A DNA stretch of 37,759 nt from a virus: the IMG/VR virus record IMGVR_UViG_3300046002_010079, positions 1-37,759 of that record. The stretch is one strand, 5' to 3'. Each line of letters begins with the position of its first letter. The first letter of the stretch is position 1. The notes below the pieces were generated by a model that was not told the DNA's origin, ran no database searches, and worked only from the letters and a program-made list of their open reading frames with translations. Position numbers and translations under genes: made by a program. Positions 1 to 37,759 of this stretch are shown here, one piece after another.

Positions 1-1435
1 CGACCTGTTCCGTATAAGACTCATAAGGTAATAAGGCAGAACCCTCATTAATCATCAATAAGTCTTTTTGAGAAAATTCAGATGAAAATGTAATGTTTAT
101 ACGGATATAAGCGCAATTCGATGGTGTGGTGAAGCCACTACTTGCAGGGGATTGACTTATGAAAACCTTTGCTGAAGTGTAATAAAAAGCGTTGCTTTGA
201 TAATTTAGATTTGTCCTAAAATATTTCGTACTTGGTTTAACCGCAATAAAATCCGTTCTACTTGTGACTGCATTTGTTACAGACGAACCTCCATTATCTA
301 TATAAGAACCCTGTATAGTGGTTGTTTTATCGAATAGATTAACACTTGTGGATAGTACAGATGATTTTAAAACATTTAATAAATCTGACTCTGACTTCAA
401 ATAAGAATCCCCTAATTTTAAAAAATCCTTGTCAGCGTTCCTGATTGCTTTGCCATTAACAGAAACGACCTGTTCCGTATAAGACTCATAAGGTAATAAG
501 GCAGAACCCTCATTAATCATCAATAAGTCTTTTTGAGAAAATTCAGATGAAAATGTAATGTTTATACGGATATATGCCCCATTAACTGGCGTTGTAAAAC
601 TTCCATCGCCCGCAACCCCTGAACTTATAAAAACTTTTGCAGAAGTATAGTGATATACATTGCCTTGATAATTTAAGTTAGTTCTAAAATATTTTGTACT
701 TGGCTTAACCGAAATAAAATCAGTTCTACTTGTAACTGCATTTGTTACAGATGAACCACCCCCGTCATAAGAACCCTGTACGGTTGTTGTTTTATCGAAT
801 AGATTATTTCCTGTTCTTTGGTAAGTAATTATTGGATTATACCCGATCAACCTATCAACCCACTTACTACTAACTCCCGGAACATCAGTTGACAAAGTAG
901 CTGCATTCGAAACCCAATCCTTACCTAAATGATTCACTTGGTCGCCCGAAGCAAAAGCAATCGCTGTCCAAGTTTTTATTTTAACGTTTTTCTCATTTAA
1001 AATCTTACCCTGTGCTGCACTCAAAGGCTTTGCTGTTTCTGTAGAAATTAAAGTATTGACAACATCTGAAACGTTTACTTTACCTGCAACATCAAGAGTC
1101 GTTTGCGAAATACTAAAAACTAAAGAGGCGCTTCTTGAAATAAACGCGAACGTATTTGCAGGAATAACAAAACCGCCCCAGTTTGTGTAAGTTCCAGCTT
1201 GTGTTGCAAAAGCGTGAATAGCACCAGTAGCAGGAGGAATGGAGGAAGGAACAATAGAACCCACAGAGGCAGAACCCACCAATGTATTATTTATCAATAA
1301 AGTAGCTTCAGAAAGAACGGCATCAATCTCTTCTGAAAGATCTTGCGCCGTGCCTTCATACCCTCCTTTACTTAGTTTTTCTGGGTTGGCGTCTGGACTG
1401 TCTGGATAAGGATTGTTTGAGGCTGTAATTGGCAT
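1..1435 (-). CDS. Tail fibre / receptor-binding protein, N-terminal part (runs off left edge)
   Basis: The frame starts at ATG 1435 (MPITASNNPYPD) and stays open for 478 codons to the left edge. The N-terminal ~190 residues contain the phrase TAKPLSAAQGK, common in phage tail and fibre proteins. Then follow two copies of a ~155-residue module that begin NLFDKTTT(V/I)QGSY and contain RTDFI(S/A)VKPSTKYF, TSAKVFIS, and DLLMINEGSALLPYESYTEQV. A third copy lies at the right end of the window, so this is inferred to be the front half of one protein of about 1168 residues (478 + 19 + 3 + 668). Modules of this NLFDK type are frequent in phage receptor-binding and baseplate proteins and probably form beta-sandwich host-recognition domains. 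It follows the portal/adaptor genes in the same late transcript. Receptor and fold are not known. Tail-fibre role fairly sure; partial status certain. Confidence 0.75.
   Translation of the reverse strand, partial: MPITASNNPYPDSPDANPEKLSKGGYEGTAQDLSEEIDAVLSEATLLINNTLVGSASVGSIVPSSIPPATGAIHAFATQAGTYTNWGGFVIPANTFAFISRSASLVFSISQTTLDVAGKVNVSDVVNTLISTETAKPLSAAQGKILNEKNVKIKTWTAIAFASGDQVNHLGKDWVSNAATLSTDVPGVSSKWVDRLIGYNPIITYQRTGNNLFDKTTTVQGSYDGGGSSVTNAVTSRTDFISVKPSTKYFRTNLNYQGNVYHYTSAKVFISSGVAGDGSFTTPVNGAYIRINITFSSEFSQKDLLMINEGSALLPYESYTEQVVSVNGKAIRNADKDFLKLGDSYLKSESDLLNVLKSSVLSTSVNLFDKTTTIQGSYIDNGGSSVTNAVTSRTDFIAVKPSTKYFRTNLNYQSNAFYYTSAKVFISQSPASSGFTTPSNCAYIRINITFSSEFSQKDLLMINEGSALLPYESYTEQV
292..574 (-). 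repeat. 283-nt repeat joining tail-fibre modules; its halves recur at both window ends
   Basis: Bases 292-410 are identical to 37641-37759 and bases 466-574 are identical to 1-109. The internal copy supplies the 55 bases (411-465) missing between the window ends. It encodes the end of one NLFDK module, the linker VSVNGKAIRNADKDFLKLGD and the start of the next module. The distance from the NLFDK codons of module 1 (ending 805) to those of module 2 (ending 340) is 465 nt. From module 2 to module 3 across the inferred junction it is again 340 + 55 + 70 = 465 nt. Confidence 0.9.
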
Positions 1436-1470
1436 ATTTTATTTTTTATTTTAGTTTTAAAAAAGTATTT

Positions 1471-2430
1471 CTACATTGAAAAAATTCCCTTGGTGTTGTA
1501 AGGTGTAAATCCTGATCCTGTGGTTTCTGACTTCAATAACGGCAAAGCACATTGTGTAAAATCAGAAGGATTTGCTTCTATAAATTCCTTTACGATATTT
1601 AAATATTGAGTTCCGTTGTTGATTTGCTCTTTGACTAATTTTGAAACCTGATCCGTTGGTTTTCCGTAAGAAGGACTTTCTTTTCGTCCATCGATTAGTG
1701 TTTCGAAATTGACACGCAAACCGTTTTCGTCTAAAAGAAACAAGCCTACATCGGCAACCTTGGCAACTGTGAAAGCCACGATTGCTTTTTGCATTGCGAT
1801 TTTTACGGCTAAAACATTGCTTTCTGGAGCTTGTTTAAGAGCTTGAATCAGTTCTGGACAAAGCATTGTGTGCATATACTGGTCTTCGACTTGGCGAATA
1901 GAAGGCTGCAAGGCAAGGAATGTTTGACGGCTGCCAAAAATATGGTAGTATTTGTTGAACGTTTCGGTGTTATGGACCAGTAATTCTTTGTTTATTGTTC
2001 CAAATTTTGTGGTCCAATCTTCGAAAACGAGTGGATTTGCTTCAAGAACTTCGAGAAGTAGATCCATTGCTTCGTGTCCGGAGCGTAAAAGCTCACGGCG
2101 AATGTCTTTGAGTTGCCACCACTCAGCAGATTTGCGTTGTTCAGAAGCCACAACGGTGATGCCGGAACTGTCCATCATCACGGAAGAGAACGGCAAATAA
2201 ATGAAATACCCAAAGTTGGCAATGGCATTGCGCAAATGTTCGCGTGCTTCATTTTTTATAGTTGCGTCGGTTCCGCTTGCAACAGCATCGAGTGTTGTGT
2301 GCAAATTACCTACATATTTTCGCGTGAAAGAGTTCACCGCCTTGGTAATGTAAGGCTCGAAGTCTGGGAACAGGAATGATCCCGATAAGGAAACGTATTT
2401 TTTTAAATCGGCTGTTGATGTTAGAATCAT
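1471..2430 (-). CDS. Head-completion/adaptor candidate, DUF6712-like, 319 aa
   Basis: The start ATG overlaps the portal stop codon (ATGA, 4 nt), so translation is probably coupled to the portal gene. The protein is largely helical, with no signal peptide, membrane segment or catalytic motif that I can see. Its length, its N-terminus (MILTSTADLKKYV) and its place after the portal resemble a family seen in Bacteroidota phages that I associate with DUF6712; that association is from memory and untested. A gene in this position usually encodes a head-tail connector or adaptor. The tail-fibre gene starts 35 bp downstream in the same transcript. Confidence 0.5.
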   Translation of the reverse strand: MILTSTADLKKYVSLSGSFLFPDFEPYITKAVNSFTRKYVGNLHTTLDAVASGTDATIKNEAREHLRNAIANFGYFIYLPFSSVMMDSSGITVVASEQRKSAEWWQLKDIRRELLRSGHEAMDLLLEVLEANPLVFEDWTTKFGTINKELLVHNTETFNKYYHIFGSRQTFLALQPSIRQVEDQYMHTMLCPELIQALKQAPESNVLAVKIAMQKAIVAFTVAKVADVGLFLLDENGLRVNFETLIDGRKESPSYGKPTDQVSKLVKEQINNGTQYLNIVKEFIEANPSDFTQCALPLLKSETTGSGFTPYNTKGIFSM

Positions 2431-3791
2431 GTCATTACGGTTTTAGTTCCTGTTGGGTTGGCATCGAGTGTGGTTAGGACTGTGTTTTCGAAAGCGGCTC
2501 TTGCTGTTGGATCCCATGCGTTGTATTCTTGAATGAATTCGAAAATTTCTAAGGTGGTTTCACGGTTGGTTTTGTACAAAGCCGAAAGAATAAGAAAGGC
2601 TTCGCGCTTGTCAGAACCGCTTCCAGCTCCTAAAGCTCCACCCGGTATTCCTGCACCACCAATAAGCGTGGCATCGACACCTATTGCCACAAGGATTTCG
2701 GAGTTGGCAGCAGAAGCTTCTGGAAGGTAAATCCCGTCTTTGAGTTTGTCATCGATGGGTGTGATCTTGATGGCAGAGATTTCTTTGCCTGCAGAATCTG
2801 TCCACTTCATCGCCTGGATTGCTTTTCCTGAATTATCATTTCCAACAAGTCCTGAATTGATTGAATCAACAAGGTCTTGACGAATGGTTTTGCGTTCTTC
2901 TGGTTTCATTTTTAACCAGTTTTCGGCATAGATATTCGAGTAGTATTGCTCGTCAACTTCGATTAGGAATTTGATTGTCATTTGATTTGCGAACAATGCT
3001 TTCTTTAAAGCTGGAACGGAGTTGGCAACATCCAACCATCCTGATTTGAGAATGGCGTGCCACTCGCTTTCTGGATAATAAGCCTCGTCAAGAAGCGGAT
3101 AAAATACCGGACGGATGAATTTTTTTATTTTATTGGTTTGACAGTAGAGTTTTACTTCGGCTGGCGACCAGTAGGAATCAATGAGTGGAATTTTTTCGCA
3201 ATAAATGCCTTCGACATCCACGGCGGACTTTCCGAATTTTTCAGAAACGAAAACGTGCTCGATTAATCCACTGGCTTCGTTCATCATTTCGAATCTACAC
3301 CAAGCTGTTTTTTGTCGTTTCACTCTGTTTATGGTGGCGAAATTTTCTGAAAGAATGTATTCCGGAAAGGCAATCGAGAACCACTCAAGGTCTGTAATTG
3401 TTTCTTTCCAGAAACGATTCATTTGACTTTTACGAAAGAAAGCTTCGATTTCTGGAACATCGGAAAGAGGAATCATTTTAGGTGCTTTTTTGCCATTGGC
3501 ATCGGCCTCCTCTTTGTACAAAACAAGTCCGTTGCCATAGTGAGCTTTACGCAAAAATCGAAGCGAAGACGATGCAGCACCGTTTTTCTTTACTTCTTTA
3601 ATGACTTGCTGTGGATAATCGTTTGACTTTCCCCAAGAAGCGATTGTTCCTGTTTTTTCTTTGACTTCGACTTTTACAGCAGTCACGGTTCCATCCATTT
3701 TATCAATGGAGTTTTTGAAGGTAACCAATGCCGGAGATCCTTTATATTCGGTCACGGCAATATGCTGACTTAAAAACGTAATGTCTGCCAT
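2427..3791 (-). CDS. Portal protein, 454 aa
   Basis: The portal forms the dodecameric ring at one capsid vertex through which DNA is packaged and ejected. Evidence is positional and from motifs. The gene lies two genes after the large terminase. The C-terminal third holds the portal-like phrase ILVAIGVDATLIGGAGIPGG followed by GSGSDKREAFLILSALYKTN and a long helix, typical of portal stem and crown regions; the front part has the helical stretch RFLRKAHYGNGLVLYK. The start ATG overlaps the preceding stop by one base (TAATG) and the end overlaps the next gene by 4 nt. It is in the late unit driven by the promoter at 4140-4175. Alternative: another large neck protein, which I think is less likely. 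Confidence 0.75.
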   Translation of the reverse strand: MADITFLSQHIAVTEYKGSPALVTFKNSIDKMDGTVTAVKVEVKEKTGTIASWGKSNDYPQQVIKEVKKNGAASSSLRFLRKAHYGNGLVLYKEEADANGKKAPKMIPLSDVPEIEAFFRKSQMNRFWKETITDLEWFSIAFPEYILSENFATINRVKRQKTAWCRFEMMNEASGLIEHVFVSEKFGKSAVDVEGIYCEKIPLIDSYWSPAEVKLYCQTNKIKKFIRPVFYPLLDEAYYPESEWHAILKSGWLDVANSVPALKKALFANQMTIKFLIEVDEQYYSNIYAENWLKMKPEERKTIRQDLVDSINSGLVGNDNSGKAIQAMKWTDSAGKEISAIKITPIDDKLKDGIYLPEASAANSEILVAIGVDATLIGGAGIPGGALGAGSGSDKREAFLILSALYKTNRETTLEIFEFIQEYNAWDPTARAAFENTVLTTLDANPTGTKTVMT

Positions 3792-4135
3792 TAGTAAATT
3801 ATTTTTTTATTATTAATACTGATCATAAAATCAATGCGGACTTTCGCCACGCTAGAGTCCGAAAGTTCTATGTTTCGAGTGCGGTTGTCAAAATGGTGTG
3901 CGTTCTTGATTGCTTTGACTGAATCCAAAATGTTTTCGTTGGTGTCTTTCTGGATTGCGTTTGGATTTTTCTCTAAAAGAAGTCTTGACCCGAAGTAGGT
4001 TTTTAGTTTACCACCTTTTTTTGATGTGGAATTATACGTTCGATACGTCAAATCAAAAGGAAGCAAACGATTGGAATCGTCTTTTTTTGACATCAATGCC
4101 AAAGCCTCTTTCAATGTTATAAATCCGTTTTCCAT
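3791..4135 (-). CDS. Small hypothetical protein, first gene of the portal unit, 114 aa
   Basis: The sequence begins MENGFITLKEALALMSKKD and is rich in lysine and asparagine. It has no membrane segment or recognised motif. It is the first gene behind the late promoter at 4140-4175; the ATG lies only four bases past the -7-like box, so the transcript may be nearly leaderless. Its stop overlaps the portal start (TAATG). This tight coupling to the portal suggests a role in head or neck assembly, but function is unknown. Confidence 0.7.
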   Translation of the reverse strand: MENGFITLKEALALMSKKDDSNRLLPFDLTYRTYNSTSKKGGKLKTYFGSRLLLEKNPNAIQKDTNENILDSVKAIKNAHHFDNRTRNIELSDSSVAKVRIDFMISINNKKIIY

Positions 4136-4139
4136 ACTG

Positions 4140-4175
4140 CTAAATTCAAACTTTTGCAGTTTTTAAAATAGGACA
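4140..4175 (-). promoter_or_regulatory. Late promoter candidate (a), portal/tail-fibre unit
   Basis: On the minus strand TGTCCTAT (4175-4168) is followed after exactly 20 nt by the -7-like box GAATTTAG (4147-4140). The same arrangement occurs at four other late units. A run of seven T lies directly upstream (TTTTTTTATGTCCTATT), as in copy (b), but no clear terminator stem precedes it here. Confidence 0.6.
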
Positions 4176-4322
4176 TAAAAAAAGGCTGTGATTATGCTAT
4201 GCTATTCCATTAAAAAACGTTTTAATTATTTGATTGTCAAAATTTTAACTTCAAAAATTGAATTTCTCATTTTAAAATCAAACAGAAAAGCACGCCTGTC
4301 CCTATAAATTTTTTCACTTTCC

Positions 4323-4343
4323 ATATCCTAAAAAGTAGGATAT
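4323..4343 (-). terminator. Perfect 8-bp inverted repeat behind the large terminase gene
   Basis: ATATCCTA (4323-4330) and TAGGATAT (4336-4343) pair perfectly around a 5-nt loop, 13 bp past the terminase stop. The stem is AT-rich and no strong U-tract follows directly, so it may be a weak terminator or an mRNA 3' stabiliser. The rest of 4136-4356 carries only promoter (a); I see no gene there. Confidence 0.35.
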
Positions 4344-4356
4344 ATGAAAATGCTAA

Positions 4357-5853
4357 TTAAAGAGTTCTAATAATGCTTTCTGAGAGGAGTGCGTTCGTTC
4401 CTTTAAACAGTTCGTTGTACATCGTTACGATTGGGATGTCGAAGGCATCCGGGAGATGGGTGGCGTGTTGCTGTGGGAATAGTTTGTTACGCTCGTCCTT
4501 CTTGTCTTTCTCTACTGCTCCAGTCAATCCTTCCTTTGCCTCGGAGCGTTCGAGTGCAATGATCAGGTCGGGGTTGTTGTGTTCGTTGATACGTATGACC
4601 GGAAGGCGTGTCTGGTGTTCCTTGAGCATTGCATTGATGAGTAGATACTTATCGAAGTGCGTTGCAGCAGCTCCACGACTCATAAGGTAAACGACCCAGC
4701 CGTGTTGTGATAGCACGTCAATGACCTGCTCGAATAGAGTCTTGCTACTGTTTGGCAATCTATTGTTCCCATCGTGTCCACCATACAAGTATATAGTCTT
4801 CTCCTGGTGCGGTTGATAGTATGGAATGAACTGTTCAATCAATAGGTCATCCAATAGCTTCGGAGACTTAACCCACATAGACTTCAATACTCTATACTCA
4901 TTCTCGTGGGTCTGTGATACTATTAAGCTATTGAACACACCAAAGTCCAAGGACATAATCAATGGTTCGTGTCGCTTCACATCGTTGTCTTGGTTGCAGT
5001 TGAAGTGTTCCGTCTTAGCTACAACACCAATGGTCTCCAGATAGCTGTTATTATAATCCGTATAGTAATGCTTTGCCGGGTTTAATTGTGCATAGAAGCC
5101 GTCTACTATTTCCTTAGGTCTAATGTTTAGAATCTCGGCTTCATATAGCATTTGACTTGGCGACTGGTCCTTCATCTTCTGGAACCAATCAGCTCTAAGG
5201 TGTGGATTGGACTTGGCCGAAGCCTTACTAAACATATACTCAGTTGGTTTTTGTTTCGCCAATAACTCCATATCAGTGAACCATTTGCCCTTCTTGGTGA
5301 TGGGAGTTGATGATACATAGGTTTCAGAGCCGAGCATTGAAGCATTCTTGAACACTTCCTTCTTGGATCTGTTTGTAGTTTTTACGTTGGTGAATAGTTT
5401 CTCTGGGTCCAATAATGCGGACTCGTCACCTACTTCGCCATAAGAGTTCAAGCCACGTCCAGAGTTGGGATTGTCTAATGAAACCAACTGAAAGCAAGCA
5501 CCATTCGGGAAGTGAATTATATTGTTCCATTGGTTTGGTGGTTGGAACGGCATTTCATAACCGTGTTTTTTGCCATTGCGTCCAATGACATAATCAATGT
5601 CCTGGTGCAAATTAAACATTTCCAAACCCTCGATTGTCGATGGTAATGTTCGCGATAATATTTGGCTGTAAGTAGAACCAACGAGCGCGAAGGTTGCCCT
5701 TGGCATTTGCTTAACCATTTTATATATAAAATAAGCAAGAACAGTGGACTTTCCAGCACCACGACCCCATTCTAAGTATTTGTTTTTTTGTGGAGCCATA
5801 ACGGCTGCGAGTTGCGGAATGGTGAGCTCTAAGTTTTGGATTACTTTACTCAT
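4357..5853 (-). CDS. Terminase large subunit, 498 aa
   Basis: This is the ATP-driven DNA-packaging motor and nuclease. The Walker A motif is GRGAGKS at residues 30-36 and the Walker B region is GEVGDESA at about 139-146. The nuclease domain shows acidic residues in IMSLDFG (D303), GGHDGNN (D361) and HLPDAFD (D469/D472). I choose ATG 5853 (MSKVIQNLEL). A longer frame to 5940 adds 29 residues read out of frame through the small subunit gene and looks spurious. The chosen start overlaps the small-subunit stop by 8 nt, typical of a translationally coupled terminase pair. The packaging mode (cos or headful) cannot be read from the sequence. Confidence 0.9.
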   Translation of the reverse strand: MSKVIQNLELTIPQLAAVMAPQKNKYLEWGRGAGKSTVLAYFIYKMVKQMPRATFALVGSTYSQILSRTLPSTIEGLEMFNLHQDIDYVIGRNGKKHGYEMPFQPPNQWNNIIHFPNGACFQLVSLDNPNSGRGLNSYGEVGDESALLDPEKLFTNVKTTNRSKKEVFKNASMLGSETYVSSTPITKKGKWFTDMELLAKQKPTEYMFSKASAKSNPHLRADWFQKMKDQSPSQMLYEAEILNIRPKEIVDGFYAQLNPAKHYYTDYNNSYLETIGVVAKTEHFNCNQDNDVKRHEPLIMSLDFGVFNSLIVSQTHENEYRVLKSMWVKSPKLLDDLLIEQFIPYYQPHQEKTIYLYGGHDGNNRLPNSSKTLFEQVIDVLSQHGWVVYLMSRGAAATHFDKYLLINAMLKEHQTRLPVIRINEHNNPDLIIALERSEAKEGLTGAVEKDKKDERNKLFPQQHATHLPDAFDIPIVTMYNELFKGTNALLSESIIRTL

Positions 5854-6424
5854 TGTCCGGTTCTGGTTTGAGTTCCTCAAAATCAACCTCTGTGACATCA
5901 AGGCTGTTGAAATCGACCACACCTCCAGCAATGAGCTCAATCAATTTTCCTTGCAAGTTCTTATTCATATTGATGTGAATCTCTTTATTCTCGAATTTCT
6001 CTGGATTGAATTCCAAATCTTTAACGTCTAAACCACCATATTTTCCAAGTAAGTCCAATGCTTTTGCTTCGGCTTTTAAGTCTTTGTGTTGTCTGGCTCG
6101 TTTCAATAAGTCCGTGGCCCATTCCATCCACATTGCCTTGAAAACCTTTTCGTCGGTTTTGAAAACATTGGCAAACATATTGCCAGCATTTCGAATGTCG
6201 AGATAGGCTTGCGCCTGACAAACTCCATAATCTCGCACCAAGACATTTGCAATCTTTATTTTGCTGTAGGCTTTCAATTGTAGATTGACTACTAATGTCC
6301 ACCTGATTCTTATTTCTTCTAATTTTTCACTCAATGGATAATGTTCAGGATCTATATAAAAAGCCTGAATTTTATCGAATGTGCTGTCTCCAGTCTTTAT
6401 AAGCATTGCTCTTCCTTTAGCCAT
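5846..6424 (-). CDS. Terminase small subunit, 192 aa
   Basis: This subunit would recognise phage DNA and regulate the large subunit. A helix-turn-helix-like stretch lies at about residues 50-80 (KIKIANVLVRDYGVCQAQAY), followed by a helical region that probably forms the oligomer and an acidic C-terminus. It overlaps the large subunit gene by 8 nt and the upstream gene by 8 nt. The call rests on position, length and the helix-turn-helix; the sequence is not strongly diagnostic on its own. Confidence 0.75.
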   Translation of the reverse strand: MAKGRAMLIKTGDSTFDKIQAFYIDPEHYPLSEKLEEIRIRWTLVVNLQLKAYSKIKIANVLVRDYGVCQAQAYLDIRNAGNMFANVFKTDEKVFKAMWMEWATDLLKRARQHKDLKAEAKALDLLGKYGGLDVKDLEFNPEKFENKEIHINMNKNLQGKLIELIAGGVVDFNSLDVTEVDFEELKPEPDNE

Positions 6425-7139
6425 CTATCAATTTGCTTATAATTAGTAATTCTTCATTTTGTTTCAATAGGTTCTGCTCTTGCTTCATAATCATTCGCTC
6501 GACTTTGTTTTTGTCCACAACATAAACAGCCGTTTGCAACTTTTCGTTGTTTTCCTTTAATCTGGAGTTTAGTTTTGAGATGGAAGCATAAAGCAATTGT
6601 TGCTTCCGTAAAAGTCCGGCAGGAGTCAAACCTTCGTGTTCCGATTGTTTCGATTGTGGAACAATGCGGTGTTCTAAGAAGTAATCAATCTTTTTCCAAC
6701 ACAATCCGTTTTTCTCAAAATTGCGTGAAATTTGGATTTGTAGTTCGAGCGCCTTTTTCTCAGCGTGTTGTGGCAAATCGTTGAGTTGTACTTTTAGGAA
6801 ACAATTTTCTTTAAATAATTGGTTCGCCTCAAGAAGAACCGGTTGCAGTTCTGGTGGCAATTGGTGAAAGAACAACGCCTGTTTATTTTCTACAGCTAAA
6901 ATTGTATCTTCAACCGTTACGGTTTGCGGAGCTTTAAGTTTGACAACTTTGGCAACAGCAGGAACCGGAGTATTCAAGAACTTCAAAAGTTCGTGTTTTA
7001 GTTTTTCGCGGTTGAAAGTGTTTTCCTTTTTTTGGAACATTGACAGTAATTGTCGGTTATGCTTTGGCAAATCGCCATAAATAGCAACTCCAAAAGTATA
7101 ATCACAATCACCGTCAAACCAATCTTGTATTATTTCCAT
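6417..7139 (-). CDS. Coiled-coil protein, first gene of the terminase unit, 240 aa
   Basis: I do not recognise a family. The C-terminal half is strongly helical and coiled-coil-like (LRKQQLLYASISKLNSRLKE, KVERMIMKQEQNLLKQNEEL). The N-terminus has WFDGDCDYTFGVAIYG and the middle a proline/valine-rich linker. It is the first gene behind late promoter (b) and overlaps the small terminase start by 8 nt, which hints at a part in DNA packaging. The ATG lies four bases beyond the -7-like box, so its mRNA may have almost no leader. Confidence 0.65.
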   Translation of the reverse strand: MEIIQDWFDGDCDYTFGVAIYGDLPKHNRQLLSMFQKKENTFNREKLKHELLKFLNTPVPAVAKVVKLKAPQTVTVEDTILAVENKQALFFHQLPPELQPVLLEANQLFKENCFLKVQLNDLPQHAEKKALELQIQISRNFEKNGLCWKKIDYFLEHRIVPQSKQSEHEGLTPAGLLRKQQLLYASISKLNSRLKENNEKLQTAVYVVDKNKVERMIMKQEQNLLKQNEELLIISKLIDG

Positions 7140-7143
7140 ACTG

Positions 7144-7179
7144 CAAATATGGAAAGTGTGAAGCTCTCACAATAGGACA
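7144..7179 (-). promoter_or_regulatory. Late promoter candidate (b), terminase unit
   Basis: TGTCCTAT (7179-7172) is followed after 20 nt by CATATTTG (7151-7144), one mismatch from the Bacteroidota -7 consensus TAnnTTTG. Between the elements lies the dyad TGTGA-n5-TCACA (7157-7171). The upstream side abuts the terminator at 7181-7208. Confidence 0.65.
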
Positions 7180-7180
7180 T

Positions 7181-7208
7181 AAAAAAACCACGCTCATTGA
7201 CGTGGTTT
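7181..7208 (-). terminator. Rho-independent terminator of the antirepressor unit
   Basis: The stem is AAACCACG (7201-7208) paired with CGTGGTTT (7185-7192 on the minus strand), with an 8-nt loop and a U7 tract ending at 7181. It lies 25 bp past the stop of the gene at 7234-7776 and runs directly into late promoter (b). Confidence 0.85.
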
Positions 7209-7233
7209 GTAATAAAATCAACTTATAGGTTGA

Positions 7234-7776
7234 TTATTCTATAAATTCCAATTCAATTTGATTATTGTTGGATTTCCAATCTTCAAAAGTTATTTTTCTG
7301 AAAACATCTCTATTGAAACGAATATCACGTAACAACTTCTCGGCTGCTTTAAAATTATTTCGTGCCTCGCTTTCTTTATCGACAAATTCATTTAGTTTCT
7401 TTTCCTTTTGTTCGATGAATGTTGCGTGCTCGGTGAAGTAATTATACAAAGCATCATAACAAATCACTTTGTAAAGAATTAAGTTTTGTTTTGCTTCCTC
7501 TTTTACGTTTTTTGCCGATATTGAAAATATCCACCCAAAAACATATTTTAACGGAATTGTTGCCATTTTTCTATCCTTTCCATCTGCTCCAACTGTGGTG
7601 CTCAGCCCCATAGTTGAACATAAAATTTCGTCATCTTTTATCCTTTGCAATTGAGAAGAATAATCTACTCCAAGAGCTTCGCAAATTGGTTTTACTGGAA
7701 CAAATTTTTGTCCGTCTTCATCGATTACAATAACAATTCCTTGATTGTTGATTGTAGAAATTAATTGTGTACTCAT
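7234..7776 (-). CDS. Phage antirepressor-like protein with P22_AR_N-type domain, 180 aa
   Basis: Residues about 10-120 match the well-known N-terminal domain of phage antirepressors (P22_AR_N type): VIDEDGQKFVPVKPICEALG, YSSQLQRIKDDEIL, STMGLSTTVGADGKDRKM, IPLKYVFGWIFSIS and KNVKEEAKQNLILYK. The C-terminal 60 residues are a charged helix. Proteins of this type act on phage development, often by countering a repressor; the exact action here is inference. It is unusual that the gene sits between head and packaging genes rather than in the switch region. It forms a small unit with the upstream 91-residue gene (9 bp gap) and ends at its own terminator. Confidence 0.8.
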   Translation of the reverse strand: MSTQLISTINNQGIVIVIDEDGQKFVPVKPICEALGVDYSSQLQRIKDDEILCSTMGLSTTVGADGKDRKMATIPLKYVFGWIFSISAKNVKEEAKQNLILYKVICYDALYNYFTEHATFIEQKEKKLNEFVDKESEARNNFKAAEKLLRDIRFNRDVFRKITFEDWKSNNNQIELEFIE

Positions 7777-7785
7777 AATTTAATT

Positions 7786-8061
7786 TTAATGATTGTTTTC
7801 TTCAATAGTGATTTGCAAAAAAACATCTTTTTCAACAAATCCACCTGTTAAAATAGCTCCTAATAAATTCATAACCCTTTGGTTAGAAACTGTTTTGTGG
7901 TTCCTGACCGTGGTGTCTTCTGCAGCATCACTACACATAAAACTAGTGTACATTTCGTGTTGGTCTTTCATCACATCTTGAACAAGACAATCATTAAAAA
8001 TTTTCGATTCTAGTAAGGCTAATTGTGAAGCCTCTACTACATTGGTACTTTGTTTTTGCAT
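7786..8061 (-). CDS. Hypothetical protein between leader RNA and antirepressor, 91 aa
   Basis: I do not recognise it. The sequence is soluble and mostly helical (NVVEASQLALLESKIFNDCL, VMNLLGAILTGG), with two cysteines and no membrane segment. It starts about 40 bases beyond a structured leader RNA and is followed after 9 bp by the antirepressor-like gene, so the two are probably co-expressed and may act together. Confidence 0.6.
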   Translation of the reverse strand: MQKQSTNVVEASQLALLESKIFNDCLVQDVMKDQHEMYTSFMCSDAAEDTTVRNHKTVSNQRVMNLLGAILTGGFVEKDVFLQITIEENNH

Positions 8062-8101
8062 AACTTAAAGTATTAGATACACGAAAACCCTGCTTTAGCT
8101 G

Positions 8102-8232
8102 TGCAAAAACATCCCAAAGGATAAGTTTTTAAGAGAAGTTTCCTATCTCTAGCAGCATAACAAGGCTTTCGCTTATTGTTGATATTTTACGATAAAATTA
8201 AAGGGAGAACCCTTTAGGAAAATGTTTTTGCA
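8102..8232 (-). ncRNA. Candidate structured RNA / 5' leader with alternative pairings
   Basis: A perfect 11-bp stem is formed by TGCAAAAACAT (RNA 5' end, 8232-8222) and ATGTTTTTGCA (8112-8102), closing 109 nt. Inside, on the RNA strand, are the hairpins AAAGGG-TTCT-CCCTTT, ATTTTA-TCG-TAAAAT and AGAGA-n9-TCTCT. CCTAAAGG near the 5' side can also pair with CCTTTGGG next to the 3' arm (8 bp with one G-U), which would extend the closing stem but destroy the first hairpin. The predicted start site behind the box at 8236-8243 coincides with the first base of the closing stem. Switch-like behaviour is inference. Confidence 0.5.
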
Positions 8233-8235
8233 TTA

Positions 8236-8243
8236 CAAATGTA
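8236..8243 (-). promoter_or_regulatory. Bacteroidota-type -7 box upstream of the leader RNA
   Basis: The minus strand reads TACATTTG, an exact match to TAnnTTTG. No clear -33 TTTG is visible upstream. The expected start site, about 7 nt from the box centre, falls near 8232. Confidence 0.6.
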
Positions 8244-8253
8244 TAAAAGTTTT

Positions 8254-8967
8254 TTAATTAATATCAAAAATATCTAAAAATTCTTTTTCGTTAATCGTTT
8301 TAATATTTAAATCTTCGATAATTTTTATTTTTGATGGACCAGCGTTTTCTCCTAAAACCACATAATCAGTTAATTTATTTACAGAAGATTTTGTTTTACC
8401 TCCTACTGAAAAAATTATCTCAGCCATATCATTTCTTACAGGATAAGATTCAAAAGTACCTGTAATAACAATATTTTTATCATAAAAAATATGGCCTTTA
8501 TTTATAACATCATTTAAATCAGGATTTCTTAATTCAGGAGAAACTGTTTTTAATTCTAAAGAAGGTTTATCTTCAAAATTAAAGTTTGGATTTGCTGCTT
8601 TTCTTTTCTTTGCTTTTGGTCTAACAAATTTATTTAAAAGACTTAAACTTAAATTAAAACTTAACTCTTTAAAATAAGGGATATATTCTGAAAAATGGGA
8701 ATATCTTTTCAAATCAGAATTTAAATGAAGTAATAGGTAAATTCCAATCACTCCAATTTCAGAAACTCTATCTTCATAATAATTTAAATTAGATCTAAAA
8801 AGAAAGGTTTTTCCAAATAAGTGGCATTTTTTTATTGTAGTTAAAATTAGTTTATCAAAGTTTTCTTCTTTAATATTAAATAGGTTTATAATAGAATTTC
8901 TATCTAAACAATCTAAATCTCTTCCATAAAAATCAGAGACGTAACAAGCGTTTTCAATTTCATACAT
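8254..8967 (-). CDS. BRCT-domain protein, 237 aa
   Basis: Residues about 160-237 read as a BRCT domain like the C-terminal one of NAD-dependent DNA ligases: KNIVITGTFESYPVRNDMAE, IIFSVGGKTKSSVNKLTDYV, VLGENAGPSKIKIIEDL and EKEFLDIF. The first 115 residues are helical with no recognised motif, joined by a lysine-rich linker (FVRPKAKKRKAANPN). No ligase or polymerase catalytic domain is attached. BRCT domains bind DNA ends, nicks or phosphoproteins. The gene is noticeably more AT-rich than its neighbours, has its own host-type promoter, and sits behind a strong terminator, so it looks like a moron: a gene carried for host or defence functions rather than virion building. Confidence 0.75.
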   Translation of the reverse strand: MYEIENACYVSDFYGRDLDCLDRNSIINLFNIKEENFDKLILTTIKKCHLFGKTFLFRSNLNYYEDRVSEIGVIGIYLLLHLNSDLKRYSHFSEYIPYFKELSFNLSLSLLNKFVRPKAKKRKAANPNFNFEDKPSLELKTVSPELRNPDLNDVINKGHIFYDKNIVITGTFESYPVRNDMAEIIFSVGGKTKSSVNKLTDYVVLGENAGPSKIKIIEDLNIKTINEKEFLDIFDIN

Positions 8968-8991
8968 AATTTTAGGTTTCAGTTAGTCCCA

Positions 8992-8999
8992 CAAAATTA
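8992..8999 (-). promoter_or_regulatory. Bacteroidota-type -7 box for the BRCT gene
   Basis: The minus strand reads TAATTTTG, an exact TAnnTTTG match, 24 nt before the ATG at 8967 and directly behind the terminator at 9001-9032. This would allow expression independent of the head unit, for example in the lysogen. Confidence 0.6.
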
Positions 9000-9000
9000 C

Positions 9001-9032
9001 AAAAAAAAGCGTCCCCTTTCGAGAACGCTTTT
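9001..9032 (-). terminator. Strong terminator ending the head-gene unit
   Basis: A 12-bp stem (9005-9016 with 9021-9032, three G-U pairs on the RNA strand) with a GAAA tetraloop is followed by U8 (9008-9001). It lies 36 bp past the stop codon of the gene at 9069. Confidence 0.9.
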
Positions 9033-9068
9033 CCTACTAACCAAAGTATTTATTAAAATGAAAAAAGC

Positions 9069-9629
9069 CTAAACCATAGGAGTCAATAAGATGGCTCCTT
9101 TGTAAATTGGAGCGGGTCCAAAATTCTTATCACTAAAAGTAATCGTTGCAGAGTTCTTGCCTTCAAGAGTTGCTTCGATGTTGTGCTCTACTTTTACAGT
9201 TGCCTGTAAACGTGCAGAACCCAACTGGCGAACGTTTCCTGTTCCAAACTCTTCTAACAATACTACCAATTTTTGATTTTTTACCCAACGGCAAAAACCA
9301 AGGACTTCTGCAGTAGATCCTGCAATCTCAACAACCAATTCGTTTTGGAATAAAGAACGTCCGTTCTCACCAATTTGAGTTGATTTGATAGTTCCTGTTT
9401 CGGTAATGGTTTCAATTTGCCAGAATCTCTTCGTTGATTTAAAAACGTGAGCTGTAGCAATCTCTGCCAATTCTGCGAAAGTGTCCGCAACCAATGCAAC
9501 GTTTGCATCACAAATCTTTAAAGGATCGTTGATAGTTGTAAAGTCACTATGCAAGGCATAATAAACTTTATTGACTAATCCTGATACTGGTTCGCAGCTT
9601 TCGCCGCCAATGTCTTCTAATACTACCAT
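9069..9629 (-). CDS. Structural protein, tail-tube candidate, 186 aa
   Basis: The protein is beta-rich with alternating hydrophobic strands (FQNELVVEIAGSTAEVLGFC, KLVVLLEEFGTG, ARLQATVKVEHNIEATLEG, NSATITFSDKNF), a pattern like that of phage tail-tube proteins. It is the last gene of the capsid unit, one base after the stop of the preceding small gene, and ends at a strong terminator. No tail-tube gene was found next to the tape measure, which makes this a candidate, but a decoration or other head protein is also possible. Confidence 0.45.
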   Translation of the reverse strand: MVVLEDIGGESCEPVSGLVNKVYYALHSDFTTINDPLKICDANVALVADTFAELAEIATAHVFKSTKRFWQIETITETGTIKSTQIGENGRSLFQNELVVEIAGSTAEVLGFCRWVKNQKLVVLLEEFGTGNVRQLGSARLQATVKVEHNIEATLEGKNSATITFSDKNFGPAPIYKGAILLTPMV

Positions 9630-9630
9630 C

Positions 9631-9954
9631 TTATTTTTGTTTAAGAATGAATGAGTTCAATTTTAATAATTCTTCTAATACTTCTGGAGCATTGGCCACG
9701 GCATCTGCAACATCATATTTCTTTCCTTTAAAAACGAACGCACCAGTGGTGAATTCATATTCTTTTCCTTCTTCCGAAATAAAAGTGTCCGGTGCAATAA
9801 GCTCCACTTCTAATACTTCTCCAACCTCTTGAGCAGCAAAACCAGTTACGGTTGACACTTCTTCCGTTGCTACAACTTCCGTTGTCACAACTTCTTCTTG
9901 AATAACAGCAGCAGTCTCATCGACCACTGCTGTTTCTTTTTTAGCTTTTGCCAT
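9631..9954 (-). CDS. Low-complexity small structural-unit protein, 107 aa
   Basis: The first ~45 residues are alanine/valine/glutamate/threonine-rich (VVTTEVVATEEVSTVTGFAA). The second half has short predicted strands around TGAFVFKGKKYDVADAVANA and a leucine-rich end. It lies between the major capsid gene (10 bp gap) and the tail-tube candidate. Function unknown; a head-associated or connector role is inferred from position only. Confidence 0.6.
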   Translation of the reverse strand: MAKAKKETAVVDETAAVIQEEVVTTEVVATEEVSTVTGFAAQEVGEVLEVELIAPDTFISEEGKEYEFTTGAFVFKGKKYDVADAVANAPEVLEELLKLNSFILKQK

Positions 9955-9964
9955 TTGCTTCTAA

Positions 9965-10924
9965 TTAAGCTGGTTTAAATGCGTAAACCAATTGATTGTA
10001 AGCAAATCCAATTCCTTCGTACCAATCCAGCATCAATGAAACTTCACGTTTGCTTTCTTCTACTTTAGGAGACTGCATTCCGTTCACTTTACGAATGTGC
10101 AAGAAGTTATCCACCGGAGTGGCGAAGATATACCCAGAACCAGCCATTGAAGGCAAGGCTACTAATTCAACATTTGACGAAAAGTCGATTGTAGCTTCAC
10201 CAGCTTTGTAATCGATGTTTGTTCCAAAAGTGTTTCTTTGGTCGCGGAAATAGTTTCTTAGGAACTTAGGCTCCATATAGATTCTAATTTTTGCGCCTTC
10301 CAATGCTTCGTTGGTGGCCAACATATCATCGTGAAACTCTTCGATTGCTTCAACCATTGTAGATGGAGTTGGCAATGCAGTCAAAGCAATAGCGTTGATT
10401 GTAGTTGCAGTCAAACCGTCGTCGATCAGTTTTTTCAAACCGGTCATTGTTCCTGCAGCAGTTCCAGCAGTTCCCGGTGTAGGAGCTACATAAACACCAG
10501 CCCAATACGCTTTTGTTTCCATATCGTGAGCGATTTGCGGTGCAATTTCGCTTTCCAATAAGTAACGAACGATTGGCCAGTTGGCTCTTTCTTGCTCAGT
10601 CAATGAAGCAAGGAAACCCAACCAAGAAGATTTTACATCGTCTGGGTACAAAGACACATCGATTTTAGCATTTCTCAAACGGATTTCGTTTGGTACAAAA
10701 GTCAAATCACCTTTTGTGGTGAATGCTTTTTGGAACGCTTGAACAATTTCTCCCAATACAGTATTGGCAGAACGATAAATATCACCATCAGTGATGATTG
10801 GTTTCGCGTAACTCGGAGTCACAGCAGGTTGACGAATAGCGGCTTTAAGACGCTCTAAGTTTTGACCTTCATTCAAATAGTAAGCACCAAAGGCGGTTAC
10901 CAAGTCAGTTTTTACGATTGACAT
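9965..10924 (-). CDS. Major capsid protein, 319 aa
   Basis: It lies directly behind the protease/scaffold gene and has the size of HK97-fold capsid subunits. Consistent features are an N-terminal helical arm, long stretches with LRNAKIDVSLYPDDVKSSWL and a C-terminal end in FAYNQLVYAFKPA after a strand-rich domain (KIRIYMEPKFLRNYFRDQRN, GSGYIFATPVDNFLHIRKVN). It would build the icosahedral shell. No proteolytic site can be assigned, though the neighbouring S49-type peptidase suggests that the prohead is processed. The HK97 fold is inferred from context and not shown by motif. Confidence 0.8.
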   Translation of the reverse strand: MSIVKTDLVTAFGAYYLNEGQNLERLKAAIRQPAVTPSYAKPIITDGDIYRSANTVLGEIVQAFQKAFTTKGDLTFVPNEIRLRNAKIDVSLYPDDVKSSWLGFLASLTEQERANWPIVRYLLESEIAPQIAHDMETKAYWAGVYVAPTPGTAGTAAGTMTGLKKLIDDGLTATTINAIALTALPTPSTMVEAIEEFHDDMLATNEALEGAKIRIYMEPKFLRNYFRDQRNTFGTNIDYKAGEATIDFSSNVELVALPSMAGSGYIFATPVDNFLHIRKVNGMQSPKVEESKREVSLMLDWYEGIGFAYNQLVYAFKPA

Positions 10925-10944
10925 AAAATGTGGTTTTTAATTAA

Positions 10945-11400
10945 TTAATTGTTTAAAGCGGCCGTAACATCGATTCCACCAATAACATTTCCTTTAGTGG
11001 TATTTTCGACGTCAATAATTGTATTCGTGTGGCTTGCACCATCTTTACTTCCCATTTCCAGAACTTTTGCGTTTAAGGCAATCGTTTTTTCGGCAAGGGT
11101 TCCTTCAACAGTTAAACCTGCAGAAGTCATCATTGCATCAATAGAAGTTTCAATTCCAACAACTGTTTCTTGTGTTGCGGTCAATTGGGTTTGTGCGTTT
11201 GCAAGATCTTCATTGGTTTGCGCCAAAGCGGATTGCAATTCAATGTCGTTCGAAGTATTGGATGCTTCCAATTCAGCCAAACGATTTTCGAGAGTGTCAA
11301 GCTGTTCAAAGTTTAAATAACTTCCGTTCTCTTCCGTGGAAGCCAATGGAGCATCTAAACCCAAAACCGCTTGCACATTAGGCAATTGTTTTGTGTTCAT
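10945..11400 (-). CDS. Possible nested scaffold protein from an internal start, 151 aa
   Basis: Inside the protease frame an ATG at 11400 (MNTKQLPNVQAVLGLD) follows an A-rich stretch (AATAAAAATACAAAT) that would suit Bacteroidota translation initiation. The boundary coincides with the end of the peptidase domain. Starting here would yield a free scaffold, as with the nested Nu3 scaffold in the lambda C gene. This is inference from the start context and domain boundary. Confidence 0.4.
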   Translation of the reverse strand: MNTKQLPNVQAVLGLDAPLASTEENGSYLNFEQLDTLENRLAELEASNTSNDIELQSALAQTNEDLANAQTQLTATQETVVGIETSIDAMMTSAGLTVEGTLAEKTIALNAKVLEMGSKDGASHTNTIIDVENTTKGNVIGGIDVTAALNN

Positions 11401-12267
11401 ATTTGTATTTTTATTGTTTGAAATTTTAGAAGCGTTCGAAAGCATTACCACTTTATCGAATGCTTTTTGGATGGTTCCCAATTCGTCAACTAATCCTAAA
11501 GAAAGACTTTCGCCTGGTGCGTAAATTGCACCTTCAAAAACCGAGGAATCAATTCCGGGATGGTATAAATTAACATCGTCAACAAATTTGTCACGTGCCG
11601 GATCTAATATGTTTTTTATAAGTAAGGCATCGGAGCCTTCTTTCATTGCGCGGTGTTCTTCATTCTTTCTGGAAGAGCCTGTAGCATAAATGTCTTTTAT
11701 AATTCCACCTTCGGCTTCAAGTATGCCGTCAAGGTTTACATAAGTAAGCATCGTTCCAATGGATCCAATAAGGTCCGCATTAGGATTCACCACAATATGG
11801 TCGCAAGCGGCAGCCACATAATAAGCAGCCGAAGCCATAACACCGTCCGTATAAGCAACAATAGGTTTGGAATAATTATGAAGGTATTCGGCAAATTCTG
11901 CCAATCCTGAAACTTGGCCACCCGGACAGTCAATGTCCAGAACCACACCCACAACATTGTCGTTAGCTTCCCATTCTTTCAGTAAACGAGTCATCGAGCG
12001 TGTTCCTGCTGGACCGCACATTTGATCGTATTTGAATAATGGAGTTTTTATCGATAAAACATTGATATACTGCGAAGCGGAATTAATCTCTGGAACATCG
12101 GTGAAGTCTTCACCATCCATTTCCATAAAAACAACAGGAAGTTTTGAAGCTACTTCTTTGATTTCATTTCCTTTTATCAATGATAATAATTGAGGCATCA
12201 TTGATGAAGCTCCCGAAGAAGTAATCATCCAATGTGAGTTCAAAAGGCTGTAAGTGTTGTTTTTCAT
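10945..12267 (-). CDS. Prohead protease (S49/SppA-type) fused to a scaffold-like domain, 440 aa
   Basis: Residues 40-280 form an S49/ClpP-fold serine peptidase: VVLDIDCPGGQVSGLAEF, then DGVMASAAYY with catalytic serine 146, and SSRKNEEHR with the likely general-base lysine 201. Residues from about 290 are a coiled-coil-rich, glutamate/threonine/alanine-rich tail (LENRLAELEAS, LQSALAQTNEDLANAQTQL) like a scaffolding protein. I choose ATG 12267 (MKNNTYSLL); the frame also offers TTG two codons upstream. The late promoter (c) lies upstream at 12303-12338. The protease would cut scaffold, capsid arms and itself during head maturation. Confidence 0.85.
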   Translation of the reverse strand: MKNNTYSLLNSHWMITSSGASSMMPQLLSLIKGNEIKEVASKLPVVFMEMDGEDFTDVPEINSASQYINVLSIKTPLFKYDQMCGPAGTRSMTRLLKEWEANDNVVGVVLDIDCPGGQVSGLAEFAEYLHNYSKPIVAYTDGVMASAAYYVAAACDHIVVNPNADLIGSIGTMLTYVNLDGILEAEGGIIKDIYATGSSRKNEEHRAMKEGSDALLIKNILDPARDKFVDDVNLYHPGIDSSVFEGAIYAPGESLSLGLVDELGTIQKAFDKVVMLSNASKISNNKNTNMNTKQLPNVQAVLGLDAPLASTEENGSYLNFEQLDTLENRLAELEASNTSNDIELQSALAQTNEDLANAQTQLTATQETVVGIETSIDAMMTSAGLTVEGTLAEKTIALNAKVLEMGSKDGASHTNTIIDVENTTKGNVIGGIDVTAALNN

Positions 12268-12302
12268 TGACAAAAAAAATTTGTACTGTAATTTCTACAA
12301 TA

Positions 12303-12338
12303 CAAATTTTAGGTATTTGTCAAACTTAAAATAGGACA
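12303..12338 (-). promoter_or_regulatory. Late promoter candidate (c), head unit
   Basis: TGTCCTAT (12338-12331) is followed after 20 nt by AAAATTTG (12310-12303). The -7-like box is one arm of a 10-bp inverted repeat (12276-12285 with 12301-12310, 15-nt spacer), which may be an operator. The gene start lies 35 nt beyond the box. Confidence 0.65.
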
Positions 12339-12342
12339 GAAT

Positions 12343-12807
12343 TTAAGGTGTGTAATAAACCGGGCGTTTTTTGGTCTCACCTTTGATTGTCACTTGCGTG
12401 AACGCTGTTCCATCTACCTTGGTCCCTTCGTTGATTTCGTAATTCATATATAAAGGTTCCAAGTTGGTTCCATATATTTTTTTGAAATCATTGTTCAGTT
12501 TACCAATAGCAACTCCGGGTTTATTGGCATATTGTTCAAGGAGTTGTTCCAATGCTTCGCTCCTGGTGATCAGTTTAAATGAAATTGCAATTTGTTGAAC
12601 CGTTCCTTCTGGTCCTTGTTTTGGATTCACATTCACATCAATAGAGTCTGGTTCAATCAAAGCTTCCACGTCATTTACATAAGGTGTGAATGTAATTTGT
12701 CCAGAATTTTCATCTGTAGTCACAAAAGGCCAGTTTGAAGTTTCCTCCAGTAAGAGAAAATTCAATTCGGCAAAACCGGGTAATTTTTCGTCGCAAGAAA
12801 ATGTCAT
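12343..12807 (-). CDS. Beta-rich structural protein candidate, 154 aa
   Basis: I do not recognise a family. The sequence is beta-rich (SGQITFTPYVNDVEALIEPD, VQQIAISFKLITRSEALEQL, GTAFTQVTIKGETKKRPVYY) with no membrane segment or signal, as in many phage virion proteins. It lies just upstream of the late promoter of the protease/capsid unit, so it may be transcribed earlier or from a separate promoter at 13369-13376. Virion role is an inference from composition and neighbourhood. Confidence 0.55.
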   Translation of the reverse strand: MTFSCDEKLPGFAELNFLLLEETSNWPFVTTDENSGQITFTPYVNDVEALIEPDSIDVNVNPKQGPEGTVQQIAISFKLITRSEALEQLLEQYANKPGVAIGKLNNDFKKIYGTNLEPLYMNYEINEGTKVDGTAFTQVTIKGETKKRPVYYTP

Positions 12808-12882
12808 AATTTTTTAAATTTATTTTTATTAAACTGTCGTATTTTGCCATCAATCATACTGTGGCTTTCAATGATTTATGTA

Positions 12883-13347
12883 CTACTGATTTACTATTGT
12901 AGTCAATTTTTTTACTTTTATTTGCTCCCCAGAATACCTTTGATATTTCCTATACATCGATTCGAGCTTCATTTCATTTTCTGATATATCATAAATCAGA
13001 AAGAAGAGTTTGATGCTTTTCATTGCGTTGGTCTTTCCTTTGAGCAGTTCCAAATCAATAAAAGAGTAGAAATCCTCAAAAAATAACTTTTCGAGACAGT
13101 TCCCCAGGAACCGAGCTTTGTTTTTATCGATGTTGAATCCTTTTTTGTTGAAATAAAAGGATGGAATCGTTAATTCGTACTTTTCGAACTCTAAAATCTT
13201 CCGTTCTGGAGCTTCCACTTTGTTGTTGATCAGTTCCAGCAGCAACAAACCTAAAAATGTTTTTTTCGTGACCGTGTGAACGGAGCCATATTTCTTAATC
13301 AAGTACTTTTTAACGTGAATTTTGACTGGAATAGAAATCGAAATCAT
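12883..13347 (-). CDS. Hypothetical protein beside the iterated repeats, 154 aa
   Basis: I choose ATG 13347 (MISISIPVKIHVKKYLIKKY). The frame extends to 13461, but a -7 box at 13369-13376 would place the transcription start about 18 nt before 13347, and the extension is a low-complexity phenylalanine/leucine run. The protein is basic and helical (TVTKKTFLGLLLLELINNKV, GNCLEKLFFEDFYSFIDLEL) with no recognised motif. It is the only gene directly downstream of the GGGAACT repeat cluster, so a repeat-binding replication or regulatory role is possible, but there is no motif to support that. Confidence 0.65.
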   Translation of the reverse strand: MISISIPVKIHVKKYLIKKYGSVHTVTKKTFLGLLLLELINNKVEAPERKILEFEKYELTIPSFYFNKKGFNIDKNKARFLGNCLEKLFFEDFYSFIDLELLKGKTNAMKSIKLFFLIYDISENEMKLESMYRKYQRYSGEQIKVKKLTTIVNQ

Positions 13348-13368
13348 AAAAAATTTTTTAAGGTTTAC

Positions 13369-13376
13369 CAAATTTA
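13369..13376 (-). promoter_or_regulatory. Bacteroidota-type promoter for the 154-aa gene
   Basis: The minus strand reads TAAATTTG, an exact TAnnTTTG match, with a TTTG 22 nt upstream that fits the -33 element. It supports the start at 13347 and puts the GGGAACT repeats upstream of the promoter. Confidence 0.6.
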
Positions 13377-13445
13377 GCCTTTTTTTGGTAAAAAAGCTCA
13401 AAAAATAATATATATCTGCAAAAAAGCATATTATTTCTGAAAAAA

Positions 13446-13667
13446 AGTTCCCCAAGTTCACTTATTTGATTATCAAAGAGTTAAACTTTAAAAAGTACGG
13501 GAACTTCGGGAACTATTGTTCGTTTTGGAGGAACTCTAAAAAATAGTTCCCGTAATTCCCGTAAATTCAGCAATAGTTCCCCAAAATAATATTTATCTAA
13601 TATATTGATATATAGTACTTTATATAATTAATAATACCTATATATTTCTTCGGGAACTTCGGGAACT
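13446..13667 (+). repeat. Iterated (A/T)CGGGAACT repeats around an AT-rich block; origin candidate
   Basis: Direct 9-bp pairs ACGGGAACT+TCGGGAACT lie at 13497-13514 and TCGGGAACT twice at 13650-13667. Inverted copies AGTTCCCGT+AATTCCCGT lie at 13545-13562, AGTTCCCC at 13575-13582 and AGTTCCCC at 13446-13453; a degenerate GAGGAACT is at 13528-13535. GGGAACTATTG (13508-13518) and CAATAGTTCCC (13571-13581) are perfect inverted repeats. Between the blocks, 13583-13648 is almost purely A/T. Together with 13462-13823 this is the longest stretch without a gene. It resembles an iteron origin or a multi-site regulatory region; a G-rich patch (GGGGGTGCGGGGG) lies at about 13724-13736. Confidence 0.6.
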
Positions 13668-13753
13668 ATTTTCACCTTCTTTTTTCAGTAAAAAAAAATT
13701 TTTCGAAAATTTTTTAAATTCACGGGGGTGCGGGGGTTTCCGAAAATTGATAT

Positions 13754-13782
13754 AAAAAAACCCAATCCGGGTGGATTGGGTT
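13754..13782 (-). terminator. Terminator behind the Xer-like recombinase gene
   Basis: AACCCAATCC (13759-13768) and GGATTGGGTT (13773-13782) form a 10-bp stem with a 4-nt loop; the minus strand ends in U7. It lies 41 bp past the recombinase stop at 13824 and could work weakly in the other direction too. Confidence 0.85.
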
Positions 13783-13823
13783 TTATATTTGTATATACAA
13801 ATGTCTAGTATTTGAAAAAAAAA

Positions 13824-14627
13824 CTAAATTGGTAAATTTAATTTTGAAAGCGAAGCTGTGGAAACGTGACAATATATTTCTGTAGTTTTTACATTGGAGT
13901 GTCCAAGGTGTTTTTGTATGTATCTTAGATCTGTTCCGGCTTCGAGCAAAGCGGTGGCATTTGAATGTCGAAGTAAGTGCATGTGGTATTCTTTGCCAAT
14001 GTATTTTTTTACCAATTGGTTACAACTCGTTTCGCTGTATTGATTTGTGAATTGGCCGTTGAATAAATACTCCTTTGGTCGATACTCAAGGAAATAGATT
14101 CGAAGCAACTCCAGAACCTTCTGGCTTAACGGAACAATCCGGTCTTTGTTTCCTTTTGAGTTCCGAATAAAAATAAGCATCCGTTTGCTGTCGATATCCG
14201 AGATTAAAAGATTAATGACTTCCGAAACTCTCATTCCTGTAGAATAAGTCATCGTGAGCAACGCCTTGTGTTTTGTGTTGGTAATTTTATCCAATTGATT
14301 AAGCAGAAATTCTTTCTCAATGATTTTTGGGAGTTTCCTTTCGCTTCTTGGATATTCAATATACTTGAACTTCATTGGTTGTTTGATCACATATTTATAA
14401 AACAACTTCAAAGCCGAAAGCGAATGACACATCGAGTTCCTGGTCTTAAATTGAAGCAGCCACGTTTTAATGGCTGCTTCATTTATTTTTGAAGGTTCTG
14501 TGAACAATTGATTGTGACCTTTCAAAAACTGCTCCACCTGATAAACATAGTTTTTAATGGTGTTTTCTGCATAGTTTTTGAGTTCCAACTCTTTCCGATA
14601 CAAAATAAGGTACTTAGGAATTTCCAT
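13824..14627 (-). CDS. Tyrosine recombinase, XerC/D-like, 267 aa
   Basis: Domains are an N-terminal core-binding (SAM-like) domain at residues 1-85 and a catalytic domain from about 105. Catalytic residues read R133 (STGMRVSEV), K158 (NSKGNKDR), H217-x-x-R220 (HLLRHS), H243 (LGHSNVKTT) and Y252 (EIYCHV). Unlike the recombinase at 24538-25743 it lacks an N-terminal arm-binding domain, so it resembles Xer recombinases or those of simple elements. It is the last gene of the unit with the Mom-like and methyltransferase genes and has its own terminator. Possible roles are resolution of genome dimers, integration into a dif-like site, or movement of the flanking gene block. Confidence 0.85.
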   Translation of the reverse strand: MEIPKYLILYRKELELKNYAENTIKNYVYQVEQFLKGHNQLFTEPSKINEAAIKTWLLQFKTRNSMCHSLSALKLFYKYVIKQPMKFKYIEYPRSERKLPKIIEKEFLLNQLDKITNTKHKALLTMTYSTGMRVSEVINLLISDIDSKRMLIFIRNSKGNKDRIVPLSQKVLELLRIYFLEYRPKEYLFNGQFTNQYSETSCNQLVKKYIGKEYHMHLLRHSNATALLEAGTDLRYIQKHLGHSNVKTTEIYCHVSTASLSKLNLPI

Positions 14628-14678
14628 TTGTGAAGTGTTTAATTTGTTGGTGTTTGTATGCTTTTTTTACATATAGTA

Positions 14679-15358
14679 GTTGTGTGCAATTGCTACGAAC
14701 CTGCATCTAATGAAATTTTCGGGTAAGGCTCGACTTTGTATTTCAATTTTCCTAAAAGCTCTTTTTTTCTTTTAGGCTTGCAGTTGAAGTAAACGTATCT
14801 GTGCTTTCGTGGTCTGTCAACTAAGCTAAATTTATCACCATATTTTTCCCTTATTTCAACTGCCGTGTATTTGTCTGCAATGGTTTGGCAATGCTTATCA
14901 TTACCTTCAATAGTCCAGTTTGTTCTTTTTGCCGATAACCCTGTATAAATCCAATTAGTAGCCTGATAAACTATGCCTATATGCCCTTGTTGAATTTCTG
15001 CATAGCTTACAATTATTTCCTTATCAACTTTACCAATTGTATTTCCAATCAAAAAACTTTCAGTGTTCTTTGGAGTTCCGTCCTTTACCCAAAGCCTTGT
15101 AAGCTCAATCACATTATCCTTTTCATCCAAACCACAAATCCCACCCCTCAAAGGTGCTGATGATGGCGTTCCGTAAATAACCACACCAATAATGTTTTTT
15201 GATTGCTTGCAGAATAAACCAAAGGCAAAAGAACAAGGTGCTTTGCGATGTAGGTAATGATTTTTAACAACCAAATCCATTGCAGTTTTATAGTCAATTC
15301 GTTCAATAAAAAAAAGAGCTTTTGGGCTTTCCGTTGATAAACCGCAACTGCACACAAC
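14679..15358. repeat. 15-bp inverted repeats bracketing the Mom-like gene
   Basis: GTTGTGTGCAATTGC (14679-14693) and GCAACTGCACACAAC (15344-15358) are inverted copies with one mismatch; some flanking bases also match. The left copy overlaps the stop region and the right copy lies inside the first ~30 codons of the gene. This looks like the edge of a transferred cassette. Confidence 0.5.
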
Positions 15359-15427
15359 ACTGCATTGCTGCAATGGCGGCTGATGTGGTATATTCAACTG
15401 TGGTGTTTCAAATAAACTTTTCTGCAT
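14693..15427 (-). CDS. Mom-like DNA-modification protein, 244 aa
   Basis: The middle of the protein matches what I know of the Mom family (GNAT fold), which in phage Mu modifies adenine in DNA to a carbamoylmethyl derivative and shields it from restriction. Key stretches are LVVKNHYLHRKAPCSFAFGL, NIIGVVIYGTPSSA, ELTRLWVKDGTPKNTESFLI and SYAEIQQGHIGIVYQATNWI. The basic C-terminus (CKPKRKKELLGKLKYK) would suit DNA binding. The first ~45 residues are not typical; part is encoded by an inverted repeat, so a start nearer residue 50 (MDLVVKN) is possible. It follows the cytosine methyltransferase gene with a 57-bp gap; together they form a modification module. Confidence 0.75.
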   Translation of the reverse strand: MQKSLFETPQLNIPHQPPLQQCSVVCSCGLSTESPKALFFIERIDYKTAMDLVVKNHYLHRKAPCSFAFGLFCKQSKNIIGVVIYGTPSSAPLRGGICGLDEKDNVIELTRLWVKDGTPKNTESFLIGNTIGKVDKEIIVSYAEIQQGHIGIVYQATNWIYTGLSAKRTNWTIEGNDKHCQTIADKYTAVEIREKYGDKFSLVDRPRKHRYVYFNCKPKRKKELLGKLKYKVEPYPKISLDAGS

Positions 15428-15484
15428 AATTTCAACTTTTGTGTTATAAATCCGCCACTGACAGCAATGCTTTTACGTTACTGG

Positions 15485-16813
15485 CTATTTCGGTTGACGT
15501 AAATCAAGACGTTTTATTATCTCAACTAAACAACTTACTACAATTGAATTTCCAGCTTGTTTGTATGCTTGTGAATCGCTTACATTCCACTTGAAGTTTT
15601 CGTTAAAATCCATTAATCTGAAACATTCAAACGGTGTTAATCTTCTTATTCTTTGCATATTTGATACTTTAGGTTCTTGATTTCCGCCACCCATTGTATG
15701 TATCGTTGGTGAAATTCCATTTTTATCATAAACTCGTCCTGATTGTTCGTGTGTTTTATCCCATTTACCACCAGTCAGTTGATATTCTACTATTGGAGCA
15801 GGAATCACAACTACATTATCTTTCTGAACCGTAGTTAATGCGTTTGAAGTTCCGTTTTCGTTTATTTCAAGCATTTGTTCCGTTGGTAATCCTGAAACTC
15901 TACTTAATGGATTTTGTGGATTACGACCTAGTATTGCTCCAATAAAAATATCTTCCGCACCCATTTTATTATATCTTGCAGTAATGCAACCACTATAATC
16001 ATCTTCTTCTGTAAATGGATATTTTCCTGAACTACTTCTTTTTTCTCTATGCTTATCAATCCAAGTAAGCATTGTATCACTCAAAAAATACTTTTCATCA
16101 ACTTCATTCTCTAAAACATCTTTCAATCTTTTTACTAAATGAAATGGCTTTGGAAAACTAAAAGTATTGTCTGCATCATCACGAATCCCAATTATAAAAA
16201 TCCGTTCTCTATTTTGCGGAACTCCGTAATGTTTCGCATTCATAACTTGGTAATAAACGTGATACGGTGTTGCGTTTTCGTGAGGAAATATTACAGGATT
16301 TCCGTTTACAGATTTTCCACCTAAATAATCAATCCATCTTTGAAACGTTTTTCCGTTATCGTCAGAAAGCAATCCTTTTACATTTTCAAAAATGAAATAA
16401 CGAGGATTGTTTTTTACAATAAACTCGTGTGAATTATAAAACAAAACTCCATTTTTAGAATCTTCACCTTTGCGTTTTCCTGCTAAACTGAAACTTTGGC
16501 AAGGCGGAGAAGTCATATAAATATCTAAACTTTCTTTTGGTATTTCACGTTCATAAACATTCTCCGGATAATAATCAGGTTCTCCAAAATTGTAGATGTA
16601 AGTTTGTCGAGCGTATTTGTCCATATCACAAGCAAACTTCTTATTTTGCTTAATACCTAATCTTTCAAGTGCTTGGTCGAATGCTCCAACTCCAGAAAAG
16701 TCTGAACCAGTAGTTACAATTACGTTTTCTGATTTAATAGAGAAACAGCCAGTAACAGCCATTTGGCAAGATTGGGTTTCGGGCTTATCTGAATTTTGGT
16801 CTTGTGCTTTCAT
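15485..16813 (-). CDS. dcm: DNA (cytosine-5) methyltransferase, 442 aa
   Basis: All main motifs of the C5 family are present in order: motif I GSDFSGVGAF (36-45), motif IV TSPPCQSFSL with nucleophile C105, motif VI FENVKGLLS (E143), motif VIII GVPQNRERIFIIG (197-209), a target-recognition region from about 215 to 390, and motif X QAYKQAGNSIVV near residue 417. It should transfer a methyl group from S-adenosylmethionine to cytosine C5 in a short DNA target; the target sequence cannot be read. No restriction endonuclease is next to it, so an orphan protective enzyme is most likely. The gene sits behind the early-operon terminator. A GC-rich patch before it (about 16850-16885) differs from the rest of the window and suggests transfer. 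Confidence 0.92.
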   Translation of the reverse strand: MKAQDQNSDKPETQSCQMAVTGCFSIKSENVIVTTGSDFSGVGAFDQALERLGIKQNKKFACDMDKYARQTYIYNFGEPDYYPENVYEREIPKESLDIYMTSPPCQSFSLAGKRKGEDSKNGVLFYNSHEFIVKNNPRYFIFENVKGLLSDDNGKTFQRWIDYLGGKSVNGNPVIFPHENATPYHVYYQVMNAKHYGVPQNRERIFIIGIRDDADNTFSFPKPFHLVKRLKDVLENEVDEKYFLSDTMLTWIDKHREKRSSSGKYPFTEEDDYSGCITARYNKMGAEDIFIGAILGRNPQNPLSRVSGLPTEQMLEINENGTSNALTTVQKDNVVVIPAPIVEYQLTGGKWDKTHEQSGRVYDKNGISPTIHTMGGGNQEPKVSNMQRIRRLTPFECFRLMDFNENFKWNVSDSQAYKQAGNSIVVSCLVEIIKRLDLRQPK

Positions 16814-16889
16814 TGTTTAGTTTTAAATTTGATTATTAGTTTGTACTTTTCCCAACCTCTCCAAGCGGCAGGGCGTTATAAGCCATTTT

Positions 16890-16924
16890 AAAAACAACCC
16901 GGCAAACTAAATCACCGGGTTGTT
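16890..16924 (-). terminator. Terminator of the early operon
   Basis: A perfect 10-bp stem (16893-16902 with 16915-16924, AACAACCCGG/CCGGGTTGTT) with a 12-nt loop is followed by U5 on the minus strand. It lies 8 bp past the stop at 16933 and closes the operon that starts at 23772. Confidence 0.85.
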
Positions 16925-16932
16925 ATTGTTTT

Positions 16933-17220
16933 TTACACTAAATCTTCCGGTTCTACTGTTGCAACTATCTCTTTTACCGGAGCAACATAATGTCCCATAA
17001 AAACTCTGTAGTTCTTTTGGGTTGGAGTTTTTTGGTAAACCCAATGGATTTTCTCTTTGTGATCATCGAAATAGATTACCGGAGTAAAATTAGATTGAAG
17101 CTCCTCGACTCTTTGTTGGGCCAATTCCTTGTTGCTGGCGTTTAGTTCTATTCCTTCTAGGGTACTAACTACATAACGTGGTGTTTTTGCCTCTGTAGCG
17201 GTTTTTTTAACTGTTTTCAT
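16933..17220 (-). CDS. Hypothetical early protein, 95 aa
   Basis: I choose ATG 17220 (MKTVKKTATEAKTPRYVV), 19 bp past the previous stop; a longer frame to 17310 overlaps the preceding gene and looks spurious. It has no recognised domain: short strands (RYVVSTLEGIEL, FTPVIYFDDH, KIHWVYQK) and an acidic end (ATVEPEDLV). It is the last gene of the replication operon, just before the terminator. Function unknown. Confidence 0.6.
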   Translation of the reverse strand: MKTVKKTATEAKTPRYVVSTLEGIELNASNKELAQQRVEELQSNFTPVIYFDDHKEKIHWVYQKTPTQKNYRVFMGHYVAPVKEIVATVEPEDLV

Positions 17221-17239
17221 TGTATTGTGGGTTTTAAAA

Positions 17240-17533
17240 TTAATATGGTAAATCATCGTCTGCAGGAATGGCTGCATTGTTTTCTTCCAGCTGTTTTGTG
17301 GTGGGTTCACTTATTTTGAGATTCCCAAAATAAACCTTCTCTTCCTTGGTGGCATCCTTAAATGAAGTCTGCATGCTGGCATCGTTGCCAAACTTGTCTT
17401 TTTCGTCATTGACCCAAACATTCAGGTTTAAATAGATCTTACCGTTCTCGTGTCTTGAAAACGCTTTGTTTCCTGATTTTGCTAATTCTAGCAGTTTTGA
17501 GAAGTCTAAACTTCCGTACATTAATTTGCTCAT
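17240..17533 (-). CDS. Small protein with SSB-like acidic tip, single-strand-binding candidate, 97 aa
   Basis: The C-terminus reads PADDDLPY, closely similar to the acidic tip of bacterial SSB proteins (DDDIPF/DDDLPF) that docks replication and repair partners. The body (residues 1-75) has alternating strands (GKIYLNLNVWVNDEKDKFGN, KVYFGNLKIS) that could fit a small OB-like fold, but it is shorter than normal SSB. It lies in the replication operon. The primase-helicase gene upstream ends in nearly the same peptide. A phage SSB is the best guess; the tip is what I actually see. Confidence 0.6.
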   Translation of the reverse strand: MSKLMYGSLDFSKLLELAKSGNKAFSRHENGKIYLNLNVWVNDEKDKFGNDASMQTSFKDATKEEKVYFGNLKISEPTTKQLEENNAAIPADDDLPY

Positions 17534-17543
17534 ATTTCTGTTT

Positions 17544-18266
17544 TTAATAAATTACTTCTCTTATTGAATTCTTGTGGTTGTAAACTCTCTCAATATTGTA
17601 GATGTAGTTTTTCACGTCACCGTGTTTATCCATCAGATTGGGAGCAGAACTTATTTTCTGTTTTAACTTTTCAAAGTCACATTTTCCTTTCTTGGCGATA
17701 ATCTGAACCGCACCAATAAGGTATCGATCACGGGAGAACGCATATCTTTTGAAAATAGATTCTGTCAGTTCTACTAACATTGTAACTTCTTCCATAAACT
17801 TGACTCTAAAATCACCTGACTGAAAATCGTCTGTTGATTTTTCAGTATGTTTATTGTACATCAACAAATCAATTGAAAGCTTGATATTGGTATCGTGAGC
17901 TTTCATAAATTCTTTTAGAATTTTATAGTCTTCAATTCCTAAGTTTATATAACAGTTCAGAAAGTCGTTTGCTTTCCATTTATCGCCACGGGAATTCAAT
18001 TGTGCAATTTGCTTCAAGGAAAGTGTGTTGCAAACCACATAATACACCGGATTATTTGTTTTCTTGCTCACTTCAAAACGGTGTTGTCCGTCAATGATGT
18101 GAAAGAAACCCAGTTCATTTTCAGAAACTACAATTGGGCAATAAGGCAACATATTGAAACCTGCATTCACATCATTGCAAATCTTGTCTATTTTAGAAAC
18201 ACTCAAGACTCTATTGCCAATGATGTTTTCAAACTGTTCGTACTTTTTTGATTGTTGTATTTCCAT
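17544..18266 (-). CDS. ParB N-terminal-fold protein, 240 aa
   Basis: Residues 15-80 carry the ParB/Srx-type pattern: NRVLSVSKIDKI, LPYCPIVVSENELGF, FHIIDGQHRFEVSKK with the DGQHR signature, then NPVYYVV. In such proteins this domain binds or hydrolyses nucleotides and, in true ParB, spreads on DNA. The rest (residues 90-240) is helical with no recognised helix-turn-helix. No ParA-type ATPase is in the window, so classical partition is not indicated; it could work in DNA modification, replication control or host takeover. It starts 2 bp past the stop of the membrane-protein gene. Confidence 0.75.
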   Translation of the reverse strand: MEIQQSKKYEQFENIIGNRVLSVSKIDKICNDVNAGFNMLPYCPIVVSENELGFFHIIDGQHRFEVSKKTNNPVYYVVCNTLSLKQIAQLNSRGDKWKANDFLNCYINLGIEDYKILKEFMKAHDTNIKLSIDLLMYNKHTEKSTDDFQSGDFRVKFMEEVTMLVELTESIFKRYAFSRDRYLIGAVQIIAKKGKCDFEKLKQKISSAPNLMDKHGDVKNYIYNIERVYNHKNSIREVIY

Positions 18267-18268
18267 TT

Positions 18269-18487
18269 TTATTTATTATTGATTTTATTAAATACTCTCC
18301 TGGTGCAATAGCTTCTGGCAAATGAAATCACAAAGAAAATGGACGTGATTTTCACATTAGTTGCCGAGCTTACATAAATGCCAAACATTGGAAACACTAA
18401 AACTTGCATATAAAAACTGGTTAGTAAACCAATCAAAGTGTTGGCGATACTTTCCAAGATTGACATTCTTTTAGATTGTGGATTCAT
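18269..18487 (-). CDS. Small membrane protein, DUF7220-like, 72 aa
   Basis: MNPQSKRMSILESIANTLIG is followed by two hydrophobic segments (about residues 15-40 and 46-60: FYMQVLVFPMFGIYV, ITSIFFVISFARSYC) and RRVFNKINNK. The order QSKRMS...E...NT.IG...PMFGI..S...N is what I remember of the DUF7220 family of small phage/plasmid membrane proteins, which has no known function. It overlaps the upstream gene by 17 nt. Confidence 0.65.
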   Translation of the reverse strand: MNPQSKRMSILESIANTLIGLLTSFYMQVLVFPMFGIYVSSATNVKITSIFFVISFARSYCTRRVFNKINNK

Positions 18488-18947
18488 TTTCTTGATTTGT
18501 TTTAGTTTTAAATTTTATTTCTAATTTTTCTAATCTTTTATGCAAATGATTATTGTGTGCCTGTAATCCCTGCTCTTGTATTTTGAATCTCAATTCATCC
18601 AGTTGAAGCGGATTATTGGAATAATGTTTTATGTGATTTTCAGAGTTTTTAATGTCTTCTTTCGTTAAAACAATTTGTTGTTCGATGGGTAAATAGCTGT
18701 AATCCATAAGTGGTAAAATATTGTCTCGTTTATAAATTATTTTATACAATTCTCTTATTTGTTCCCAAACTGAATTGTCTTTTCCTTTGGGTTGGTTTTC
18801 AAAAACTCTTTGTCCAACGGATCCAGCTCCATTTCTTTCGACACATATTTTGTAGTTTTCGCTTTTGTCGTGAAGTGGTATTGGAAATATCTTGATTCCG
18901 TTCTCAACGCACCACTTAAAATATTGGCAAAACTCTCGCGACTCCAT
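18471..18947 (-). CDS. Hypothetical early protein with C-terminal coiled coil, 158 aa
   Basis: Its ATG overlaps the primase-helicase stop by one base (TAATG). The N-terminus (MESREFCQYFKWCVENGIKI) contains two cysteines; the C-terminal half is a long charged helix (LDELRFKIQEQGLQAHNNHL, HKRLEKLEIKFKTK). No family recognised. Position suggests an accessory part in replication. Confidence 0.6.
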   Translation of the reverse strand: MESREFCQYFKWCVENGIKIFPIPLHDKSENYKICVERNGAGSVGQRVFENQPKGKDNSVWEQIRELYKIIYKRDNILPLMDYSYLPIEQQIVLTKEDIKNSENHIKHYSNNPLQLDELRFKIQEQGLQAHNNHLHKRLEKLEIKFKTKTNQENESTI

Positions 18948-21900
18948 TAGTATGGCAAATCGTCTGCAGGTTCTTTTTCGTGCAAACTTTGGGTCTCTTT
19001 GTTTCTGGTGAAGTTCAACACGCCGCCTTCATACATCATTGAATAATCAAAAGCATAAGCCGAAGTCTTGGTGTCTTCAAATTGGTGCGATTTTACAGCT
19101 CCAAGGAAGTATTTTTTTGATTTAAAATAATTTCGCAAAGTGTTTTCTCCAATTACTTCTGTTCCTTCACGTGTCGAAACCTCTTTGTGGTACAATTGGT
19201 GAACAGCATTCAATCGCAAGAACATCACTTGTTTTCTGGTTTCGTTTTTCCACTCGAAGTCTTTTTCTCCTTTTCGAGTTTGGAATGAAATGCTTATTGG
19301 CTTGTCCAGGATAAAGTGTGTTCCTTCCACAAGAAGTGGAAATGGTTTGCGGTCCAATAAATACTCCAAGGTTCTCCAGAATTCTGCCAATCCTTCGCTT
19401 TCGATAATCAAGTCCGAAGAGTCGATAATTGCTTCTTTGAATTGTTTGTACATCGCCTCATAAGTAAAAGGAAATTTAAACTGGTCCCATAAGAGTTTCA
19501 TTGGTGCGAGCATTGCCACATAATTCTGCAACATTCGTTCCTGGTATTCGTTGCCTTTTAAATCAGCTTTCATTTGTTTGTTTATGGAGGCATACATCGT
19601 ATGAATGTTTTCTTCCACCATTGGGCGGTGTTTCAAAATATCCATCAACATAGAACTCAAACCCTCTTCTTCCCAAGATTTCAGTTTGGCATATTCCTCA
19701 ATTTGCTCGTTCGTGAATGGATCCTGCTGTTTAATGAAATGCTCCACAATGCTTCGAGAAGTCAGTGAGTTGTCGTCACGACTCGATAAATATTGCGACA
19801 AGAGAATTAAGGAGCAGTTCACCTTCGTGGTGGTGGTTCGGTTATCGCCCGTGGCTTTTCCCATTTCCCTTCCCCGTCCGTCATAAGCTCCTTTTATTGG
19901 CTGGAAAATCTTGTCATCAACACCATCGTGGTATTCTTCGAGCATTGTGGGTGCATTCATTATTCTGGATAATCTTCTATAAAAAGCAACTGGTGTTCCA
20001 GAGTTCAAATCGAAAGGCTCTTGTTTGTAAGTGTATAAAGCGACACAACTTTCGCCAAATTTGGACTTTCCAGAACCTTTTTCGCCTGTAAGGAATAAGT
20101 GTGGGAAGAATTGGTATCTCTTCAAATAAATATCCCGAAACAAAGTGGCAATAAGAAAAGCAATTCCGGTCACGGCTTTTTTATCGTAAACAATCACCAT
20201 TTGCTCCATCCATTTGGCGAAGCTCACCGGAGACTCTTTATATACAAAGTATCTGTCATTTTCATAAGGGTCGTCACCATCACGCGTAAATTTATACATC
20301 ACCGAAGCCGAAGGCGAATAGAAGTGTTTGATGTCTTCCATATATTCCGATTCATTTTTGATGCCAGAATCCAATTGAATGATTCCGTAATCATTGGGTT
20401 TTTTCATCGTTCCGTTGTGGTTCACGCAATTGGCGAAGGCAAAGAAACCTTCTTGTTGCCAGCCGAGTGTCTTCAACTCATAAGCCATAATGAAATTGTT
20501 CAAAATATCATTTCTAAGGAGTTTGAATTGGTTGGGTGTGACATCGGCCATAAAGGTGAAATTCCCTTCGTCCAATAATTTGTTTTCAAATTTTGCCATT
20601 TGGCCAAAGTCAGAAGAATCAAAGTCGATTATTTTTTTCTTTCCGGTTTCCGAGATCACTTCGCACAATCTCTTGTTGTCTTGCTTTCCATATACGTGAA
20701 AAAGCGGTGTGATTTTGAAGTTTGAACCTTTAAAAAAACGCTCTCTACCTTTGAAATACACATTGTTTTCGTGAGGCACATATCCTTTTTCAAAAAATTG
20801 TTTATAGTCAGCACCTTCGGGAAGTCCAAGTGTTTCTGCTTCTACTTTTGCCACTTCGCCACTATTTGTCGATTTCACTTCCGCTTTTTTGATAAAAGAG
20901 TCAATCTTATCTTTCAGTAATTTAGCAGGAACTTTCAACAATTTACGCGTCATATCTAAATAAGCCGAGCGTTTGATGTCATCTTTCATTACGAAAAGCA
21001 TCTGTGCAATTTCGGTCACAGCATCGGAAAGCGCGTCTGGGTCATTGGCAGCCTTATTTTTGAGTTTTAAAGTTTTCCAGATAACGGCATCTTCGGCATT
21101 TGCTAAAATGTTTTCTTGTACTTTGTCGGTTTTCTTGGCATAGCTGTCCGGGTCTTCGCCTTCTGGAAGCATAAAGATGGAAACCTTGAAACCTTCGGCC
21201 AATAAAATATTGATGTCGCGAATGGCAGCCAATGTTCCTTTTTGTTCGTTTCCCTGTTCATCCAGTCCGTCATTGTCACGGCAAATGATAACGTGATCGG
21301 CAAAACGGTGTAATAATTTTGTTTGAATGTCGCTTAAAGCCGTTCCGCAAGATGCGACCGCCAACGGACATCCGTGTTGTGATAATCCAGTCACATCAGT
21401 ATATCCTTCCACAAGGATTGCGGTTTTGCTTTTGGCAATGGTTTCTTTGTTTTGAAACAAGCCATACAAAATGTGACTTTTGTTGTATATTTCGGTTTGT
21501 GCTGTATTGATATACTTTGGACCGTCAACACCTTCTGCTTTTCGGCCACCAAAAGCCACCACGTTTCCTTTTACGTCTTGGATAGGGAATATTAAACGAT
21601 CCAAAAAGAAGTCAAAGCTTCGGCCTTCTTTCGTGTTAACCAAACCAACGGTTTTGCCAAGTTCCAGTTTTCCTTTTTCGATTATTGGTTTTGAAACAAA
21701 GTGAAAATCTTTTGGAGCATACCCAATTCGGAATTTTTCAACCGTTTCTGGATTAATATTTCTTTTCACCAACATTTGCAAAACCCAATGGTTTTCTGGT
21801 AAATTTGAAAGTTGCATTTCGTATTTCAAAGCCGTGGTTGTGGTCAGGTCGTAAAGCTCTTGTTTGTAGCTTTTTTTACGTTCCTGCTCTTCGCTCATTT

Positions 21901-22186
21901 GTTCCTCTTCCAGAACGATTCCGCAAATGTCAGCAATGATTTTGCAAGACTCTGAAAACGAAGTGTTTTTAAGGTTTTTAATAAATGAAATGCCGTCACC
22001 GCCTTTGCCTGTAGAAAAGCATTTGTACATATTAAGGCTTGGAGTTACAAAAAAGGAATCTTTTGAACCGTTGAAGGGAGAAACTGCGTTCCATTTAGAA
22101 CCGGAGCGTTTCAGTTCACAAAAGTGTTGAATGATGGTGACAATATCGGCATTTCGAACAAGATCTATTGAGTTTTCGGTGTACAT
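18947..22186 (-). CDS. Primase-helicase, 1079 aa
   Basis: This large replication enzyme joins a DnaG-type primase to an ATPase. Residues 35-64 align with the zinc-binding CHC2 domain (SPFNGSKDSFFVTPS, MYKCFSTGKGGDGI), but the usual C/H/C/C ligands are S/N/C/T, so zinc is probably not bound. A TOPRIM domain follows with VEGYTD (E260, D264) and CRDNDG (D304, D306). A P-loop ATPase lies near residue 700 with Walker A GEKGSGKS (701-708), a likely Walker B at LEEYHD (750) and a conserved-looking DGRGREMGKATGDNRT stretch; it resembles helicases of phage and satellite replicases. The C-terminus EPADDLPY mimics an SSB tip. It would unwind the origin and prime both strands. Its stop couples to the next start (TAATG). 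Confidence 0.88.
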   Translation of the reverse strand: MYTENSIDLVRNADIVTIIQHFCELKRSGSKWNAVSPFNGSKDSFFVTPSLNMYKCFSTGKGGDGISFIKNLKNTSFSESCKIIADICGIVLEEEQMSEEQERKKSYKQELYDLTTTTALKYEMQLSNLPENHWVLQMLVKRNINPETVEKFRIGYAPKDFHFVSKPIIEKGKLELGKTVGLVNTKEGRSFDFFLDRLIFPIQDVKGNVVAFGGRKAEGVDGPKYINTAQTEIYNKSHILYGLFQNKETIAKSKTAILVEGYTDVTGLSQHGCPLAVASCGTALSDIQTKLLHRFADHVIICRDNDGLDEQGNEQKGTLAAIRDINILLAEGFKVSIFMLPEGEDPDSYAKKTDKVQENILANAEDAVIWKTLKLKNKAANDPDALSDAVTEIAQMLFVMKDDIKRSAYLDMTRKLLKVPAKLLKDKIDSFIKKAEVKSTNSGEVAKVEAETLGLPEGADYKQFFEKGYVPHENNVYFKGRERFFKGSNFKITPLFHVYGKQDNKRLCEVISETGKKKIIDFDSSDFGQMAKFENKLLDEGNFTFMADVTPNQFKLLRNDILNNFIMAYELKTLGWQQEGFFAFANCVNHNGTMKKPNDYGIIQLDSGIKNESEYMEDIKHFYSPSASVMYKFTRDGDDPYENDRYFVYKESPVSFAKWMEQMVIVYDKKAVTGIAFLIATLFRDIYLKRYQFFPHLFLTGEKGSGKSKFGESCVALYTYKQEPFDLNSGTPVAFYRRLSRIMNAPTMLEEYHDGVDDKIFQPIKGAYDGRGREMGKATGDNRTTTTKVNCSLILLSQYLSSRDDNSLTSRSIVEHFIKQQDPFTNEQIEEYAKLKSWEEEGLSSMLMDILKHRPMVEENIHTMYASINKQMKADLKGNEYQERMLQNYVAMLAPMKLLWDQFKFPFTYEAMYKQFKEAIIDSSDLIIESEGLAEFWRTLEYLLDRKPFPLLVEGTHFILDKPISISFQTRKGEKDFEWKNETRKQVMFLRLNAVHQLYHKEVSTREGTEVIGENTLRNYFKSKKYFLGAVKSHQFEDTKTSAYAFDYSMMYEGGVLNFTRNKETQSLHEKEPADDLPY

Positions 22187-22194
22187 AATATGGC

Positions 22195-22632
22195 TTAAGC
22201 TATTTTTAATTTAGTTTCTTGAATGCATTCCTCAAAGAAGTTGTCAATGCGTTTTTCATCATATCCCAGCGCTTTCAATGTTAGAATGATTTCAGTAATT
22301 CTATGTTTTAAATTTTTCAAAATGTAGGGACTAGAAGACTCTGGGTTTTTGATAGCAACTTCAAATTCTTTAAAAAACATTCGATACTCTTTATCATAAA
22401 TAAGGTTGTCGTGATGCTTTGCAAGGCCATGCATAATTGTAGCGTGGTTTTTATAAAGGAACTGTCCAATGGACATCAAAGTGTTTCCTTCTTTTTTTAA
22501 AATAACTGAAATAGCAGTTCTACACCAAACATTTGGGCGTTCGTTCCCTTTTGCAATTGGATTAACTCCGTAAATTTTTTGAGCATTATACATAAGCATT
22601 TCGGCTCTTTCTGGGTCTAATAATCTACTCAT
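22195..22632 (-). CDS. DnaA domain-IV-like DNA-binding protein, 145 aa
   Basis: Residues about 30-75 resemble the DnaA origin-binding domain: RPNVWCRTAISVILKKEGNT, LMSIGQFLYKNHATIMHGLA, where the NHATIMHG stretch matches the DnaA signature DHxTVxHA. There is no ATPase domain. I choose ATG 22632 (MSRLLDPE); the longer frame begins with TTG and overlaps the upstream gene. Proteins of this kind are common in Bacteroidota phages and probably recognise the phage origin or load the primase-helicase encoded next (8 bp gap). Confidence 0.7.
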   Translation of the reverse strand: MSRLLDPERAEMLMYNAQKIYGVNPIAKGNERPNVWCRTAISVILKKEGNTLMSIGQFLYKNHATIMHGLAKHHDNLIYDKEYRMFFKEFEVAIKNPESSSPYILKNLKHRITEIILTLKALGYDEKRIDNFFEECIQETKLKIA

Positions 22633-22633
22633 A

Positions 22634-23098
22634 TTAATTATTATCAAAAATATTAAGTTGAATTTTCACGGTCTCGGCACTAAAAACTGGAAAGGAATTG
22701 ATTAACTCTTCGATTCTGTTTTGGGTTTCAATTTTCTTGTCTAAATAATGTTTTCTAAGTATCATTTTGTCTTGATACGAAGTGATTGAAGATCCTTCTA
22801 GTGCTACAGATTGGCTTTTATAACTTTCTTGATTATCTTGTAAAGCGGAAATCTCTCTACCAATAATAACTTGCTGGTTCATTAAATGAAGTGCTGCTAA
22901 AGCTGAAATTGCTTTTTCGCAAGAGCCACAAACTTTTAAATATTTTTGGTAAGCTTCCATTGCATCAAGATTGTATAACCGCATCATTGATTTTATGAAT
23001 AGTCTTCCGTTATAAATTTCAGTTTCCCAAGTTTTAGGATAATGTTCTTTTAGCATTTCTAATGCTTCTGAACCTGTGTAAGTGAAAGTGATTGCCAT
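22634..23098 (-). CDS. Hypothetical early protein, helical, 154 aa
   Basis: I choose ATG 23098 (MAITFTYTGSEALEMLKEHY), because the extension to 23158 would cover a separate small membrane-protein frame. The protein is helical: AMEAYQKYLKVCGSCEKAIS with a CGSC pair, and a long coiled-coil-like stretch (KMILRKHYLDKKIETQNRIE). Its stop is one base before the DnaA-like start, so the two are coupled. Function unknown. Confidence 0.65.
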   Translation of the reverse strand: MAITFTYTGSEALEMLKEHYPKTWETEIYNGRLFIKSMMRLYNLDAMEAYQKYLKVCGSCEKAISALAALHLMNQQVIIGREISALQDNQESYKSQSVALEGSSITSYQDKMILRKHYLDKKIETQNRIEELINSFPVFSAETVKIQLNIFDNN

Positions 23099-23100
23099 AA

Positions 23101-23208
23101 TTATAAATTTATTTTGATTAGTAAAAAGACGATTCTGCCTAGTATTATCCAGCAACAAGCGATTGCCAAGAATAAAATTTTGTCGATGTTTATTTTTTTA
23201 AATAGCAT
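23101..23208 (-). CDS. Tiny membrane protein, 35 aa
   Basis: ATG 23208 overlaps the stop of the LuxR-type gene by one base (TAATG) and the frame ends 2 bp before the next start at 23098, so it exactly fills the gap. It begins MLFKKINIDKI, then one hydrophobic segment (LFLAIACCWIILGRIVFLLI) and a short basic end. Perfect packing and coupled start make it likely to be real. Many phages carry such small membrane proteins of unknown job. Confidence 0.6.
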   Translation of the reverse strand: MLFKKINIDKILFLAIACCWIILGRIVFLLIKINL

Positions 23209-23468
23209 TATTGGATAATTTTTTGGTGAAACGCTTTTGAAATTAAACCTGATTTGGAGTGAACATCGAACTTTTCAAATAAGTTTTTTTTGTGAGTGTT
23301 CAGTGTGCTTTCGGTAATTCCGAGATGGTCGGCAATTTGCTTGTCACATAGATCAGAAGCAAATAAGGAAAGGATTTCGAGTTCCCTTGAAGTAGGGCGA
23401 GTTATTTCTGGCCATATTTGGTTGAAATAACTTTTTGTTGTAGATTTGTCGTGCATAACATTAATCAT
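23208..23468 (-). CDS. Small LuxR/GerE-type transcription regulator, 86 aa
   Basis: Residues 25-83 form a GerE helix-turn-helix: PTSRELEILSLFASDLCDKQ, IADHLGITESTLNTHKKNLF, EKFDVHSKSGLISKAF. There is no receiver or ligand-binding domain. It is the second gene of the early operon. Stand-alone GerE proteins activate promoters; this one is a reasonable candidate for the activator of the TGTCCTAT late promoters, but nothing in the sequence proves that. An alternative start is ATG 23456. Confidence 0.75.
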   Translation of the reverse strand: MINVMHDKSTTKSYFNQIWPEITRPTSRELEILSLFASDLCDKQIADHLGITESTLNTHKKNLFEKFDVHSKSGLISKAFHQKIIQ

Positions 23469-23481
23469 TTATGGTTAATAA

Positions 23482-23772
23482 TTAAAAGGAACCCGGAGTT
23501 GTAGCTTCGGGTTTTTTATTTTCAAGAATCTGTTGGCGAATCATACGCTTATTTGACACCTCATATACTCTTTTTTGATACAATTCAAATAATACTTCTT
23601 CAATTAAATCGTTGCTATTTCTACCGTTAAAAACGTGTCGAACATAAGATTCAGAGAAAGGATTTCCGTTTTTATTGACTATTTTTCTATCTTCTAAAAT
23701 CAACATAACCTCTTTAGAGTAACCGTTTTTAAAGGCTTTTTTAAGTTTTTTTCGCTGGGCAATTGTAATCAT
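23482..23772 (-). CDS. First early gene, Cro-like position, 96 aa
   Basis: The gene lies directly behind the operator region, divergent from the repressor, where phages usually place Cro or a similar early regulator. It is basic (MITIAQRKKLKKAFKNGYSK) and contains a possible helix-turn-helix around FSESYVRHVFNGRNSNDLIE. The transcript would carry a leader of about 65 nt from the box at 23843-23850. A DNA-binding role is likely from position and charge; the family is not recognised. Confidence 0.65.
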   Translation of the reverse strand: MITIAQRKKLKKAFKNGYSKEVMLILEDRKIVNKNGNPFSESYVRHVFNGRNSNDLIEEVLFELYQKRVYEVSNKRMIRQQILENKKPEATTPGSF

Positions 23773-23801
23773 ATATAAGTGCTATTTTTAATTAAAAATT
23801 T

Positions 23802-23845
23802 TAGTATAACTTTACTATCGTAAGAGTATCGTTTTACTATCACAA
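23802..23845. promoter_or_regulatory. Operator candidate: four 11-bp phased repeats
   Basis: Four consecutive 11-bp units read TAGTATAACTT, TACTATCGTAA, GAGTATCGTTT and TACTATCACAA; the shared core is (T/G)A(G/C)TATCGT, with the first copy degenerate. The 11-bp period puts the sites on about the same helix face. They lie between repressor and early operon and overlap the early promoter box. Confidence 0.6.
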
Positions 23846-23850
23846 ATATA
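23843..23850 (-). promoter_or_regulatory. Early (leftward) promoter -7 box
   Basis: The minus strand reads TATATTTG, an exact TAnnTTTG match, expected start near 23837. It overlaps the last operator repeat, so repressor binding should block early transcription. No good -33 element is visible. Confidence 0.6.
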
Positions 23851-23900
23851 TGTAATTTAATTGTATATATACTAATAAAAGACACTTAATTTTTAAAGAT

Positions 23901-24269
23901 ATGAAAACAGAAGGAGAACGATTGAGGTATTACATTGAAAGCAAAGAAGTTAGTGTCCGAAACTTTTGTGTAAAAAATGAAATTGGATATAGCGGATTTC
24001 ACCAAGTTTTACAAGGTTCTCGAAACCTTGGAGTTATCGTTTTAAAACAAGTAATGGACGCTTATCCAAATTTAAACGTGAATTGGGTACTTACAGGACG
24101 TGGTTCTGTAGAGATAAACCCAGAAGAAGCTGATGCTTTAAGTGAACCACAACCTATTTACGGAAAAATAGATCCGGGGTTTGACGCTTTCTTGAAATAT
24201 TTTGACAAAGAAACTACTGTCAATAAGATCAACGCGCTAATCGATAAAAGACTAAAAAATGAAGACTAA
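23901..24269 (+). CDS. CI-like repressor, helix-turn-helix, 122 aa
   Basis: The N-terminal 70 residues form a helix-turn-helix domain (KEVSVRNFCVKNEIGYSGFH, QVLQGSRNLGVIVLKQVMDA) ending in NLNVNWVLTGRGSVEI, a signature seen in repressors of Bacteroidota phages and mobile elements. The C-terminal 40 residues (GFDAFLKYFDKETTVNKINA) are helical, probably for dimerisation. There is no S24 peptidase domain, so RecA-driven self-cleavage is not expected; release may need an antirepressor such as the one at 7234-7776. It is divergent from the early operon and overlaps a small downstream gene by 11 nt. Confidence 0.85.
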   Translation: MKTEGERLRYYIESKEVSVRNFCVKNEIGYSGFHQVLQGSRNLGVIVLKQVMDAYPNLNVNWVLTGRGSVEINPEEADALSEPQPIYGKIDPGFDAFLKYFDKETTVNKINALIDKRLKNED

Positions 24270-24387
24270 AAAAAAGGAAGAGGAATTCGAGTTGGAGATT
24301 ACAATAAGTGACCAGGACAGCGAAATGATTGCTCGTTTAAAGAAAATAATAATTAACACGCCCCACAAACGCCCCACAAAAAAATGA
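24259..24387 (+). CDS. Small charged protein behind the repressor, 42 aa
   Basis: The ATG lies inside the repressor's last codons in the +1 frame (11-nt overlap), which suggests coupling. The protein is very charged (MKTKKKEEEFELEITISDQD) and ends NTPHKRPTKK; the C-terminal codons run through the tandem CGCCCCACAAA repeats. No family recognised. Could be a repressor partner or a chance frame. Confidence 0.45.
   Translation: MKTKKKEEEFELEITISDQDSEMIARLKKIIINTPHKRPTKK
24359..24380 (+). repeat. Tandem 11-bp repeats CGCCCCACAAA
   Basis: Two perfect copies occupy 24359-24369 and 24370-24380. Related CCCCA elements lie at 24488-24495, 24566-24569 and 24578-24582, and TGGGG at 24593-24597, all upstream of or at the start of the integrase gene. 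They could be integrase arm sites of an attP. Confidence 0.45.
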
Positions 24388-24456
24388 GATGCCCGAATTT
24401 AGTGGGTTTATTAGAGATAAAAAAAACCCTGTCGCGGTCACAAACCCAAATTTTTA

Positions 24457-24499
24457 AAGGCGTGGAAATTGCAAAAAACAACTGCAATCCCCACGCCTT
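24457..24499 (+). terminator. Strong hairpin between repressor and integrase genes
   Basis: AAGGCGTGG (24457-24465) pairs with CCACGCCTT (24491-24499), and ATTGCA pairs further in, around a short A-rich loop. U5 follows a few bases later (24505-24509). It may end repressor transcription, or be part of the attachment site. In the remaining 24388-24537 I see no gene. Confidence 0.45.
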
Positions 24500-24537
24500 C
24501 GGTGTTTTTAGCATAGTAGTAAAATTAGAAATAAGTA

Positions 24538-25743
24538 ATGGATTCCTCAAAAAATGCCTTTCACTCCCCAATAAACGCCCCAGTGAATTTTAGTGGGGAG
24601 TTGACAGCGAAAATTGTGATCAAAGATGATTACGTTCGCGCCGATGGAACTTGTGCATTGCACTTGCAGGTTTTTATTATGGGTAAAAGAAAAAAACTAC
24701 CTATATATATAAGTGTGGCTCCTATTGATTTTGACAAAAAGAAACAACGCGTAAAAGTAAAAGCACACTTTGCCAAGGATTATAATTTGATTATTGAAAA
24801 AGCATTGGCCGACATCAATAAAATTGAAATCAGTTACCGACTTGCTGGCGAAGTTCTGGATATTGACAAGCTTGTTAACGAATACCAAAACCCAAGTTCT
24901 AGAATTGATTTTATTAAGTTCTGGGAACTTGAAATGGTAAACCAAAAAGAAACGCGTGACATTGCCACTTATAAACAGCAAATGTCTTCACTCCGGAAGG
25001 TTAAAAAATACAAAGAGTCGATTTTGTTTTATGAAATTACGCCGCTATTTTTTGAGAAAATGATTCGGTATTTTGAGAAGGTAAAAAAGAATGAGCCAAA
25101 TACCATTCAAACCGTTTCGAAAAACTTTAAAAAATACTTGCACATTGCTAACAACAAAGGAATTGTCACTCCGCTAAACTTCAAAGATATAAAGACGACT
25201 CGATGCGTTAGTAATAGAACGTTTCTTGATGCTGTTGAAATAAAACGCCTAAATCAATATTATACTTCGGAATTCATAAATGAGAGTTTAAAAGCAATCC
25301 TTGGGCGTTTTCTTTTTTCGTGTTTTACAGGATTGCGGATTTCTGACATTAAGGCAATTACTAAGGAAAATATTGTGGGTGATATATTAATTTTCTTTTC
25401 GCAAAAGACTGGAAAATTACAACGCATTCAATTGAATCAATCGGCTTTGTCATTTGTGGGTGACGATTATATTTTCTCTGGTGATTACTCAGAAGCTCAT
25501 ATTAATCGAGAATTGAAAGTAATTGCAAAAACTTGCGGCATTAAAAAACACATCACTTTTCACGTGGCCCGACATTCATTTGCCACAAACTTCCTGATTT
25601 GCGGTGGACGTGTCGAAATTCTTCAAAAATTATTGGGTCACGGAAACATAAGGGAAACAATGGACTATGTTCACATTGTGGAAAGCATCGTGGAACAGCA
25701 AATTAATAATTTGGATGATATTTTAAAAAGTGATGCTCAATAA
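24538..25743 (+). CDS. int: Tyrosine integrase, 401 aa
   Basis: Domains are an N-terminal arm-DNA-binding region (residues 20-105), a SAM-like core-binding domain (about 120-215) and the catalytic domain. Catalytic residues read R267 (TGLRISDIK), a lysine in the SQKTGKLQR hairpin, H342-x-x-R345 (HVARHS), H368 (LGHGNIRET) and Y377 (DYVHIV). This is the standard architecture of Bacteroidota phage and mobile-element integrases. It would recombine attP with a host attB for lysogeny. It follows the repressor on the same strand, and converges with the tail gene ending at 25723 with a 21-bp overlap of coding ends. Confidence 0.92.
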   Translation: MDSSKNAFHSPINAPVNFSGELTAKIVIKDDYVRADGTCALHLQVFIMGKRKKLPIYISVAPIDFDKKKQRVKVKAHFAKDYNLIIEKALADINKIEISYRLAGEVLDIDKLVNEYQNPSSRIDFIKFWELEMVNQKETRDIATYKQQMSSLRKVKKYKESILFYEITPLFFEKMIRYFEKVKKNEPNTIQTVSKNFKKYLHIANNKGIVTPLNFKDIKTTRCVSNRTFLDAVEIKRLNQYYTSEFINESLKAILGRFLFSCFTGLRISDIKAITKENIVGDILIFFSQKTGKLQRIQLNQSALSFVGDDYIFSGDYSEAHINRELKVIAKTCGIKKHITFHVARHSFATNFLICGGRVEILQKLLGHGNIRETMDYVHIVESIVEQQINNLDDILKSDAQ

Positions 25744-27621
25744 ACTAAATTTCACATCAAAATTATTTTGGGTAGTTTCTGAATATTGCAAACTACTAAT
25801 CATATACTCTTGATTATCAATAAAAATTCGATTTAACTTTATAATTTTATTTAATTCAATTTCAGTGAATGGTCCAGACATTTCTAATATAGAACTGTTT
25901 AAACGAAACTTTAACCATTTTCTCCAATAGACTTCATAAACCCCACCAACTCCATCTAGATTAAGATTTTGACCTAAATAATTTGAAGATGTATTTGGCT
26001 TATTGAATGTGTCATAAATCATTAAACCAATGCCTTCTTTTGAGTCTAATTCTTCAGATAAAGTTGCCGTGGCAGTTGTAGGAACTAATTTAAACTTCGA
26101 GTCTAATTTTTCTAAAAAATCAGATTTTTGAGTGGTATAAATCACAGCTCCTTCAGTTGTGATCCATAAAGCTGCATCTTCATCATTGGCGTATTTTAAA
26201 AGAAATGAATTATAAGGTGTTTGCTCATAACTTGAAGCAATTAGCGACTTGTTTAAAATTGTTTTTTCCCCATTTATAATTGAGTCGGCATTGAAATTAA
26301 GCGTTAATTTTTTAGTAAAATCATCGGGCGTTATTTCTAAATTGAAAAAATTTTGTAACGCATTCAAATAAGTAGCAAATGTCCAGTCCGGAGTATATCT
26401 TGATAAATTGATAGTTGGATGCATCTGGTTGTATTCATTTGGATACGTTACTTTTACACCTAAAGAATACGTTGGAAGACTATCTACATTTGTAAAATAT
26501 CCAATTCGTATGTTCTGACCTACTTCGGCAGCAGTGACTTCAATTTTAATGGTTCCTTTATAAACATTTGCAGCTGTTGTTGAATAATGAGTATAAGCAA
26601 TGAATGATTGATCACCAAGAGCTATATAAAAATATTTTCTATCAACATAAGGATCATCGAATGTAAAAGTAGGTTCTGTAATTTCATAATTAAAATAGTA
26701 AACACCAGCTACACTGGCTACATAATAAGTCAATGAACTATAATAATAATATATTAATTCTCCAAGATCATCGTAAGCGCCACCAATAGTTGGAGCATTT
26801 AGTGTCACTGTCCCTGTAGTTTTTAAAGGAAAACTTTTTGTTAAATTATTTTTGTTATTTAAAATAAGTAGTCTTTTTATAAATTCCGAAGTGGTAAAAG
26901 AGCCACTCATTTTCCACCCAATGGTCTCTAAAGCATAAAATAACGGCGTTAATAAAAACAATTGTGGAGCTGGAATATTCTTGTTTAAAACAGTGCAAAC
27001 ATTTGAAACAACTTCATAAGTATTCTCAACAAATTCTGTTAATCCAAATTTGTTGATTTCGTTTTCATAACTATGCCAAGGATCATCAACGGCTAAATCA
27101 ACACCAAATTTATTAAAGTGTTTCATTGTAGGAAACTGCCATTTTACAGCAGGAAAAATATTGTTGATAAAACCCAAAGGATAAGTTGCCCAATTATCTG
27201 ATCCCGTAACCGGAATGTCCGTTGTTTCTAAATAAGGAACTGGAGCTGTCTCTCCTGGTATTACCGAAACCGTTGGCATAAAATCGGCAATCTTAGTGTT
27301 CATTATCGAAAGTAAATCAGAAGCATATTTCAAATTACACTTTCGAAACCCTGATAAATAAGACAACACTTGCAGTTCTCCCAGATATTTTTTCCCACCT
27401 TCAAAAACAGTGACTTCAATGGTTTTTATTTTGTTTATCGAAGATAACTCACGGGTTCCAAGGGCTTGTTTGGCTTTTTTATTTTCGATAATCAAAAAAG
27501 GAAAGCTCGAATGGGCCACGCTAAAATCACGGCTCAACGCATTGTTCTCTTTTTTTATCGAAAGGGTTTCTTTAACAAAATCAAGTTCGATGTCTTTTGC
27601 AACTATCTTAATTAAACTCAT
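25723..27621 (-). CDS. Tail-tip protein, Tal/hub candidate, 632 aa
   Basis: The protein starts MSLIKIVAKDIELDFVKETL and contains a beta-rich first third (KKYLGELQVLSYLSGFRKCN) and a long middle with many tyrosines and phenylalanines, typical of virion proteins. By position (second gene after the tape measure, overlapping the preceding gene by 4 nt) it fits a tail-associated hub or baseplate component. No lysin or protease motif is visible. It is the last gene of the unit from late promoter (d); no terminator is evident before the convergent integrase. Confidence 0.5.
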   Translation of the reverse strand: MSLIKIVAKDIELDFVKETLSIKKENNALSRDFSVAHSSFPFLIIENKKAKQALGTRELSSINKIKTIEVTVFEGGKKYLGELQVLSYLSGFRKCNLKYASDLLSIMNTKIADFMPTVSVIPGETAPVPYLETTDIPVTGSDNWATYPLGFINNIFPAVKWQFPTMKHFNKFGVDLAVDDPWHSYENEINKFGLTEFVENTYEVVSNVCTVLNKNIPAPQLFLLTPLFYALETIGWKMSGSFTTSEFIKRLLILNNKNNLTKSFPLKTTGTVTLNAPTIGGAYDDLGELIYYYYSSLTYYVASVAGVYYFNYEITEPTFTFDDPYVDRKYFYIALGDQSFIAYTHYSTTAANVYKGTIKIEVTAAEVGQNIRIGYFTNVDSLPTYSLGVKVTYPNEYNQMHPTINLSRYTPDWTFATYLNALQNFFNLEITPDDFTKKLTLNFNADSIINGEKTILNKSLIASSYEQTPYNSFLLKYANDEDAALWITTEGAVIYTTQKSDFLEKLDSKFKLVPTTATATLSEELDSKEGIGLMIYDTFNKPNTSSNYLGQNLNLDGVGGVYEVYWRKWLKFRLNSSILEMSGPFTEIELNKIIKLNRIFIDNQEYMISSLQYSETTQNNFDVKFSLLSITF

Positions 27622-28673
27622 ACGTTTGGAACTTTGCCTTTAGTGTTGAAGGTGAAGGTTAAATCTTGTGCGAAACTGTGTTTTTTGTCACGGAAAGCCA
27701 ATTCTTTTTTCGTGGAAGTCTGAATTTTCTTCCATTGGTTATTGACTTTGAAAACCACGTCCGGAGAATTGATTATTTGATTGACAATCGCACGTTCATC
27801 GGCTAATAAATAGCCTGTGTTGATGGTGTAAGTTGCCTCTTCGTCAATTTCGAAAATCACATTGGTTCCGTCTGCTTCTTGGTAATCGTTTATTTTCAAA
27901 CTGTTCGAAATTTCGAGTTCGCCATCAAAATAAGCGGGAATAAAATAGCCAAAGTTATTCTTAAAATACAATTCTTTAACAGGGAAATCTGGCAACCGAA
28001 GCAATCTGTATCGCAAAGTTGTCGTGGTCGCGCCACAAGTGATGGTTGTCTCGAAGTAGATGGTATTGGCTGCCAAAGTAACTCCTGATAAATTGAATTC
28101 GTATAAAAATATTTTGTTTCCAGTAAAGGAAGTAATGGTTTGTGAGTTGATAATCGCTCCAAAGTTGTTTTTTAGTACGACAACAACCGCCTCGGCAGTT
28201 GCCTTGACATAGAATGGAATCCTGATAATTCCGTTTATTGGAATTTGTAAAACAGCAGGCGAAATTCCCAACGGCTGTACCTTTATGGTATCATCAAAAT
28301 ACACTGGATTTTGATTGTACATAAAATAAAAAATAGGCAAATTAATAGTTTCTACAACGGCATCCGTGGCAATAAGTCGCTCTTCGATGGTGATACTTAT
28401 TTTCTTTTTGAGTGCGGTTTGTTCCGTGATGCCGTTTGTGGCAAATGGAGCGAAGGTACTTTCGAAATATGCGTTGTATAATTTAACTAAATCTTTTACC
28501 GTGCTGTAAGCATCGAAACGGGACCAGCCTTGAGTATCAAACAAAACATCATTTACATAAATCAAAGCGCGATAATAATGCCCAGCTCCATTTGTAGACA
28601 GGATTTCTATCTCGGTATTATTGGCGTCGAGAAAAACCCGATTTAAAGCTGGTGAAGATACAATTGTCATCAT
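27618..28673 (-). CDS. Distal tail protein candidate, 351 aa
   Basis: First gene behind late promoter (d), starting with two consecutive ATG codons (MMTIVSSPALNRVFLD). The sequence is beta-rich throughout (NRVFLDANNTEIEILSTNG, YRALIYVNDVLFDTQGW, RLIATDAVVETINLPIFYFM) and ends in a small beta domain (HSFAQDLTFTFNTKGK). Position right after the tape measure unit and before the large hub-like protein fits a Dit-type distal tail protein. This is a positional call. Confidence 0.5.
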   Translation of the reverse strand: MMTIVSSPALNRVFLDANNTEIEILSTNGAGHYYRALIYVNDVLFDTQGWSRFDAYSTVKDLVKLYNAYFESTFAPFATNGITEQTALKKKISITIEERLIATDAVVETINLPIFYFMYNQNPVYFDDTIKVQPLGISPAVLQIPINGIIRIPFYVKATAEAVVVVLKNNFGAIINSQTITSFTGNKIFLYEFNLSGVTLAANTIYFETTITCGATTTTLRYRLLRLPDFPVKELYFKNNFGYFIPAYFDGELEISNSLKINDYQEADGTNVIFEIDEEATYTINTGYLLADERAIVNQIINSPDVVFKVNNQWKKIQTSTKKELAFRDKKHSFAQDLTFTFNTKGKVPNV

Positions 28674-28691
28674 TTTCGTTTGATTATGATG

Positions 28692-28727
28692 CTAATTTAA
28701 AGGAGTTTTTTTAGTGACAATAGGACA
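28692..28727 (-). promoter_or_regulatory. Late promoter candidate (d), tail-tip unit
   Basis: TGTCCTAT (28727-28720) is followed after 20 nt by TAAATTAG (28699-28692). The upstream edge is shared with the U-tract of the terminator at 28728-28755, so the preceding unit ends exactly where this one starts. Confidence 0.65.
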
Positions 28728-28755
28728 AAAAAAACCGCTAGTAAATAGCGGTTTT
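28728..28755 (-). terminator. Terminator of the tape-measure unit
   Basis: A perfect 10-bp stem (28731-28740 with 28746-28755, AAAACCGCTA/TAGCGGTTTT) with a 5-nt loop ends in U8 on the minus strand, 9 bp past the stop at 28765. Confidence 0.9.
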
Positions 28756-28764
28756 CTATGATAA

Positions 28765-29028
28765 TTATTTTATCGTGAATTTGCATTCCACTTCTCCGCT
28801 TGGATCCTGCAGCGTTTCTATGCAGGCGAGCAGTTTCCTGATTCTTTGATAACTGATTGTCGCCGATTCTCTTTTCTCTAAATCATCGCCACAAGATTTG
28901 AAAATGTAGTTAAAAAACATATCATCAAGGTCAGATTTAGTGTCTTTGACGGTATGAATGTCAAAAATTGTTTTTTTTAATAATTTCAGCGTTGGTAATA
29001 AATCGTCTTTCAGGAGCGTAAAATTCAT
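28765..29028 (-). CDS. Hypothetical small protein behind the tape measure, 87 aa
   Basis: A helical protein (MNFTLLKDDLLPTLKLLKKT, ISYQRIRKLLACIETLQD) with three cysteines and a beta-like end (GEVECKFTIK). It lies 77 bp after the tape-measure gene and directly before the terminator. No recognised family; a tail-assembly or regulatory role cannot be told apart. Confidence 0.6.
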   Translation of the reverse strand: MNFTLLKDDLLPTLKLLKKTIFDIHTVKDTKSDLDDMFFNYIFKSCGDDLEKRESATISYQRIRKLLACIETLQDPSGEVECKFTIK

Positions 29029-29105
29029 TTTTATTAATTTAAGTTAAATATAAATGTGCTGATTTTAAATGTTAAAATTTTACGGGAAACCTCATTTTGT
29101 TAAAA

Positions 29106-32100
29106 TTATTCATTTAAAATCCCTCCTTGTGCGGAAACATTGCGCTCATCGTTTAAAGTTTGTATGCTCTCCGCTTCGGCATAACCAATTAATGCTGTTG
29201 CTTTTATTCCTCTCGCTAAAATTGCGTTAAGATTTGCAATCGCTCCATATAACATTTCATTATCTAAAGAATATCCTTGACTTCCAACTGGAACTGCACC
29301 AGGAGAAGTTCCTCCACCTGTTGCAAATTTACGAGTGTTGCCAACACGTTCTTGCTCTAACCACGCAATTGTGTTTGCGTATCGTGGCGATTGTGTCATT
29401 GTTTCCGGAATGACATATTCGTTTTTGTGTACGATTCCTGTCATTGGTCCATATTCATCAAAACCAAGATGTGCGGTGGTTCCTGTATCACCACCATAAA
29501 AGAACTTAGGAGTTTTAGGTGCTTTAGAACTTAAAATCTTTGAAATAGCAGCAACAGTGCTTATTCCAGAAGCGGCAATTAAGGCATAAGTAGAAAACCC
29601 GAAATCGACTTTTGGAGTTGTTGCAAAAATGTTTGTGATCGCTAAGGCCCCGTTGATTCCTGCTTGTACAACTGCCAAAGCTTTTGACTGCCCAAACATC
29701 TCGCCAAGAGCTCCAGCAACCTGTCCCATAGCCTGCAAGTTCTGACCTAAATGAGCCGCTCGGTTCATTGTATCCATATCGGACTGCTTTATTTTTGCAG
29801 CAGCTACAAAACGATTGTATTTATCTTCTGTGATAACTTTATCATCAAGCAACTTTTTATATCCTGCAAGTTCTACCGTATAATCTTGCTGGCGTTTTAG
29901 ATTGTTGGCTTCCTCTTTCGTGGTTGCCTCGGCAAGTGCGAGTTCATTGTCGGCAAGGAGTTGTTCGGCATTTACAACTTTTTGTTCTTCTTCATAGGTT
30001 TTTTTAAGTCCAGTTGTCGTTGCTTGAAATTCTAAATCAAGAGCCTGTTCCGCTATCAAATATTCTAAATCAATGGTTGATTTCAACGCTGCCAAAGTCT
30101 CGGCATTTATTTTATCGGAATCATAATCAGATTGTGCTGCTTCAACTTTACTCAATCGTTCGTTCGCCAGTGCATTTTCCTTTAAAAAGCGAATGTCATC
30201 GAGTCGCTTTGTTTCCTCAGCAATTATCTCCGGAGTCAAGCTTTTTGTCGAGTCTAGTTTTGTGCGTTCGTTTGCTATAAATGCGGCAAGTTCTGCTTTG
30301 GCAAGTCCTTCTTTGGCTTTTGCGAGTGCAATGATTTTGTCTTGCTCAATTTTATCGGCTTTGTCTTGCTCGGATTGTTTTTTATCGGCAGCGGTTTTGC
30401 GTGCTTCGGCTTCTTTTTGTCGTGCCGCATCCCGAATTGATTTTTGTTTGGCAAGTTCTTCTTCTGTGGTTTTTGTGTCTGCATTGTCAGGATTTGTTGT
30501 GGCGGTTCCAGCTTGTCCGGAAGCTTTAACAACAATGTCTTTTGATTTCAATCCTTCAAGTTTCTTTTGAATGAAATCGACATCCAAACCAATAGCTTTC
30601 AACAATGGAGCAACGTTTGAAATCACACCTTGAATGGCATTGATAATGTTGTTTTTGATATTTCCAAAAATGTTTCCAACGGTGGATCCAAGATTTATAA
30701 AATAATTTTTAACCAAATCTATTGCTCCCAGAAAGTCGCCTGTAATAATGGCTTTTACAAAATTGAAACCAAATGCAATGTTATCCGTAACGATTTTTAC
30801 AACTCCGCCAATGACGTCAAAGGCATTGGAAACTCCTAATTTTAAAACTATCCACGCATTAACAAGAGCGACACCAACCAAATCAATAAGAGGTTGAATG
30901 TTGTTTTTAAATTCTGATAAATAAGTAAGGGCAGAGGCAAAGGCATCGGTTACTTTTGCTTTTATTCCATCCCAAATACTTCCAAAACCTTCTATCTCGA
31001 ATAATTCTGCTTGTGATTTGTTCAGTTTTTCGTTTGCTTCCAATAATTCCAATTGCGCTTTTGTACTTGCTGAAATTTCTTTTTGAGCAGAAACACCAAC
31101 AGCTTCCAAAACTTTTAAAGCTCCACCAGCATCTTCACCAGCACCACGGAAAATGTCTGCTGTCAATTGTGCTTGTTGTTGTTGTGTCAATCCTGATTCC
31201 TTGGCTTTGGCTGCAATTCTTTCCAGTGCTGTTTTTGTGGTAATTTCGCCAGTTGTAACTCTTGCTAAAATATCATCCGTAAAACTACCACCAAAAGCAT
31301 TCGTCAGGGCATCTCGAACGGCTTTGGTTTGTTCCCTTAAAGACAAATCGGCTTCTTTGAGCGCATCTGGTAATTTATCAGAATAGATTCCTAAGTCAAA
31401 ACCTTTATTAATAATGTCGGCGAATTCCGTGGCCGAATATCCAGCTTTTGAAAAGAACTCGTCATATTCTCCAAGGCTGTCCAGAAATTCACCGTTTTGC
31501 GCTCCGCCGTTTGCCAGTCCTTTTGCAATCACGTCATTTGCCTCTGACATTGAGATTCCAAAGGTTTTAGAGAGTGAATTTGCTTTACTGGCAATGTCGT
31601 TGAACTCTTTTGAGAAAGTTTCTGCGGTGGCTTCGATTTCAGAGCGTACTTGTGACATTTCCTCTGCAGAAACATTGAACCCTCTTAATGTTTCGTTTGC
31701 TTTTTCTAAGTTTTGATTGAAGTCAAAGATTGCTTTTGCACCTGCAGCAAATCCAGCCAAAACTGCTATTGCAGCACCTATTGGAGTGGCAATAAATGCA
31801 AGGGATGTTTTGACCAATCCGGTTAATTCTGCTTTGATTCCTGAAAGTCCTTCTTTGGCGGTTTGCAAATCACCTGAAATAAGTCCGGTGTAAAGTTTTG
31901 ACATACTTCCGGAAGCATCTTTTGTTGCTTTATCCGTTGCATAAATTTCGTCCTTGAAAGCGGATTGTTTAGTTTGAAGCTCTGAAAGGTTTCCTTTTAA
32001 TTTTTTTAAATCAGAATCATAAGTGGCGGAGTTCTTATTGAGGTTTTTCATCTCGTTATTTGTACGAGTGATTTCAGAAGTGATGCCACGCATCGAATTG

Positions 32101-32162
32101 ACAACTGCCTTATCGTTGATATAAATTGATAATTCTCTTGGGATTTCTTTTCTTGCTGCCAT
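29106..32162 (-). CDS. Tape measure protein, 1018 aa
   Basis: The longest tail gene has the features of a tape measure. There is an N-terminal coiled coil (ITRTNNEMKNLNKNSATYDS), hydrophobic glycine/alanine-rich segments (FIATPIGAAIAVLAGFAAGA at about 125-145; VVQAGINGALAITNIF and ISTVAAISKILSS near 850-890), and a very long charged helix at about 560-800 (KEAEARKTAADKKQSEQDKA). It sets tail length and enters the host envelope at ejection. At roughly 1.5 angstrom per residue the tail would be near 150 nm, which supports a siphovirus form. The start overlaps the preceding stop by one base. Confidence 0.9.
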   Translation of the reverse strand: MAARKEIPRELSIYINDKAVVNSMRGITSEITRTNNEMKNLNKNSATYDSDLKKLKGNLSELQTKQSAFKDEIYATDKATKDASGSMSKLYTGLISGDLQTAKEGLSGIKAELTGLVKTSLAFIATPIGAAIAVLAGFAAGAKAIFDFNQNLEKANETLRGFNVSAEEMSQVRSEIEATAETFSKEFNDIASKANSLSKTFGISMSEANDVIAKGLANGGAQNGEFLDSLGEYDEFFSKAGYSATEFADIINKGFDLGIYSDKLPDALKEADLSLREQTKAVRDALTNAFGGSFTDDILARVTTGEITTKTALERIAAKAKESGLTQQQQAQLTADIFRGAGEDAGGALKVLEAVGVSAQKEISASTKAQLELLEANEKLNKSQAELFEIEGFGSIWDGIKAKVTDAFASALTYLSEFKNNIQPLIDLVGVALVNAWIVLKLGVSNAFDVIGGVVKIVTDNIAFGFNFVKAIITGDFLGAIDLVKNYFINLGSTVGNIFGNIKNNIINAIQGVISNVAPLLKAIGLDVDFIQKKLEGLKSKDIVVKASGQAGTATTNPDNADTKTTEEELAKQKSIRDAARQKEAEARKTAADKKQSEQDKADKIEQDKIIALAKAKEGLAKAELAAFIANERTKLDSTKSLTPEIIAEETKRLDDIRFLKENALANERLSKVEAAQSDYDSDKINAETLAALKSTIDLEYLIAEQALDLEFQATTTGLKKTYEEEQKVVNAEQLLADNELALAEATTKEEANNLKRQQDYTVELAGYKKLLDDKVITEDKYNRFVAAAKIKQSDMDTMNRAAHLGQNLQAMGQVAGALGEMFGQSKALAVVQAGINGALAITNIFATTPKVDFGFSTYALIAASGISTVAAISKILSSKAPKTPKFFYGGDTGTTAHLGFDEYGPMTGIVHKNEYVIPETMTQSPRYANTIAWLEQERVGNTRKFATGGGTSPGAVPVGSQGYSLDNEMLYGAIANLNAILARGIKATALIGYAEAESIQTLNDERNVSAQGGILNE

Positions 32163-32536
32163 TATTTGAAATTTATTTTTGATGTTACTTCTGTCAACCT
32201 GATTTCTGATATTTCATCGGCAAGGGTTTCGAGAATTTTAGAAGATTCTATTGCTTTTGCAATTACACTTGTGGCCTGTAGTCGCATATTGATTCCGTTT
32301 GATTTTGTCCCTTCAAAACCATATTGTTGTTTGAAAATGTAGTGGGGAGCGCGAATAGTGATTCTTTGTAAACGGTTGTCACGAAATACGGCTCTGGAAC
32401 CTGCTTGTTTTAACGCTTCGCCTGTTTGGGATTCTGTAGTTTGTGAGATTGCACCACGAATGGCATTTCGCATTGCAGTTGTAGATTTTCCTGCAAGATT
32501 TTTTTCTAATTGGTATAAATCGACTGCTCCTATCAT
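32162..32536 (-). CDS. Tail-completion/HK97-gp10-like candidate, 124 aa
   Basis: I choose ATG 32536 (MIGAVDLYQLEKNLAGKST) over the frame start at 32605: late promoter (e) lies at 32548-32583, so a transcript from it begins only about 8 nt before 32536, and the site has a good A-rich leader. The protein is basic with an amphipathic N-terminal helix and strands around RITIRAPHYIFKQQYGFEGT, a pattern like gp10/neck proteins that close the tail. It is coupled to the tape measure start. Confidence 0.55.
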   Translation of the reverse strand: MIGAVDLYQLEKNLAGKSTTAMRNAIRGAISQTTESQTGEALKQAGSRAVFRDNRLQRITIRAPHYIFKQQYGFEGTKSNGINMRLQATSVIAKAIESSKILETLADEISEIRLTEVTSKINFK

Positions 32537-32547
32537 CTTTTTTTTAG

Positions 32548-32583
32548 TAAAAATAAGTTTGATTTTATGGTTATGATAGGACA
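32548..32583 (-). promoter_or_regulatory. Late promoter candidate (e), tape-measure unit
   Basis: TGTCCTAT (32583-32576) is followed after 20 nt by TATTTTTA (32555-32548). The upstream element is half of GGACAG-n7-CTGTCC on the minus strand. It lies between the stop of the gene at 32587 and the chosen start at 32536, which supports that start. Confidence 0.65.
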
Positions 32584-32586
32584 GAA

Positions 32587-33081
32587 TTAAACTGTCCAGT
32601 CCCATTTATCCGGTTCATAACAAAGCGGTTCGTGGTTCTTCAAGGTGTAGAGAATGTTCCATCCATACATATTGTCGAAAATAGGTCCTACTTTTTCCAT
32701 TCGGAATGTGGAAGGATCAAACTTGCCGAAAAGGAATGAAGTCCTGATTCCGTTTTGCTGCTTTAAATAGGAGGCAATGTCGAGTCCAATGTTTTCGAGC
32801 GTGTCGAGAACTTCTTCCTGCTTGCTGTAATTTTCGGGTTTTCCGGTGAAGTCCAATAATAGAAATGAAATGTTCCTGTCATTGAAAGTTGTGGTGTTGT
32901 TTCCGTTTGCGTTGAGTTGTGCGGAATGGCTTTCTAGCAACAATGCTGGAGTTTGTATGCCGCCGCGAAACAGTCCGTTGATTTCGTTCCAGTTGAAGCG
33001 ATAAAACCCAAGGAGTTGTTTGTGTGCTTCTTGGATTGCTTGGTGAAATGTCACAATATTAGTGTGGGTTGTGGTTCTCAT
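32587..33081 (-). CDS. Tail terminator / neck protein candidate, 164 aa
   Basis: The sequence has an alternating helix-strand pattern: HQAIQEAHKQLLGFYRFNWN, TPALLLESHSAQLNANGNNT, RNISFLLLDFTGKPENYSKQ and a helix (LDTLENIGLDIASYLKQQNG), ending WNILYTLKNHEPLCYEPDKW. The layout (short helix, strand, long helix, strands) resembles tail-terminator proteins and the place before the tape measure fits. It overlaps the preceding gene by 4 nt. The call is positional with weak structural support. Confidence 0.5.
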   Translation of the reverse strand: MRTTTHTNIVTFHQAIQEAHKQLLGFYRFNWNEINGLFRGGIQTPALLLESHSAQLNANGNNTTTFNDRNISFLLLDFTGKPENYSKQEEVLDTLENIGLDIASYLKQQNGIRTSFLFGKFDPSTFRMEKVGPIFDNMYGWNILYTLKNHEPLCYEPDKWDWTV

Positions 33082-33854
33082 TGTTTTTGTTTTGATGCGT
33101 TGATAATGTCTTCTTCGAACTGCTCTAAAAAAGCGTAAATGTTTACGCGCTCGATAATTTCTAATTTTGACAAATCGCCTTTGGCCATTGCTAGAATGAC
33201 TTTGCCAAAGCCATATTTCTTTTTGGGTGTTCCGGATCCGTGAACTGTTTTTGGAAATACTTTTGGGAATCGCTTTTCAATTGCTTTTTTGCATCCAAAA
33301 TAAGCGATTTCCATTGCTAACAATTTACGTAAAGGAACTTTGGAAAATGGTTTTGCTTTGTCGTGGAGTTCGTTTTTGTCGAAAACGGTACGGGTTTTTG
33401 TCTTGGTGTATAAAACCGCCGCCAAATAATGCAAGTATTCGACATTCTTGGTTTCGCGCCATTTGATGTGCAAATCATCGGCCACGGCGAATTCCTTTGC
33501 CGTGAGATTAGCGAGACGATCTTGTGGAGCGAAAAACAGTTTTGATTTTAGATTGTTGATTAACGATTTTTGATTTTTGATTTTTAAAAATGGGGGGAAG
33601 GATGTCCGGTCTATTTTAGAATAAATGAAATTATAGTTTTCGCGGAGTTCTGACATTGGTACGTTCCAAAGCACGATTCTTATTTTTGCTTTTTCGATAA
33701 ATTGCCACCATTTTACATCAAGGAGAATGTAGAGAATTTGCAAATCGAAAACTGCACCAGGAGAAGTGGTGTAGAATAATTTTGAGATTCGTTCCAATTG
33801 TATAATTGAAAGTTCGTTCCAAGATTTCGGCAAAGTGATGTTGATGGTTTTCAT
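33078..33854 (-). CDS. Tail-assembly protein candidate, 258 aa
   Basis: No family recognised with certainty. The N-terminus (INITLPKSWNELSIIQLERI) and C-terminal helices (KVILAMAKGDLSKLEIIERV, NIYAFLEQFEEDIINAS) are reminiscent of tail-assembly chaperones, which are short-lived factors for the tape measure. The middle is basic (AKPFSKVPLRKLLAMEIAYF). It overlaps both neighbours by 4 nt (ATGA). I see no frameshift site that would make a chaperone fusion. Confidence 0.45.
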   Translation of the reverse strand: MKTINITLPKSWNELSIIQLERISKLFYTTSPGAVFDLQILYILLDVKWWQFIEKAKIRIVLWNVPMSELRENYNFIYSKIDRTSFPPFLKIKNQKSLINNLKSKLFFAPQDRLANLTAKEFAVADDLHIKWRETKNVEYLHYLAAVLYTKTKTRTVFDKNELHDKAKPFSKVPLRKLLAMEIAYFGCKKAIEKRFPKVFPKTVHGSGTPKKKYGFGKVILAMAKGDLSKLEIIERVNIYAFLEQFEEDIINASKQKQ

Positions 33855-34021
33855 TCGAATTGATTTTCAGTTTCACGAACAATTTCTTTTTCTAGTTTTA
33901 GTATTTCGGCTTCGAGTTTTCCGAATTCGGTGAAGGTGGATTCGTTTACTTCGGAGAGCATTTCTATGTTGGCGAAAAGGCGTGCTTTTCGGAGTTTCAG
34001 GGTTCTGAGTTTTGCTTCCAT
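33851..34021 (-). CDS. Small coiled-coil protein, 56 aa
   Basis: ATG 34021 overlaps the stop of the spanin candidate by one base (TAATG); the frame extends a few codons further but only with GTG/TTG. The whole protein is one charged helix (LRTLKLRKARLFANIEMLSE, FGKLEAEILKLEKEIVRETE). It overlaps the next gene by 4 nt. Function unknown. Confidence 0.6.
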   Translation of the reverse strand: MEAKLRTLKLRKARLFANIEMLSEVNESTFTEFGKLEAEILKLEKEIVRETENQFE

Positions 34022-34605
34022 TATATCCACCAAATTCCGTTAAACCATCCTATTATTTTTGTTTTGTTTTTCCAAGCTATTCCGATAATTCCGATCGGAA
34101 TTATGAGCCACAATAAGTTCCAAAGGCTCCACGCTGTACGATTTACTTTTATTTCTTCGGAGGCTTTTTTTGCCTCTGATTTGCTATTGGATTCCGATAA
34201 TTCCAATAATTCCGATTTATAGATTTCATCGGATTTTTTGGAATTGTCAGTTTTGGTGTTGTTTTGCTGAGTAGTTTCTTCAGTAGTTTTTTTGGAATTA
34301 TTTAGATCTGTTTTTGTACCATCAGGTTCCGTTATTGATGCGGGTTTTGATGGGTCAATTGGTTCGTAAGTAGTTTTTTTCGTGACCGTTTTGTTTTTGT
34401 CATCGATGGTAGTATTCTCGGTTTTCTTGACGTTTGTATCTTCGGTTTTGGCCGTGACCGCCTCTGCCTTGGTTTCTATTTTGACTTCTTCTTTGGTTTT
34501 AGTTTTGTCGATTTTTTTAGCTCCACAGGAATAAACTAGAAACAACAATGACAACAGTAATGCTGTTATCAAAATTTTGAATACTGAGTTGAGATTGATT
34601 TTCAT
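34021..34605 (-). CDS. Unimolecular spanin candidate (lipoprotein with C-terminal membrane anchor), 194 aa
   Basis: The protein begins MKINLNSVFKILITALLLSL and has a lipobox ending in cysteine 27 (LFLVYSC), so the N-terminus should be lipid-anchored in the outer membrane. A long lysine/threonine/serine/glutamate-rich linker follows. A membrane segment lies near the end (WNLLWLIIPIGIIGIAW, about 160-178) with a short basic/aromatic tail, giving an inner-membrane anchor. A lipoprotein tied to both membranes is the layout of one-component spanins (phage T1 gp11 type), which fuse the membranes in the last lysis step. I choose ATG 34605, one base after the amidase stop; the adjacent amidase and holin support the role. 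Confidence 0.7.
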   Translation of the reverse strand: MKINLNSVFKILITALLLSLLFLVYSCGAKKIDKTKTKEEVKIETKAEAVTAKTEDTNVKKTENTTIDDKNKTVTKKTTYEPIDPSKPASITEPDGTKTDLNNSKKTTEETTQQNNTKTDNSKKSDEIYKSELLELSESNSKSEAKKASEEIKVNRTAWSLWNLLWLIIPIGIIGIAWKNKTKIIGWFNGIWWI

Positions 34606-34606
34606 A

Positions 34607-35152
34607 TTATATAAGTTTTTCATAACGTTCAATTATTTCGGCAATTTTATATGCCAATGACATTTTGTTTTGTTGGTATTTTTGCAAATCGTCCGGGTTG
34701 GAAATGAAACAAATTTCCAATAATGCAACCGTTCCTTGTTCGCGCATCAATCCAAGGCTTCCACGGTGGCTTTTGGATTCTGAAATTACACCACGGTTTT
34801 TGATTCCAAGGATCAATGCATTGGCTTCGACAAGTTCTTTGGCGAAAGCCTTGTCCAAACGGTCCGCATCATTGCCAATTAAAGCCGTGGTTCCGGTTGC
34901 TCTTGAAGATGCTGCTGCATCGAAGTGGAATTCCAAAACCACAGAACCGTTTCCTGTCTTGATTCTTTCGAGATAAGTGCCAAGCCTTTCATCGTCTTTG
35001 TCTGTAATGACTTGGATTTTTTTTGCCAGCAACAAAGCCACGACCAAGTTTCTGAACTCTACAGCCAAGTCGGCTTCGTGGTAACCATTCCCGATTGCTC
35101 CGGGGTCTTTCTTGATTCCTTTTGGGTTGTGGCCTGCTGAAAGAAAAATCAT
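34607..35152 (-). CDS. Endolysin, N-acetylmuramoyl-L-alanine amidase (Amidase_3 type), 181 aa
   Basis: The zinc amidase pattern is complete: H8 (LSAGHNPKG), E26 (GYHEADLA), H76 (LEFHFDAA) and catalytic E146 (ALLEICFIS). It should cut the amide bond between muramic acid and L-alanine in peptidoglycan. There is no signal peptide, so export must be through the holin encoded immediately upstream (2 bp gap). Length is usual for a single-domain enzyme; there is no separate wall-binding domain. Confidence 0.9.
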   Translation of the reverse strand: MIFLSAGHNPKGIKKDPGAIGNGYHEADLAVEFRNLVVALLLAKKIQVITDKDDERLGTYLERIKTGNGSVVLEFHFDAAASSRATGTTALIGNDADRLDKAFAKELVEANALILGIKNRGVISESKSHRGSLGLMREQGTVALLEICFISNPDDLQKYQQNKMSLAYKIAEIIERYEKLI

Positions 35153-35154
35153 AA

Positions 35155-35682
35155 TTATTTATTTTTATCAGTGTCGAATAATTCGTTCAGGTCTCCGTTT
35201 TTCTCGAAGTTGTATATTTTGTCCATAATAAATGCCGGCGGGAATTGTTTGTTCGAGAGGATGTAAATATTTTTCAACACCTTGGAAACTGGATATAAAA
35301 GCGTTAGGACTTGTATTAATATCTTGAAGCTTTCGCCCACAAAATTGTTTCCGGCGGTAAGGCGAAGCATTTCTAGCATTGCATAAACCACAATCAGGAC
35401 TACCCACATCAGGATATTTTTCTTGAACAATTCCACCCAGTTGAAGGTCCCCATCTTGTTGTGAAATATGGCACCCACGACCATATTTACTACTAAACAA
35501 ATTAGGATAAATGACGAAAATTGCTGGTTGGTCTTGAACCAAAAATTTAATCCGTCGAGCAAATAAGCGATTGGAGCGAATGTGGCGATCACCTGAAAAA
35601 AATAATTTAGTTTGTCCGTGAATGATGGGCGGGAATCAACCAGGAGAATGATGCGGCAAAAGGTTTCTTTGATGTAGTTCAT
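35155..35682 (-). CDS. Holin, four membrane segments, 175 aa
   Basis: Hydrophobic segments lie at about residues 28-48 (FFQVIATFAPIAYLLDGLNF), 56-73 (SFILICLVVNMVVGAIF), 88-108 (NILMWVVLIVVYAMLEMLRL) and 117-136 (FKILIQVLTLLYPVSKVLKN), followed by a charged cytoplasmic tail (NFEKNGDLNELFDTDKNK). The size and layout resemble the Phage_holin_4 group. It sits between tail fibre and endolysin, and would open the inner membrane at a set time. Confidence 0.8.
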   Translation of the reverse strand: MNYIKETFCRIILLVDSRPSFTDKLNYFFQVIATFAPIAYLLDGLNFWFKTNQQFSSFILICLVVNMVVGAIFHNKMGTFNWVELFKKNILMWVVLIVVYAMLEMLRLTAGNNFVGESFKILIQVLTLLYPVSKVLKNIYILSNKQFPPAFIMDKIYNFEKNGDLNELFDTDKNK

Positions 35683-35742
35683 TGTTATTGTTTAAGATGT
35701 TGACGGATAAGGATTGGGACTATTGACATGGTTATTTGTTTA

Positions 35743-37759
35743 TTAAAAAATTCTCAACACTAAATATCCAACAACGGGACTAATAGAATTGTCTATACTA
35801 ACATAAAATCCGTCACTTTCTATAATTGAATTATGAATTGTTGCATTAGTTGTTTTTTCAATTACTTCAATATTTTTTCCAATTAAATAGGTTGGAATTG
35901 TTATTTTATCGAAACTAACTACTTGATGATAATCTAACATTAGTATCCAATCCGTTCCGTCTTTATAAAGAGAAACAGCAGTAGTATTAGGATTAATATT
36001 TGGATTGAAATAATGTCTAAAAGCAACACCTTCATACATTTGATTAGCCGCTATTTTCCCACCTACATTTACTTTTAAATCTACCATTCTGGGATACATT
36101 TTTTTAGTGGAACTTGTGGAAAAAGCATTTGTTAACATTGAATTTCTAACTCCCAATTTACTCAATCCCCTTATTGGCGAATATCCAAAAGCAAAACCGA
36201 CTATTTTTTCGCTTGTTGTGGTGTTCGATGTATAATCAATGAATCTGTAAGGTGGTTTGTTTGCCGTTTTATAATTAGCAGAATTTAATAAAATGCCGTC
36301 TGTTGTTCCCGTAATTTCTTCTACTCTGTCATAATTCCAAGTTTTCGTAGTACCAACAAATGAGGAAGAATCAGGTATTAATCTAAATATTTTTACATTC
36401 GTTCCCGTTAACACTTCCTGTTGGATAAATCCTAAATAACTTAATGCTATTTCTTTGTAATTTCTAAAATATTGATAAATAGTACACGCCCCATTCTCTG
36501 CGAACTTGTAAACTATGCTTAATCTACTGCTTTTGGCAATAGAACTATTATTAAATATTGAAACTTTGTTTGTTTTTACGTATTCCAAAATAGATGGTAA
36601 ATCCGCTATGTCGTAATTATCTCTTACTTCTAAACTATTACATAAATACATTCCGTCAGCGGTTATCTTAACACCGTCTATAAAAACAAGTTTCTCCTGA
36701 TTTTGAAGAACACTTTCAAGTTGATAAAGTGATTGAGTCGTTGTAGCAACCGAAGTCGTATTAGTTGCTCCTAAAAAATGTGACAAAGTTCCGTTTATTG
36801 ATTCTTTAAAACTCCACAAATCACCAACCCCTGTATTATCAGATAAAAACACAAGGTTATTAGCATCTAAAATTTGAATTAAATAAAATTTTGTAGATAC
36901 TGAATCATTCCAAACTGAGCCTATATCAGCACTTGTTTTTCCGTGTGCCGACAATGTTACCTTTAATCCAAAATTAGGCCCGTGATTTGCTCCCATATAA
37001 GTACCGTTGTAGCTTGGAGGCGCAGCATTTTCCGATGATGTATGCACAACATTAGAAGTTGATATAGTTGTTTCTATTGCTGAGTTAAGAGTTGTATTTG
37101 GAATAACATAAACATTGCTAAATTCAGACGGGTTATTATTATTAACCGGGTTGTTTACAGATATTAAAAATACTTGAATTAAATCTTTTGCATCATCCCA
37201 ATAACTACGAATGTATAATAAATTACCTGTTTTTTTTACAACTAACTTATTTTTATTAAAAGATAAAGTATCTACTTCAGATTTTGAATAAGTTTCTGTT
37301 TTTGCATAAACTTCAATATCAGCATTACGAATAGGTTTATCATCAACGCTTATTGCTTTTAATAAAAAAGGCTGATATGGCAAAAGCACTGCCCCCTCAT
37401 TAATCATTAACAAATCTTTTTGCGTAAATTCAGAAGTAAACGTGATACTCATTCTGATATAAGCGCAATTTGATGGTGTGATAAAAGACGTACCCCCAAC
37501 CGAACTTATAAAAACTTTTGCAGAAGTGTAAAAAAAAGTGTTGCCTTGATAATTTAGATTTGTTTTAGAGTAATTTACACTTGGTTTAACTGCAATAAAA
37601 TCCGTTCTGCTCGATGGAGCATAAGTAGTGGCCACACCTGCATTATCTATATAAGAACCCTGTATAGTGGTTGTTTTATCGAATAGATTAACACTTGTGG
37701 ATAGTACAGATGATTTTAAAACATTTAATAAATCTGACTCTGACTTCAAATAAGAATCC
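35743..37759 (-). CDS. Tail fibre / receptor-binding protein, C-terminal part (open at right edge)
   Basis: The frame ends at 35743 and is open at the right edge; an internal TTG at 37749 is not a true start. It begins with the third NLFDKTTTIQGSY module (ending about 37300), then a linker with a short coiled coil (ETYSKSEVDTLSF), and a ~470-residue C-terminal region with no module repeats (NGTYMGANHGPNFGLKVTLS; DGVKITADGMYLCNSLEVRD; YRFIDYTSNTTTSEKIVGFA). With the missing 55 nt it fuses in frame to the protein at 1-1435. No lyase or hydrolase motif could be assigned to the C-terminal region, which is probably the receptor-binding tip. It precedes the holin gene by 60 bp. Confidence 0.75.
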   Translation of the reverse strand, partial: DSYLKSESDLLNVLKSSVLSTSVNLFDKTTTIQGSYIDNAGVATTYAPSSRTDFIAVKPSVNYSKTNLNYQGNTFFYTSAKVFISSVGGTSFITPSNCAYIRMSITFTSEFTQKDLLMINEGAVLLPYQPFLLKAISVDDKPIRNADIEVYAKTETYSKSEVDTLSFNKNKLVVKKTGNLLYIRSYWDDAKDLIQVFLISVNNPVNNNNPSEFSNVYVIPNTTLNSAIETTISTSNVVHTSSENAAPPSYNGTYMGANHGPNFGLKVTLSAHGKTSADIGSVWNDSVSTKFYLIQILDANNLVFLSDNTGVGDLWSFKESINGTLSHFLGATNTTSVATTTQSLYQLESVLQNQEKLVFIDGVKITADGMYLCNSLEVRDNYDIADLPSILEYVKTNKVSIFNNSSIAKSSRLSIVYKFAENGACTIYQYFRNYKEIALSYLGFIQQEVLTGTNVKIFRLIPDSSSFVGTTKTWNYDRVEEITGTTDGILLNSANYKTANKPPYRFIDYTSNTTTSEKIVGFAFGYSPIRGLSKLGVRNSMLTNAFSTSSTKKMYPRMVDLKVNVGGKIAANQMYEGVAFRHYFNPNINPNTTAVSLYKDGTDWILMLDYHQVVSFDKITIPTYLIGKNIEVIEKTTNATIHNSIIESDGFYVSIDNSISPVVGYLVLRIF

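Follow-up and report, generated by a model that had tools for sequence, protein, structure and literature searches.

A 37.8-kb viral record with genes for head, tail, terminase, lysis, integrase, and primase contains five copies of the octamer TGTCCTAT ahead of its virion genes. This arrangement raises the questions of whether the five sites are late promoters and which protein would read them. No description of late-gene control or late promoters in Bacteroidota phages was found in the literature searched, and the literature matches listed for the octamer were all unrelated. A megablast search of the window (the whole stretch of DNA analyzed, 37,759 nucleotides) directly against phages gave no match.

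Octamer and box in the window

Counted on both strands of the window, TGTCCTAT occurs five times against 0.76 expected, a number reached in none of 100 shuffles of the window. All copies are on the minus strand, and their positions (4175, 7179, 12338, 28727, and 32583) are those given in the initial annotation, which had also held that many additional copies inside genes would speak against a promoter function. Beyond these five, genes contain no additional copies; therefore, this objection does not apply. In all five sites, a box of the form nAnnTT follows at a spacing of exactly 20 nt with the A and TT fixed, again as first described, and TGTCCTAT ranks first among all window octamers with such a box at this spacing. 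The pattern TAnnTTTG by itself is not enriched in the window (59 against 52.7 expected). The features are listed below.

4140–4175, minus strand: late promoter 1; TGTCCTAT at 4168–4175, box GAATTTAG at 4140–4147, predicted +1 at 4135; same site in relatives
3791–4135, minus strand: p3791, 114 aa, first gene of the portal unit (p3791-portal-1471), with the A of its ATG at the predicted +1 (predicted leaderless)
7144–7179, minus strand: late promoter 2; TGTCCTAT at 7172–7179, box CATATTTG at 7144–7151, predicted +1 at 7139; also seen in relatives
6417–7139, minus strand: p6417, which opens the terminase unit (p6417-p5846-TerL), with the A of its ATG at the predicted +1 (predicted leaderless)
12303–12338, minus strand: late promoter 3; TGTCCTAT at 12331–12338, box AAAATTTG at 12303–12310, predicted +1 at 12298; unit of the head protease and then head genes, ATG at 12267, predicted leader of 31 nt
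28692–28727, minus strand: late promoter 4; TGTCCTAT at 28720–28727, box TAAATTAG at 28692–28699, predicted +1 at 28687; unit p27618-p25723, ATG at 28673, predicted leader of 14 nt
32548–32583, minus strand: late promoter 5; TGTCCTAT at 32576–32583, box TATTTTTA at 32548–32555, predicted +1 at 32543; unit p32162-tape measure, ATG at 32536, predicted leader of 7 nt

All five sites precede virion-gene units, as had been claimed, while some of the first genes named at the time need correction. The portal gene is preceded by p3791, TerL by p6417 and p5846, and the tape measure gene by p32162, a 124-aa protein. The designation "tail tip" for 27618–28673 was not confirmed, with no PHROG match. Neither p32162 (start at 32536) nor the head protease (start at 12267) begins at its longest-ORF start; for p32162, the longest-ORF start at 32605 is therefore wrong. 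Late promoter 2 comes directly after a terminator-like hairpin and T run. The five sites thus share a motif at a fixed distance ahead of virion-gene units, as is characteristic of activator-dependent phage late promoters.

A small inverted repeat is found at the 5' end of the predicted protease/capsid transcript. It is weaker in the window (12268–12302) than in three related loci, where it has 8-bp stems with z of about −3.4 to −3.7 (L004:5521–5551, L131:10993–11023, and L139:10761–10791). The stem sequences differ between groups.

Conservation in related phages and prophages

The window phage is Helgolandviridae-like: its TerL shares 53% identity with that of Polaribacter phage Leef_1 (Helgolandviridae; PMC8776804), and homologous genes, the portal gene among them, stand in a related order. 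A TerL search retrieved 21 related loci in viral contigs. The same element was present in all the loci found in this way except Leef_1, mostly in two to six copies per locus and oriented with the genes. A scan of genomes located relatives in Flavobacterium, Tenacibaculum, Polaribacter, Galbibacter, Mesonia, Zunongwangia, Aequorivita, and Thermobacterium. The spaced motif, whose presence ahead of late genes in relatives the initial annotation had put forward as a check, thus recurs throughout related Flavobacteriaceae phages and prophages.

The spacing is strict. In 22 family records, nAnnTT follows 66 of 78 distinct TGTCCTAT sites at spacing 20, and no boxes were found at spacings 16–19 and 22–24; spacing 21 shares columns with 20. 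In a wider set of 213 distinct sites, which come from related phages and are not independent, spacing 20 fits 104 of 117 TGTCCTAT sites and 59 of 96 sites of a second octamer, TGTCCTTT. The pattern read backwards gave no matches in 14 phage records, against about 50 for the true pattern. Outside prophages, the chromosomes of 12 host genomes contain the pattern at no more than the control rate. Many copies in relatives stand directly after terminator-like T runs.

The two motif types differ at position 7, which is A in TGTCCTAT and T in TGTCCTTT; the latter is used by Leef_1, also at spacing 20, and by others. One locus is mixed (L062, with TGTCCTTT and TGTCCTTC), and another has TGTCCTAC (L121). 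Phages of Polaribacter differ in their motif, with TGTCCTAT in L060 and TGTCCTTT in Leef_1; therefore, the choice of motif appears to lie with the phage and not with its host. In the loci L063–L067, near 9300–9350, two TGTCCTTT promoters are arranged back to back on opposite strands, about 10 bp apart, upstream of two divergent late units.

Predicted start sites and leaderless mRNAs

Primary-sigma promoters of Bacteroidota consist of TTTG and TAnnTTTG elements (PMC6847099, PMC9723704). In Flavobacterium johnsoniae, the −7 element occupies −12 to −5, and transcription begins 4–5 nt downstream of it (PMC6847099). With this geometry, TGTCCTAT in the phage sites would cover about −40 to −33, and the fifth base downstream of the box would be +1. 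The comparative evidence supports the assignment of the motif class as promoters with TGTCCTAT at about this position, and it supports the proposal of the initial annotation that the octamer is used in place of the −33 element. No TTTG-like −33 element was found in the window sites; TGTCCTAT occupies its place in all five.

The proposed phage promoters resemble the host type in the position of the box, in the A, TT, and (T)G of the −7 element, and in a predicted start 4–5 nt downstream. They differ in that TGTCCT(A/T)T, at spacing 20, replaces the −33 element and in the lack of conservation at −12, where host promoters almost always have a T. Compared with TAnnTTTG, the phage boxes conserve the A, the TT, and a following G/A, and the first T is found in only 38 of 104 sites. 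Lacking this T, such a −7 box would be expected to have little activity of its own.

Among the 104 TGTCCTAT sites, the predicted +1 is an A in 76 and the first base of an ATG in 45; among the 59 TGTCCTTT sites, the corresponding numbers are 36 and 16. At adjoining offsets, an ATG begins in only 0–2. Because 61 of the 163 promoters place the ATG at the predicted +1, the corresponding mRNAs should be leaderless. We infer that transcription starts at this base and that part of the virion mRNAs lack a leader. Leaderless mRNAs account for only 5.5% of the mapped mRNAs of F. psychrophilum (PMC9723704).

p12883 as the candidate activator

An unannotated gene about 1 kb ahead of the first late promoter is the best candidate for the late activator.

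12883–13347, minus strand: p12883, 154 aa
13369–13376, minus strand: canonical, host-type −7 box TAAATTTG upstream of p12883, with no TGTCCTAT nearby

The gene thus has its own TAnnTTTG-type box. The initial annotation had assigned exact TAnnTTTG boxes to early and moron genes in general; this applies to p23482 (−78), p12883 (−29), and a ligase-like gene (−32), and not to eight others checked.

A homologue of p12883 is present in all 12 prophage-bearing host genomes, in Leef_1, where it is annotated only as a hypothetical protein, and in the viral records that hold the region. Leef_1 also shares TerL, the GerE homologue discussed below, and the genome order with the window phage. Among 39 loci retrieved with p12883 alone, 36 have the motif; in the other three, the high-GC loci L126, L129, and L140, the homologue is present and no TGTCC promoter motif was found. 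The p12883 tree agrees with the motif types. However, the TerL tree does so too; therefore, co-inheritance alone could explain the link, and the specificity is not proven. Residue 13 of p12883 is mostly Lys or Arg in TGTCCTAT phages and Tyr in TGTCCTTT phages, with L060 and L062 as exceptions, and this pattern is also clustered by descent.

No match to p12883 was found in Pfam, PHROG, or NCBIfam. An AlphaFold2 model from 36 sequences (pLDDT 85, pTM 0.80) has a strand-helix-helix unit twice (beta-alpha-alpha), followed by C-terminal helices. This order is that of the tandem ribbon-helix-helix proteins TraY and DndE, in which strand-helix-helix occurs twice in one chain before C-terminal helices; F TraY binds DNA as a monomer (PMC12117103, PMC10853773). 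However, no sequence similarity to these proteins was found, and the proposed role of p12883 is in phage late transcription. The structural match is also weak: a Foldseek search of the PDB gave no significant match (ribbon-helix-helix proteins at E of about 3–4), and the best relevant PDB matches were chains of the F-plasmid relaxosome (Z 3–4), taken as TraY from their length. We propose a tandem ribbon-helix-helix-like fold for p12883. Such a single-chain protein would suit an asymmetric 8-bp site.

Another protein, p12343 (154 aa), is encoded before late promoter 3. It is conserved, but it was rejected as a candidate, having no DNA-binding signature and only a weak counterpart in Leef_1.

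Proposed mechanism and alternatives

We assign a probability of about 0.6 to the reading that the five sites are late promoters at which host polymerase with its primary sigma factor is assisted by p12883, which would replace the −33 contact. Soon after infection or induction, p12883 would be expressed by the host RNA polymerase from an ordinary TAnnTTTG promoter. The protein may then bind TGTCCTAT, an asymmetric site covering about −40 to −33, the place of the weak −33 element in normal promoters, and recruit polymerase with the primary sigma factor to the degenerate −7 box. The virion-gene units would be switched on together. Where the ATG is 4 nt after the box, the mRNA would begin at the start codon. 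What the sequences show is the motif with its spacing, orientation, place ahead of virion genes, conservation, and ATG offset, together with the distribution of p12883; the start sites, the DNA-binding role of p12883, its fold, and the order of events are inferred. Of the proteins considered, p12883 is the most likely late activator.

The same promoters might be served by a different activator.

23208–23468, minus strand: LuxR/GerE-type HTH protein of 86 aa, encoded by the second gene in the leftward early region

Its relatives have an N-terminal domain of about 110 residues with a CSNNCxC motif, which this protein lacks. A clear GerE HTH domain (Pfam PF00196, 7e-15) and an early gene position speak for it, and the LuxR annotation in Leef_1 might point to an activator of this type. 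Several members of the LuxR/GerE class bind CCTA-containing half-sites. Every full-length TGTCCTAT phage in the first set examined has a homologue, as do 11 of the 12 prophage hosts. The protein was first favored as the sole candidate because tblastn did not find it in Leef_1; an HMM then detected it there. However, it is contradicted by its own tree, in which a grouping of the motif types as clades is rejected (AU p 2e-5), and by its absence from motif-bearing genomes: it was not detected in FPSV-F7, in the 39- and 41-kb records G029 and G038, or in the 19.5 kb preceding p12883 in the Tenacibaculum MAR_2009_124 prophage. Moreover, its recognition helices differ strongly while TGTCC is fixed, and they are near-identical in L060 and Leef_1 although the motifs differ; the window copy is truncated. 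We regard this protein as an unlikely activator.

The initial annotation had left open whether an activator or an alternative sigma factor uses the octamer. A sigma factor of host or phage origin could read TGTCCTAT as its upstream element, and some ECF sigma families use TGTC-like −35 elements. However, the evidence favors an activator acting together with the primary sigma factor, because the box keeps the A, TT, and G/A of the primary-sigma TAnnTTTG pattern and because the motif differs between phages of a single host genus and shows no enrichment in host chromosomes. In the window, no sigma-factor family was matched except via the GerE HTH, and TGTCC is not among the F. psychrophilum sigma motifs as described (PMC9723704). 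An alternative sigma factor is thus improbable.

The motif could also be an operator at which a repressor or silencer of the phage holds the late promoters inactive during lysogeny. Its overlap with the −33 region and its presence in prophages would suit such a role. However, it is found only at late units and not in the early control region, repression would not need an exact 20-nt spacing, and loss of the T at −12 is what would be expected of an activator-dependent promoter; we consider an operator quite improbable. A chance octamer or RNA-level signal has nothing specific in its favor beyond the many box-like strings of AT-rich sequence, and the enrichment, strand, spacing, conservation over dozens of phages, and many copies immediately after terminator-like T runs make it hardly credible.

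Activator-dependent phage promoters of late or middle genes are known from T4 MotA, P2 Ogr/P4 Delta, and Mu C, in which a phage protein near or upstream of −35 recruits polymerase to a shared promoter class. The p12883 system would be of this known kind. It differs in its protein family, the Bacteroidota −7 box, the single asymmetric octamer at −40 to −33, and the common leaderless starts; the regulator family, the promoter code, and these starts would be new.

Duneviridae and a possible wider family

Members of Duneviridae were taken as controls and were expected to lack p12883. However, they encode a remote homologue immediately ahead of a late unit (hmmsearch 8e-9 and 4e-6); in a profile comparison, it matched p12883 at 1.5e-6 over the C-terminal half. 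The octamer TGTCACAA occurs five times in laban6-1; all copies lie on the strand that codes for the late genes, and a box-like sequence is found at 20 nt. In 6H and FPSV-F7, TGTCTTAA occurs four and five times, respectively, with a box at about 19 nt. Because these counts are unremarkable and the octamers were found by eye, the use of TGTCACAA or TGTCTTAA with a remote p12883 homologue in these more distant phages is suggestive only.

Taken together with the Helgolandviridae-like phages, this may point to an undescribed family of late activators, possibly tandem ribbon-helix-helix proteins, that read lineage-specific octamers built on an invariant TGTC (followed by CTAT, CTTT, ACAA, or TTAA, with 19–20 nt to the −7 box) and give many leaderless virion mRNAs. 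We put this forward tentatively, at somewhat less than even odds. If true, it would provide naturally paired activators and promoters across Flavobacteriaceae phages.

The activator candidate and the predicted leaderless starts go beyond the initial annotation. The analysis gives a precise promoter code with a named, testable activator gene. The natural variants with A or T at position 7 can be used for a specificity test. The predicted leaderless virion mRNAs would occur in a phylum in which leaderless transcripts are rare and Shine-Dalgarno sites are absent. The promoter code would allow late units to be called in unannotated phages of this Flavobacteriaceae-infecting group.

Other features of the record

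The record ends within repeated tail-gene sequence (2–1435 and 35743–37749); therefore, the contig may be broken at the repeat. A Mom-like DNA modification gene adjoins a DNA methyltransferase gene (14693–15427 and 15485–16813 in the window). Comparison with the relatives did not recover this pair there and gave only a weak match to the methyltransferase. The window phage has two integrase genes, at 13824–14627 and 24538–25743.
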